NCBI GenBank assembly: GCA_030052745.1
Contig: JANBVO010000016.1
Coordinates: forward strand, 648,700-712,699
DNA length: 64,000 nt
Direction of reading: 5' to 3'
Origin: Pleurostoma richardsiae
Taxonomy: Eukaryota > Ascomycota > Sordariomycetes > Calosphaeriales > Pleurostomataceae
The translations under genes and the position numbers were made by a program. Below are positions 1 to 64,000 of this stretch, one piece after another. The notes under the pieces were generated by a model. The model did no database searches, was not told where the DNA came from, and was given only the letters and a program-made list of their open reading frames with translations. Every line of letters begins with the position of its first letter. The stretch's first letter is position 1.

Positions 1-465
1 TTCCATGGCGAGGTTTTCTAGAAACAAGTGCACCGGGCAGATCAGAGCCCGGGATTCTCGAGTGCAATTCCCAGGTCCGATTGCCCGGTGCTAGGTAGCT
101 CATCTAGGGAGCAGCAGGGCCGGCGTAGCCTCTCCGATGCACACGCGGATCTATGTCCGGACCGACTGCACATCGCAGACGCCGGTTCCGACTTTCTATG
201 CCCGATCCCACTATATCCGATCCGACTTGATATGTCAGTATGTCCGATCGACCAAGTGTCTGCTGCGGCATGCCAGTGTGACAAATGAAAAACAAAAAAT
301 GCCCGTTGTGTTAGGGGAGTCAGCACGATATCATATGTGATTGAATTCGTAGATCGGCATTGATCCTGCGATGTTTGCCTTTTTGTTGTTAAGCACACCT
401 GCGCAGACCCCCCTGCTGTTACGCCTCAAGCCAAGGTAGCGCTGTATATTCATCTTAATCTTGTC
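1..465. other. Left edge, no gene seen
   Basis: No open frame here resembles a known protein or continues off the left edge in a convincing way. The last part is the leader of the gluconokinase gene. Confidence 0.5.
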
Positions 466-1092
466 ATGACGACCCAGCCGCTCGAACTCAAGACGATTTT
501 TGTTGTCGGTGGCCCAGCCGGCTCTGGAAAGACAACTGTTGCGACCTACCTCTCGCAAGAACTCGCAATTCCGTATCTTGAGGGAGATGACGTATGTCCT
601 ATTCTCTTGACTTGGCCACTGCAAGGCTCGTGTTGACATGCGCAGTACCACAGCGCAGCCAACAAGGTCAAGATGGGTAGTGGCATACCACTGACCGACG
701 GCGACCGATGGGACTGGCTCATTACCCTCCGCAACGCAGCCACGACGCAGTTACAACAGTCCAAAGCCATCATTATCACCTGCTCTTGCCTGCGACGCAG
801 ATACCGCGATGTCTTCCGAATAGCGTCCTACAACTACCCGGCCGTGCAAGTGCATTTCATCTACCTCAAGCTTGATGAGGAGCGCCTACAAGCAAGAATC
901 ACGGCGCGTGTGGGTCATTACATGAAGGAGAGCATGGTACGCAGCCAGATAGAAAGTCTTGAAGAGCCCGCGCAGGACGAGTTTGATGTGGTCAAGGTCG
1001 ACGTCCGGCGAGATCAGGTGGCCGTCTGCAAAGATGCCCTGGCAAGAGTCCGGGCAAAATTGAACGAGTACGAGATGTACGTAAATCGATAA
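466..1092 (+). CDS. Gluconokinase (thermoresistant GntK family)
   Basis: Two exons, 466-591 and 646-1092, with a 54-base intron (GTATGT...CGCAG), give 190 residues. The protein would phosphorylate D-gluconate to 6-phosphogluconate with ATP in the cytosol. A P-loop GPAGSGKT lies at residues 16-23. The family signature follows across the splice: LEGDDYH, then AANKVKM, SGIPLTDGDRW and a CSCLRRRYRD segment. The splice joins LEGDD to YHSAANK, which restores the conserved gluconate-binding region. Length is normal for the family. The gene converges on the SDR at 1113-1961 with only 20 bases between stops. Gluconokinase beside an SDR could mean gluconate or ketogluconate use, but this is inference. 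Confidence 0.88.
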
Positions 1093-1112
1093 CAAGGAAC
1101 GTTATAAACGGG

Positions 1113-1961
1113 CTAGACTACCGGAATGCTCCCACCATTTGCGCTGATCTTGCTACCCGTGATCCATCTGCCATCTCTGCTGCACAGGAATCCCACCACA
1201 TGGGCTACATCATCGGGCTTGCCTAACCGCGGTATGGCTTGTTTGCCCACCCAAAAGTCTTGCAGTTCCTCCCACACCTGCGGTCCATACTGCTTCACTC
1301 CCCCTGTTTCTGTCAGACCCGTGAGCACGCTGTTCGCTGTGGTTCCAGCCATGAAGTCAAAAGCAGGATTCTTTCCGCCGAACGCATTGGCATAACAGCG
1401 AGCCATTGCTTCATTCGCTGCCTTTGTCGAGGCGTAGATGGTGACTGCAGGCTCGCAGTTGACGCTCTCGGCGCTGCTAATGAAGATGATTCTGCTTTCC
1501 CTTCGGAAGTATCGTCTCTTGACCAACTCATCCATGATCATTGCTGGTGTCCGAATATTGCATAGCAACAATCTGTCCAGTGTGGCCGCCTCGAGCTCGC
1601 CAGGGAATGTGCGATCGGTTATCGCTGCATTGTTGATAAATATATCTGTGTGGCTGTTAAATTCTCTCTCAATTGCATCCGCGATCTTTGTGTGCGCATT
1701 GGAGTCCTCCAAGGAGACGGCGTGATGAACAACCTTCGGAGGCTGGTTCTCGCAGTGTGCATAAATGCCGCTGACCTCCTCGCGCAGCTCATCGATATGC
1801 TTTCTGCCGCCTGTGGATGTAGCTAGAATTCCTGCACCACGCTTTGCAAGGTGAAGCGCAATCGCGTAACCAATGCCTCTTGTCGCTCCTGTGACAATTG
1901 CCACTTTCCCCGCGAGATCTTGCTCGCGACAATGAGGTCCCGGACTCTGATCGTCTGGCAT
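1113..1961 (-). CDS. Short-chain dehydrogenase/reductase
   Basis: An intronless frame of 282 residues with all classical SDR marks. The cofactor motif TGATRGIG lies at about 24-31, NNAA at 110-113, and the catalytic Ser at about 162-163. Y176-A-S-T-K180 provides the catalytic Tyr and Lys. A C-terminal GSKISANGGS segment is typical of 3-oxoacyl-ACP-reductase-like SDRs. It should use NAD(P)H in the cytosol. Substrate is unknown; convergence with a gluconokinase makes a gluconate or keto-sugar oxidoreductase possible. Start is the only ATG in frame near the N-terminus. Confidence 0.85.
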   Translation of the reverse strand: MPDDQSPGPHCREQDLAGKVAIVTGATRGIGYAIALHLAKRGAGILATSTGGRKHIDELREEVSGIYAHCENQPPKVVHHAVSLEDSNAHTKIADAIEREFNSHTDIFINNAAITDRTFPGELEAATLDRLLLCNIRTPAMIMDELVKRRYFRRESRIIFISSAESVNCEPAVTIYASTKAANEAMARCYANAFGGKNPAFDFMAGTTANSVLTGLTETGGVKQYGPQVWEELQDFWVGKQAIPRLGKPDDVAHVVGFLCSRDGRWITGSKISANGGSIPVV

Positions 1962-3649
1962 CTCGCTCGTGACTTCTGCTTGGAAGAATGCGAGTCGGGC
2001 GTAGAATTGAGTTTGTGTTTCTTCAAGCTTAGTCGGTAAAGATAGCTTCCATAAGTATTATTCTTCATAGAACGATACAGAGCCCGACCTGGGACATCTT
2101 TTTCTACACCGTATGAGCTCTTCAAGCGGCACCGCGGGGAAAGGAGTCGAAAAGCTGGTGTCCCTGTTTCCACGCAGTGTAACTGGGCCAGGTGGACAAT
2201 ACGTTATACCCGACCGGACATAAAATATCCGGCACTAGGTTACGGAATAGTTTACGGCGGATTTGTTCGTACACATTCCAGAGTACGGAGGTGGTATGCA
2301 ATGCCTGTAACTTTGCCTGTGTTACTGACCATCTGAGTACTCACCTCGGGACATGGCACGCTGGCATGGATCCGGTACGGCGGCACCAGACCGCTGAGGC
2401 TGTTCGACAGCTCGGCAATCTCATCCGCAGCCAGGCGCAGCTGACAAGGATTGCGTTTTCCGCCGCCTTCCATTGAGCCGATCCCATATCTCGGGGCCCC
2501 GAGGACGAACGGGTTGAAGTATCGGTTGTGCCCTTATGTCACAAGCGATGTGAGAATGAGAAGGAGCGCTCCTTCTACACTCAGTGGTTTTGAGAGAAGA
2601 CCCAGGATAAATAATTTGTCCAGAACCCACGTCGAAAGATGTGGTGAGACGTCCTTTCGACCAGGGCAGACGAGTGCGACGGATGCTCTCCCACCCTTAA
2701 ATCGTCTGCCACGGCGCATCTCTCCCACTGCAGTGCCCGCGTCCTTTTTATAGAAACATATATAGCTTTCGCCTCTACTTGAGCCGCGATATGGTTTTCG
2801 TCAACCCCGCGTTTCATCGTTAGGATTGAATGTTGATCTGGCCGGGCAATTGGGCTGGCAAACAAATAAGTGGCAGCAATGTCACCTTTCGGTTACGGTC
2901 GTTGGAACTCCCGGTCAGGCCTGCCACCACTGAGCCGTACCTGACCTCCACCCCCAAGTCATATAAAGAGATGGCTCAAGGGGCCAGTTCGCCGAACAAG
3001 GCCTTGGCTATGGCGGTCTAGGCCTGGACCGGCTACATGACTAGCCACATAATTGGGTACCTGTAAAAGACCGTGACCGGGCCAGCCTTCCTGTTTTAAG
3101 TTTTAGGGAACCGTATAGGGTTTATTTAGAGCTGTTTGATAATAACTCGGAAAATAATTAGTAAATTGAAACTTGGAGATCTTCTATCCTGTCCGGAGGC
3201 GGAACCGGAGGACATGCATCCCTGAGATGAAATAGGACCCCTGCTGGCTGAATAATCGTTATCATTCTAATTAATAACGTTCTGCGGGTGCATTGGCCGG
3301 TCGGAGTTAACAGTTCCACCGATTCCGGCCAGCTCACTTGTATTTAAGTTTAAAAATATAAATCAAGATATACAATTTTTAATAGTACTTAATTAATTAG
3401 TTCATCGCTTAAATAACCTGTTTTTCTTATAGTAACGTAACCCACTGCGTATATATATAAGATTACTTCAATACGAATGGGGTCAAGGTCAACCTGATAA
3501 AAAATGGAATTATTCAATAGAGTCCGCTGTCGCCTAACGTAATCACCGCTAAGCTTGAATTCTTGGGTACGTTTCGGCAACTTCAGGCTAGTCCCTCAAC
3601 AAACGACAGTTGTGATGTCTACACAGCTGGGCCGCCTTTCCCACCAGAC
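1962..3649. other. Gene-free stretch with an AT-rich block
   Basis: No frame gives a recognisable protein. From about 3050 to 3560 the sequence becomes markedly AT-rich, with many TTAA, ATAT and TAAT runs, unlike the surrounding DNA. This could be a decayed repeat, possibly altered by repeat-induced point mutation, or simply spacer. Confidence 0.4.
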
Positions 3650-5279
3650 ATGCGCGCGACCCTTCGTAGGTCTTGTGACACCTGTATAAAGGCCAAGCAT
3701 GGCTGCGATCTCCGGACTCCCCGGTGCTCTCGGTGCATCAAGAGAAATTCCACATGTGTCTATGCGAATGAGCCCCTAACCTCACGAACAGCGGCATCTG
3801 CCTCATCTTCGGACATACCCGGGAGTACGGCGCTTGTCGTGAAGAGTGGTGGAAAAGGCTCTCCCACAGTCATACAGGATGAACCGGTCACAGCCTGGCT
3901 TCCGGAAAGCCCGGCACTAGCCTTGAACCCAGCACACGCATTGTTCGACCCATTTGACTCATATCCTCCAACGAGGCTTTCTAGCACACATATCAACCGT
4001 CTTATCCATCACTGTAATCCTTCTGCTCTCATTAATGCATCACTCTCGAAGACCCGACTGACCTAGCTAGTCCTGTCCAGTATTGCGTTTCAGTACTACC
4101 CCCTGGACCTCAATATGGAGTCAAACCCATTTGTCGTCTCGTGGTGGCCTCGTGCTCTCGCCGATCCGGCACTATTTCACGTTTCGTTACAGACGGCATC
4201 CCTTGACGAGGAACTGCGAGCTCAGAAGGGTTTCCCGATCTCAGAGCTGCTCATGTCCGACTCGGTATCCCTGGTGAGACGAAGGATTGAAGACCCATCA
4301 TTAGCGTTCCAGGACGAGACGATGAATTCTGTAGTTACCTTGGCCGCAATCGAGGTCAGAATCCCTGCTCCTATGTGTATTAGGTTCCGCTTCTAATGCC
4401 CCGTATGAACAGCATGGCAAAGGGAATGTGGAGATCAGCAGAATGCATATTGGCGGCGTCAAACGAATGGTTACCATTAGAGGCGGGATCGAGGAGATAT
4501 ATCACACAAGTCCACTCACAGCCAGAATGGTATCCTGGTGAGTGCGCCACATATGAACAGTGAAGAAGTGTCACTAAACAGCGCAATCTAGGGTATCTCT
4601 GCTTGTTACCGGAGCTCCTCAGTTTGGAGTTCAGGATGATTTCGGCTCAGGAGCTGGGATCCCTCCAACACCGCAATGGAAGCTGGCAGCGACCGGTCGA
4701 GATTCCCAGCCAAGAAGCTCACATGACCTCGATGTCGAGCCTTCTATATACGACATCCTAGAGCGACTCCGCGGTGTATTGCACCGACAAGGACCTTCAC
4801 CCTTAGCAAGCACCGAGCTACATGACTTAACATGTTTTGTCCTGCACAGACTGTTGTTATTACCTCCGTTCTCGCCTTCAAATCCGAGACGATCAGTCAT
4901 TTCCGAATGCCTTCGATACGCGCTAGCGCTTTTCATGTTGCTTATACATGGGACGACGTATTACTCCCACCTGGACCTTGCAAATATCTTGGTGCAGCAG
5001 CTTCGGAGTTATCACGAGGCCTTGGCCCAGACAAACTATGAGCATGGTCCACTCAGCATCTGGATTCTCTCCGTCGGTATGGCATCTGCTATTCACCCAG
5101 CAGACTGCCAGTGGTTCATAGATCAGGCTTGCTCAGCTACCATAAATCTAGGCTTAAGAACGTGGGATGATATCCTCACATATCTAGAGGTCATTCTCTG
5201 GATGAGGAGAGAGCAGGACAAAATCATCCAGCAAAGGTGGGAGGAGATCTTGGGCATTGTGACGAAACAGGCTCACTAG
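3650..5279 (+). CDS. Zn(II)2Cys6 transcription factor
   Basis: Four exons are proposed: 3650-4013, 4071-4354, 4413-4537 and 4592-5279, giving 486 residues. The zinc cluster is C9-x2-C12-x6-C19-x6-C26-x2-C29-x6-C36, right at the N-terminus. The first intron (57 bases, GTAATC...CTAG) removes an in-frame TAG at 4064 and joins NRLIHHF to a hydrophobic LSSIAFQYYPLDLN segment. Later exons carry a helical middle region like the fungal-specific TF domain (VVTLAAIE, then a GGVKRMVTIRGG stretch). No upstream ATG is in frame. The gene ends 822 bases before the CYP61-like P450 on the same strand, so it may regulate it. Targets are unknown. Confidence 0.78.
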
Positions 5280-6101
5280 GTCTGCCTCTTTCATCCCGCA
5301 CTCTCGGTCAAGGCAGCGAGATTCCGAGATTATGTACACGCCAACCGAAACCCACGTCGACGTTGGTCTTTCATGCAAGTTCTTTGGCACCTGATCTCAC
5401 CCTATTGACCAGATATCCCTTCCACCTGTCCACAAACTCCTCTTTCTAACTCCAGCGCATTTGTGCTTAGTGGTGGCGTTGGGCACTTGGAGCAGCCCAG
5501 CACGTCGAGCAAAACAGGTCTCAGTCGCGCGAGAGATGCTGTCCATGCCGGTCCCAAGCCATGCCCACACAACCCTGATCCCACCCCGGACTTCCCGCAG
5601 GCCCATGCACACAATGGTGATCTTGCCGGTGGATCACAGTTCGGAGTCTAAAACTAAATAGGACTAGACTCCGCACGTTGAAAGCATGCCATCAGGGATG
5701 TTCAAGATTCGGCATAGCGCGACAGGTTGGGCGCGCCTCGTCTCCCTCCGGAGTCTAGTCCCTGTTCGGTCACACAGCAGTATCATAGGAAGTCTTGGGT
5801 GAGAGAATCTTCAACTCACAGTGATGAAGCCCCGGCGTCTGTCCATCATTTCGGATAGACGGACTCGTATCAGCTCATTTCTTCCCTAGATCAGATCAAG
5901 CGCCCCCACATTCAATCCCCAATCTTGCAGTGGTTCAGAGCTCCCCTTCCCTGGTCAGCTTTTGAGATGATTGGGCCAAACAGGAAGCTGGGTGGCTCCT
6001 GGTCCTCAAGTCCTCTATTCCTATAAGAGGCTCTCGTTACCCAAACCTGTTCGACATGGCAAGCGAAGTTTCGTCTGTTTTGGGACGGCATCCTGACCAA
6101 A
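5280..6101. promoter_or_regulatory. Upstream region of CYP61-like P450 with inverted repeats
   Basis: No gene is seen. The segment holds three copies of CGGAGTCTA, two of them as a perfect 13-base inverted pair, described separately. The rest should hold the promoter and leader of the P450 that begins at 6102. Confidence 0.5.
5642..5761. repeat. 13-bp inverted repeat plus third copy (CGGAGTCTA)
   Basis: GGACTAGACTCCG at 5661-5673 is the exact reverse complement of CGGAGTCTAGTCC at 5749-5761. A shorter copy, CGGAGTCTA, sits at 5642-5650. CGG triplets in paired arrangement suit binding by a Zn2Cys6 dimer, and the site lies about 340-460 bases upstream of the P450 start. A small mobile-element end pair is the alternative. 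Confidence 0.55.
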
Positions 6102-7923
6102 ATGATAGCCACAATTGTCGAACACAGTGCTGCGTTCTCTGTTGAGAACGGAAGCTATCTTGCGCTGCAAGATGCGCCGAGCCAGGTAGCCGGCGTCCTT
6201 ACCAGCTGGTTTTCTGGGTGGAGTGCTTCGCAGATCATTGTCACGGTGTTGCTAACCCTCGTTGTGTATGATCAAGGTACGCACTTGAGGCTCTTGAATT
6301 TGGCCTTGATGCTGACTCCCTCGCAGTCATGTATATCAAACGGAAAGGCTCAATCGCTGGACCTCAGCTCAAAATCCCCTTCATGGGACCTTTCATCCAA
6401 GCACTTCACCCAAAATTCGATGCTTATCTCGCCCAATGGGCCAGTGGGCCTCTCAGCTGTGTTTCTGTGTTCCACAAGTACGTGACCTTTCTGACTATCC
6501 CGCGCGCTGTTCTGGAAGGTTGCCAATGCTGACCGGGCGGCATCACAGGTTTGTTGTCCTAGCCTCGGACCGTGACATTGCACACAAAGTCTTCAAGTCA
6601 CCATCGTACGCGAGACCTTGTATAGTTCCCATTGCGGAGGATATCATGCGCCCGACATCGTGGGTCTTCCTCACAGGGAAGGTCCACGCAGAGTTTCGTC
6701 GAGGATTGACCGGCCTCTTCACCAACAAAGCGCTGAGCACATACCTCCCGATTCAGGAGAAGGTCTACGCCGCTTATTTCGCCAAATTCGTCGCGGCTAC
6801 CGAAGCCAACGAGGGGAAGCCAATGGAATTCATGGGGCTCTTTAGAGAGATCAACTGCGCGCTCTCATGTCGAACTTTCTTTGGGGATTACATCTCCCAG
6901 GACGCGGTCAAGAAGATTGCCGACGACTTTTATCTCGTGACCGCGGCTCTCGAGCTTGTCAACATTCCATTCTCCATTCATGTCCCCTTTACTAAGTGCT
7001 GGTGGGGGAAGCGCATCGCAGATGCTGTCCAAGCCGAATTCACAAAGTGTGCTGCCGCGTGCAAGGCCAACATGGCCTCCGGCGCTGAGCCGACATGCAT
7101 AGTGGACCAGTGGGTTCTACATATGATGGAGTCCAAGGAATACCACGAAAAGATCGCCGCCGGGGAGGTGGGGGCTGAGAAGCCCACGAATCTCATTCGA
7201 GAGTTCACAGACGAAGAGATTGGACAGACGATGTTCACGTTCCTCTTCGCGTCCCAAGATGCATCGAGCAGTGCCACTACTTGGCTTTTCCAGATCCTCG
7301 CCCAGAGACCGGACGTCCTCGATCGCCTCCGGGAAGAGAACCTCGCCATACGTGGGGGTGACAAAGATCGACCGTTTGATCTGGCGATGTTCGAGTCGCT
7401 CACTTATACCAACGCCGTGGTGAAAGAGCTACTCCGCTACCGTCCACCGGTCATCTTCGTGCCATATCTTGCCACGCAGGCGTTTCCGGTCACCCCAAGC
7501 TACACTGTCCCGAAGGGCGCAATGGTTGTCCCGTCCTGCTATCCGGCACTTCATGACCCGGTCGCCTATCCCAATCCGGATGTCTTTGATCCAGACCGCT
7601 GGATCACAGGTGATGCCGAGTCCAAGACCAAGAATTGGCTCGTGTTTGGCGCTGGCGCGCACGACTGTCTTGCACGGAAGTACGTGCCACTTACCATGGC
7701 GGCCATGATCGGCAAAGCCGCACTGGAAGTCGACTGGGTGCACCATGCTACAAGCCGTTCGGAAGAGATCAGGGTGTTTGCTACGCTGTTCCCCATGGTA
7801 CGTCTCTCATTTCCTACATCCTGGTGCCAGGAAGGGTTCACCAATCGCTTCGTATGCTAATCATGTGTTAAGGATGGATGCCAGCTTACTTTCACGAAGA
7901 GGAATGGACCAACTCGACCTTGA
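6102..7923 (+). CDS. Sterol C-22 desaturase-like cytochrome P450 (CYP61/ERG5 family)
   Basis: Exons 6102-6276, 6327-6477, 6549-7797 and 7873-7923 give 541 residues, normal for ERG5. An N-terminal membrane segment is encoded in exon 1 (ASQIIVTVLLTLVVY). The I-helix LFASQDASSSATTWLFQ closely follows the ERG5 pattern. ExxR is KELLRYRP, with DRW downstream. The haem loop is FGAGAHDCLARKY. The Cys is present, but the residue two after it is Ala where ERG5 proteins usually have Gly; Ala is still allowed by the general P450 pattern. The short last exon ends DGCQLTF, matching the ERG5 C-terminus. ERG5 makes the C22-C23 double bond of ergosterol in the ER. As this copy sits among accessory genes it may be a paralogue with a changed substrate or a resistance copy. 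Confidence 0.85.
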
Positions 7924-8072
7924 AGGTCCAAGCTCTCAGTGATCAGCAGCCTACATGCATTCTATTGAGTTGGGTTCGACGCCTGCGGGCAGATCTGATG
8001 CGTGCTCATACGTGCCACAATGTCTCTTCCGTGCCTGGCGAGACTAACAAAGGTGTGGAGAGATAACAGCTG

Positions 8073-8825
8073 TTAAACCTTCGCGTTGGCCTGCAGGCAT
8101 GAAATAATCAGACCTGTCGACATGACATCTCCAAATATAGAATAAAAGGCAGCGAGAGATGCGTTGTGCTCCTCATCGGTAGATGCGGCATTGCCATCGC
8201 TGACCATGATCGTCTTGTAGTTCAACATCATAGCATCCCGAGCCGTTGACTCGCAGCACACATTGGTGACTGTGCCGGTGATAAGCAGCGTGTCCAACCC
8301 ACGGGCCTTGAGGATATCATGCAGCTCCGACGACCCTTGAATGAAAGCGCTGAAGCGTTGTTTCTCGACTACCAGGTCCTCGGGCTTGACCTCAAGTCCA
8401 GCCCATAGTTCCCATCCTTTGCTACCGCGAGATAGAGCCCCGATACGCTTCGTAGTCCAATGCGGCAGTGACATACTATCTAGGATGGACCATTCAGAGC
8501 CACCCTCTTCTGTCCATATCGTCTGAATCCAGACCACCTTACCGCCAGTGCGCCGTACGGCAGAAGCTAGGCGGTTGACATTTGGCACGATGTCCTGTGC
8601 TGACTTGACGAACGCGTGCGCTACCCCTTCCATCATGAAGGCATTTTGCATGTCGACCACGATCAGCGCGGTCTTAGATGGCTCGAGGTCGTCAAAGATG
8701 TGTTCCTTGCCGCGGCGTGATACCACGCGGTCAATGGACCCCTGGGGGATCGCGATATTGTGCATGTTGACTAGGATGCCACGAGGTTGCCTGAGAGAGC
8801 GCAAGACTACAGCGGGGAAGTTCAT
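8073..8825 (-). CDS. Isochorismatase-fold cysteine hydrolase
   Basis: An intronless frame of 250 residues. The catalytic triad of the family is visible: D58 in VVDMQNAF, K155 in VEKQRFSAF, and C190 in GTVTNVCCESTARDA. The roughly 35-residue insert between Asp and Lys, rich in Trp, Ser and Gly, and the STARDAMMLNY run resemble the RutB / biuret / N-carbamoyl amidohydrolase side of the family rather than nicotinamidase. It probably hydrolyses an amide or carbamoyl C-N bond in the cytosol. It is convergent with the P450 (149 bases between) and starts the enzyme-rich block. The exact substrate cannot be read from sequence. Confidence 0.85.
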   Translation of the reverse strand: MNFPAVVLRSLRQPRGILVNMHNIAIPQGSIDRVVSRRGKEHIFDDLEPSKTALIVVDMQNAFMMEGVAHAFVKSAQDIVPNVNRLASAVRRTGGKVVWIQTIWTEEGGSEWSILDSMSLPHWTTKRIGALSRGSKGWELWAGLEVKPEDLVVEKQRFSAFIQGSSELHDILKARGLDTLLITGTVTNVCCESTARDAMMLNYKTIMVSDGNAASTDEEHNASLAAFYSIFGDVMSTGLIISCLQANAKV

Positions 8826-9193
8826 CGAAGTCTGGTTTATTCCCTATCGCCTCCCAGATGTGGACGGAGATCCGGATTCGGAGGCGTTCGGAAGTTGGCA
8901 TCCGATCGGCGTTCATCGATCGGGCAGGCCCGAAGCACTCCGATGAAGAGGGGCTGGCTGAACATCTTTCGTTATTATAACAACAGCAATACTTTCGTGT
9001 CGTAGCAGAAGATGACCTTGAATTGCCGAGCAGCAATTGCACCTTATATGACCTTTAGCCTTGTATTGTTCAAAAGTTGAAGCTCACTAGCGGAAGAAAT
9101 CATAAAGAGTTCGAAGCAATACCTCTCCTTCCCAAGCAGATCTTCAAGTTGTCTTGCCTTTGGATTCGTCTGCCCGTAGCCGCGACTGCCTCA
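8826..9193. other. Spacer upstream of the isochorismatase-fold gene
   Basis: No gene is seen. It holds the promoter of the hydrolase at 8825 and the 3' flank of the FAD monooxygenase. Several CGATCGG-type palindromes cluster at 8902-8930. Confidence 0.4.
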
Positions 9194-10729
9194 TCACCAA
9201 TAGCCACCTGCTAGTGGAGGCACAGCTACGTCGTCCAGTGAACCAGTGACGCCCTTCCTGATATCTTCCGTCACCTTTGGGAACTGCTCTCGTGCGAAAT
9301 GCAGAGGATCCCAAGGCTTCAACTTAGGGAACCGCTTTTTAGCCCAGAGCTCAGGGTCCGCCTCTATGGTGTCCCAGGGGATCTTATAGAAGGCGTCGCG
9401 GTTCACCTGCCCGCTCCTATGCACCGCGTTGGACCGGTGGTAGCGGATTCTCTGCGCTGCCTCCAGAGCCAGCTTGACGTCCCCTCCGGACTGTTCCAGG
9501 CAGTGCGCCACCGTCACCGCGTCCTCGAGAGCCTGAGACGCGCCCTGGCCCGCGGTGGGCAGGTTAGCGTGGGCGGCGTCTCCGATGAGGATCGTTCGGC
9601 CACCTTCGCTCGTCCACTTGTCTATGGCCGGGCGGTAGACGAGCTTGAAGTCGATGGTGCGCCCGACCGGCGTCACATCGAAGAGGGCGCGGGCGTCCTT
9701 GGCAGTGAAGTAATTGACCCATTTTTCGACATGCTCTCTTTCGGCCACATTGGACCAGGACTCGGTTGACTCCTTATCGTCCTAAGAGGAAGGCAACACT
9801 GATTAGGATCGAAATTTAACGTCCTGGGCGTGACTGCAGGGCTTACTGGATGGATGAGAACCCAGGCAATGTCTTTGCCTTGGTTCCAGACAAACAACAT
9901 CATGGAAAGATTGTCACACATCCAGAACCTGACAGTGTCTCTGTCTGAGTGGAACAGGTGCTGAAGGTCGGGATGACTTCTAGCCTCCTCGCTAGTCTTG
10001 AAGAAACTGCGAAAGACAGCCCAGCCACTTGAGTTTCCGTTTTTTTCTTCGTCGTTGAGGTGGAGGACCTGCTTCCTCGCAATGGACCGGGGCCCATCCG
10101 CGGCGATGACACAGTCGCCCCAGACAGTCTCTCCATTCGACAGAACCACACCTGCTCGATCCTCCTCTTCTTTGTACTCCACCGCGGCGACCCCGATTCT
10201 GGTGTCTTTCACCAGCGTCTTGGTGTATTCCAGGAAGATGGAGTGGATCTTACCACGGTGACCGGCGTAGGTTATGCTGTGCTCCCGCTCGTCCCGGGCC
10301 CATGGAACGTTTGTGAGGAACTTGCCATCAAATTTGCATAGTTCCATGGCCCTGATACGACTGCAACCGCTGTCGTGTATCAGTTGGCCCACTTTACCGT
10401 CGTCCCATCTGTTAATGATGCAGCCGGCATTGGCAAAGAAGTCGAGAATGTCTGGACAGGTTAACACATGCATCTGTTAGCTGATAGGTTAATATGGCGT
10501 GCCTTGCCTGTACGCTCTGCACTGGATTGTATGCCGACAGATGAGGAACGATGAATTCCTTCACGATCCAAGGGAAGAAAAGGGTCTGCTTACCTCCTTG
10601 GTTGTTTGAGTCCGGGTACTTCTCAACGATGGTCACATCCATGCCTCGCTGAGCGCATTCAATCGCTGCACCCAGACCGCCGAAGCCAGCCCCGACAATG
10701 ATTACTTTCAGAGGTTTGCCAACTGCCAT
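9194..10729 (-). CDS. FAD-dependent aromatic monooxygenase (salicylate hydroxylase-like)
   Basis: Exons on the minus strand are 10729-10594, 10451-9847 and 9781-9194, giving 442 residues. The Rossmann motif GAGFGGLGAA follows the start MAVGKPLKVIIV. The second FAD/NAD(P)H motif is AADGPRS, and the third is ILIGDAAHANLPTAGQGASQALEDA. These define class A flavoprotein hydroxylases, which insert one oxygen from O2 into a phenolic ring using NAD(P)H. Upstream frame extension beyond this ATG is not conserved-looking. The 142-base first intron is longer than its neighbours. The gene is divergent from the PLP enzyme at 11441, sharing a 711-base promoter region. Likely it prepares a ring for cleavage by the extradiol dioxygenase at 27279. 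Confidence 0.86.
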
Positions 10730-11440
10730 TTTGCAATGCGCGTGTGCGTGATGAGTATAATTTACTCCTTTTGGTGATGATGTCAACGTGAAGTGAGGCT
10801 GTGTGACTGACGCCGTGAAGATCACCCGGACCTGATATTTCGAAGCGCCTTAGACGGAAATCCGAACATATACATGTACAAATTGACTCTCACTCATAGT
10901 TCCAAGATCAACAGATAAGCCGGTAGCTCCCGCTTGTATCATATCCGAAGCCCCACTACAGTGTTACCAACACATGACCACAGCGGCGAATGACCGCGAT
11001 GCTGCCCGGCCAAGCTGCATGACTCCCACCTCGGACAGTACTCTCACATGGCCGGCCGGAAGAGCTCTCGGCCGGATGGCTAACTAAAATTTGCACTGAA
11101 GTGGCCCCGCCGAGCTGGTGATTTGGTCTGGGCCGGCAAATCGGCCAGTCCTCCGAGATGCCCGACTAGCCCAGAAGATGTAAGGAACGGACTTTGTGAC
11201 CGAATGCTAGTTGGCCGACAGTTTCAGGAGTCCGGGAGCCTAAGGTTAGTTCACTCTCTTCCGCCTAGTAGGCTTTAATCACCGCATTCATTATTTGCAA
11301 CTAAGTGCGTACTTGATCGTATGGTATCATATCTTTCGAGACTCGAACTCCAGTTGCCACACTAACACCGCAAGCATCTCCTAAGGAAATCGACATATCC
11401 ACCTCCTCGTAGCCCACAACGCTATTTCGGCGCCTTCCAC
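10730..11440. promoter_or_regulatory. Shared promoter region, FAD monooxygenase / PLP enzyme
   Basis: This is a divergent intergenic region with no gene. It is rich in GGCCGG, CGGCC and TTGGCCGA elements around 11007-11215 and contains one CTCGGCCG site at 11067-11074. Confidence 0.55.
11067..11074 (-). promoter_or_regulatory. CGGCCGAG motif (reverse orientation)
   Basis: The sequence reads CTCGGCCG on the plus strand. It lies 374 bases before the PLP enzyme start and about 340 before the FAD monooxygenase start. It is one of eight intergenic copies in the cluster. Confidence 0.4.
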
Positions 11441-12916
11441 ATGGCCACGCCGGTCATCGTCGTCGACCAACACACCGGGGTAGAGCACGTACCCAGGTTC
11501 GAAACACTCCAGGTTCACGCAGGTCAGAAGCCCGACTCGGCCACGTTGGCTCGAGGCGTCCCTATCTACCAGACGTATGTGTTCAACTTCCACAACTCAG
11601 CCCATGCTGCACGCCTTTTTGCACTGGAGGAGGAGGGCGAGATTGCTACCCGGACAGGAAACCCGACAACGGCCGTGCTAGAGCGTCGCGTCGCGGCTCT
11701 CGAGGGAGGTGTGGCGGCCATCGCGGTTTCGTCGGGCCAAGCGGCTGTGTTCATGACCATGGTGGCCCTAGCGGGCAAGGGTCAGAACATCGTGGCGACC
11801 AAGCACTATTACCACGGCGCCTACAACCAGTTCAACTTTCTGCTGCCGGAGTTTGGCATCGAATGCCGCGTGGTGGAGGAGACGGCCGAGGCGGTGCGCG
11901 CCGCCATCGATGAGCACACCAAGGCCGTCTACATCGAGACGGTCGGCCATCCCAACTTCAACGTTCCCGATATCGAGTCCATAGCCTCAGCTGCCCACAC
12001 CGGCGGCGTACCTTTGGTGGTGGAGAACACGGTCGGCTGCGCCTACTTCTGCCAGCCAATAAAGCACGGCGCCGACATTATCGTTTCGAGCCTTAGCAAG
12101 TGGTTTGGCGGGCACGGCAGCTCTACGGGAGGCATAATCGTCGACTCTGGGAACTTCGACTGGGCAAGCTCTTCGCGATTCCCCCAATTCAATAAACCGT
12201 GCCCGGGGTACCACGGGCTGAACTTCTCCGAGACGTTTGGGCGGGCGGCGTTCATCAAGCGCATACATGGCCAGATCCTCCGGGATGTCGGCTCATGCCT
12301 CTCACCTTTCAACGCTCAGCAGTTCATTCTCGGCTTGGAGACGCTCAGCCTCCGGTGCGAGAGGCACGCGCAGAACACCATTGCTCTTGCCAAGTGGCTC
12401 GAAAGCCACGCAAACATAGAGTGGGTGTCATACCCGGGACTCCCAAGCCACCCGCATTACGACCTGTCGCTGAAATACCTCCCTCGAGGCGCCGGGGCGG
12501 TGCTAATGTTCGGCATCAAGGGTGGAGCCGACGCAGGAGAGCAGTTGGTCGACAACTTCAAGATGATATCGAACAACCCTGGGTGAGTAAATGCCAACGC
12601 CTCTTCTATATGAAGACTCCCCAGTTTCGTTCTTCAAAATACTATACCCAGCTGTGTCCAAGACTGCCATCTACATTGACGTGAGCGGGTCATGCTAATG
12701 CTAATAAATACTAGATATGGAGATGCAAAGACGACAGCTATGCACCCATGGTCGACCACACATAAACCTATGCTACCGCAAGAAAAAATAGACCTGGGCG
12801 TTGCTCCCGAGATGATCAGGATCTCGGTGGGCATAGAGCATATAGACGACATCGTATTTGATATCGAGCAAAGCATGCAAGCCAGTCCCGCCGTTCCAAA
12901 GCAAAGCAGTGTATAA
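11441..12916 (+). CDS. Cys/Met-metabolism PLP enzyme, O-acetylhomoserine sulfhydrylase-like
   Basis: Exons 11441-12582 and 12715-12916 give 447 residues. The protein begins [13 protein letters not shown], the usual start of O-acetylhomoserine (thiol)-lyases. The PLP lysine is in [16 protein letters not shown], and RTGNPT and VSSGQAA are the substrate/PLP loops. The last exon opens [16 protein letters not shown], the C-terminal signature of this subgroup. Such enzymes make homocysteine or methionine analogues from O-acetylhomoserine and a thiol, or split C-S bonds, in the cytosol. Normal methionine genes are not expected in a catabolic block, so a dedicated C-S or gamma-substitution step is plausible. 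The intron is 132 bases with a GCTAAT branch site. Confidence 0.88.
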
Positions 12917-13506
12917 GACAGGAGCAGGTACATAGCATGCTTATAGGCGTGGAGAAGACAGTTCGTGGTAGTTCTCTAGTCCTAATACCTTTGAGCAACT
13001 AAGAGATAAGATCTTATAAATCAGGGAAACCTCACGAGATCTAGAATGAAGACAAATGAAATAGACTGCATCGGCCCCTCCAAGCGAGAAAGGGGCGAGA
13101 TTCGATAATTTGGATATGTGAGCTACCATACCTAGCTAAGTACCATGAAGAATCAGAAGAAATATGGGACTGTTGATTTTTCTAACATGGATATTTGCAT
13201 GCTCCCTTGTCGTGCCTGCGTAGAGTTTAATTTTCGAGGCTCGCTGCACAGGTCGAGCAGTGTTGTGTACGCTCTGTTCGACACACCCTGGAGAACGGGG
13301 GCAGAGTGGGAATCGCTAAGAAGGCGGGAGCTCGGCCGAATTCCCGTAGTTGCTGAAACGCTTGCGTCTGCCTAAGATGCCCAGAGCGATAGATCTACCT
13401 TAAACCCACAATTCAAGCCTATGGACGAAGGGATATCGATGTCGAAGATCTCGATATTATTCTAAAGCTCGCATATAGCTTCTAACAAAGCAGCAGATTG
13501 TATGGG
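12917..13506. other. Convergent 3' flanks, no gene
   Basis: This lies between the stop of the PLP enzyme and the stop of a minus-strand regulator. One CTCGGCCG copy occurs at 13331-13338, where it is not next to any start codon. No coding frame is convincing. Confidence 0.45.
13331..13338 (-). promoter_or_regulatory. CGGCCGAG motif (reverse orientation), between 3' ends
   Basis: It reads CTCGGCCG. It is the only intergenic copy in the cluster that is not in an upstream region, so it may be a chance match. Confidence 0.2.
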
Positions 13507-16246
13507 CTAAAATATTGTGTCTAAATATGGGAGTCCTTGGTCCATCTGCAGCTCCGCGTCGTTAAACTCGGTCTCCATGGGCATGAAGCCCGAATAGTGA
13601 ATCATGTTCAATCCTCCATCATCCATATCGTAGCCATACGGAAGCTTCGGATCATGTAGGTCATCCGAAACCGGAATGACTGGTGCCGGACACAGTGACG
13701 CCTGTTCGGCAGCAGGTAGGCCGTGAGCAGGACCTTTCCCGATCAGTGTCGGGTGGGACGAGAGACCAGTGTTGTGTTCTGCTGGGACCCTAACAGGTGC
13801 AGAACGTGGCTGGGGCCTAACGCCAGCCGGTCGATCGGACGAATGTCCCCGAGGAACGAAACCAGCGCCTGCACCCTCCAAGGCTGAGGACGACGGCGAC
13901 AGGTTATGTTCCCTCCGGACCCGCTTCCGGAGTGCTTCCCGCCTCGCTGCGCGAGCCTTGTCCAGCAGTCTCATGACAAGACGCCACTGCTGGGGCTTCT
14001 TACGGTTCGCCAACAGCGATGGGTGATCCCAGCGGAGCACAATGATCTTCTCGACGGCCTTCCACGCGCGGGTCGAGTGCTTGTAGAGAGGGTCCATCTG
14101 AAGCCATACCAGGACGAGAGCCAGCGCGTGCCATTGTGTGTAAGAGCTGAAGAGCCACTGCCACAGCCGCGTCCGCGGATCTGTGCGGAGCTCGTGGCTG
14201 ATCTCGATGACCTCGACGGCTACGAGGAATAATCGCTCGCGCTCTTGGTCTGGGCTTCTGCACTTCTCATGCTGTTGTAGAGGGTTGCACCCATGCAGCC
14301 GGATTTTGTGGAAGAGCACGCGAGCAAGCATGACGGTCACCCACTGAAGGGGATTCATTGGCGAGCAGTCTCCGAGAAACCGGCCCCTGAACTGTGTTTC
14401 GCACGCGTCCACCCATGCCGCTCGCTCAGTTGGACTGAGACATGCGTAGCTCTTGCCCGTGCTTCCACAAAGTCTCCTCGAGTCCGATATGCAGCGATAC
14501 ATGTTAGTGATTACGCACCGAACGAGAGTGAAGGTCATTTCGGTCCAGCCCGTCTTCTCCGGCGGGTATTCTACCATAGCCGGATCCAGCTGCGCCTCGT
14601 CAAGGTTCCGAGGTAGCTGGGTGTCAAAGCTGCTGGTCTCTAAGCTGAGTGGTGGAAATCATAATCAGCCTGTTGTCCGTAATGGACGTCTACGGTAATA
14701 CGATGTCACTACTCACACGTTGTATTCGCCCGAGTAATCTTCGGCCGACGGAGCGTCGAGGATGGCAATCTGCCACCAGAGGCGTCGGCGCATCTCCATC
14801 TCGAACTTTGAAAGCCCGAATAGGCTGCCCTCGCGATGGAGGCCGAAGTTTTGAGCCAGACGCATTGCCACGCCAGACAAATTCCAGGACAGACGAGGGT
14901 TGTGATGTCGCAGGAAGGCAAGGTAGAGAGTGAGCGCTTGCAGCGGCCGGATGTCTCCCGTATGTAGAAGCATGGCTTTCTCAAACAGTGTCTCCAGCCC
15001 TCTGCGGATACGCAGCAGGACTGACGCCTGGCTCTCGCGGAAAATTGCGAAACACTCTTCACCGGTGAGACTTGTCACAGCGCCGTAATATATGGAGAGA
15101 TGAACGCAACCGGTGCCATCCGGCAGGTTCGAAAGGTCCAGGGCCCCAAGAAACTCGGCCTCAGATGAGGGCAAGTGGAAGAGCTTGGTCAGGGGCTCCA
15201 CTCTGTCCTTGTATACCTGCCATAGTTGAGCCTTTTGCTCGGACGAAAGACGCAACAGCTTCTCGTTACTCGGGCCAACAAGCGCATAGCGGGTTTTTAA
15301 GAACTGGCCGCCGCTCCCAAACTCGGAGGGTGGGTTTATGGAGGATACCGATTCGTGGTCAAGAGCAGCATGACACCCGACGTCATCTTCGCCATCCGAG
15401 ATTGACTCGTCACTAAACTGGACCTCGAGACATGGGAGCTTGATGTTAGCCTTGACAGTGGACGAGATAGGGCTATGAGAGGGGCCGTAAAGGAGTTCAA
15501 GTTACCTCTGTGCTGACAATATCCCAGAACCACGCCCGCACGTAAGTGTCCCTGCCATGTTCGTTGACGAGCCTCCCTTGGCCCTCGCGATGAGTGAACG
15601 GTAGGCTGATATTTCCCCTCGACGAGCGGTCTGTGGTATATTGATCGGCCGATGACATACTGGTGTGGACCGTATGGCTAATGGGGCAAGCATCGGCTAT
15701 CGTCGCGACCTGTTCGTCCTCCGTGGTTCCGACAATCTTATCACCTCCTGGCTGGTGGTGAACAGGAGAGTGGCGAGACTCTGGAACATTCTCGGAGACC
15801 TTGGTAGGTAAGGTCGAAGCGCTCTGCGGCTCGATATTTCGTACTGCTCTTTCAAGTCTCTGCAGCATGTCTATGAGCTGTGGCGTCACTGCTATCTGCC
15901 CGCCACTGGGCAGGGTGTCGGGGAATTCACATTCACTTCCGATCTTGACGCAGTTATGGCAGGGCTTTTGCTTGTCGCATTTGACCTTTCTTCTGCTGCA
16001 GGTTAGGCACGACCGACGCTTCCGACCCAACCCTGTCGGCAGGGCCCGAGTCAGCGTAGAGCTGGGGGCTGCAGAGGTGGAAGGTGGACCAGCAGAAGAA
16101 TGAGGCGGCGGCGGCGGCGGCAACAGCATTTGTGGTGCCTGCTGCTGCTGCTGTTGATGCGGCTGTCGGAAAGGAGAATCATGATTCTGGGTGTTCCCTG
16201 CTGGCAAATCACCGCCTAAGAAATGACTTGGAATCACTTCACTCAT
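13507..16246 (-). CDS. Zn(II)2Cys6 transcription factor, cluster regulator A
   Basis: Exons 16246-15506, 15417-14717 and 14644-13507 give 859 residues. The zinc cluster C80-x2-C83-x6-C90-x5-C96-x2-C99-x6-C106 follows a low-complexity leader with poly-Gln (31-36) and poly-Pro (43-48). The middle domain has the fungal-specific TF pattern (LTLYLAFLRHHNPRLSWNLSG, then RRRLWWQIAILDAPSAEDYSG). The protein closely parallels the regulator at 20291-23177: same Cys spacing, same intron after STE/HSE in phase 0, and same intron after the EDYS segment in phase 2. The C-terminus is acidic. It is divergent from the LovD-like gene at 16811. Likely a pathway-specific activator. Start is the first ATG of the open frame. 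Confidence 0.87.
16103..16157. repeat. Triplet repeats coding poly-Pro and poly-Gln
   Basis: GGC repeats followed by GCTGCTGCTGCTGTTG lie inside exon 1 of the regulator, on the opposite strand to coding. They encode the proline and glutamine runs and could vary between strains. Confidence 0.7.
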
Positions 16247-16810
16247 CGTCCACTTAGGAAGACCATTGCCTGAGGAAGCTGGGGATCTCGTTTTCCGAAA
16301 GCCTAGGTTGACAACAGCCGGAGACAATGGTAGCTCAGGGAAAATAGGAAAGAACTTTCCAGTTTACAGCTAGAGATGCGCCTTGATCCAAAAGCATAAC
16401 AGCGCAATACTGGGTTCTACCAAATGCAGCGGTAGGCTTCGCATCCCAAGATGGAAGCAGCCTGGGCTAGCTAGCTAATTATCGGCCGAGGTCCCGAAGG
16501 CCCGCCTTCTCCTTCACCCCTTAGCCCGCCTACGAATCCAATTACTTCAAGAAACGGCGAAACGGCGAAACTTTACTGGCCAGAAATGTCTGCATGGTCG
16601 GAAACACGATAGAACGGCGAGTGTGATTCCTAATATCTAGCATCTACCTAGGTACTACCTATAGCCGAGTCAGGCGGCTGTCTCGCCGTTTCCCTCATCC
16701 GGGAAGGGCTTGCTCCCCGATAACGACGAATCCCGGCTTGGTATACCAGCCCCATAAGCTGGACTCTTACTCTCAGTATCAGCGTCAAGGCAAAAACTGG
16801 CTAACATACA
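16247..16810. promoter_or_regulatory. Shared promoter region, regulator A / LovD-like gene
   Basis: No gene is seen. It contains the 9-mer TCGGCCGAG at 16482-16490 and a short direct repeat of AAACGGCG near 16551-16570, with a related AACGGCGAG near 16613. Confidence 0.5.
16483..16490 (+). promoter_or_regulatory. CGGCCGAG motif
   Basis: It lies about 240 bases upstream of regulator A and about 330 upstream of the LovD-like gene. The core CGGCCG is an inverted CGG pair, as bound by many Zn2Cys6 dimers. Confidence 0.45.
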
Positions 16811-18186
16811 ATGTATACCGGATTCGAAGCCACTCAAGACACCTTCACTCAAGATTGGGTCAATGGCCTGCCGGGGGTCGTGCTTGCAGTTACCAATAAG
16901 GATGGTTCGTCATATACCCGTACAACACATGCGAAGTCTCCTGCTTATCATAAGCTAACGAGTTAATGAATGTTCAAAACAAAAGGTATCGTCTACTCCC
17001 GAGCAGCAGGCAGGGAAAAGCAGGATGCAGAACCGCCGATAAGCCTAGACAGCACGTTCTGGGCTTTCTCCTGTACCAAGCTCCTGACTACTATCTGCGC
17101 ACTGCAATGTGTCGAGAGGCGTCTGATAAGGCTTGACGACGAGGTCGGCGGAGTTCTACCCGAGCTGGCAGAATGCAGCATTATCTCCCCAAAGCCCGAC
17201 GGATCATTCAGTCTAGCACCGGCCAAGAATAAGATCACCCTGCGTCACCTGCTCACACACACGAGTGGCCTGTCTTACGACGCCATGCACCCCGTGCTGA
17301 TGGCCTGGCGGCGGTCTCGAGGAGAGATGGCGCTCGTGATGAGTGGTAGGCTCAACGAAGCGTATTCGCTGCCACTGCTGTTCGAGCCTGGGACCAGCTG
17401 GGTTTACGGCTGCGGCATTGACTGGGCGGGGGTGCTCGTTGAGAGGCTCAGCGGCAATATGAGACTAGCGGACTACATGGCGGAAAACTTGTTCAAGCCC
17501 CTTGGGATGAAGAGCTCAACATTTCACTTGTCCGAGAGACTGGATGTCCAGCAGCGGCTGTCCCAGATGTGGGCACGGACTGAATCGGGCATCTTGAAAC
17601 CAATCCCAGGCCCTTACCCAGCAGATGCCCGTGACGATAGCGGCGGGATGGGACTGGTCACGAGCACGGTGGACTTTATGGAAGTGTTAAGGGACCTCCT
17701 GCGTGACAGTCCACTGCTGCTTGAGGAGAAAACCGTTAGCGAGATGCTCACAGCCCAGTTCGACGTCGGCAGTCCTCAGTACGAAGGTTTGGTTTCTCAA
17801 GAGGTGCGTTGTCAACCCACTGGCTGAAGCGCTCTCGTGGTTGTCTAGGTACCATTCACTTATGGGGGTTTCCTTGGCCTCCTTGCGTCAGTGCTGTGCT
17901 TTCTGACGTTGCTTTCTCCCTCTAGGCCCTGCACAAGCAGCTGACTGGAGATGCAAGCGGAGCGCCAGCCGTGGCCTTCGGCCTCGGAGGGCTGGTAGTG
18001 ATGGAGGACGTACCCAACTTACCATCCGGGACGCTCACCTGGAACGGGATGCCCAACATAGGATGGTTTGTGAACCGAGACCGAGACTTGGCGGCTATCT
18101 ATATGAGCCAGGTGCTTCCCGCATCAGATCCTCAAAGTGTGAAGTTGCTCGGTGACTTTTGGAGGGATGTTTTGCGGCCGACATGA
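16811..18186 (+). CDS. Beta-lactamase-fold serine hydrolase (LovD/EstB-like transesterase)
   Basis: Exons 16811-16904, 16986-17803 and 17926-18186 give 390 residues. The class C beta-lactamase nucleophile motif S60-C-T-K63 is present in WAFSCTKLLT. HLLTHTSGLSYD and the YGCGIDWAG tyrosine motif follow, with MGLVTSTVDF further on. Family members hydrolyse esters or lactones or move acyl groups (LovD acylates monacolin J). The first intron uses a GTTCGT donor, so the N-terminal join is slightly less sure. In this block it would cleave an ester, lactone or amide of the pathway substrate. It is divergent from regulator A. Confidence 0.84.
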
Positions 18187-18572
18187 GTGATGCTAGGCAA
18201 AGGATATCGCGAGAGTAAAGAGCCTATCAGGCCCGTTCTCTTTGACCTAAGGGTCGGAGGGTTTTGGTCTTTTTTTCTTCAACAATCCATATCAAGATTA
18301 AAGGCAATTCTCATAACACTGAGTGCAGGTTTCATTGATTATAGGCTCTCTTCCTACGGATGACATCCCACTTCAAATAACTTCCGCGCCATGTCAGAAA
18401 AAGGGTTAAAACTTCGGATCCCCAATGATAAAATTAGTTCTGCGGTAGCTCGTTTGCAGCGTCGAACTCTTGCTCGGATTTTACTCCGTGGGCCTTTATG
18501 CCTTTCTCTGCAACTCTGAATCCGAGAGCTCTATCTCTAAAATGTGCGCCCCAGGCCATTGAAACCGTCGGC
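18187..18572. other. Convergent 3' flanks, no gene
   Basis: This lies between the stop of the LovD-like gene and the stop of the YCII gene. A frame at 18434-18572 runs in another phase past the YCII stop and shows no family features. Confidence 0.5.
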
Positions 18573-19087
18573 TTATACGGGGGTCCTCTTGGGACGAAAA
18601 AAGGGATAGATCTGTGCGTTGCTGATGTCCCAAACATGTGCCTTTACCAGGGGGTCGTCTTGTAGGCGCGCGAGCACTTCCTCTCTGGTGCCGGCCCAGA
18701 CTAGCATAGCACTGCCTGTGATACGGGGCGGCTCTCCGGTAGCGAAAGGCTGTTCAAGAGTGGCGCCTGGTGAGAGTCAAAACGATCCCTATGTCAGCAA
18801 TGCCGATTCCTTTTGGAAATAACTTAGAAGCTAGGCAATCTGATGATTGAACTTTGCGGCAAACATGTGACATACCTCCAAGAACCCAGAAGTCCGGGGG
18901 ATCCGACTCTATCCGCTCCTTATGCTGGCTAGGAGAAGCCTTGTCAGGCTAGAGAGGGACAAGAGGAGAAAGGCATCACATCAACCTACCCGAACGCGTC
19001 ATTTCTACGAGCAGCGGAACCCGGAAGGTCTGGAACGTAAATAAGCCATTCAGACTTCTGCTGTTCGGGCTGTTGCGGGCTCGTCAT
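18573..19087 (-). CDS. YCII-related domain protein
   Basis: Exons 19087-18990, 18928-18876 and 18766-18573 give 114 residues. The order fits a YCII domain: an N-terminal strand SEWLIYVPDLPGSAARR, a middle DFWVLGGATLEQP, then GSAMLVWAGTREEVLARLQDDP and a final VWDISNAQIYPF. For the first splice I chose the acceptor CCTAG at 18929, because the nearer CTCTAG would break the frame. YCII proteins are small dimeric alpha+beta barrels; some act as dehalogenases or lactone-opening helpers, but most have no known reaction. Location in the cluster suggests a small pathway enzyme, possibly for an intermediate rearrangement. Confidence 0.75.
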
Positions 19088-20290
19088 AGGATCAAAGCAA
19101 GATAGGGAGCAGCACGAGGGCGGCAGCGAAGGGATACTTCGGCTATGAAGCAGACTCGTCGGATTGCAATTCCTCATATGTATTTTATGGCAGTGAGAAG
19201 GAGATCGGCCTTTTGAGTAAATTACGAGGCTCTGATGACACCATTACCACAGCTTCTACGGAAGAACTGTGATGTCGCTGTATCCGAGGATGCTCTCGAT
19301 AGCGTCGGGGAACGCGGCCGAGGCACACCTCAAAGTTGTCCAGCTCTTTCAAACTCCCGCTCAACGACGGGGTCATCCCAGCTCTCTCGACTTTCAAGCG
19401 GCAAAGTGTCAATTCCACTCACTTTGAGGCGTCCAGCTCAACACCTACCAAGACTTTCCTACGTACGCCAACCTGAATGCACAGGGCTCCAAGGCCGCAT
19501 TCGTTGCCATTTATCTGTTCCGCTTTTCGGTAACAACGCAGTCTAGCGCGACCAGGGCCTTCTCTGCCCTTATAATAGGGGAGCGTCACGCTAAGGTAGT
19601 AGTCGCTAACTAGATGGTTCTTCTATAACTTAGCGTTCAGAACGGAGGTCCCCTCACTTTATCTCATAGCTATTGCCGTCGCACTGACTGTTGATTGGAT
19701 CGATCTTATGTTGTCGGGGTGCCTTGCTTAGCCCTGGATCTGATCTACTGCCTGATATTTTATGGCCTATGAGACTGCTGGCCAGCCAACATCCGTCAAA
19801 AAAGAGGATTTCTCTCCGACCAAGACGACGACGACGACGGAGGTTGTGCCGCTTCTGTGAACGCAATGAGACCTCGAGACAGCAGCGAGGGAAACCACCG
19901 GTCTAGAGTACCTTGTCCCTGTTGTCGCATCGTTTGAACAATCTTTAGATAGCGCCCTTTGGGAACCCCAAGCTGAGGCACAGCGCCCTGGCGGGATGCC
20001 ACGGCTACTCCACCCTTATCAGCATCCTGTTGGCACCCCTCTTGTGACTGTCTCTCCGGCTATTCCTCTGTTATCTCCAGTGCTGCCTCCCCGCGACTCG
20101 CGCTTCCGCCGGGGTCCTTTCACTTTGCCCATCCTGAGCAGGCTTACGATCTGTGGTCATTGTCGCGCCTGAATTATCTCGGCATCTGAACCTTTCATTC
20201 TCTCTCCATCGTCTACAGCCCGCAGTTGCGTTGTCCGCGCCTTGATCGCGACTGATTGCTCAATCCAAACACGGTCCCACTCCGAGCACG
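19088..20290. promoter_or_regulatory. Shared upstream region, YCII gene / regulator B
   Basis: A divergent 1.2-kb region without a convincing gene. CGGCCGAG occurs at 19315-19322. The part near 20291 is C/T-rich, as in a fungal 5' leader. Confidence 0.45.
19315..19322 (+). promoter_or_regulatory. CGGCCGAG motif
   Basis: It lies 228 bases upstream of the YCII start and about 970 upstream of regulator B. Confidence 0.35.
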
Positions 20291-23177
20291 ATGGAATCGC
20301 AGGATTGCCCTCAGTCTCGCGCCCCTGGAGAAAAGGCAGCGGATTCCATAACATCGTCCTGGAACCGCGAACCGCTGCTGGTCGGTGCGGATGCTCAGCA
20401 GCAACGGCCAGCTCCTCGCCGAGTCTGTGCCGCTTGTCGCCGACGCAAGGTGGGATGCGATAAGAAGCAGCCCTGCCAGAACTGCAAAAAGTCAAACAGC
20501 GAGTGCGTCTATCCCCCCGATGGCAAGTCGGCCGCACAGCAGGTGGACCCCGAGCTGTGGGAGCATCTACGGCGGCTGGAGCCCATGTTCAAGTCTCTTG
20601 TCGACCGCATCGACCAGCATGGCTCCCTCTTCAACCCTCCCTCGCCATCCGTAACCTCTTCCACTGCGTCGGCTGCCCCACAAGCCCGGCGGCCCCCGCC
20701 CGTCTCCTCGCAGGAGGGACGCGGGCGTCCACCCCCAGCCCCTGTACCCCCGACTCCTCCGCATTCTGTTGACTCGTCGTCGACTATTCCCCATGGAGGT
20801 GGCCTTCAAGCTCCAGTTGCGGAAGCACATACCGATCACGACACGGACATCGCGCTCCCCGTTGGTGACTCATCTGTTGCCCGAGCGCCTTCGAGGGCGC
20901 AATTGCAACAGCGATCACCTCGCCGTGGCGGTGCGGCCCCTGCCCCGGCCCCTGCAGCTTCGCCGCCGGTACTCCTAAAGGCATCCGCGGCGACTCCGCC
21001 GGCATGGTCGCCGTATGGCGCCACCGCCGGGAAGTTGGTGAGGGACAATGGCCGGCGGAGATACGTCAACGGCATGTTCTGGGAAACATTGCACTCTGAG
21101 GTACACTTATATCACCTATGCTCACACTTTACGTTTTGAACATTACTGCACTGGAATAGGTGTCGCTTACATATCATTGGATAGAACAACGACTCCGATT
21201 CGGGCGAAGGAGTCGACACAGATGATGACGACCTGGAGGATCACGACGCTCAGCCATGCTCTTCACGGCCAGTCCAGTCTTCGTTTCTCTATTCGCTCCT
21301 TTTCGAGGCCTGCGCCGTCCGAAGGGGCGGTGACTTGGCAGCATTCCACCCCCCGCCGCATCACCGCTTCCGGGCGTGGCAGCTGTTCAAAGAAAACGTC
21401 CACCCCGTTGTTACTGTGCTCCATGTCCCTTCCGTCGAGCCGGTACTGATGGAGTACATGGGCAGGGAGGACGTGTCGTCCAATAGCATCCCCGCGCCCC
21501 TCGAAGCTCTCATGTTCGTCGTCTACTTCGGCGCTGCCATCAGTCTCACCCAGGACGACTGCGAGAGTCAGTTCGGCTGCCCGCAATCCGAGCTGCTAGC
21601 CCGCCTTCGGGCTGGGATAGACGAGGCCCTGGCCGCGGCCGGGCTCATGGACACGGACGACATGCTGACGCTGCAGACCTTTGTCATTTACCTAGCGTTG
21701 CTGCGCTCGCACGATCCCACATCTTCTTGGAACCTGACCGGTTTGGCAGCAAGGCTCGCCCAATCCCTGGGGATGCACCGGGACGGAAGCAACTTCGCAC
21801 TGCCACCGTTTGACGCAGAACTGAGGCGGCGGCTATGGTGGACGATCTGCATCCTAGATGCGCCCGCGTCCGAGGACTATTCCTGCTCTCCAAGTCTGTA
21901 AGTCCAAATCGTGACGACGTGATCCACCCAATCGTCGATCCGTTTTCTGTCCAAACAACTCCTAGTCATCTCTAACATTGCATTAGCCTGGAGCTGAGCA
22001 GCTTTGACGCAAGACTCCCGCTGAACATCAACGATGCGGACTTGCATCCAAATCTGACTGAATATCCGCCGGAGCGTAGAGGCCTGACGGACATGTCTTT
22101 CACTGTTGCTCGGTGCTGGGTCTCGGATCTGTGGCGGACGATGATCGACACTCGCAGAACTGACCCGACTACGGGCAAGAGTTTCAGGTCCATGACGGTT
22201 GCCGAGAAAGAGCGCTGGGTCGACACGCAAAGAGATAGAATCAGGGAGAAGGTGTCTGGTGGAAATCAAGCGTCCGGAGAGCCGCTTCAGTGTGTAAGTC
22301 AAACCCCCCTTAACAACCCTTCTGAAGCCACGCCCCCGAGCTTCTCAGCTAATGTCGATAGCTGATCGACGCCTTCATCGGAACCATCTTCTGCAACCTC
22401 CAGCTCTTCATCCACAACCCCCTTGCCCAGCAGGGAACGGCCCCGTCAAGCGAGGAGCAGAGGAGACGCGTCTTCCGCGAGGCCATCGACTGCATGGTGC
22501 ACTCGTACCGGCTGCGGACCGACCCCCGGGCCGCGAGGTGGTCGTGGCTGACGCGGTGCTACAACGAGTGGCACGCCCTGGCCGTCGTGCTCGCGGAGCT
22601 GTGCGACCGGCCGCTGGCGAAGGATGCCGACCGCGCGTGGCGCGTGGTCGAGCAGAACGCCGTGCTCCGCTGGGAGTCGGCCGTCAGCCACCGCCGGCTG
22701 CACCAGTGGCGGTCTGTCATGAGGACGATCGAGAGGGCGCGCAGGAGGAGGAGGAAGGAGCTCGGCCGCCGGCATGCGCAGTTGTCTGCGCCTGGTGGTA
22801 TAGCTCGTCCAGCTTTATTATCGTCCAGGTCTGGCTCTGGCCGGAGCCCGCCCTTGTTTCGAGAGCAACCCGCCCACCGAGACCAAGAACATAGTCGCGG
22901 CGGCGGCAAAAGCCGTGCACAAAGCGTCTCGGTTCATAATATTACCACTAACATGGTTAGCAGAGACAACGGAAGCGGCGAAGGAGCTGGCATGGGTCAA
23001 CCACAAGGCGACCATTATCAGGACGCCGGCACCGCTAGTAGTTGGGATCATGATGCGTTCAGCTTTGGCAATTTCGTGGACTCGGAGATGCTTGTTGATC
23101 CGCAGATGTTCAGTCCAACCCATATGGAAGCACTGCTTAGCATGCAGAGAGAAGAGCCGGCAAATGCACATGGTTGA
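20291..23177 (+). CDS. Zn(II)2Cys6 transcription factor, cluster regulator B
   Basis: Exons 20291-21100, 21185-21897, 21987-22293 and 22362-23177 give 881 residues. The zinc cluster C46-x2-C49-x6-C56-x5-C62-x2-C65-x6-C72 has the same spacing as regulator A. A Pro/Ser-rich linker and an Asp/Glu-rich patch (DSDSGEGVDTDDDDLEDHD) precede the fungal-specific TF domain, with RRRLWWTICILDAPASEDYSC and EYPPERRGLTDMSFTVARC matching regulator A almost position by position. Two intron sites are shared with regulator A; the third (22294-22361) is absent there. It is a paralogue, and both may bind the same CGG-pair sites, alone or as a heterodimer. Convergent with the amidohydrolase gene. Confidence 0.88.
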
Positions 23178-23440
23178 TGGTCTGGGGTAATCTGTGTGGG
23201 TGAGTAGGAAAAGGACAAGAAACGAATGGTGTGCGACTGGGCCACTGAAGTTGCGCTTATCACCTTTCGGTCTACGGTTCGTAGGTATATCGATGCCACG
23301 GCAAACAAAACCCTGCCCTTTGTGCTTATGAATCGAAGAGGACGGTAGCGGGATGCGTACATCACTTATACGGCGACGATAGATACGGATGCTCTCGGAA
23401 GACGGAAGAATCCTGCTCAATCTTCTCACGAAACAGAATC

Positions 23441-25357
23441 TCAGCTCCGAGGCTTGCCTACTAACCGGCTTTCGTCGATGCGAAACATGGCAACGAGCGC
23501 CTCCCTCGCCTTCTCCATGTTCAGCCCCTGCTGTCTCTGCTGGATAGCGCGCTGGCTCTCCAGCAGCTTATCCCCGACTGCCGACCAGTCAAGCTCCCCG
23601 CCGCCCGCCTCGCCGTCCACGGCCACCGGGCAGAGCCTACCGCCCTTCTTGCGCCAGACGCCGTCGACCATGACGGCCTCGACATCGCGCACGTCGCTGT
23701 GGCGCACCACGGCCGTCAGCGGGTCCGACTCGGCGACGCAGCTCATCCCGGGGCTGGCCGCAGCGTCGAAGACGACCAGGTCCGCCAGCTTGCCCTCCTT
23801 GATCGACCCGATGCTGTCACCCAGCAGCACCGCCCGCGCCCCGCCGATGGTGGCCGCGTTGAACGCCTCCCGCGTGCCGCCCCTGAGCTCGCGGTGTATC
23901 CGCCGCGGGGCACCGGCGCCGCTGCCGTTGTCTGTCTCGGCAACGGCCACGCGCAGGCGGGCCAGCTGCACTGCGGAGCGCACCTGCGACAGGATAGAAG
24001 ACGTGTTGTTCGTGTGACAGTCAACACCGAGGGTAGTGATAATGCCTGGTGTGAAGGCCAGCGGCCAGGAGAAGCCCATCTGCGCCTCCGTGTCAGGGGT
24101 GCTAGAGACAGGGACCTGCGTCTCGGCGAGCTTGGCCACCTCGCTGGCATCTAGGCCAGTGGCGTGGGAGACGAGTATGTCACTAGGGGAGCGGATGAGG
24201 CCGTAGGCGGCAAGCGTGTGGATGAGCGGGTTTGCGCCTGCACGAAGGACACGCCGTGTCAGCTTGGATAGCCACGTTTACCAGCACCGCCGTTTCCCTG
24301 GAGCGCGAGGTCGGGCTTACCTAGCGTCGGGTTCTTTGCGTAGTGGCTCGTGAAGAGCTTGACGCCGGCTTCCCGCAGCGCCGTGAAGACGCCCACGACG
24401 GCCTCCTTGGGCAGGAACCAGTAGTCGAAGCCGAATCCGATGTGGACCCTGCCATTTCCATACGGCTGCCCTCCGGCCAGTTTGAATAGATGGGCCATGC
24501 TTGACTGCGGCATTATGTCATGCGATAGCTCGCAAGTTTTCGAGTCCCACCTGTCGAAGTAGGGAGCGTGGGAGTAGGCGAAGATTGAGCGGATGCCCGA
24601 CGCGACGGTTGCTGCAAGGGCACGATCGGCTGCGGACCCTGAATGTCAGCAGGAGGGAAATCAACATTCCTCTGCCTATCGGCTTTTCGGTACAATCATG
24701 AATCGGGGTTTTAAGGTGAGGTAGATGAAATGACGGGGTGAGAAGGCGGTACCTACCGTGATCATCAGACTGGTTCCCATGAGCATGGTCGAGGACGAAG
24801 GTAGTACCGGCGTCGATTGCCTCCAAGGCTCCGCCTAATTGACCCCAGTACATGTCTTCGGGGGTATAAACATGGCTCTGCCAGAAGCCTAGGGGTAGTC
24901 AGTACGAGCACCCAAGAAATTGCCGTTTGGGGAGCCATTCTGGGCAAACTCGGCAGGTGTTGTCCGCGTCAGTGTGAATAAGATGACGAAAACACCGCTA
25001 GACTATACGCGACGGAGGGGGTTACTAGAGGGGTAAAGGCAAAGACGTACCAGTCGGGATGTAATCGAAGATGGATTGGTCCGCATGGCGACCCTTGAGC
25101 TGTGTCTGCCATAGGTGGTGATGGGTATCGACGAATCCCGGGCTGATAATCTTGCCGGCACAGTCGACCAACTCGGCCCCGTGTGGAGCGACAATACCTT
25201 TGCCCACCTTGGCTATGCGGTTGGCCTGGACAAGAATGTCGGTGTTCCTCAGGGTCTGGACACGGTCTTTGTCATCGTGGACGAGCAGTGTGCCGCCCTT
25301 GAGGAGGATGGCACGAGCTGCAGTAGCTGCCGCTGCCGCTGCCGCTGCTGTTGACAT
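23441..25357 (-). CDS. Amidohydrolase, ATZ/TRZ (cytosine deaminase / chlorohydrolase) type
   Basis: Exons 25357-25051, 24888-24757, 24629-24321 and 24237-23441 give 514 residues. The metal-dependent hydrolase fold is clear: ILLKGGTLLVHDD start, GKIISPGFVDTHHHLWQ with H79 and H81 as metal ligands, then VLDHAHG, VSHATGLDASEV and GVDCHTNN, whose Asp would be the catalytic/metal Asp. IGSIKEGKLADLVVFD closes the fold. Such enzymes deaminate or dechlorinate heterocycles or hydrolyse cyclic amides. A run of alanines follows the start codon, encoded by GCN repeats. With the isochorismatase-fold protein it implies C-N cleavage in the pathway. All splice sites are standard. Confidence 0.86.
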
Positions 25358-25584
25358 GATGGTGGGCAGAGAATCGAGAACTCCCTACTGTGTCTGACTA
25401 GGCGACTGAGTAGCTCTGTTCCTAAGCTGCAGCGTCTCCAGTAGCGCTGTGCTGGTGAAGCTGATAAACGATACAAAGACAGCATAGAGAACCGTGGACA
25501 ATCCCCTTGAGGGAGCTCGGGCGAATACGCGGGGACTGGACGGCCGCTTGTGACGGCCCCCCTGCCCGCGAGTGCGGAGATTGA

Positions 25585-25592
25585 CGGCCGAG
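25585..25592 (+). promoter_or_regulatory. CGGCCGAG motif
   Basis: It lies 228 bases upstream of the amidohydrolase start and forms a pair with the copy at 25628. Confidence 0.45.
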
Positions 25593-25627
25593 ACCCCGAA
25601 GCCTCGGCAACTTGGCATCGGCCACAC

Positions 25628-25635
25628 CGGCCGAG
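25628..25635 (+). promoter_or_regulatory. CGGCCGAG motif
   Basis: The second copy upstream of the amidohydrolase. Its longer context GGCCGAGCATC is identical to the copy at 32549 between the two P450 genes. Confidence 0.45.
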
Positions 25636-25765
25636 CATCCGCCTACACCTGGCCCTTGGTTCCATCTAATCCGCATCTCACTACCAACGAAGTTTTGCAC
25701 GACACGTTTCATTGCATTGTTCTACTGTGGGCCCCACAGCCCTCCAAAGGGGGTTTGCGTAGCTT

Positions 25766-26774
25766 CTAGTTATCCTTGCTGAAGACCATACGGTTCTTGA
25801 TGCTACCGAAACCCCGGATCGTTACTTCGACAACATCCCCGTCCTTCAAGCAGCCACCTGAGTGCCAGCCCACACCCTCCGGCGTCCCCGTCATTATCAG
25901 CGTCCCGCGCCGGAGGGTGCGGCCGCGCGAGGCAAATGCGATAAGCTGTCTGCAAGACCAGATCATCTGGTAGGTGTTGGAACTCTGCCGCAGTTCTCCG
26001 TTCACCCTGGTCGTCAAATCCAGGATCTGCGGATCTGGCACCAGCCTGGGTGACACTAGATACGGACCCGTCGGTCCAAAGTGGTCAAAGGACTTTGCGT
26101 AGCCCATCTGATAGCCCGACATGTCGACGGCGTGCAAATTCCGCGCCGACACGTCGTTGCTGATGGTGTAGCCCAGCACATAGTCCAGCGCATCCTCCTC
26201 GCTAATATCATAGCCGTCCTTCCCTATGACAATGCCCAGTTCACCTTCGTAATCCAGAAGCTCCTGTGCGTCCGGGTGTATCTTTATGTCGTCCAGTGGC
26301 CCCGTCAGCCGATCAGGTGGCGTCGCAAAGAGGACTGGTTTCTTCGGGGGGCTAAACTATTGGCGGTCACAAGGGACAAGTCAGTCCGTAGAAGACGACG
26401 CGTAGAAGTCTCCCCTATAGAATGCACTGGGCTCACCTTCGTCTCGTTGGCATGCGACTTGTAATTCACCCCCGCACAGAGAATTATCGGTGTGCTCGGC
26501 AATGGACATATGATCTAGCAACGGCATGTCCTTCAGTTTCAATGTGTCCATTCTCCCCTGGGCCTACACATGTTTGAATTGACACGGTGGGAGGGTTGCA
26601 TACCTTAGCTACTTGAGCTGTTTCAGGTAATGTATGGAGGGCACTGCTCAGGAGTCCAGCGACGACATGTACTGTCTTGCCGACCAAATCGTCAACCGGG
26701 ACGTCGTCTTCCACATTGCCATACCGCTCCACTCCATTCACGTCAATAAACCTTATGAGCCTATCAAATGACAT
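25766..26774 (-). CDS. Fumarylacetoacetate hydrolase-family protein (acylpyruvate hydrolase-like)
   Basis: Exons 26774-26604, 26514-26437 and 26356-25766 give 279 residues. The family core is complete: ILCAGVNYKSHANE, then the metal-binding DYEGELGIVIGKDG (two Glu), NDVSARN, KSFDHFGPTGPYLV and IMTGTPEGVG. Length matches one-domain FAH proteins (fumarylpyruvate, acylpyruvate or ureidoglycolate lyase type) rather than true fumarylacetoacetase. These Mg-dependent enzymes split C-C bonds of beta-diketo acids formed after aromatic ring cleavage. The gene is divergent from the extradiol dioxygenase, which would supply its substrate. Confidence 0.88.
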
Positions 26775-27278
26775 GTTGCTTCTAAAAGACCCCAAGTGCG
26801 ATGAAGATAAATGAGAACAGACTGGAAGATTACCAAAAGGAGTATTACCTCGTTCGTGGACAACACACATATATCGGATCGACAACGGCGCTTTGCGTTG
26901 ATTTCCTTCGAGCATGATCCTCTGGTAACCTCGGATTTCTTCTCCGTGTACATCGTAGCACGCGAGCCTGCACGTATGACAGAGGTCTCGGCTCCGGATT
27001 CCGCACCCTACCATCCGGTGCTGAGGGATTACCCCCGTAACGGAGGCGACCTCTAGCCGGGAACATCACCGTAGTGTTGCTCAACTGCCGAGGAGCCTGC
27101 TTGCACTACTATTGCGTTCCATTATGGCCCCTCACGGCTCCAGCCGATCACATAGACGAGTAAATAAGACGGAGGCGGTCAAGTGTCTCCAGAACCAACT
27201 CATCCCACGGCATTTCTGCGATAGAAACAATATCGTGTTCCTGCTCGAGAATCTTCAGAGCCATCGCTAGCTGGAGGT
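26775..27278. promoter_or_regulatory. Shared promoter region, FAH-family gene / extradiol dioxygenase
   Basis: A divergent 504-base region with no gene. I see no full CGGCCGAG here, only half-like GCCGAGGAG near 27087. Confidence 0.45.
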
Positions 27279-28475
27279 ATGTCGTCTTCCTTGACAGAGG
27301 ACAGTCGCATCTTACTTGACCGGCTCTCTCATTGCCGGTACGGCCACCCTGATCTCGCAAGCGTGAAGAAGTTCTACGTCGATTTTGGCCTAGTGCCAGT
27401 GCTCGAAAAAGAAGACAAGATATACTTTCGCGGATTCGGGGAGGATCAGTTCTGCTACGTGGCCGAGAAGACCTATGATGGCAAGCGAAAATTCAAGGGC
27501 GGCGCATGGATCGTGCAGTCCATGGCCGAGCTGGAAAAGGCGGCCAAGCTGCCAGGCTCTACACCGATCCACGATCACGACGGCCCCGGGGGTGGGAAGG
27601 TTGTCATTATGAAGGATTGTCTGGGCGAGGAAATCACTCTCATCTACGGCCAGCAAGACCGCGTGCCTGACGCCAGGGAGGTGCCCAAGCCCGTCCAGTG
27701 GAACACATGGGACGACAAGAGGCGTCTCGGAGAGTTCCAGCGGCCCGATAAGGATGTTCCATCCAAAGTTCACAAACTAGGACACTACGGATTTGAGGTG
27801 AACGTCAACCAGCTCCCTCTGGTCTACGACTGGTACGCCGAGACATTCAATATGAAGAAGACAGATTGCCTCTACCATACCGCCAGTGGTAAAACGGTGA
27901 TGATATTCATCCATCTCGACAAAGGCAAAGATTTTGTGGACCATCACGTTAGTGAATGCCTCGTGGATATAAGCACGTCCGATGGATGAGCTGACAAGCC
28001 GCCAGAACATCTTCATCGCTGGAGGTCCTGAAGTCGAAGAAGGTGCCATCAAGGCTCACCATAGCAGCTTCGAGGTGGACGACATTGACAGCCAGCTCGT
28101 CGGACACCACTACATGATTCGCCAACGCCATGTCAATGTCTTCGGAGTCGGGCGACATGTGCTCGGGAGCCAAATCTTTGATTATTGGTAAGTACCGGCG
28201 GAAATCCGTCGGTCAACCAGCATCGCCAACAGACATAGATGGATTGAAACTGACAAGCCGTGCCCTTAATCTCCAGGTTCGACCCGTCAGGGTTTGTAGT
28301 GGAGCACTATGTCGACGGGGACCTGGTGAATGAGGATTCTCCTAGCGGCAACGAGCCAGCCGTTGCTGCGACGGTCTCGAGCTGGGGTCCTGAGATCCCG
28401 AGGGCGTTCTTCACCAAGAGACCCGAGGATCTGCCCGGTCTCAAGGAGGTCCCGAGTATTCCCTTAGAAGTCTGA
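27279..28475 (+). CDS. Two-domain VOC protein, extradiol ring-cleaving dioxygenase type
   Basis: Exons 27279-27947, 28006-28187 and 28277-28475 give 349 residues. Two vicinal-oxygen-chelate halves are visible: an N-terminal one (LSHCRYGHPDLASVKKFYVDFGL) and a C-terminal one (KLGHYGFEVNVNQLPLVYDWY). The three likely Fe(II) ligands are His in KLGHYGFEV, His in AHHSSFEVDD and Glu in VVEHYVDGD, as in type I extradiol dioxygenases such as 2,3-dihydroxybiphenyl dioxygenase. The enzyme would open a catechol-like ring beside the hydroxyl groups. Its partner FAH-family hydrolase is transcribed divergently from the same region. Fungal members of this family are often unassigned, so the exact substrate is open. 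Confidence 0.82.
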
Positions 28476-29014
28476 GCTCTACTTGTCCGGCGACAATAAT
28501 GTCCTTTCGCGTGGATTACGGTCGCTACTTGGTGCAGTGTAACGTGCATATGATCCTCGAGCTTCTATCCCTTAGCCTATATGCGGAACTCATTATACAA
28601 GAAAGTGGAATGAGATCTTCCCACTGAATTATTGAAACTGAGAACCCTCGTCTGTGCAACTTTTCCGGAATAGTTCCTACAGAATAAAATCAAGTAAAGA
28701 TAGTGTACGGTCAACGAGGCCGTATCTCGGGCACTAGGCCGAGTATCTTTGTCCACGTTGAGAGCGCCTCGGCACTTCGGAGGAAACGCTGTGGAGAGCT
28801 TTCCGGAGTTGACCGCGCCGGCTTCAGCATCTTACACTTCAAAGACAACGTCTCTCGATTCCTGTTATAACCGTTCCGATCTCCTGTTTTAGTGGCATCA
28901 TCCTGCAAGCAACAAAAGAATAGAAAGTGACTAAAGGCTTCAACTCAGGTATCCAAGTACCGTCGTAGCCCTCGAGAACGCTGCTTCACACAGGGTTTCT
29001 CAACACATTACGCC
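28476..29014. promoter_or_regulatory. Spacer and upstream region of SDR gene
   Basis: No gene is seen. Partial matches to the cluster motif, TAGGCCGAG near 28735 and CTCGGCAC near 28770, lie about 250-280 bases before the SDR start. Confidence 0.4.
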
Positions 29015-29863
29015 ATGCCCAATCTAGTGGAATCCCAGGCTCTGCAACGACCATCCCACGCTACATCTACAATGGCTGGCCGGACGGCCGTCATCTCAGG
29101 CTCATCCAAAGGTATCGGAGCAGGCATCGCCCTCGAGCTCTCCAACCGCGGTGCCAACATCGTGCTGAACTACCCCAATCCGTCCACGGAAGCTGAGTGC
29201 CATGCCGTCGGCTGCCAACTGGTAACCCCATGGATCGCCGTGTGCGCCGACCTCACCAGCGACGACGGACCGGCCGAGCTGATCCGCCGCGCCGTAGAGC
29301 GCTTCGGACACATCGACATCCTCGTCAGCAACGCTGGCTACGTGCCCATCGCACCGACGTGGGACTCTACCTTTCTAGCCGATTTCGAAGCCGCCGCGCG
29401 GCTCAACGTGCGGGGCTGCCTCGCGCTGGTGCAGGCTGCGCTGCCGCACCTGACGCCGTACACACCGGGATCGGAGCCATCGGGCGCGGTGGGTGGATCT
29501 CGGATCGTGCTGGTCGGGTCGGCGGCGTCGCGGAACCCGAAGGCTAACCAGGGCGCCTATGCGGCCACCAAAGGGGCACTGGACGCGATCCTGCGCGTCT
29601 GGGCCCTCGAACTGCCTCCACGGTACGGATGTACCGTCAACCTAGTGGCCCCAGGGCCAGTGCGGACAGACACGTTTCTGGACCGGTTCAACGATGAGCA
29701 GTGGGAGCATGTGAGCGGCCTGCTGAGCCAGGAGACGCCGGTGGAGGGGTATGCAGCGGCAGTGGAGGACGTGGCATGGGCGGTGGCGTTCCTTGCGGAG
29801 GAGAGGTCACGCTTCATTAACGGGTTGTATATGGTTGTGTCAGGCGGGTCGACGATGACCTAG
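29015..29863 (+). CDS. Short-chain dehydrogenase/reductase (3-oxoacyl-ACP reductase-like)
   Basis: Intronless, 282 residues. The cofactor loop is SGSSKGIG at 28-35 (Ser in the usual first Thr place), followed by SNAG, VGSAASRNPKANQGAYAATK with the catalytic Ser, Tyr and Lys, and NLVAPGPVRTD. A second in-frame ATG at residue 20 (MAGRTAVI) could be the true start, since the first 19 residues look unconserved. It would oxidise an alcohol or reduce a ketone of a pathway intermediate. It lies tail-to-tail with the P450 at 30142. Confidence 0.85.
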   Translation: MPNLVESQALQRPSHATSTMAGRTAVISGSSKGIGAGIALELSNRGANIVLNYPNPSTEAECHAVGCQLVTPWIAVCADLTSDDGPAELIRRAVERFGHIDILVSNAGYVPIAPTWDSTFLADFEAAARLNVRGCLALVQAALPHLTPYTPGSEPSGAVGGSRIVLVGSAASRNPKANQGAYAATKGALDAILRVWALELPPRYGCTVNLVAPGPVRTDTFLDRFNDEQWEHVSGLLSQETPVEGYAAAVEDVAWAVAFLAEERSRFINGLYMVVSGGSTMT

Positions 29864-30141
29864 GAGCGCTCTCTATCATTGCTATAGGACCCCGACGTTT
29901 TCACTCATCAGTACTACTCCAGACATCTAACATATACTGCGAATATATCAGACGTTATATTGACGAGCAGTGTAGTAATGCCACAATGCGTCTATATGCT
30001 TCTCTATAGAGAACTGGATGGGAACGACCAGAGATTCCAGGCAGAGTTGACCGGGCAGTTTCCAGCAATTGCCAGGGCAGTGGGAAGCATCTATGTTTAC
30101 TGCCATGCACAAGAGACTGCGTAGCAAGGTGTAGGCGTGCA

Positions 30142-32284
30142 TCAATTGGACATAGCAAGAGGTGCTCCCCTGCTGCAAAACATGATTTCCCACTCGGGAT
30201 CAGGAATGACCTGCTTCAAATTAGCCTACACAATGTCCTCTGAGATATGGAAACAGGATGGGATTAGACCGATAGCAGGGAACCGGGCGCGCCTCCACTT
30301 ACCAGTCCTTCGAATTCAATATTCTTGGGTCTTCCACCTCCGATGATAGGAAGTCGGACATCGTACCGCGTGATGAATTCGATGAGCAGCAACTTCAGTG
30401 CCACTTCAGCAATGTAGCGCCCCGGGCACGCGTGCCTGCCGTAGCCCCAGGTCAAGTCCTTCTTGCCAACAGTAACCATCTGATAACTGTTCCTCATACC
30501 CTCGCGCTCGGTCCGCAGCCGGTGATAGCGGAAGCCGTCAAAGGTCTGGGGATTCTCGAAAAGTCCCTCGTCCATGTTGATGGCGCCCGTCGGGAGGACG
30601 ATGCGTGCACCTTTGGGAACGCGCATCCCGTTGGACAGGGTGAGTTCCGACACTGCCTTACGCTGGAAGCTGGCTATTTCTCCGAATTAGACTCAGCAAA
30701 TAAGAAAGGCATTGCGGGTATGAAAGTGGAATGTTCGCCCTTACTCAGATCCGGTGGGTTTAGCCGCTGCGTCTCCTTGATAAAGCTGTCCAGCTTGAGC
30801 ATCTCTGAGAGCGCTTGTCGGCTGATGTGTCCATTTCCCTTTGCGAGTTTCTCTTCTATTTCTTGTCGTAGCTCTGAGATGTATTCGGGATAAGTTGCCA
30901 TGTCCATGAGGCACTGCGTCACAGTGGCGGCCATGGATTGGATAGCGGCAACGATGAGATTGATCTGTGTGATTGTGTGTGCCTCGGCATCCTCGGCGCC
31001 CATATCGCTCTCGGCGAGCCAGTCCAGAAGCGACGGCGGATTGTCGAGGTGCTTGTCTCCATTTGTCCTTCTCTTTCTCAGCGTTTCGGCCACCATGGAC
31101 TTGGCCTCGTCGAAGTGCCGGAGCATCGTTTGCCGCCCGTTGCGATTGACAAAGGGATAAACGACTGGGCGGAGTACATGAGGCCACTTCTTCAACGTCT
31201 CGGTCCACAGAACGGCTGAATTCACATGCTGCGTTGAGATGTCCAGCCAGTGATCGTTTTCTGCCGCTTCAGCACTGTGGAAGATCCTTGCCGAGACGCG
31301 TGACACCAGACGCATTATATGAGGATAGGGCTTGATGGCGGTGAAATCTGTTGTTCAGGTGACCATTCAGTACGATCAACTCCTTTCTTAAAATCGATGA
31401 ACTCCTAGGATTTGAATATCTAATGATGCGGATAGTTGCTAACTCACCTTGATAATCATCGAGCGGCCAGTGGTCGCGAGCCACCTGTTGGATGACCGGG
31501 ACATACTGCGCTATCATATCAAGTTAGCAACTTGTTGAACGAAAAAGGCTGCAGGCTTTTCGCTTTATGTGCGTATACTCACGGAGGCTCGGGTTAAGCT
31601 TCTTGTTGACAATGTTAATTTCAATCTCCTTAAGGTTCCCAACTTTGGTGTATTTCTTGAAACTAAACTGCGTCGTAGGAAACCACAGTTAGGCGGCTAG
31701 TCACTCTAGGCCATGATACGATAGCACATTACCTCCTCTTCAAGAAAGGCACTGAAGCTCAAGCTTTTCTGTCCTCCAAGACCATCTAGGAGGCCTAGCG
31801 GGATTACAATGTTGGTTCCTAAATCCAAGTCAGCTCAACCTCCTTGCCAAAGGTGAACTATACATTCGGGTGATAAATGCAAAGACATTCAACAGGAGAT
31901 TGCTCGGGACTCACCTTCCGTTGTTGTAAGACCAAACACTTGGCTCCCGAACTGGCCAATTTGCACATAATCAGTACCGCTGCTAATGATGCAGGTGATC
32001 GGAGAAAAGGGAGGTGTCAGGCTCAACTGCACCTTCTTGTAACCATTCATGAGCAGTTCCCGAGTGTTCCTCATGTAGATATCCTGTCTTTTCTTCTTAT
32101 TTGGGATTTCTTCCTCCATCGCGATCGGCATTTTAGGCATCGAGTCCGGAAACAAAAAAGGCCAAGCAAGCAGCAACGCCAAACCAAGGGCCCCAAGACC
32201 GGCCCAGCCTGTCACGGTAACTGCATTCTGCTGAAATTTGGCCCTGAGAAGCGGGTAGTAGACATCGAACTGCGAAGCCGACAT
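30142..32284 (-). CDS. Cytochrome P450 (ent-kaurene oxidase-like fungal type)
   Basis: Seven exons are proposed: 32284-31915, 31818-31733, 31667-31583, 31510-31448, 31347-30745, 30673-30303 and 30210-30142, giving 548 residues. All phases agree. The N-terminal anchor is GLGALGLALLLAWPFLF. The ExxR helix is FIKETQRLNPPDLTSFQRKAV, the PERF-like segment FDGFRYHRLR, and the haem loop WGYGRHACPGRYIAE, the pattern of fungal P450s related to ent-kaurene oxidase. The last exon reads VIPDPEWEIMF, typical of the family end. The last acceptor could be CAG at 30211 or AAG one codon earlier. ER-bound; substrate unknown. It is divergent from the next P450. Confidence 0.84.
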
Positions 32285-32960
32285 GACTATCACATACGGA
32301 CTTGAGGTGCGTCGGCAGTGGTGTAATTGCTTGGTCCTGAACTACGGATGCCTCGATTTAAACTAAGGAACGAGAGTCTCCGCAGTGTCCAGCTCGCACC
32401 ACGTCTACGAATCTAGGAGCTTACTACGCCATACAAAAAGCTAATACGATACTATGGAGGACTTGGTTCTCTCGGTCGCACATGGTATCCTGTAGCCTGA
32501 AGCTGCCGGCGCTGGCGCCGTGCACGAACTCCGGGATCACGGGAATTTCGGCCGAGCATCAAGCCAAGGCCAATAACCTCACCGTCAGTGGCGTTGGTAG
32601 ATCCGGTGTATCTTGACTGCATGCCCGAAAAGGGATCTTCCGATCAACCTTCACCGATAAGCCTTGTATCTTTTATCAAAACGGGAATAGAGGCGACCAA
32701 TCCGGCTTTGGTAGGACATGGAATCGCTCCCTAGGTTGAACAGACATCATCAGTAACTCCAGCCCCGTAGCAACCGAATACTCGAGCGGTCCTCTCCCCC
32801 ACTCCCGAAGAGGCCTGTTAATCCAGGATTCAAGCCGAGTCGTAACAAACAGTGATACTACTTGATATCTGCCTGCACTCTTGCAAAGTTTTCCGGCATC
32901 GAAACGGTGTCGATCTCGTCACAATCACGACCATCGCCAGACACCAATTGTCAGGACACA
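32285..32960. promoter_or_regulatory. Shared promoter region of two divergent P450 genes
   Basis: No gene is seen. TCGGCCGAG lies at 32548-32556, near the lower middle of the region. Confidence 0.5.
32549..32556 (+). promoter_or_regulatory. CGGCCGAG motif
   Basis: It is 265 bases upstream of the minus-strand P450 and about 405 upstream of the plus-strand P450. Confidence 0.45.
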
Positions 32961-34776
32961 ATGATCTCCTTCTGGCTACCCATCATTGGGGCAGCGGCTC
33001 TTATCATTTTTGGCATCGGTTGGATTTTGGTAGACTATGCCCGAGTGCTTCGCCTCCGGAATCGTATGCCTCCTGGGCCATTTCCACTGCCCCTGTTTGG
33101 CAACATCTTCCAGATTCCCCCGGTCAGGCAGTGGGAGAAGTTTGAGGAATGGTCATTAGAATACGCCGATCCGGTGATTACGATATGGGACGGACATACT
33201 CCCGTCATCATCTGCAATGACGCCTGGTCCATGTCTGAGCTTTGCGACAAGCGAGCCAACATCTACTCGTCCAGGGCCGTCAAAACCCTGACCGGCAAGG
33301 TCTTCGGCCTCAACAAGTTCAACCAGGCGGGACTTGCATATGGAGAACAATGGCGTCTGCACCGCCGGTTAACTGTAAGCCGTCACGTCGGCGACCCTTG
33401 CTTTCATTCTGGCTTGGTTTGCTAACATTATTCCGTGTTGACTGCAGCACTCTGCCGCCAACGCTCAGGTCGTCCAAACGTATCGCTCGTTTCAAGCAAA
33501 CGAGGCAAAGCTTCTGATTGCCAGCTGCCTCGACGAGCCGGACAGGTTCGTCGACAATGCCTTGCGCTTCACCGTCTCCATCGTATCAGTCATTGCCTGG
33601 GGCCGACGCATCGACGGGGATAACGACAACGTGCTCAAAGTTGCCCAAGCCTTCGTCGGCAGCGCAAACCTTGGTTTCCCGGGCAAGACGTACACTGAAG
33701 CCATTCCCATCCTTGCCGATATGCCCAGTTGGCTCAACCCGCTGCCGCAGCAGCTGAGGCAGCTAGCCACTACATCTAACAAATACTTCTATGCTCTGTC
33801 CCTCGAGGGAGCAGGCGGGACGCAAGACAATTTTGCCAAGCGCCTGCTGCGTGAGAAAGACGAACATGGCCTCTCCAAGGTTGAGATAGCCAACTTGACC
33901 GGTAATTTCATTGGTGCTGGAGTCGACACCACAACCAGCACAGTTCTTAGCTTCATCCTAGCCATGTGCCTCAACCAGGACGTCCAGACTAAGGCCCATG
34001 AGGAGATTGATCGCGTTGTCGGCCAGGCCCGCTATCCGGACTGGTCCGACGAGGAGAAACTGCCATACGTCGGTGCCATCGTCAACGAGACGCTTCGCTG
34101 GCGGCCGGCTTTTTGCCTTGGTGGCCCGCCGCACGCTCCCACTGAGGACGACGTCTACCGTGGGCGCCTCATCCCCAAGGGTACCGCAGTTATCGGCAAT
34201 CTGTACTCTATTTCCCGGAACCCACGCGAGTACCCGGAGCCTCAACGGTTCATGCCGGAGCGCTTCCTTGATGAGTTCCCGCGCCCAGCGTATCCGAACA
34301 AGAGGGGCCACAACACGTTCGGGTGGGGCCGGCGCGTGTGCAGTGGTGAGGCTCTGGCGCAGCAGAGCCTGTACTTCACTATCGCATCGCTTCTTTGGGC
34401 ATTCCATATCCGCCCGGGTCTTGATGAACAGGTAAGCCATGAGTGTCTCCCGCCGAACTTCATTTACCATGACGAACACTCGAGGCTGAAAGCCCCGACA
34501 ATTTCCGGATCAGAAACTGACGAGTTGATTAAACTGATACAGGGACGAGAAGTCCATCTCGATGCAAACGCCTACACTACCACCCAAGTGAGCAGGCCAA
34601 AACCCTTCAAGGTGCGGTTTCTGCCCAGGAGTGAAGGTATCACGAATCTGCTGCGAGAGGCTGCTCGGCACGCCCGCGAGGATTTGCGCGTCTATGATTC
34701 AGAGACCAATGTCACCTACGAGAGTGCCCAGTCCGTGTCGTTGGACATGCCAACTGCCACAGTTGAGAAGCACTAA
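32961..34776 (+). CDS. Cytochrome P450 (CYP2-like fungal group)
   Basis: Exons 32961-33374, 33448-34431 and 34543-34776 give 543 residues. An N-terminal anchor (IIGAAALIIFGIGWILV) precedes the Pro-rich hinge MPPGPFPLPLFGN. The I-helix is GNFIGAGVDTTTS, ExxR is ETLRWRP, and the haem loop is FGWGRRVCSGEALAQQ. The last intron (GTAAGC...ACAG) is 111 bases, a multiple of three without a stop, so reading through it would add 37 residues. The spliced join GLDEQ-GREVHLDANAYT matches the usual C-terminal form better. After the conserved KVRFLPRS end the protein carries an extra tail of about 45 residues. ER-bound monooxygenase; substrate unknown. Confidence 0.86.
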
Positions 34777-35268
34777 AAGGCCTTCTCTCTAGCGAGGATA
34801 TGATATTGAATGAGTCATAGAGACGAACGGTGTGCGAGCAGATTCCTATTCAGATCGCATAGGCGCGGGTGGAAGGAAAATAGATCGTCAACATAACCTG
34901 TCAGTCTGTGTCTAATCATGCATCCCTGAGTAGAATGCCCTCCCAGCCCCTGGGGCTTTCCTGGCATGTAGATAGGTGTCCCGAAATTACTGATACAAGC
35001 AATGAGCTCTCTCTTTCCTGAGAAGTCACAAGGCCAATAAATTATCTGCTTTCTTTATCTGAACTTCAAGTGACTTCCTTAGTTCATTCTATTTCAGCAG
35101 GTCTAAAAACTTTATCACCTATCACAGTAGATGAACGTGCATAACTTGCGACCGCTCATCAAGAATCAGTGTCTCTTTGTCGTTTTATGTTATATACGAG
35201 AACCTAATCCAAATGAGATGTATTCTCGGGGGAATAAGTACACTAGGGTCTAACTCTCATCCGGATGG
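34777..35268. other. Convergent 3' flanks, no gene
   Basis: AT-rich spacer between the stops of a P450 and the Rieske oxygenase. Nothing is recognised. Confidence 0.5.
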
Positions 35269-36666
35269 TTACCAAGCAAGACCCTCAATACCGCCATTTG
35301 AAGGGTTGGCGCCGGAAGCGGCCGCGCACACACCGCGACAAAAGGCTTCGTCCTCTGCAGTGGTATCCGAAGTGCCCTTGATGTTGATCCTTCTTGCAGG
35401 CCACCACTCCTCACCCCGGTTCTTCTCCTCGGCGACGTGGTCGTGAAGCATTTTCTTGACCAGTCCCCCTACATATGTGACGGCCTCCTCGACGTCTGGA
35501 TGAAATGGTCCGACTGTGAAAGTGTCACTATTGAGGTTGTGCTGCGCCCCATTAGCAAGCCACTTATCCTCGCCCTCCACCTGCGCGAAGAAGTCGAGCT
35601 TCTCCTTCAGCTCCTCCGGAGTGGCCGATTTAGAGCGGTAGACTTCATAGCGCATGAGACTGGTAGTCGGCGACGTTGGAACGATGGACATCATGTAGAA
35701 GAAGACGGGCCTGCCCGGGTCAGCATCTTCCCTTAGCACCAGTCCATGGAGGCTTCCTTTGACTCACGTCAATGTCACCGACGCATTCGGGTACATGTAG
35801 GTCGGGCTCACATCACTAGCACGCTCCTCACCGTCGGCACCCAGGTGCTGTACGTAGTGTTTGTGGCAGCCATACACCATCTTCTTATTATTTTTGAAGA
35901 ATGGTGCCAGGCCAGGGTGAGCAGTAGGACAGTGGTAGCACTTCAGGACTTTGTCAGTTGCCTGCCTTCAAGTCGGATCCGCAAGGTGTTGAGGTGTCAC
36001 TAACCTCGTTGTAGTTTTCAATTAACGTCTTCCAGTTGAACTTGCCCTCCATCGACCAGGTATGGTCATACTCATAGTTGTTCAAATCGAAGTTTGACAG
36101 CCGGGGTTGTTCGTCGACTCCGCCGAACTGCTCTTCCCAGGCGATCGTGGGCTTTTCGGCGGCATCCAGGTTAACCCACAAGAATCCTAAACGGTCGACA
36201 TGAGTGTGGACTTTAAATAGGGAGTAGTTCTCCTTGTCAAAGCCCTCAATCTTGTCAAACCGAGGAGCTTTGGCCAAGTTGCCATTCATGCCATATGACC
36301 ATCCTGCAGTTGATTCATTTTATTAGAGGCCAGCAATCCTTTGCCGGTATATGACGCGCTTCAAAGAGGGCGTGATTGTTTCTTACCGTGATACTTGCAG
36401 GAAAGCACCATAGCTTTCCCCTCATCCTGGTGAACGATGGGGAATGCTCTATGGCGGCAGACGTTTAGGAAGGCATTTATCTTCCCGGCACGATCCTTGA
36501 TCACAAAGAAGGGATAGCCGGCTATCTCATACCGGGCATACTTGCCCGGGTCACCAAATTGTAGCGTGTGAGAAATGAGGATCCACGACTTGCTGAAGAT
36601 GGCACGCCGCTCCAGTTGATAGAAGGCTGGTTCGCGGTACCACGAGGCTGGCAAGGTGCTCTGCAT
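35269..36666 (-). CDS. Rieske non-haem iron oxygenase, large subunit
   Basis: Exons 36666-36387, 36303-36005, 35940-35768 and 35710-35269 give 397 residues. The Rieske [2Fe-2S] motif is C70-R-H72 ... C90-K-Y-H93 with the standard 17-residue gap, continuing HGWSYG. The mononuclear iron site is [17 protein letters not shown], with two His. The nearest relatives by pattern are choline monooxygenase-like and fungal ring-hydroxylating oxygenases. For the last splice I used the acceptor GGGCAG at 35711 (57-base intron with CTGAC branch site); the alternative AAG at 35732 would leave a 36-base intron. The join NASVTLT-PVFFYMM fits the family. No reductase gene is in the window. It is divergent from the MFS gene. 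Confidence 0.86.
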
Positions 36667-37677
36667 GTTGACTAGCACAATCTTTCAAAGACTCAAGTGA
36701 AAGAACGGCAATTGATTCAGATGGAACCGCCGGTATGCCGTTCTTCATGCGACGGGCGTGTCCTGAATTCATCATAACACAATGTGCTGATGAACGACTT
36801 GCATGAGATAATGCACCTCAAGCCCGGACGCACCGTGGCAAAAGCATAGAGGAATCGCCACAAGGCAAACCCAGTCCCGGCCGCCGGGATCATAACGCAC
36901 AATACCCCCTGTTCGCATTCTCCATGGTGTCGGCCGAGGAATCCGGCGCGTGGGGCCTCGGGCACGTCGGGTTGTGACGAGTTGAGAATGCGAGAAGCCC
37001 GTGACGGCAGTATCAAGTACCTTCGAATGATTGGATATGCATTAATTAGCATATGCTTTGGCTGGAGGCGGTGATTTCGTATCTTTTCCCTTGCGACGTC
37101 TCTAATGCCGTTTCCCGCCGACTAGCGATTTACTTGGCAGGAATCCTGAAGCGATCTCAGACATCTGTGACACTCTCTACCGTATCTCCACTCTCCACTT
37201 CACAGCTGCGCTTGTGTGGCTAGCCTTTGCCTAAATGAGAGACCTGATAAGCACTCTCCACTCACTGGGGCGCCTTATCTCGACATTATGCCTCTAGGGG
37301 CTGAAGGTGCGCCCCGTGGTTGGCGTGGACCGCTGGTCATTTACCGGCCAGAGGGAGAGATAACGGCTGCGACGGTATGTACGTTATCACCAATCCTCTG
37401 CCGCTTTCGATGGTTTGCCCAGCAAGACCAAGAGCAGCAGCACAACCACCCTCGGGCGGATTGCAACAAGTCCCTCGCCACCTCAGATGCCCGTTGGCAA
37501 AACACACAAATACCTGCTTGCCTCTTCACTCTGCCGGATGGAGGCCTTGAAGTCGATTATCCAGCCAAGTTATCTGAGACTATCCATACCACTTTGCTAC
37601 ATCTCCCACTGCTGTTCGTCCTTTATCAGCGAACCCTCATTATCATCAAGGTCTCATCGCGACTGTACAATTCCAAA
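36667..37677. promoter_or_regulatory. Shared promoter region, Rieske oxygenase / MFS transporter
   Basis: No gene is seen in this 1.0-kb divergent region. TCGGCCGAG lies at 36930-36938. Confidence 0.5.
36931..36938 (+). promoter_or_regulatory. CGGCCGAG motif
   Basis: It lies 265 bases upstream of the Rieske oxygenase start, the same distance as the copy upstream of the P450 at 32284. Confidence 0.45.
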
Positions 37678-39849
37678 ATGTTAGGACCCAAGATGCTAAT
37701 TGGCCTCACCATGTTGGGCACGATGGCCAGCATATGCAACTTTTCTCTTGATGCTGCCATGATCAATAGTATCAACATAATGGACTCATTCTACGAATGT
37801 AAGTGTCCTTAAACTATTGACCTCTTGATACTGTTGTTCCTCCGTGGAGCTATAGCAGTGCGGCAGGTGACTGACAGGACCGACCAGACTTCAAGTTGAA
37901 TTCGACTTACACAGGCCTCAATGTGTCTCTGATCTACATTGGCTCTGTTGTCGCCGTCCCCTTCGCCGGTCCACTGCTCGACAGGTTGGGGCGCAAGAGA
38001 GGTCTTATTGTTGCTGCTGCCTTGGGTCTTATAGGGGCCATTCTTCAAGCTGCTGCACATGAAAGTTTGTGCATTCGATTCTCACTTCTCGCCCCTAATA
38101 TTCCCGCTTCGCTGTCCAGTTCTCCACGATTCATCCCGTCACCTTCTCTTCTTAAGCCTTCGGCATATTCAGAGGGTTAACTAACAACTTCTCAACAGAG
38201 GCCCAGCTTCTAATTGGACGCTTCGTGCTAGGCACCTCGTTCATCGTCGCTGGCGCCGGTGGGCCCTCGTGGGTGATGGAGATAGCTCCTCCAAAGCATC
38301 GCAGCATTATCACGAACAGTATGCTGGCATCTCTGCCTATAACTGGCACAATTGGGTCTATCATTTACTTCGGCATCTGGGACAGCTCGTCCAATTGGGC
38401 ATGGAGGGGTGGTCTTATGGTCTGTATAAACTCATATCTCATTACAATCCAATGACCATGGACCTTGCGTGGCTGACTTCGATTCTACAGAGCGAGCTCG
38501 TCGGACCTGCAATCGCCTTGATTGTTCTACCATTTACGCCCGAGAGCGTCCGATGGCTGGTCTCTCAGGGTCGAGAGGATGAAGTGAGTGGCCAGCCTAG
38601 ACAGACACTGGCCACAGCTGCTGGAATAGAAGAGTCACTAACATGAATTACCACAAAGGCTCTCGCTACCCTCGTCAGACTCCGAGGAGTTAGCCAGGAC
38701 GACCCTGAACTCGTGGCCGAGTTTAGCCAAATTAAGCATACAATTGACCACGAGCGAGCGGTGGTGTCAACAAAGTCTTGGAGACCTCTTATTAAGCCCG
38801 GTATGTCCAGCCCTCTTGAGTTCAATCTTCGTTGAACTATCAAGCAAGCCTGCAAGAGAGCGTTCTCCAGGGGCCCATATGCTAATCACAATGCATCGCT
38901 ATATCAGCCCCCAACTTGCGGCGGTTTCTCATCGCCACACTTTGTAATGTGTTCTGGCAAATCAACGGGACCAACTTCATGCCGTAAGTCAACTGCTCGT
39001 CCTCACCGACCCACGATGTCCCGTGTACTTAAAACATATAGGGGCGGGCTACGCGCTAACGTGTCACATCGAAGGTACTTCTTTACTATAATTATCCAGG
39101 CAGCTGGCGTCACCGACGTCGCGCTTTTACTCAAAATCAACATTGGTCTGTGTGCATGGGCGACATGCGCCAATATGTGTGGAATCGTCCTCATTTCAAC
39201 ACTGGGGAGAAGAGCCATGTTCCGTGAGTCTCTCTCGATTTTCCGCTACCTTCCATCTAAGAGTTCTCCTCTCTTCACGTACGGCTAGTTCGACAGCTAA
39301 TACTCTGGCGCGTTCGGTACAGTGCTTTGCACGCCCGTATTGGCCATCTCATTTGCTGTGCTCGCCGCCCTCCAGCATTCCATCGACACAACTCACGAAA
39401 TCCGCTTCGGCATCGGCGCTGTGGTCATCTGCTTCATTTTCCAGTTCGCGGCCTTCGCATCGTGGATGATCCTGAATTTCTCGTATCCGTCCGAGATCCT
39501 GAAGTACACTCAGCGAGCCAGGGGCGTGGTCGCTAGTCAGGCCGTCGGCTACGCGATCGGAGTCATGATGACATACACAACGCCCATCGCGATCGAGAAC
39601 ATCTCATGGAAGTATTACGCCCTGAATGCAGCCTGGAACGTCCCCATGGTTGCAGTGATCTGGTGGATGTTCCCAGAGACCAAGGGGAAAACTCTGGAAG
39701 AGATCGACACCATATTCGAAGGTGCTGCGGCAGAGACCTGGCTGCATGACACCGATTACCAGGTTATTGATGGGAAGCCGATGACAAAGGCAATAACAAC
39801 GGAAGCTGGCACTTCCCCGACCAAAGCTCCGTCAGTAACCGCCAATTAG
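37678..39849 (+). CDS. MFS transporter, sugar porter family
   Basis: Eight exons: 37678-37798, 37888-38064, 38199-38419, 38491-38583, 38659-38800, 38908-38983, 39075-39223 and 39323-39849, giving 501 residues, the usual size. Marks of the sugar porter family include DRLGRKRG after helix 2, IGRFVLG in helix 4, the central PFTPESVRWLVSQGRED, and FPETKGKTLEEID after the last helix. The motif before helix 7 reads FWQINGTNFMP, changed from the usual QxTG form, so the substrate may not be a sugar. It sits in the plasma membrane. As the only transporter in the block it is the likely uptake route for the compound broken down here. Confidence 0.87.
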
Positions 39850-41095
39850 CCTGCTGATGATTGATGCATTAGGTCGGAGGCGCTCTCTAAGTTAGCTTCC
39901 TGCTCTTCACAAAGCTCTTAGTCACTGGTAAAATTTATGCCGACTCTGTCCGGCAATGCTTTTGTGAACCTCTATCACAATCGTGTCGAGATCTAAGAAA
40001 TTTTACTGATGGCCATGCGCCATAGATCATAGATCTTAAAGTCGGCTCTATCTTCATGATCACAGCTACATGAGCTAAACACTTCTTCAACATTCATCAT
40101 AATTTTTCGCACTATGTCTCTGACATGCTTTACATAGGTAGTTTCGTTGAGAGCGAGGCTGCCTATCACGTTTAATAAGGGCTAGATGTTTCACTAGCAT
40201 CGAATCACGCTTTTGAAGTCTCACGCACATGTAGACTGAACCACGTGAATACTCGTGAACGTAATTGTGACTGGAAAGCCTTATCCTCATCATGAACTGA
40301 ATAACCGCTAATAGAGCGTCGGTTAAAAGTAGAAGTAGAACGCAGGTTTTGCACACCGGCCTTCCGAAATGCACGGGCATATCCAGAGGATAATCACGAG
40401 TATCTGTCTTCTCTCAAAGTCTACAGCCCCAATTCCTAAAGACTGAAGACCCAGTTGGCTCAAAACATGACCAGCTTTTCGATAACCCGTACATCATATG
40501 GGCAGAAGGTAGGCAATTCAATCAAACTTCTGCTCAAAACTAGTCGTCCAGCAACCTACTTTGACTTGGTGACTACCGAGCAGACGATGTCCCCTCAGGG
40601 TACTCTCCTCTTGTGAGAGCTCTTAGCTTCGAACTGATGATACTAAGACTACCGGCTCTTTAAGCGTTAAACGACGTCCTGGCTGAGACCTTCTTGCTGG
40701 ACAACGCCCTTAATGTCCTTCAACTTCTTCATCCAATGACTTGCTCTCCTTCCATCTTTACATCCTCGAGAGCCTGCAAACTCCATCAACCGCGATTTCT
40801 ATTCGACTGATTCTTTCCCGTCCAGACCAGTTGGATCTTCCACCTCCACTCTCATCCATCTCTGCAACCTTCGCGTCCAGCGCCTCCACTATCAAGCTGA
40901 CGCGTCGTAAGGTAATCAGAAACATATTGTTTGGGGAGCGAGGCCGTCTCTTCGCGCAACGGCTTTCCCCGTTAGAAGGTCTTCGGAGTCGTTTCTCACC
41001 ACCGGCATCCTCAGCCAACCCTACCCAGACCTCATCAAGCGTCCCATTCTCAGTCGCACCTTTTCTCGCCATCCAAGCACGTCATATCAGGCATC
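39850..41095. other. Gene-free stretch, right border of the cluster
   Basis: No gene is recognised in 1.25 kb. The C/T-rich part from about 40730 is probably the leader of the F-box gene. A frame overlapping the F-box start (40741-41160) shows no family features. Confidence 0.5.
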
Positions 41096-42841
41096 ATGAA
41101 TCCTTACATTTCCACGACACCGACCCAGCTCCCTCCACTCTGTCTTGGTCAGGTTCTTGAAGGGCGTCCAATTGCCGCCTCGACTAGCCCACTCTTTTGG
41201 CTTCCAGCTGAGATTCTGGCCAGGATCGCCTTCTTCATGGACAGCCCAGCCGCGCTTGCAAGTCTCGCCCAAGTGAACTCGGACTGCCGACAGATCGCGC
41301 GATCATGCCAGTTCCGCGTTGTTAAGCTCGACTGCTCCCGACAGTCCTGTGAACTGGTACGCCTGCTCATGGAGGAGGCAGATGAGCGACTTCGTTCTCC
41401 ATCCCGCCTCACAGACAAGCCATCTCTTGGAGTCTGCATCCGCCAACTTCACGTTTACACACATAGTGCGGAGCCAGATACACGTGAAGTGTATCGCTCT
41501 CTGTTTGTGTCAGTCTGTATGCATGTTCTCCCAACCCTGCCGAACCTACAAGTTCTTGGATTTGGAAGAGAGGTGGACACCACATATTGCAAGAACCTCT
41601 TCAAAAACTTGTCGACCACCAAAGTCAAACGATTGGCGATGCGTGTGGTCCGGTCCGGTCTGGATAATATTGTCCCTCCTCTTGCCAATGATATAGTCAA
41701 GTGGCCACTGACAACTCTCAACCTTGACATCGAAGACTGCAACGGGGCCCTGAAGGCCATCCTCCAAGCTTCCGCATCCACCCTCAAAACCCTGAAGCTT
41801 CATGGCAAGTGGGACATGCCCATTGCAGACATCCCCAAGTTCATCAGTCTACGCTATCTGGACGTTGAGCGCACGCGAGAGTTGCAGCCGGGAGTCATCG
41901 AGCATATTTTACGGAACAGCCGACTGCAAACCCTCATCTTCAATGCCGATCAGCGGGAGCCCCTAACTCGCCTTGCCGACGTCGGCCCTCTGAGCTCTCT
42001 CACGACTCTCATTCTGACCGGTAACTGGCATCACAACTCGGAATACCGTGGGCCATTCCCTTACTTGCAAACCCTCACAAGAATACTCGAGCAGAACCAC
42101 CAGCTGGTCACCTTGGCTATCCACATCACCACATTGTCCCCAGCCACGGACGTTACAGCCATCATATCCGTAATAGCTCACTTCCCCTGTCTGGAGAAAC
42201 TGTCTCTGCCGCTAGAGTATCGTGACGATGATTACCCGTCGTTCCAGCCTCTTTCCACGCTGCCTAAGCTCAAGATACTCTCTCTAGTCATGCGATACAC
42301 TAAAGACAGCCGCGTGGACAAGACCGACACGATCATGGTACCTCTTCGAACTCTATCATCTCTCGTCTCGTTGGAGGTCTTACATATGACGGACGACTGG
42401 CTCAGCTTTAGTATGGGGACGAGGGCCTACGACACTCTGAAGAAGATCCTGCTACCTCTCCGGAAGCTCAGAGTCGTCAGCTTCCAGGGAGCCTTATCGT
42501 GGATCCCGGAGGGTTTCCTCCCGGGACCCGTCCCGATCATCGGCACCATCAACCGGGAGGGTCAGGTGCGGTTCCCCCTGGGCGGCGCACAGCAGTCCTG
42601 GGGGCGGAACATCAAGAAGAGAGCGTCGGTCGTATGTGCCATGGCGTGGGCCAACTCGTTCCCCGAGCTCGAGTCCATCTCGTTCCGTTCCCAGCTGCCC
42701 TCCATCATCCATTCATTCAACATCAAGCGGGAGAGCGGCGGCAAACACATAATGCGCGCGGTCCCCCTCGGTGCGAAAAATGCCGAACGTTCGACTCAGC
42801 GTAGACTGAATGAAATCGTTAGCCGTCATTTCTCGGAGTAA
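41096..42841 (+). CDS. F-box protein with leucine-rich repeats
   Basis: Intronless, 581 residues. An F-box-like segment lies at about 33-80 (FWLPAEILARIAFFMDSPAALASLAQVNSDCRQIAR). Repeating leucine-rich strands follow: TLNLDIEDCNGALKAIL, TLKTLKLHG, LRYLDVERT, LQTLIFNAD, LTTLILTGNW. The protein would link a bound target to an SCF ubiquitin ligase through Skp1. Such orphan F-box proteins are numerous and variable in ascomycetes. No link to neighbours is evident. Confidence 0.75.
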   Translation: MNPYISTTPTQLPPLCLGQVLEGRPIAASTSPLFWLPAEILARIAFFMDSPAALASLAQVNSDCRQIARSCQFRVVKLDCSRQSCELVRLLMEEADERLRSPSRLTDKPSLGVCIRQLHVYTHSAEPDTREVYRSLFVSVCMHVLPTLPNLQVLGFGREVDTTYCKNLFKNLSTTKVKRLAMRVVRSGLDNIVPPLANDIVKWPLTTLNLDIEDCNGALKAILQASASTLKTLKLHGKWDMPIADIPKFISLRYLDVERTRELQPGVIEHILRNSRLQTLIFNADQREPLTRLADVGPLSSLTTLILTGNWHHNSEYRGPFPYLQTLTRILEQNHQLVTLAIHITTLSPATDVTAIISVIAHFPCLEKLSLPLEYRDDDYPSFQPLSTLPKLKILSLVMRYTKDSRVDKTDTIMVPLRTLSSLVSLEVLHMTDDWLSFSMGTRAYDTLKKILLPLRKLRVVSFQGALSWIPEGFLPGPVPIIGTINREGQVRFPLGGAQQSWGRNIKKRASVVCAMAWANSFPELESISFRSQLPSIIHSFNIKRESGGKHIMRAVPLGAKNAERSTQRRLNEIVSRHFSE

Positions 42842-43043
42842 CTCTCGCACGAGTTGGGGCCTGGAGGTAGGACTTATTAGCTCCACGATCGATAACGGTC
42901 CGCGACGGGCGAGGGTCTGCGGAATGAGGGCATCATGTTCCATAAATGTACTATTAGTTTACAAGGACAACGAGCTACGGTTCTACAATGATAACGAGCT
43001 ATGGTATCCATCCTTTCGATGCACGTCTAGCTTGCCATGGAGT

Positions 43044-43634
43044 TCAGAGTCCTGACATCTCCTCCGCCGTGCATGCCCCATCGTGCAGTAGAACGTAGTC
43101 GAACTCTCCCCCAGGCGCGAGCGGCACCTGGATCGCCACCGAGTCCGCGTCGCTCGGGTACCTCGTCCGGTGGCCATGTGCCGAGACATTGGCCGTGTCT
43201 GCCGCGATGATGAGCCCGTACTTGCCGCCCTGTATCCAGGCCTCGTTGGTGCCGTTGGGCAAGGACAGGTGGATCAGGCCCGAGGCGAAGAACACGTATC
43301 TGCCGCGCCGTCAGAATGATACTCAGCATGGCATATCAGGAAGAGGGCCGATAACTCACTGTAGAGCAGGTGCATTATGCAAGCCACCGTCGAACCGTCC
43401 GGGGATGACGGTATAGCTCGCGTTGGAGGCGTCGCCCAGGAAGAGGTTCAGAGCGCCGGAAACGCCGGGGGTCGAGGACGAGGCGAAGGGGCCCAACTGC
43501 CAGCACTCGAGGGTTGACTCGCCATTGAGAGCGCCGATGGCCGTCAGGTTAAGGCTAGGCGTGGTAGAGGAGTTAAGCTGAGCGAGGGAGACGCCCCCGA
43601 AGACAGCAGCAAGGAGGAGAGCTGAGGCACGCAT
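43044..43634 (-). CDS. Small secreted protein of unknown function
   Basis: Exons 43634-43360 and 43299-43044 give 176 residues. A signal peptide is clear (MRASALLLAAVFGGVSLAQ). The mature part has several N-glycosylation sites (NSS, NLT, NAS, NGT) and beta-rich segments such as YVFFASGLIHLSLPNGT and GKYGLIIAADT, with a C-terminal LLHDGACT. I do not recognise the family. The splice restores an unbroken LQYVFFASG strand. It may be a cell-wall or effector-like protein; the evidence is only that it is secreted. Confidence 0.68.
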
Positions 43635-44907
43635 GGTGAGTCACAACTGTGGAGTGGAGAGATAGAGTTGACTCCTGGGCATTTGGGTCGCCGTTTATTC
43701 CTTGGTGGAAGAGTGCTGGGCGGAGAGGACGTGAGTTGACAAAGTCAAGTCATACAAGCCAACGGGACTCTCCATGATCGGCGGGGAGGTGTGCCTTTTG
43801 TACGACTCCAAGCCGCACATGTCCCGGGATCTTCCCAATACTTCATTGGCTACTTTGAGAGGACGTTGCACTCCCCATGCCCGGTCTTTGTGGATCTGCA
43901 CCCTGCGTGCTCATGTCAGATTCTCGGAAATTTGCCTACTTTATGAGGGTCTTTGTCATCTCGGCCTCCACAATGCCAGATCTTGGTGTCTTCATCCGGA
44001 AAGGCGGGCTTACGAATCCGTTTGGCTTAGGGTGCTAAGACAGGCTACGGAAGTATCTTGGGCAACCGACGAAAACGGAAAATCTGGCGGGAATCATCAG
44101 GAGTTGGCCACCAGCCGGCCCCACTCGGTCCGGCGCCTTGCACCCGGATCACCGGAGCCGGCCGGCCAGCCGTAGCTCCACCTCATGAACCACCCATGCC
44201 GTACTACAAACAAACACAGCCGCATCAATACCGTCGACCGTCGCATAAATCCGTGAACACAAATGCGTGTGTTAAAAGCGACAGGGTGTACTCAACTTCA
44301 AAGCTGCTCACTCGCTTATTGCACATCTAGATACAGCGGCTATTCGGCAGACAGTGCCGATACGTTGTATCGTCTAGCAGTCGTCAAGTGCACTACTCTG
44401 AGCTTGGGCATATACCTGCACAGACCGGTCATTGATTTGCCGTTTACACGCAGATATTTCCAATCCACGCTAAATTGCCTTTCTCTTGTTCCTTCGTCAC
44501 CCTTGTACGCCATCTGAGCGAAACATGGTGGAGTGCTGCACATGCGACGGCAGTTTTGCGGGGGAAGTATTTATTACTTTCTATTTTGAACAAATATACG
44601 GAGCGACTAAGGGGGCATTTCTGTTGCAGAGTGCACCGCTATCTTGGCGCAGGCTATTCCAAGCATCTTCATCGCATGTAGGCTGGCTCTAGACTTCCCC
44701 TCAGCAATCCCCTGTGTCGCACATGCACCTGAGCTTGTGTTGCTTTGACCTGAGCGGAGGGTCAACCTGCAGATTACTTCAAGCACATCCAAGTTCTTAT
44801 TTTTGACTGTAAGATTGACGTTGCCATAGATCAATCTCAAGTCCAGTTTTGTCGTATAGAATTATCCTACGGATAGTATAAAACGTGACTTTATAAGCTT
44901 ACTGATC

Positions 44908-44925
44908 TTTTTTTTTTTTTTTTTT
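44908..44925 (+). repeat. Poly-T tract (18 T)
   Basis: An uninterrupted T run between non-coding sequences. It could be the remnant of a reverse-transcribed poly-A tail on the other strand, or a promoter T-tract. No retroelement remains are recognised beside it. Confidence 0.8.
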
Positions 44926-45121
44926 CATATACGCATACTTGACTCATTTCCATCTTCTTGCAACTATGCCTTTCGTTGCTCTTCTCTATTTCAGTAGTCA
45001 TTTACTTCCGGTAGGAAACAGTTGGCATCTGATCTGTCGATTCACAAAGCGTTATCGCGAAATACTGAGTTCTGATGATTACGTTGCACTACAGCTGCGT
45101 TGATCATTTGGAGTGGTTATA

Positions 45122-45155
45122 CCCAAAATGTAGCATGTTGGTGTTACATTTTGGG
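45122..45155. repeat. 11-bp perfect inverted repeat
   Basis: CCCAAAATGTA at 45122-45132 pairs exactly with TACATTTTGGG at 45145-45155 around a 12-base loop. It stands about 370 bases before the HET reading frame. It could be a small foldback element. Confidence 0.7.
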
Positions 45156-45528
45156 AAAGGTAGGCGAAGTTGAGGAAACTACGACCGTTTGTGCAGCGTC
45201 CTCAGTTCACCAAGCGTTACTTACCGTTCAGGTGGAGGGCGAGATGACGGAGGACGCTTTCGTCTGCGTTATGTGAGAAGTCGGCCAGAGGAACGTGGTC
45301 CCTCATCGAAGTGACTGCGGCAAAACGGCCCCCAAATAGAACCAGCCTATGATCAGATAGATAGGTTAGCAGCTGATCTCTAGGCAGCAGTGTCCACTAC
45401 CTAACATGCCAGACCCAGCACGGGCATTATCTTGCTGTCATGATATATCCATTAGTGCCAAAACTACCTCGTCGGTATATACTACTGCCATTTAATCTTA
45501 TTCCCAGCATCTATCAGCGTGTCGTACG

Positions 45529-47712
45529 ATGCAGCCCTACCAATATACCCAGCTTGCATACCAGGATGTTGATATTCGGCTGCTCACATTGCTGCCGGGC
45601 AATTTCGACGACGACCTCAAAATCACCGTCTCTCATGTGCCGCTAGTTAGCGCCGTGACATTCCACTGCCAGGGATCTCCTTAGAAGAGCTGAGGCGAAC
45701 CCTACCTCCGGGCTGGCAGGTGGAAGAAACTCTCGAAGGCCGTTATGCTTTCGTTAATGTGAGTATGCGGGCAATATCGTGGCAACATCCAAGCCCCGGA
45801 ATTCCACCGGAACGCTATGAACTCCGGCGGTCGAACGCCTGTTTCGAGCCCCGATACGAGGCACTCTCATATACTTGGGGAATAGGCGAGTGCCCAAGGA
45901 GCTTGCAAGTCGTGTCTGGGAACACAGTATTCTCGCTTCAGGTTCAGAACAACCTGGAAATTGCCCTACGATACCTACGTCGCCATCAAGAACCGCGGAC
46001 GTTATGGGTTGACGCTATCAGCATCGACCAAAAGAACATGACTGAGCGGGACCGGCAGGTCACTCGCATGGGCGAAATCTATAGCTGCGCGGACAAAGTC
46101 ATCGCCTGGCTGGGTCCTGAGTCTGATAGCAGCGGAATGGCACTTTCGACCATGGACTTCATCGGTGCTCAAGTGCTATGCTCAACAACCGGCTTCAGGT
46201 TTCCGATTCCTGGATGTCCACACCCGACGTGGTTCACGTCTCGAGCAGAGTTACCCTACCAGGAAGACACTTGGAAAGCTATTCTCCATCTGATGGAGCG
46301 GCCGTGGTTTAAGCGGATGTGGGTAACGCAGGAGATACAGCTGGCGAGTTCGAATTCGATCTTGAAATGTGGACACGACGAAATTTCATGGTCGCATTTC
46401 CGTAACGCAGTCATCTGTCTGAACGGCAAGGCTCAACCGTCAATGCATATCAACTGCATTGAGACGATATACCGGTTTGTCTGGCCACTCCGGGAGCAAA
46501 CCTTCCTCGATCTTCTAAGCACCACTAACCAGCGGGGTTGCTCCGATTTTCGAGACAAAATCTACGGTCTTCTTGGCTTGGCTTCCTCCAGGTTCCTGAA
46601 CTATATTCGGCCTGAATATACGCTTCCAGTGGCAACAGTTTATCGGGACGCATTTTTTGCCATGCTGGGCGAAACTGGAAGACTGGACGCTCTTGGATAT
46701 TGCTACTTGAGAGACACGAATGCGCACAGCCTGCCCTCCTGGGTTCCCGACTGGTCCCTCGATGTAGAATTGCGTCCAGGAGGAATATCCCATGCTCATC
46801 TTGCGGTCAAGGCCCCTGCTAGCCAGCCCCATTTATATCATCCCAACGTCTTGGAAGTCAGCGGAGTGAAGATTACTACTGTTGGAACTGTCATGGGACC
46901 TGTTATAGAAAGCGGCACATCCGGAACTCTCCTACCGCTAGATGTTTGGGCGCCCAGCGACCTGCAGACAGGCTTTTATCCCACAGGCGAAAGCACGTTG
47001 GACGCCTTTTCGCTTACGCTTGTGGCAAACTTTGTGAAGGAAACTGTGCCTGGGACAAATCTGTCTGTGCAGAACTTGAGAGAAAGGATATTAAGTCAGC
47101 TGTTGTCCCGCCGGAGCCCGGTTTCTGGGCAAACCGATAAGGCGAAACCTATCTTGTCCCACCGAAGATTAAGCCGTCTAAAGAACCGAGTTTTTATCAC
47201 CACATCCGATGGATATTTCGGATTGGGTCCAGTCGGCACGCAACCAGGTATGCTCCTCTCATTACTCCCGTAGTATAGGTCACCATGCAACTAACAACGA
47301 AGGCGATCTCCTCTACACAGTATTGAACTGCCGAGTGCCTCTGGTCCTCCGTCCAGTCCCTGACGTCGGCTTCAAAGTCGTGGGTGACTGCTACGTGCAT
47401 GGGTTTGCAGCCGCCGAGAGCCTCCTTGGTCGCCTGCCGGCGCATTGGCGGCTTCACCTTTTGTACAGCGACTCAGGTCGGCTCGTGTCGCAGTTTCACA
47501 ACCAAGTCACGGGGCAGTCCACAGACGAAGATCCGCGACTAGAACCTCTATCGCCAGAATGGGAGCCTTTTCAAGATCCTGATGCGCCGGGCGTTTCTTC
47601 GCCTCGGTTCAGGAATCGTGACACCGGCGAGATTCTGGATGCGGACCCGCGGATGCATCCGGATCTGTTGGGGAAAGGGAGTGCTGGCTTAGAAATGTTC
47701 CGGCTTCTCTAA
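45529..47712 (+). CDS. HET-domain protein with WW-type repeats (N-terminal frame break)
   Basis: The first segment from ATG 45529 reads IRLLTLLPGNFDDDLKITVSHVPL, a typical HET start. The frame then stops at 45685-45687 vicinity, while the rest continues in another frame from 45651 to 47247, then exon 47303-47712. A WW domain (LPPGWQ...GRYAFVN...ISWQHP, 21 residues between the two Trp) precedes the HET core: YEALSYTWG, LWVDAISIDQKNMTERDRQV, and DKIYGLLGLAS. Two degenerate WW-like units lie at the C-terminus (LPAHWRL...EDPRL and LSPEWEP...DADPRM). Either a one-base frameshift or an odd 44-base intron (45646-45689) explains the break. HET proteins trigger incompatibility cell death after non-self recognition. 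Confidence 0.72.
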
Positions 47713-48262
47713 GTTTACATAGGTGCGTACATATCTTTGTAAGAGTTGGCTTCAAACATAGTCCTTCATTGAAGATGCTACAGCAAAATGAGTGTTTGTT
47801 GGATCAGGGGAACAATACTGCTGTAGAGGGTAACACCCTAGTTGTTTGGGTGCATATGTCTCACTAAAACTGTAGCATGATACACTGTCCTCTCCGCCAG
47901 CCTTTTTATAAGGGAGCCTGAACTATGAATCAGCTATTCGTAATAGAAGAGGTGATGGAAGTATCATGAGAGTTCAAGTAGGAAAGTGAGGAGAGGAGAC
48001 ATCGATGAAATTACTTTTAGGTGAGTCTTTGGGGGTAATTATTCTGAGTCCGCTTGTGTAGTGCCTAAGCCGTTCTTGAGTAAAGCAGCGATGGACCGAA
48101 TAAGCGGCCACCGGCCGGGGTATATGAAGGAAACTCTGGAGACATCCTACCATCTGTTCTAAGTTTCAAAAGAAAAAAAATGCTATTTCCCATCTCCTCT
48201 TTGATTACATAGTGTCTAAACATTATCCACAAGATCCCTACCTAAAATGCAATCCATTCCCT
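47713..48262. other. Spacer with a possible short foldback element
   Basis: No gene is seen. ATGCTACAG at 47775-47783 is the exact reverse complement of CTGTAGCAT at 47870-47878, and CTACAGCA / TGCTGTAG at 47778 and 47819 form a nested pair. The roughly 104-base unit could be a miniature inverted-repeat element or just structured 3' flank. Confidence 0.4.
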
Positions 48263-50157
48263 TTATACGCCCGAGTCGAACTGAGTAAGGTCCTGCGCAG
48301 CGACATAGCTCTTCCAGTTCGTGCAAGTATTATTCAGTGTGTCGTAGTCGTACGAGATCTCCGATTCACGCTCAATTATTTGCATCGCGAATCCCTCGGA
48401 CGTGTGCCACGCTATGTGACAGTGCATCAGCCAGACCTATGCCACGGTTATAGTGTGTCAGCGAAGGGTAGCAGTCATCCAATGCTTGCAGGGGGTTTGT
48501 TAGACTTACACCGGGATTGTTAGTAGGGAAGGCAATGATCAAGTATCCGCTTGCTGGCATCATGGCGACGTCTCTTCTAGGTGCGTTGACCAGCGTCAAG
48601 CCGTTCAGGTTGCTGGTATCGAACCTCCCGTAGCCGGATGCCAGGACCCAGAAGTCGTGCCCGTGCAAGTGCATGGGATGGTCTTGGGCGAACGGAGAGT
48701 AGACGAGGAGATACGTCCACTTGTCGGCATCCGGAAGCTGGATAACCTGCTGCTTGGCCGCCCATGTATCATTGCCGTCGGCTACTTGCAGGAGAGTCGG
48801 GTACTCCCAGAGAGTGCGGAACGACGTCTTATTCATTGTCCACAGCAGGGCATTCTCGGTCACCTGAACGGCGACTTCTGTATCATCCGTGTAGCTGTAG
48901 CTGTCGGATGCATCGATTGCCACATATGGCACTAGATTGGAGGACTCTTCATCTGCACATGAATCCGTGTAATCGTATGCAGAGGTGGTTGGCTCTGCGG
49001 TAGACGAGCTATCATAGCGAATGATGCCTTTGATATTATCGCCGGCATCGCTCTCGGAACATGACTGCTGCGGTATGGCTCGCAGCCAGAAATCACCACT
49101 TGTGAGTTCCTGTGCAGCAACAATGATATCATAACGCTGGCCCATCCCGATGCTCAAAGTCGTCGTGTTGTAGGGAATGATGGGAACAAAGTCCGTTGAG
49201 ATAACCTCCATTGTGTGGTTATCGATCATGAAGCGAAAGTGATTGTCGGCTGCGGCGTTCACCAGACGGATGCGATATCTTGTTCCCGCCTCGAACGTGG
49301 TCTCAAACCGGGATCCAAGAGTGTCGTTGTATGTGTTGGTCCCGTTGATAAGGCCATTAGGGGCTGTTGGCGGCCCACCAACGGCAGCTTGCAGCACCAA
49401 CTCGTCGGCCGTATTCTGAAGAGTCATTAGCATATAAAGGATTACCTCGGCTTATAGACACAGAAACACAGGCGGGGGGCCGGTCTTACGTGATACCAGT
49501 CATTCAGAAAGAGATGGCCAATATCCACATCGTAACTGGCTGAAGCCGGGCCGTTGATGAGGATTCCACCAAATACTCCATCCCAGGCTTGAACGTAGAA
49601 GTGTGAATGATACCAGCCAGTGCCATACTCGACAGCACGCCATCGATAAGTGTAGGAGTCTCCGGGGGCAATGGGACATTGTGTGATGCTCGGGACACCA
49701 TCCATCATATCAGTCCAGTTCTGCCGAATGCCATGGAAGTGAAGGCCGGTGCCGTTGGTTTGTAGGGAGTTAGTGAGGTGCACAACTGCGTTTTCTATCA
49801 TTAGACCACAACTCAGTCAAATACACGGTAAAGAACATGCTTACCAACCGTATCACCCCAGTCAGCTATGATCGTAGGCCCAGGGAACGACCCATTGATG
49901 AGCTGGACCGGTAGTTCGACGCCATCTGGAGCGGCCGTGGTGTTCTCGATATTGAACCAGTACTCTCGTACCACACCTGTGTCGGGCACACTTTCATAGT
50001 AATTGGTGGAGATGTCGAATCCATCGCTCCAACACGATCTATCGGAAGGCCCATGGACGCATTCGGTCTCTCTTGCAAGTAATCCAGGGGCCAGGGCAAC
50101 ACCAACCGCAAAAGGTAAAGCAACGATTGACGAGAAAAGACAGACTGTTGAAACCAT
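48263..50157 (-). CDS. Secreted multicopper oxidase (laccase-like)
   Basis: Exons 50157-49845, 49794-49490, 49415-48510 and 48436-48263 give 565 residues. A signal peptide starts the protein (MVSTVCLFSSIVALPFAVGVALA). All four copper-binding motifs are present: H123-F-H125-G, W-Y-H167-S-H169, H452-P-M-H-L-H-G-H, and H513-C-H515-I-A-W-H519. Many N-glycosylation sites occur. It would oxidise phenols or similar substrates with O2 outside the cell. The residue ten after the T1 Cys falls in HIAWHTSEGFAMQ, leaving Phe/Ala near the axial position, as in higher-potential laccases, though this is only a pattern reading. Two small secreted proteins stand on either side at a distance. Confidence 0.88.
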
Positions 50158-51233
50158 TCTGCTTACACTAGCGCCGATAGGACGCCTAGCGGTAGAAGCG
50201 AAAGACAGACGTGTACACCCGAACGAACGTTAAGCGAATGACTGGAAAGTGAGCCTCGAGCCCGACTTAAGTTTGAGAAGTCTACGAGTACTTGCCATCA
50301 TATTATACACATTTTTCGCAAAGTATCGAACTAATGTAGCTTCGGAGAGATTCAAAAGTATTTAGCACGAGCCAAGATGTCAACCCGTTCGCTCGTGGAC
50401 CTGGTAGCCGGCACTAGCACGATTGGACCTCCTGAACAGCCCATGTCCAGGAAATGGGCTCAGTTCAATCCAGTAAGATCAGAGGTGTTGCGCAGCGACT
50501 CTTCCGTATCTAGTGGGATCTTCGTGATTCGTACAGGCAGTCCCCACGGTCTACCCAGATGAATCCTTTTATGGAGTTAGCTAGCAGACGTCAGCTACAA
50601 CGGTCAGCTGGGTTGTGAGTTGTTAGCCCCGAGCAGACTGGACGACTGTCATCCACAAATCGGGAGGAATAGCGCCAGTCGTTACGTCAAGCCCGGTAGT
50701 GGGCCAGCAATTTCTCAGTAATGGAGAGTTCGGCGTCTTGCGCTGGAATACATGGCTAAGTGCCGTTGTGGATACTGCCCGCGTAACTGCCGCTTGTCGA
50801 CGCGTAACCTCGTTAGGGCTGAGCGCAAATCGTGGAATCACAATAAGGCCGAATGATACTGGCCATCCCGGCCCATGAAAGCAAAGTAGTCGTGCTCTTA
50901 CCGCCAAGAGGGCCTCCAAACTGTTCTCAGAGACCAGGGTGGTCGTGGAGATCCCAATATGTCTATACAAGCATTTCAGACCTTGAGGGATCCCCTGTCG
51001 AACTGTGTAATACCCGCTCAGTCGACCACTATCACGGAACCTTCAAGACAATTTCTCAAGTCTCTCTAGCCTTCATTTCATTCGCATTTTACAAGTTTTC
51101 TTCCTCCATGCTGACAAGCCGCACACATTTGCTCTAGACTTCACTCATCACTCGCTTACCTACATTCTCAAACTGATAAATATAACTGCCTTTTGTTATA
51201 ACAAGGGTTTATTGACAACAACTTATCAGCAAG
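50158..51233. promoter_or_regulatory. Shared upstream region, multicopper oxidase / secreted protein
   Basis: A divergent 1.1-kb region with no gene recognised. C/T-rich sequence just before 51234 looks like a fungal leader. Confidence 0.45.
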
Positions 51234-51835
51234 ATGCAGCTGCAAGACCTACTCCATCTTACCACCATGCATGCGTGTCTTGGTTCTGCTCTCAGCATTC
51301 GATCAAACGTCAAACGTGGCGCCGAGACGAATGCCACGCTCTATGCATATGGTGCCAACACCTCGGCGTGGCCAATTGCCTACGGCCTCAGCGACGGTGT
51401 GTAAATCCATGTTCCCCAGCTAGTCAGCATCAACGTTAATATCTGTTAGGTCTTCTATACATTACCGAGACTCCAGACAACGCCGACGCCAATCTGACTC
51501 CGCTTAGCTGGGACCTAGCATCCATCACGGGCGAGAATTGGATTGCCAACGCGACATTCTTGAACGGGACGTCCGCTGGCTCCATGTATATTTTGCCGCA
51601 AGAGAACAATGCAGTGGGCGTGCTGCCGATGGCGCGAGCCACTGATGTCAACGGCACTGTATCGGGCTTCGCGCTTTTCGCCTCGCAGCTCGTGTACAAC
51701 AACAACACCTATCTCGAGGCGCAGTTCTGGGGCAGGCCAACTGAGACCAGCGGCATCTACTCGCTGTGCTGGATCGTGGATGGGGCGCCGGAAGAAGGGA
51801 GTTTCCCTGTAGTCATCAAGGGAGTTGAAGCTTGA
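51234..51835 (+). CDS. Small, probably secreted protein of unknown function
   Basis: Exons 51234-51396 and 51450-51835 give 182 residues. The N-terminus (MQLQDLLHLTTMHACLGSALS) is a weak signal peptide, and a KR pair at about 27-28 could be a Kex2-type site. N-glycosylation sites are frequent (NAT, NTS, NLT, NGT, NNT). The end WIVDGAPEEGSFPVVIKGVEA is not recognised. The donor GTGTGT has a competing GTGTAA two bases on, but only the first keeps frame. Function unknown. Confidence 0.62.
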
Positions 51836-52662
51836 AGTTGAAGAAGGCGGAGGTGAAGACATAATATGTTGAGACGATCTACTCAGCTGGCAAGGTAGTC
51901 TATCCGGGCGGAGCCTTTTAAACCGGCTAATGTAATTAACGTACAATCCGGTTTGTGGGTGTACACCCTATGCTTTGACGTGAGATTTGAGGTTGGGGAG
52001 GCTCACAATGAAGTCGCCGCAAAGTGTGTCAAGGATGCCATGGACAGGACGGGGGACTTGAACGCCGTGCTGAACACAGACATGAGGTTCCCGTCGCACT
52101 TCCGGTTTCACTGCTCGTGCCGAGCGAAGGACATCAATCTACGTAAGACTATGTCGTCCCAGCGGGTGTTATCGGAGGTCCACACGGGGCTACCGTCGAG
52201 TTCGAATCCCCTCCAGTGAGCGAGTCGGAGTTATTTCCCGCCCATATCTTCCGAGCCGGGCCCGGCTCCGGAGCAGCCGATAAGTGGGTCCAATCCAAGA
52301 TCCCGCCTACGGCATCAAGAGAATGGCCTCTTGTCGTTCCTGCTCGGCTACTTGACATGTTTCCCTGTTGTTTTATCCCTAAGGGGACTAGGCACTCTTC
52401 TTCCGCGTAGTTCGTGACATCTGGCGATTTTGCGTTACCTCTTTGAGGAACATGCTGCCGCCGACAACTCGGGTACTTTACCTACCTACCTAGGTGCCTA
52501 AGGGACCGAGCTACCTAGCGCCGGGGCCGCCATCTCTGGCCCATCGCCGACTTATTCAATTCTCCCTTCACTTTCACACTTCACCTCACACAGTCGCTGG
52601 TCAACTGCAACTCCCGTCACCATCCACGCGAGCGGGATTATAGAGCAGGAGGCGCGCTGGTG
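51836..52662. other. Spacer before the GC-rich block
   Basis: No gene is recognised. A TTCGAATCCC string at 52199-52208 resembles a tRNA B box, but no cloverleaf can be built around it. A CTACCTACCTAGG-type short repeat occurs near 52481-52495. Confidence 0.45.
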
Positions 52663-54710
52663 ATGGACGCCGTCAACCCTACATCGCCAGTCCGCGCGCT
52701 CCGAGATGCGTTCGGCGACCCGAAGCCGCCGGCGATCAGCCGCAAGATCACGGCCTGTGTAGCGTGTCGCAAGCAGAAGGTTCCCCCCTACCTCCCACGA
52801 GGAAACCCCGCGCTCCCGCTCATTGAACTCGATCTCACGATGATTCAGATCAAATGCCACATGCGGGACTCTCGGCCGCCGTGCACGCGATGCAAGACAA
52901 GGGGCCTGTCCTGCACGGTAAACCGCAGCCTGCAGATGCTGCTTGAGAGCGACGCAGGGTGAGTCCACGATTCAGGCTCCCACAGTCTTCCCTTTCTCAG
53001 GAGACGCGCAGGTGGAAGCATTCCATGGAGAGCAAGATTTACAAGCTCGAGAATCTTGTTGGCAAGATCGCAAACGTCTTACCCCGTGATGTCCTTCGCC
53101 AGTTAGACCTGCCACAAAACATCGGGTCAACCAGCGGCGTTCAGGAGGCTGCTGGCGTCAACAACAATCGGCAAGAGCCATCTTCACAGACGGAAAGTCC
53201 TGCTAGTCATTGCGAGATAGTCGTGGACTTGGACTCTGGCCCGGGAACAATCCCGGGATTTTCACTCTCCCAGGAAGGCGTTACACGGTTTCAGAAGGGA
53301 AGAAGCCACGATATCATCTCGCGAGGGGTCATCACTCTCGAAAACGCCCGCAGATACTTCGAGCACTACCAAAACAGGCTTGACCACTTCCCGTACCGGA
53401 TCCTCGGCGACCACAGCGGCGGCACTCTAGACTCCATCCGGCAGACGTCGCCTCTGTTGACCGCCGCCGTGTGCACAGTGGGCGCCCTCCACCTCGCCAC
53501 TGAGGACTTCGACCGGCTGTACGACGAGTTCGCCTCCCTGAGCGCCGCCCACAGCTTCTCCAGGGCCCCCACCGTCGACGACGTCCGCGCCCTCTGCATC
53601 GGCGCCTTCTGGCTGAGCGACCTCTCCTGGACGCTCGCCGGGTCCGCCGTGCGCATGGCCACGGAGTTGCAGCTGCACCGGAGCTTCCCCCGGGCCCTGC
53701 AGGGCGACCGGGCGCACTACCTGCGCGCGCGGCTGTACCTGCTCGTGTACGCCTGCGACCACCACTTCTCCGTGGCCTTCGGCCGCCCGCCCATGACGCG
53801 GGAGTGCGAGGCCGTGCGCGGCGCGAGGAGGCTCCTGGAGTGCCGGCACGCCACCGAGGACGACGCCCGGCTGGTCAGCCAGGTGCTGCGGTGGAGCGCC
53901 TGCTCCGGCATCTTCGACCGGTTCGGCGCCGACGCCGACCGGCCCGTCGCCGACGAGGAGGTGCCCGACCTGCGGCGGTTCGGCATCGCGCTGGACAGCC
54001 TGCGGGCGGAGTGGGCCGAGCGGTTCGCGCCCAATGCCCACGTCGGGAACTACCCCCGCAAGGGCGTGGGCCTGCAGTACCACTTCGCCAAGCTGTACCT
54101 CTGCTCGCATGCCTTCCGCGGGGCCGGGCCGGCGTCCCTCAGACGGCCTTCCCGGTCACAGGACGCGGCCATGGAGCTCGAGGAGATCGCCAATGCTGCC
54201 GTGCTGGCCGCGCTGTCGATCGTTCGCACAGTTGTTTCGGACACTGAGATCCAGTCCTTCCTCGATGGTCTGCCGACATACTTCGACGTGATGATTGCCT
54301 TTTCCGCTGTCTTCCTGCTCAAAGTCTCGACGCGGTTCTCTGCCTCCGTGCGGCTGGACCTCACCGAAATCAAGCGGCTTATGGGCGAGCTTGTGGCCAC
54401 GCTCAGGAGGGTGACGGCCCGCATGCACCCACGTCACCTGCTCGTCAGTATCACGAAGGGGATCGAAGCTCTCCTGCAGTGCTGTGGCATGGCAGAGCAG
54501 ACGGTCTCTGAAGAGACGTCTATGTCACCTGACACCAGGCCGGAAGAGGTCCCGCGTGATTCACACACGCTTGATAGCGACTTCAGCTGGGTGCCGGACC
54601 AGAACTTTGACCCGGAGTTCATGGGCATGTACGACCTCCTGTTGAGCCAGGACATGGATTTCAACATGAGCTTCGCGCTAGACGATGAGCCCACGGCAGA
54701 CATCCGATGA
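52663..54710 (+). CDS. Zn(II)2Cys6 transcription factor
   Basis: Exons 52663-52779, 52849-52958 and 53012-54710 give 641 residues. The zinc cluster C32-x2-C35-x6-C42-x8-C51-x2-C54-x6-C61 is split by an intron just after K39, a common site in these genes. A short coiled segment (KIYKLENLVGKIANVL) follows. The fungal TF domain is visible in AVCTVGALHLATEDFDRLYDEF and in FSVAFGRPPMTRECEAVRGARRLL. The C-terminus is acidic with SDFSWVPDQNFDPEFMGMYDLLL, a pattern common in activation regions of QutA/acetate-type regulators. Exon 3 is strongly GC-rich. It converges on the phosphonoacetate hydrolase gene and may control it. Confidence 0.86.
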
Positions 54711-54823
54711 GTATCACGATGCTGGATGTGAGGGTGGCAATAATGCTCGATGTACTATTCCAAATCTACTCCCAGCAGTCGAGTCCAGACATACGTCCAG
54801 TATGGATTCTACAGGAATGGTGC

Positions 54824-56259
54824 TCATTGATGGTTGAGGGCCAGGTCGAAGGCGTCAAAGTTCCTCCAGCGTCTAGATCGGATAGCCACATCATCCCGGA
54901 CAGCAGTCGAAAGCAAGAGCGGCACTTTCTGCTCCGACAGCCCGCCATGGGAGCGCAACCTATGACCTCCGAGGCTACCCAGGTCATGCTCCTCGGCCCT
55001 TGAGCCGATGACTGCGTCAGCCTTAGCCACGACCACGAAGTCGCCCTCTCGATCCAGCGGCATCTCATACCGCTCCGCCGCCTCCTCTCCCAGGAGGGCA
55101 ACCTCCACCTGCGGCAGCGTCTGAGAGTACGCCACCATCTCTCCAACCAAGGCCGGGTCCGCCCTCTCCGCCCCGGCAGCGACATACACTCTGACAAACG
55201 ACCCCAGCGCCCCGTGGTGCTTGACGAACGGGTCCGTGATCGGGCAGATCACCCGCGCGCACCCCCGCCCGAACCTCCCCTCCAGCTCGTCCTGCAGGAA
55301 CAGCACGTTCGGCGCGCCCCCAGCGTCGCTCTTGTCGCTCATGCCGTGGTCGCCCGTCACGGCCACCACGGCGCCCAGCCCCGCCAGCGCGCCGACCCGC
55401 CCGTCCACCGCCGCCATGAACGCGTCCGCCGCGGGGCTGCCCGGCGCGTGCTTGTGCTGCACGAAGTCGGAGAGCGTCAGGTACAGCAGGTCGGCGCGGT
55501 CCTCACGCAGGATCTTGACGCCCGCGTCGAGCACGAACAGGGACAGGTCGGCCGAGTACTGGTCCGGCCGGGTCTCCCGGCCCAGCCACCTGAGCGTGTC
55601 GTCGCTGGCGCATTCGGCCGAAAAGCAGATGCTGCTGCTGCCCCCGCCGCCACTGTTGTTGTCGTCGTCCTCGACGCCATTGCGGACCGTGAGGTCGTGC
55701 GCGAGAATGCGCCGCAGCTTATCCTTGGCGGTCACGGCGGCAACGCGCACACCACGGCGGGCCGCCTCGGCCAGGATGGTCGACCCGCGGAGGAGCGAGT
55801 CGTCGACGATCATAGTCTCCTTGCCTGTATCACGGTCGAGGAAGTAGTTGCCCGCGATGCCATGGATGGCGGGCGACGCGCCGGTGACGATGGAGACGTT
55901 GTTTGGGTTGGTGAAGGACGGCATGGCGACGTCGGCGGTGGCGTGGAAACCATCCCTGACGAAACCGTTCAGGGTGGGGAGGATGCCGGAGGTGATGCCC
56001 TGTGAGAGGTATGTCGGGTCGAAGCCGTCTATGCAGATGACGACTGTTGGGCGTTTGGGAAGGGCATACGTCCGTCCGTGGAGAGTGAAGCTGTCTATGA
56101 TGGCGACACTCGGTCAGCGTTTGGCTAGACGTTCGCGTCAAGGACAAGACGAATGTGAGTTGAATTCTAATTTATACCATTGTTAGAGTTAGAGTCTAGA
56201 GGAGGCAGACCAGGTCGTCCACCCTTCATGGGCTCTTGTAGTTCATACAGAGCAGCCAT
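54824..56259 (-). CDS. Phosphonoacetate hydrolase (PhnA-type, alkaline phosphatase superfamily)
   Basis: Exons 56259-56178 and 56094-54824 give 450 residues. All di-zinc ligands known for bacterial phosphonoacetate hydrolase have counterparts: D50 in VICIDGFDP, nucleophile T89 in MPSFTNPNN, D237 and H241 in SDFVQHKHAPG, D276-H277 in TGDHGMSDK, and H410 in RSHGGLSEQ. TAKDKLR and HGIAGNYF are further subgroup signatures. The enzyme would split phosphonoacetate into acetate and phosphate. A Gly/Ser/Asp-rich insert at about 169-182 is extra. No signal peptide is seen. It is convergent with the regulator at 52663 and codirectional with the flavin-reductase-like gene. Confidence 0.87.
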
Positions 56260-56834
56260 TGTGACGCCTCGGCAATGTTTGAAGATCGGATATGGTGAGA
56301 GGACTCCATGATCGAGGCGAAATCGCACCCGGAAGAGCCATATATATAGCTTTTGTGCCCCAAGTTTCCTCAACAACATATAGCAGCCGCCCGCCCTCTT
56401 TCTATGCGGTGATGCTGGGCCTCCGGTGCGAAGCCCGGTCGACGATCGGGACGAAGCCCGGGGCCCACTCGGCCACGGCCAAGCCAATCAGACAAGGAGA
56501 AGGGAGTCTCCCAGCATCACGACGCCGGCTGCAGCGTTGATGTTCTCCAAACAGTGCCGGTGCAGCATCTCGGGGTAGCCTATTAAGAGACAATGGCAGA
56601 GGAATTACGGTCGTGGCTCATCGGAACCAGAGATGGAACGTGTGCCTCTCGTCTGTTGATGTCTCAAGGAACACACTTGAAGACACATCGATAGCTCGAA
56701 GGCTTTCCGGCATTGTAAATCAAATCAATTCTAACAAACGAGATATGAGATCTAGCGCTCAATTCTATACAATGTTGGGATCTGGGGAATCTAGGGTCAG
56801 TAGCCCGCGCAATATCCAGGATCTGCGAGCCTCT
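56260..56834. other. Spacer, upstream of phosphonoacetate hydrolase
   Basis: No gene is seen. It holds the promoter of the hydrolase, with TATATATAG at about 56340-56348 on the plus strand, and the 3' flank of the flavin-reductase-fold gene. Confidence 0.45.
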
Positions 56835-57737
56835 TCACTTCTTCGCATTCGGAAGCTCCTGAAGCCACGGCGCCTCCCGCACCGCGTCCTTCCATGTCTT
56901 CCTCGGCAGCTCAAACACCTCCGCCACCCTGCCATACGAGATGCCGCCCAGCTGCGCGATGGGCTTGAGCACGTTCAAGTCGATATTGCTCTGCGACTCG
57001 TCGAGCGCATCCCTCCGGACCCAGAACCTCGTGGCCTCGATCAGGACGACCGACGCAACACTGAATCCCGGCTTCGCATGGCTTTTGAACTCCTTCGTGT
57101 CGACCAGCTTCCCCTCGATGGAGAATACCGACTCCTGCACGCGCGCCGGCCTCACCGTCCTCGTCTCCGCCCTGTGCAGGCCTGAGACCTCCCATTCTGA
57201 CACGCCGTACGGCGCGTCCACCGACGCGGCGCTCACGGCCTCGATCATGTCCTCGGAGACGATGTTGATGGTGCACTCGCCCGACTCGAGCAGGTTGCGG
57301 TAGGTGTCCTTGGGCCGGCCGGGGCGGGCGGAGAAGCCGACGACGAAGGTGGGCGGGTCGTGGTCGACGACCTGGAAGTAGCTGAAGGGCGCCAGGTTCT
57401 CGGCCCGGCCGTCCGCCGAGACGGTGCTGAGGAAGCCGATGGGCCGCGGCACGACGCCCGAGACGAGGAGGCGGTAGTTGGCCATCATGGAGCGGCCCTC
57501 GGCGTACGGGTCGATGTCGACGTGGGTTGGCTCCGAGGCCGTGGGCGGTGGCTCCGTCGGCTCACGGCCTCTGACGCCGGCGCCCCAGGTCCATTCGGGA
57601 TCGGGAGTCTTGCTGACGGTGACGGGGTGCAGGGCCCGGTTGAAGTCCGGTCGTGAGTTCTCCCTCTTCTTGAAGTCCGGATCCCGGTCTACGAACCCGG
57701 ATTGCGTGGTCGCCGAGCTCTTGGTCCGTGAGGACAT
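56835..57737 (-). CDS. Flavin reductase-like, FMN-binding split-barrel protein
   Basis: Intronless, 300 residues. The core runs MANYRLLVSGVVPRPIGFLSTVSADG, NLAPFSYFQVVDHDPPTFVVGFS, and DTYRNLLESGECTINIVSEDM, which is the flavin-reductase-like domain. It likely binds FMN and either reduces it or carries out a flavin-linked step. The first 70 residues are polar and unconserved-looking. It is divergent from the ornithine cyclodeaminase-like gene and next to the phosphonoacetate hydrolase. A partner oxygenase is not adjacent. Confidence 0.82.
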   Translation of the reverse strand: MSSRTKSSATTQSGFVDRDPDFKKRENSRPDFNRALHPVTVSKTPDPEWTWGAGVRGREPTEPPPTASEPTHVDIDPYAEGRSMMANYRLLVSGVVPRPIGFLSTVSADGRAENLAPFSYFQVVDHDPPTFVVGFSARPGRPKDTYRNLLESGECTINIVSEDMIEAVSAASVDAPYGVSEWEVSGLHRAETRTVRPARVQESVFSIEGKLVDTKEFKSHAKPGFSVASVVLIEATRFWVRRDALDESQSNIDLNVLKPIAQLGGISYGRVAEVFELPRKTWKDAVREAPWLQELPNAKK

Positions 57738-58355
57738 TGCAGACAAGCGATTGAAGGCACAGCAGCCAGAACTATGCGGCTTCTGTCAGAATATAATCAA
57801 AGCGCTGGGGCCCAATCCACAAACCCGCAACTCCTCACCCTCGTGAGTCCTGAAGGGAGCCCTGCTCTGCTCCGACCGAGGAAAGCTGCGCGGGACGCCA
57901 TCCTTTTTCGCTCAGGTACGCTGTCACGAACAGCCACCCATTGAAGGCACAACTCTCCAAACCTACGTCTCCAAGAGTGTATTCACGATATTCATTGCCA
58001 ATTCAATCTCTTGAGTGCTCATCTGTAGATTTCAAAGCACATCGGGTAGCATAGGCATTGGGATCCCGGGGCGGGTCCGAGGTCGGCGGATAGTTGCAGC
58101 TTGTTAAGCACAAGGCGCGGCAGCTCGCTGTTAGCTTCAGAACGGCGAATTCAAGCGCTGTGTTTCCCGAGGATAAGCGACTAGATATAGTAAATGCAGT
58201 GACACTGTAACAAGAGGAGAAACCGACCTCAATCTCCTTGCAACCTGTGATATTCTCGGCGGCACTCCGTCACTTAGCGAAGCCGCCGCCACCATCCGGC
58301 AGGACAGCGTGAGCTTTCATATCGGGCCATCTATCTCCCGCCCAGTCTAATCACA
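57738..58355. promoter_or_regulatory. Shared promoter region, flavin-reductase-like / cyclodeaminase-like genes
   Basis: A divergent 618-base region without a gene. Confidence 0.5.
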
Positions 58356-59516
58356 ATGGCCGCCTCCGACTTCAGCGTCCTCTCCGACCAGGACGTCAAG
58401 GCCCTCTTCACCAACTTCACCAGCGACGATGTCTCGCGCATGGCCTCCGAGCTCGAGTCCGCCTTCCTCTCCTACTCCGTGGGCGGCCAGAGCGCCTACC
58501 AGGTGCACCGCCAGGGCGTGACCCGCCCCGACGGCCAGACCACCCTCTTCATGCCCGCCACCCTCCCCTCCGGCGTCTCCGTCAAGATCGTCGGCGTGCC
58601 CCCGCCCCGGCCCGCCTCCGCCCCCGGCCCGCCCCCGCCGCTCCGGGGCGTCCTGGTCCTCTGCGACGCCGAGGGCCGCTGCGTCGGCGTCGTCAACTCC
58701 GAGGAGTTCACCGCCTTCCGCACCGCCCTCGGCGCCATGCTGCTGTACCGCCGGCGGCGGCGGACCGAGCACCTCGTCGTCTTCGGCGCGGGCAAGCAGG
58801 CGCTGTGGCACGCCCGCCTGGCGCTGGTGCTGCGCGGGGCAGACATCAAGACGGTCACTGTCGTCAACCGGTCGGCCCCGCGCGCGCGGCAGCTCGTCGA
58901 GCGCCTGCGGCAGATGGACCTCGAGGGCCCGAGCGCCGTGGCCGCGGGCGTCGAGTTTGTCATCCTGGAGCCGGCGGGCCCGAGGGCCGGGGGGGAGGGC
59001 CAGGAGCGCCTGCGGTCCGCCGTCACGCGGGCCGACGCCATCTTTTGCACCACGCCCTCGACGGCGCCGCTGTTCCCGGCCGAATGGCTGACCGGCGAAG
59101 AGGCCCGGCACAAGACGCGCTACGTCTCCGCCATCGGGTCGTACAAGCTGGACATGCGCGAGCTCGACCCGGAGCTGCTGCGCGCCGCCGCCTCGACGGA
59201 CCTGTGCACGTATAGTCCCCACGAGGGCGCCGTCGACGGCGTCATCGCCGTCGACAGCCGCGAGGCGTGCGCGCTCGAGGCCGGCGAGGTAGTCGATGCG
59301 GAGCTGCCGCCTTCGGCGATCGTCGAGGCTGGCGAGCTAGTGAACATCTGGAGGACGGCTGGCAAGGAGGCGGTGGACCGCTTGGACGCGTGGGTCTCTG
59401 ATGGGTTTGTTATTTACAAGAGCGTGGGTGTGGGTATCATGGATTTGTCCCTGGGGAAAGTGCTGCTGGATTTGGCGAGGGAGAAGGGGGTTGGATACAG
59501 GCAAGCGCAGTTCTAA
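58356..59516 (+). CDS. Ornithine cyclodeaminase / mu-crystallin family protein
   Basis: Intronless, 386 residues, very GC-rich. The NAD(P)-binding motif is VVFGAGKQALWHA at about 141-153. Other family marks are GVVNSEEFTAFRTALGAML, FCTTPSTAPLFPAEW, and VSAIGSYKLDMRELDPEL. A Pro/Ala-rich insert interrupts the substrate domain at about 82-96. Family members include ornithine cyclodeaminase, ketimine reductases, alanine dehydrogenases and SbnB-type enzymes, so an amino acid or cyclic imine substrate is likely but not fixed. It begins 618 bases from the flavin-reductase-like gene on the other strand. Confidence 0.85.
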   Translation: MAASDFSVLSDQDVKALFTNFTSDDVSRMASELESAFLSYSVGGQSAYQVHRQGVTRPDGQTTLFMPATLPSGVSVKIVGVPPPRPASAPGPPPPLRGVLVLCDAEGRCVGVVNSEEFTAFRTALGAMLLYRRRRRTEHLVVFGAGKQALWHARLALVLRGADIKTVTVVNRSAPRARQLVERLRQMDLEGPSAVAAGVEFVILEPAGPRAGGEGQERLRSAVTRADAIFCTTPSTAPLFPAEWLTGEEARHKTRYVSAIGSYKLDMRELDPELLRAAASTDLCTYSPHEGAVDGVIAVDSREACALEAGEVVDAELPPSAIVEAGELVNIWRTAGKEAVDRLDAWVSDGFVIYKSVGVGIMDLSLGKVLLDLAREKGVGYRQAQF

Positions 59517-59899
59517 GACTAGACTCTATTTGCAACATGCCAGCTACCCTGGGCGATTCATTACTGCCCAGACCGAGCTCAAAGATGGAATCCATAGCAG
59601 ACGCTGCAGTCCGGAGTAAGACTGAAACCATGGCCTGCAATGTACAACTTGTTATACTGTCTTCATTCTTCACTCTCTGTATGTACGCTCTAGAGAACAA
59701 GTCTCTCAGGGGAATCCTCCATATGCACAATGCCAAGAAACAAGCTCCTCTCCGTGCAGCACCAACAGCGAAGGAAGCTCCTTAACAAGAGATGCAGTCT
59801 CATTGTCTCGTCGTCTCTCTATCCTCTATCCGCCCATCTTAACACATCTTCTCTCTATGGTATCTCTTCACCAACCATCTTGTCTTAAGTCTTTTCTCT
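59517..59899. other. Convergent 3' flanks, no gene
   Basis: Between the stops of the cyclodeaminase-like and MFS genes; nothing is recognised. Confidence 0.5.
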
Positions 59900-62061
59900 T
59901 TAGAAGTACTCCTTCGTCGCCTCCCTAATTAAATCATTGTTCTGCCTCGCCGCCTCGCCTCTCTGCCTCGGCGTTACGCCCGCCTGGTAGCTCCCCGTCC
60001 TCGGCGCCGCCGCCGGTCGCTGCTGCGCGGGCCGCACCTCGCCCATCTGGATGCTGTTCCGCCGGGGCGTGTTGGCGCCAGACCGGTCGCCGACGAAGCT
60101 GTTCCTCCTGCTGCCGTGCCTGCTGCCCACCGGCGTGCCGTACGCCGAGTACGACAGGTTGACGCGCGCCACGCGCGGCCGCCGCATCGGCGGCAGCATG
60201 CCCGGCGTCGGGGGGTGCTCCTCGTCATCCTCATCCGCGGCCTGCTCCGCAGCCTGCGCGGCGAGCGACTGCGCGAAGGGCGAGCGCTTGCGCAGCTCCG
60301 GGCCGAAGTGGTGGATCAGATAGACGGCGGCCACGAGGATCGTGGAGATGATGGCCATGATACCGTTGGCCATCTGCAGGTGGAAGCTGCCACCGCGAGA
60401 CTTGCCGATGTTGGTATAGAAAGGTGTCGCGGGCACGGTGAGCACGCCGGCGAGGAAGTCTCGGGCGAAACCGTTGCCTCCCGTGGCGGAGGCACTGTAT
60501 GGACCGTAGGCGCAGATCATGTAGTCGATCGTCGATCCGTAAATTGCGTACTATTTCCCTGGGTTAGCTTACGGTTTAAAACACACGATTGGTGTTATTT
60601 CAAGGGAGCAACATACGTTAGCAATGCCAATAAGGCAAGATCCGAACATGGAACCGATCCAGTGAACAGGCGGTCCGGAAGTCGTCGCAGCGAAGATGAC
60701 GAGACCGATAGGCAGACATGGCGCGGTCCACAGCAGCCAGTCCAAGCGAGCCTCGTACTGGGCCTTCTCGTCGTGCGGGTTGGCCTTCCGCTTGGCTTTG
60801 CTGCGGCGAATGGCAGGGACGAAGATGCCCCAAGCAATGACATAGCCAATGCCGATAGGGATGAAGGTGAGGCCCAGCTGCCACGCGTTGAAGCCCCACT
60901 GGTCGTAGACGAGGCCGAAGGACTGGATCTGCATGAAGATGAGGGCGTCGGAGAAGCCGGACAGCAGCGACAGCGTCGAGACGATGGGCTCGGTGACGAA
61001 CATGTAGAAGGGGCGGGCCCAGGTCCACATGATCTCGCGGAAGTCGAGGCGCTCCTTCCAGGGGTGCATCTCGTTGGGCCCGTACACGTTGGGGTCCTGG
61101 CCGGACTTTCTGCGCTTCTTGGCGATGCGGTCCATGAGGATGGTGCTGCGCGTCTCGGGCACGAGGAAGAAGTGCAGCAGCTGGACGAAGCCGCCGAAGA
61201 TGAGCTGGATCCAGATGGTCCTGGAGGGCAAGAGTTAGCGGGTCTCATCTCAAGGGCAGGGGGGAAGCACAGAATCTATTGGAGACAAAAGGGGCTAACT
61301 CACCATTCCCAAGCCAGGTAGTACTCAACGAAGCCGCCGATAATGGGGCCCAGAATAGAGCCGCCGACGGACGAGAACACAATGTACGCGACAGCGTACT
61401 GCTGCTCCTCAGCATCGAAGATGTCAGCAATCATACCTAGCGTGACACTGCCTCCAGCAGACGACAGGCCGCCGAGCGCACGGCCGACCATCAAGCTGCC
61501 GAAGTTGGGCGCCAGCGCGACGGGAAGACACCAAATGTTAACGAGGAACAGTGATGCCTGCAGGATGGGCTTGCGACCAAACTCCTCGCTCCAGGGGGCC
61601 CACAGCTCGCAGCCGAAGGCGTAGAAGACGAGGAAGATCATGGCGCCGCAGCGGGCGGCCTGGGCGCTGACGCCGAACTTGTCGGAGATGCCGCCCAGGC
61701 CGTTGGAGTAGAGCGAGGTGTTGAAGTTCATGGAGGTCTGGACCAGGAAGATGACAGTCAGGATTGTCCACTTCTTCCACGTGGGGAACGAGTAGCCCAG
61801 CTCGTCCCAGCAGTCCTCCTCCTCGAGCTCGTACCGCGGGTCGGCGTGGTGTCCGTCCTTGGAGGCGGTGCGCTTCACGGGCAACGCCGTGCCGTTGGGG
61901 TGCTCGCTCTGCGTGACAGAGCCGTCAGAGGGCTGCTGCTCTGAGCTCTCCTCTGGCTTCTCGTCCTCCGCGAACCGAGCGTGCATGTTGGTATGGTCAT
62001 GCCGGTGGGACATGGCCCCAGGCCCCGGCGAGGCGGCGGGTGTTGTTGGCCTACTAGACAT
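59900..62061 (-). CDS. MFS transporter, DHA1 drug/polyamine type
   Basis: Exons 62061-61304, 61220-60617 and 60550-59900 give 670 residues. A long hydrophilic N-terminus (about 85 residues) leads to DELGYSFPTWKKWTILTVIFLVQTSMNFNTSLY, typical of DHA1 (Tpo1/Flr1-like) carriers. EEFGRKP follows helix 2 and VGRALGGLSSAGGSVTLGMIADIF marks helices 4-5, with LVPETR at the end of helix 6. A cytoplasmic tail of about 130 residues is Ser/Arg/Pro-rich with possible phosphorylation sites. It should export small molecules or polyamines by proton antiport at the plasma membrane. It may be a general efflux gene rather than part of the phosphonate unit. Confidence 0.87.
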
Positions 62062-64000
62062 GGTGACTGTCGGACCGTCCACTAGTCGGTCTTCACTCTA
62101 GGGGACCAACAGGTTGGGAGGTTATGAGGGTGTCAAGAGTGATAGGAACGCGGGGAAAAGTATGTTTATAAATAAGCCGCAGCTCGGAGATAGGTGGCGT
62201 CCGGGTCCGGAACGGCAACGAGCATTCCAGAGACAGGGCAGCCGGGCTTGTGAGACAGATCAACAGGCCGGAGGACGGAAGCGGCAGACGGGAATCTAGA
62301 ACACCGCAACGTCGCGAAAACTGGAGAAAAGGGGGGGAGTGAAAGGAATGCTCGAGGTAGAGGAGTATAAGAGAGCGTCCATGAGGGAAGGGGGGGTCCG
62401 GGCAATAACAACCTTTTCACTGTCCATGGAGCATATATAGTCCCTGCTTCTCCTCGAATCAAGATCGGGCGTCGACCCTCACCCCCCGACACCCAAGGGA
62501 CGGTGGGACCCTACCTACGTAGTGGTTCTTGCACAGTGGCCACCCCAGACCGAGGCTGGCTGCAGCAGTGAGGGCGAACCCCCGTCACCCCGGGGGCAAG
62601 ACGGCGGAGGATGGAGGCGCGAGAACCAGCTTTGGGCCCGAGTCAAGCAACGACCGCCTCCGCAATGACGTCGATCCTGAGGGTCTGCTTAGATTAGCAA
62701 GATTAGATAGAGCAGCTGCTTAGCAACAGAGAGGAAAGGCTCGTACGGGAAAAAGTCAAAAGGAGGAGGTTGAAAAACGGGGCCCCAGCCAATGCCACCG
62801 CAGGGGTGCATGGGCAGGACGGGGAACCTCGACTCCATCTCGTCCCCATGCCGTCCCCCATTGGGGTTCGCCAGGCCGGCCAGACTGGCCAGGCGGACGG
62901 AGCTCGGTGTTGGCGGCCGAGCTTGTTGAAGTGGAAGTGCTCGGCTGGTCAGGCTGGTGTAACATTGACCGTGAGTGTACACTGGTAGAGTGGCACCATG
63001 GTTGTGTCGTTGGGAATATCCCACCAGCCAGTCTTGCTTGGCCTTGGTGTTTTCCGGTCAACCAGTCAACAACAACACGGAAACAAACCCATCAACGCCA
63101 TCCGGCCGGACATCTCGGAGAAGGATGGATGGATGACGTAGAGATGAACAGAATAAGCGGTCGGGACCAACCGCCAACTAAGCGGCATCACGGTATCTTT
63201 CTCTCCTTCTTTTCGCCTCACTCCTCTTCCTCATTCTCTGCGTCTGTCACTGTCACCTGCGAGAGAGACATTGCGCCTCTCCTCGCTCGTCGTATTTCTG
63301 CCCGGCGCTCCTTCGAGCCAAGACGACGACGCCCTGCCCGGCAGTGGAGGCGGCCAGGGGTCTCCGTGCCACACAGAGGTCGCAGACCTAAGACCTTGCG
63401 CCGCCGCCCGCATGGGGGACCCACGATAATGGCGAGAGAAGGTCCGAAAGACCAAGAAAATTATGGAGAGCCGCACTAAGCCCAAGGGCGACACTCCGAC
63501 GTCCCTCTGAGGGTGCGCCTAGTCCCGACTGGGCCAGCGATGTGCGCAGAGGTACATGCACTCTGCGGTGTAGAGCAGGCAAGGCACAAGTACCCTACAT
63601 AAAGCAGCGCAACGATTTGACAACCCTGACAGCTTTTTGCCCATTCGCACGACATCGCCGCCCGCTGTGACGGCAAAAGCGCGCCACCGCCGACTCGCGT
63701 CGGCTTTTCGCATGGGGGGATAAGATACCCATCCAGCCCATCACCCAGTAATTACCGGCTCTAGCCTTGTTTGGGCGCGCATTACAGCAGGCGCCGCGAA
63801 AGCGCAAGGTGAGATGATATCATGGCGCCGGCAGTGGTGGATCCCGCCAACACCCCCCACGACTCACGAGGCGCAGAAAAAAAATTACAGTGCTATTGTT
63901 CCAAGTGTCCTTTGATCCTTTACTCTACTCCTATTCCAGCCCCCCAAACGTTAGTTTGGCCGGGGTGAAATACCTCTCCACCAGAGATCTGAGTTGATCC
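62062..64000. other. Upstream region of the MFS gene and right edge, no gene
   Basis: No coding frame is convincing in 1.9 kb. A TATATATAG string lies at about 62433-62441. A CGGCCGAG copy occurs at 62914-62921, outside the cluster. C/T-rich tracts at 63200-63250 may be leader sequence of a gene beyond or opposite. Confidence 0.45.

Follow-up and report, generated by a model that had tools for sequence, protein, structure and literature searches.

The 15 consecutive genes at positions 8073..39849 of the Pleurostoma richardsiae window (the whole stretch of DNA that was analysed, 64,000 nucleotides) raise the question of whether they encode a single pathway, and whether such a pathway takes an aromatic compound apart or builds a product. 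All of the genes could be modelled as intact and spliced. The models came from a home-made gene finder and were then rebuilt manually at GT-AG introns. In 14 of the 15 the reading frame is uninterrupted from ATG to stop; the model for FAH falls short of its stop codon by one base (the stop ends at 25766). The inventory given by an earlier sequence-only reading (oxygenases, hydrolases, an SDR, a PLP enzyme, a porter, and two regulators) was confirmed by intact models and family matches, with the family scan covering one exon each for TF2 and P4B. Among the 14 pairs of adjacent genes, six are divergently oriented (p = 0.018 for at least six under random orientations). The features are as follows.

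8073..8825, minus strand: ISO, isochorismatase-fold hydrolase, RutB/cysteine-hydrolase-like (PF00857, 2.9e-40; nearest solved 3irv and RutB; D58, K155, C191)
9194..10729, minus strand: FAD monooxygenase of the MAK1-like group, 3 exons (PF01494, FAD_binding_3; best solved match 7cp6)
11441..12916, plus strand: PLP enzyme of the O-acetylhomoserine sulfhydrylase family, 2 exons (Cys_Met_Meta_PP; TIGR01326; K220)
13507..16246, minus strand: TF1, Zn2Cys6 regulator, 4 exons (PF00172, Zn_clus; PF04082)
16811..18186, plus strand: LOV, LovD-like transesterase/esterase, 3 exons (PF00144, Beta-lactamase; SxxK at 60-63; LovD match)
18573..19087, minus strand: YCI, small YCII-like protein, 3 exons, introns picked by hand (PF03795 below cut-off)
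20291..23177, plus strand: TF2, Zn2Cys6 regulator, 4 exons (PF00172 on the first exon)
23441..25357, minus strand: AHY, ATZ/TRZ-type amidohydrolase, 4 exons (PF01979, Amidohydro_1; H79xH81, H242, H274, D322)
25766..26774, minus strand: FAH, FAH-fold hydrolase, 3 exons (PF01557, FAA_hydrolase; lid His/Glu, ExE, and Asp motifs)
27279..28475, plus strand: EXD, two-domain type I extradiol dioxygenase, 3 exons (PF00903, Glyoxalase; HpaD, 3.8e-10; H169, H242, E293)
29015..29863, plus strand: SDR, short-chain dehydrogenase (PF13561, 2.8e-40)
30142..32284, minus strand: P4A, cytochrome P450, 8 exons (PF00067; haem Cys458)
32961..34776, plus strand: P4B, cytochrome P450, 3 exons (PF00067 on the second exon; haem Cys436; best solved matches CYP2 enzymes)
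35269..36666, minus strand: RIE, Rieske oxygenase alpha subunit, carnitine/glycine-betaine monooxygenase-like, 4 exons (PF00355 and PF00848, Rieske and Ring_hydroxyl_A)
37678..39849, plus strand: MFS, sugar-porter-type transporter, 8 exons (PF00083, Sugar_tr, 255 bits)
10730..37677, no strand: candidate shared regulator site CGGCCGAG (promoter motif comparison; suggestive only)

The expected catalytic motifs were present in 11 enzymes of the cluster; the patterns were drawn up after reading the sequences, and are a record of content rather than a blind test. The earlier call of a LovD-like hydrolase was borne out, as LovD is its best solved match (202 bits). The call of a YCII protein held in part: a small YCII-like gene is present, and its PF03795 score is weak (17.8 bits versus a cut-off of 24). 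The claim that the cluster lacks a backbone synthase also stood. Family scans matched none of the 15 cluster proteins to a backbone synthase, and the 29 ketoacyl-synthase stretches found in the genome all lie outside the cluster contig (C45). No AMP-binding stretch was found on C45 among the 14 of 56 candidates that were scored.

The centre of the locus is the pair of EXD and FAH genes. The EXD Glyoxalase domain scores 24.4 bits versus a cut-off of 20.6. The facial triad of the type I (VOC) extradiol dioxygenases is complete (H169, H242, and E293), and all 78 bacterial relatives examined share the three ligands. Seven active-site residues are likewise kept in all 78, including H169, H223, H242, and H274, which lie outside the patterns used to search for relatives; E293 and Y283 are part of those patterns. 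The bacterial relative L053, which is 35% identical to EXD, has a predicted two-domain fold (pLDDT 86.8). This model, which represents the bacterial relative and not the fungal EXD, matches 3b59, 1mpy, and 1f1v, and the predicted fold resembles catechol 2,3-dioxygenase and homoprotocatechuate dioxygenase. FAH matches PF01557 with 221 bits, and its nearest solved structure is 1gtt, of the HpaG/HpcE type (181 bits). It carries NYxxHxxE, ExE, and Asp motifs, which we take to be the metal and lid motifs.

Genomic neighbourhoods (8 kb around the extradiol gene) were examined for 79 loci related to EXD, 78 of them bacterial. In 60 of the 78 bacterial loci the extradiol gene has an FAH-fold gene within 8 kb; the distance was measured for 59 of these FAH loci, and it is at most 500 bp in 45. 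An FAD hydroxylase is found within 8 kb in 28 of the 78, and both genes in 25. All 11 hydroxylases that were scanned among these 28 passed the MhpA-like subfamily cut-off. The bacterial sets at L070, L109, and L115 place the same three enzyme kinds close together as MhpA-like hydroxylase, type I extradiol enzyme, and FAH. Their extradiol enzymes are 31-39% identical and their FAH-fold enzymes 28-42% identical to those of the cluster; however, the hydroxylase type differs, being MhpA-like in the bacterial sets and MAK1-like in the fungal cluster. The 8-kb neighbourhoods of the 79 loci contained no amidohydrolase, P450, or LovD-like gene, and Rieske, isochorismatase-fold, and PLP genes were each found in 0-1 of them. 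These six kinds of genes therefore look like a fungal front end.

A second small linked set is present on contig C24 of the same genome, with an FAH, a regulator, an SDR, an extradiol enzyme, and an FAD monooxygenase; the search with the FAD enzyme of the cluster returned no match to the C24 FAD enzyme. The bacterial neighbourhoods, the linked C24 set, and the conserved ligands together support the proposal of the sequence-only reading that hydroxylation, extradiol cleavage, and FAH hydrolysis form the functional core. A third extradiol paralogue lies on contig C104, where no FAH or FAD match was seen among the genome-wide matches listed, which are lower bounds. Assigned in its record to a deltaproteobacterial MAG, the L042 contig looks fungal. 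An extradiol gene neighbours FAD hydroxylases on it, and with a Zn2Cys6 regulator these are the only kinds it shares with the cluster. L042 was rejected as a fungal sister cluster, because the three FAH matches in its assembly are on contigs of 105,915, 27,296, and 18,313 bp, and none could be placed on the 64,512-bp contig of L042 itself.

The best solved match of the cluster FAD enzyme is 7cp6, a MAK1-like monooxygenase (204 bits), followed by CtdE (179 bits). It scores 44.7 bits with the MhpA-like subfamily model, whose cut-off is 390, and is thus not MhpA-like. Since it is MAK1-like and its gene is 16.5 kb away from that of the extradiol enzyme, the catechol may be formed by another enzyme. 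The best solved match of RIE is carnitine monooxygenase (138 bits); the GbcA model, whose cut-off is 670, gives 137 bits. No Rieske reductase was found among the 15 genes of the cluster. In the available part of PMC6625701, a Rieske protein figures only as a yeast two-hybrid partner. AHY scores 254 bits with PRK08204, below the cut-off of 391.

The PLP enzyme is above the curated OAH/OAS sulfhydrylase cut-off (TIGR01326, 562.7 versus 495.1 bits), and by sequence it is a homocysteine-synthase paralogue. FUB7 is its best solved match, with 525 bits over about 420 residues. On contig C54, one exon of a paralogue matches FUB7 with 388 bits over 221 residues. FUB7-like C-C bond formation by the cluster enzyme was rejected, as the C54 paralogue resembles FUB7 more per residue. 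The earlier suggestion of sulfur in the compound is thus a weak hint, because the enzyme is a homocysteine-synthase paralogue and its likeness to FUB7 is common to the C54 paralogue.

Taken together, the locus is probably a fungal degradative gene cluster that takes apart an aromatic compound through the extradiol-FAH core. We infer the step order, the substrate, the purpose (catabolic versus biosynthetic), and the co-regulation as follows. The front end (the P450s, the Rieske oxygenase, the LovD-like esterase, the amidohydrolase, and the isochorismatase-fold amidase) would convert a larger aromatic, probably bearing an amide or amine, to a phenol. That phenol would become a catechol through the FAD monooxygenase, perhaps aided by a P450 or the Rieske enzyme. 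The two-domain extradiol dioxygenase would open the ring next to the hydroxyls, and the FAH-fold enzyme would hydrolyse or decarboxylate the ring-fission product to small acids. The SDR may act on an alcohol or aldehyde, the MFS porter may carry the substrate or the product, and one or both Zn2Cys6 proteins might turn the gene set on. A plant defence chemical, the example offered by the sequence-only reading, is a hypothetical substrate. More tentatively, the cluster could be a complete fungal meta-cleavage pathway, with a core of the bacterial kind and a fungal front end. The latter would break down a plant or microbial compound that contains nitrogen and is perhaps of the indole type, to judge from the MAK1-like/CtdE-like monooxygenase; the amidohydrolase and the isochorismatase-fold enzyme would remove nitrogen before the Rieske or FAD enzyme forms the catechol.

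Co-regulation was also considered at the promoter level. The motif CGGCCGAG has seven copies in six of the nine cluster promoters (at 11067, 16483, 19315, 25585, 25628, 32549, and 36931), which is suggestive only of a shared regulator site. This level was reached in 4.25% of 400 nine-window draws from 150 kb of genome, and in 9.5% of 400 intergenic draws (in both cases the draws may overlap). At these borderline rates, the motif was not accepted as proof of a regulon.

Three other explanations were weighed. The genes might form a biosynthetic tailoring cluster, in which ring cleavage yields a building block for ring closure with an amine or for esterification by the LovD-like enzyme; the backbone would then originate elsewhere or derive from an amino acid. 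Among solved structures LovD is the best match to the esterase, and LovD-like transesterases also work in biosynthesis. The two P450s and the MAK1-like/CtdE-like monooxygenase resemble tailoring enzymes, and members of the PLP enzyme's family can serve biosynthesis, such as FUB7. However, the contig has no ketoacyl synthase, the FUB7 resemblance is also seen in the C54 paralogue, and the bacterial extradiol gene accompanies FAH and MhpA-like genes, which is a catabolic set. A biosynthetic role is rather unlikely.

It is unlikely, to a greater degree, that two adjoining sets serve separate pathways, one for ring opening at about 23.4-39.8 kb and an unrelated one to its left, from ISO to TF2, with a regulator for each. 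Against a division, the FAD enzyme sits in the left half, and, as a weak argument, the CGGCCGAG copies extend over promoters from 11.1 to 36.9 kb. For a division, TF1 and TF2 are paralogous (36% identical over 496 columns), and the bacterial and C24 sets have the FAH, extradiol, and FAD genes (C24 also the SDR) without ISO, PLP, LOV, or YCI. The metabolic genes might also lie together near the contig end by chance and share no function, which would fit the borderline promoter motif; however, all 15 consecutive genes encode an enzyme, a transporter, a regulator, or a small YCII-like protein, and the core linkage recurs in bacteria and on C24, which makes this explanation highly improbable.

The degradative reading agrees with an accepted fungal class, the degradative gene clusters (DGCs). 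In the available part of PMC10735191, the DGC classes include salicylate hydroxylase, pterocarpan hydroxylase, and aromatic ring-opening dioxygenase, and a DGC is defined by a core aromatic-processing gene (13 core query genes) clustered with others, with at most six intervening genes. The 15 consecutive genes fit this spacing rule, and the core gene is putative, assigned by family resemblance. As in those DGCs, aromatic-processing enzymes, a transporter, and regulators lie side by side, and the monooxygenase is like MAK1, a pterocarpan (maackiain) hydroxylase (PMC8120277, seen in part). The difference is that the 15 genes here surround a two-domain extradiol enzyme and an FAH.

The hxn nicotinate genes of Aspergillus nidulans are also a eukaryotic route dedicated to one aromatic, with the monooxygenases HxnX and HxnV, a ketoreductase, a regulator, and an amidase; however, the ring is opened by the cyclic imide hydrolase HxnM, and no extradiol-FAH pair is described in the available part of PMC9304392. 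The BOA-induced cluster of Fusarium verticillioides (FVEG_03387-03405) shares an FAH, a C6 regulator, an FAD-binding protein, and a sugar-type porter (PMC10512309). It differs in that the available rows include a cupin protein as well as an aldehyde dehydrogenase, and the terms Rieske, isochorismatase, and glyoxalase occur nowhere in PMC10512309. Kinship with either cluster was rejected, as the ring-opening enzymes described in these excerpts differ. No described fungal cluster with this gene combination was found in the open-licence PMC literature, as far as its texts were available.

The description of the core as a standard meta-cleavage route holds for bacteria; for fungi, the available parts of PMC10512348 and PMC8896014 give the pathway as not characterised. 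The cluster is therefore a concrete candidate for such a pathway. Fungal reports, as far as available, include a class III extradiol enzyme, EpCDO3, which cleaves rings in vitro, and an Aspergillus niger extradiol gene that is induced yet dispensable; others concern single annotated genes, or activities without a gene set. In the present cluster the genes are named, their active-site motifs are intact, a hydrolase probably acts downstream, candidate regulators are at hand, and the same genome has a smaller second version, so that the question of fungal meta-cleavage becomes one of gene deletion and enzyme assay.

The window forms the final 64 kb of contig C45 (712,699 bp). The host genome (39.4 Mb, 136 contigs) has spliced genes, Zn2Cys6 proteins, and HET-domain proteins, and is therefore of the filamentous-fungus type. 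Gene models were built with a finder trained on the window and other genome stretches, and GT-AG introns were then fitted by hand; they are based on sequence signals and homology, not on transcripts. Fifteen genes without internal stops were modelled at 8073-39849, and the FAH-fold model stops one base before its stop codon. The genes, from left to right, are:

isochorismatase-fold enzyme (ISO), minus strand
FAD monooxygenase (FAD), minus strand
PLP enzyme (PLP), plus strand
regulator (TF1), minus strand
LovD-like esterase (LOV), plus strand
YCII-like protein (YCI), minus strand
regulator (TF2), plus strand
amidohydrolase (AHY), minus strand
FAH-fold enzyme (FAH), minus strand
extradiol dioxygenase (EXD), plus strand
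SDR (SDR), plus strand
P450 (P4A), minus strand
P450 (P4B), plus strand
Rieske enzyme (RIE), minus strand
MFS porter (MFS), plus strand

Divergent neighbours make up 6 of the 14 adjacent pairs (p = 0.018 for six or more under random orientation). A P450 gene (6436-7860, plus strand), which looks like the CYP61/ERG5 group, adjoins the left edge, and a frame at about 3650-5280 looks Zn2Cys6 by eye; either may belong to the cluster. Immediately to the right, an open frame of 581 codons (41096-42841, plus strand) has a good coding score and no Pfam match at 1e-5.

The families assigned to the 15 genes in the sequence-only reading were borne out by Pfam and NCBIfam, with refinements; the YCII assignment is weak. 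The FAD enzyme is nearest to the MAK1-like monooxygenase 7cp6, and also to CtdE; the Rieske enzyme to carnitine monooxygenase; the isochorismatase-fold enzyme to a cysteine hydrolase (3irv) and RutB; the FAH-fold enzyme to 1gtt, a 4-hydroxyphenylacetate isomerase/decarboxylase; and the esterase to LovD. The PLP enzyme belongs to the OAH sulfhydrylase family (NCBIfam). All 11 enzymes checked carry the expected catalytic motifs, and both regulators have Zn2Cys6 motifs; the patterns were drawn up after the sequences had been read.

Degradative gene clusters are an accepted class (PMC10735191); a meta-cleavage pathway in fungi is given as not characterised, with intradiol cleavage alone described (PMC8896014, PMC10512348); and extradiol enzymes are termed less common in fungi (PMC12388069). 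It is also reported that Endoconidiophora polonica has a class III extradiol enzyme that cleaves the ring in vitro (PMC8896014) and that extradiol-annotated genes of A. niger are dispensable for growth on gallic acid (PMC10512348). Catechol 2,3-dioxygenase activity is mentioned for Fusarium and Graphium, as is an unsuccessful attempt at amplifying the gene (PMC12366324, 2025). Single genes of this kind were seen earlier in Scedosporium, by annotation only: 'trihydroxytoluene oxygenase', 5-carboxymethyl-2-hydroxymuconate isomerase, and biphenyl-2,3-diol 1,2-dioxygenase (PMC5716253). No described fungal cluster with this gene combination was found in the open-licence PMC literature.

The extradiol dioxygenase has a weak sequence tie to solved structures (3b59), and likewise to HpaD. 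Two further copies are present in the host genome, on contigs C24 and C104. When a prokaryote collection was scanned once with the alignment of the three copies, at least 560 relatives were confirmed, and the best 80 were retained as 79 loci, 78 bacterial and one fungal-looking (L042). Among these best 80, H169, H223, H242, E246, H274, Y283, and E293 are all kept in 78 of 78 bacterial loci; E293 and Y283 were part of the search patterns, and the other five lay outside them. The AlphaFold model of one bacterial relative, L053 (18-row alignment, pLDDT 86.8), has the two-domain type I extradiol fold, and its best structural matches include catechol 2,3-dioxygenase and homoprotocatechuate dioxygenase. 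In the 82-row tree, the four fungal sequences group together (100/100); given the long branches and two incomplete fungal sequences, the tree gives no direction for any transfer.

L042 (NYXK01000232.1) is filed under a deltaproteobacterial MAG. Its GC of 49%, an apparent intron in the extradiol gene, and Zn2Cys6 and Snu23-like neighbours look fungal, and the reference MAG seems to be contaminated with it. It lacks five of the seven active-site positions only because the open frame used ends before them. The contig also carries FAD hydroxylases; none of the FAH matches could be assigned to it.

The core recurs in bacterial neighbourhoods. Of the 78 bacterial loci from the best 80 relatives, 60 have an FAH-fold gene no more than 8 kb from the extradiol gene, 28 have an FAD aromatic hydroxylase in that range, and 25 have both; as many of the loci belong to close relatives, these counts are not independent, and at least 7.5 kb was present on both sides in only 58 of 79. 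The FAH-extradiol distance, a lower bound from stop-to-stop frames, is at most 500 bp in 45 of 59 loci, 0.5-2 kb in 4, 2-4 kb in 6, and greater in 4, one locus being left out as its FAH frame spans the extradiol gene. The only control for linkage was this crowding within 500 bp against an even spread over 8 kb. All 11 hydroxylases scanned (of 28) exceed the MhpA-like subfamily cut-off. The other families are rare in the 79 loci from the best 80: amidohydrolase, P450, and LovD-like 0, Rieske and PLP 1 each, MFS 6, SDR 8, and isochorismatase-fold 0 in the neighbour count and 1 by tblastn. At one Pseudomonas locus (L044, 451-6145), the extradiol-FAH pair adjoins a FUSC/AaeAB-type efflux pump, an OprD porin, and a 'MetA-pathway of phenol degradation' protein.

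The cluster unites an FAD hydroxylase and an FAH-fold hydrolase with an extradiol enzyme whose ligands are complete, and these three families are linked in bacteria as well. A fungal front end of two P450s, the Rieske enzyme, the LovD-like esterase, the amidohydrolase, and the isochorismatase-fold amidase would lead to a catechol, and the porter and regulators would serve the cluster. The step of the MAK1-like enzyme may be at the ring or earlier in the route. The two amide-type hydrolases and the CtdE-like monooxygenase make a nitrogen-containing substrate a plausible but weak proposal. A sulfur-containing one is weaker still, because the PLP enzyme has paralogues among the homocysteine synthases of the host genome.

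A candidate regulator site, CGGCCGAG, consists of a CGG inverted repeat without a spacer, plus two further bases. It occurs 7 times in 5,984 bp of cluster promoters (6 of 9 promoters). The remaining 25.8 kb of the cluster has 4 copies, the window outside the cluster 3, and 150 kb of sequence from elsewhere 9. As it was selected out of all 8-mers, and random draws (400 trials) do equally well at rates of 4.25% or 9.5%, it is a lead, not evidence by itself.

A second, smaller set in the host genome lies within about 10 kb on C24 (region 648000-663500) and, with its genes confirmed by Pfam, comprises:

FAH-fold gene (PF01557)
regulator (Fungal_trans)
SDR
extradiol dioxygenase
FAD_binding_3 enzyme
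NAD(P)H-binding protein

Two observations count against a recurrent core: the lack of any FAH match assignable to L042's contig, and the C104 extradiol copy, for which the genome-wide lists show neither an FAH nor an FAD match. Those lists are lower bounds and also failed to pick up the C24 FAD enzyme. On C46, C62, C76, and C126, FAH-fold and FAD hydroxylase genes lie about 2-11 kb apart, so aromatic-degrading sets may be numerous in the host fungus. Towards the end of C45, G+C climbs from about 0.51 to 0.59-0.64 over window positions 52001-62000, 2 kb short of the contig end; the genes there have few introns and include a regulator, a phosphodiesterase, a flavin reductase, and an ornithine cyclodeaminase-like gene.
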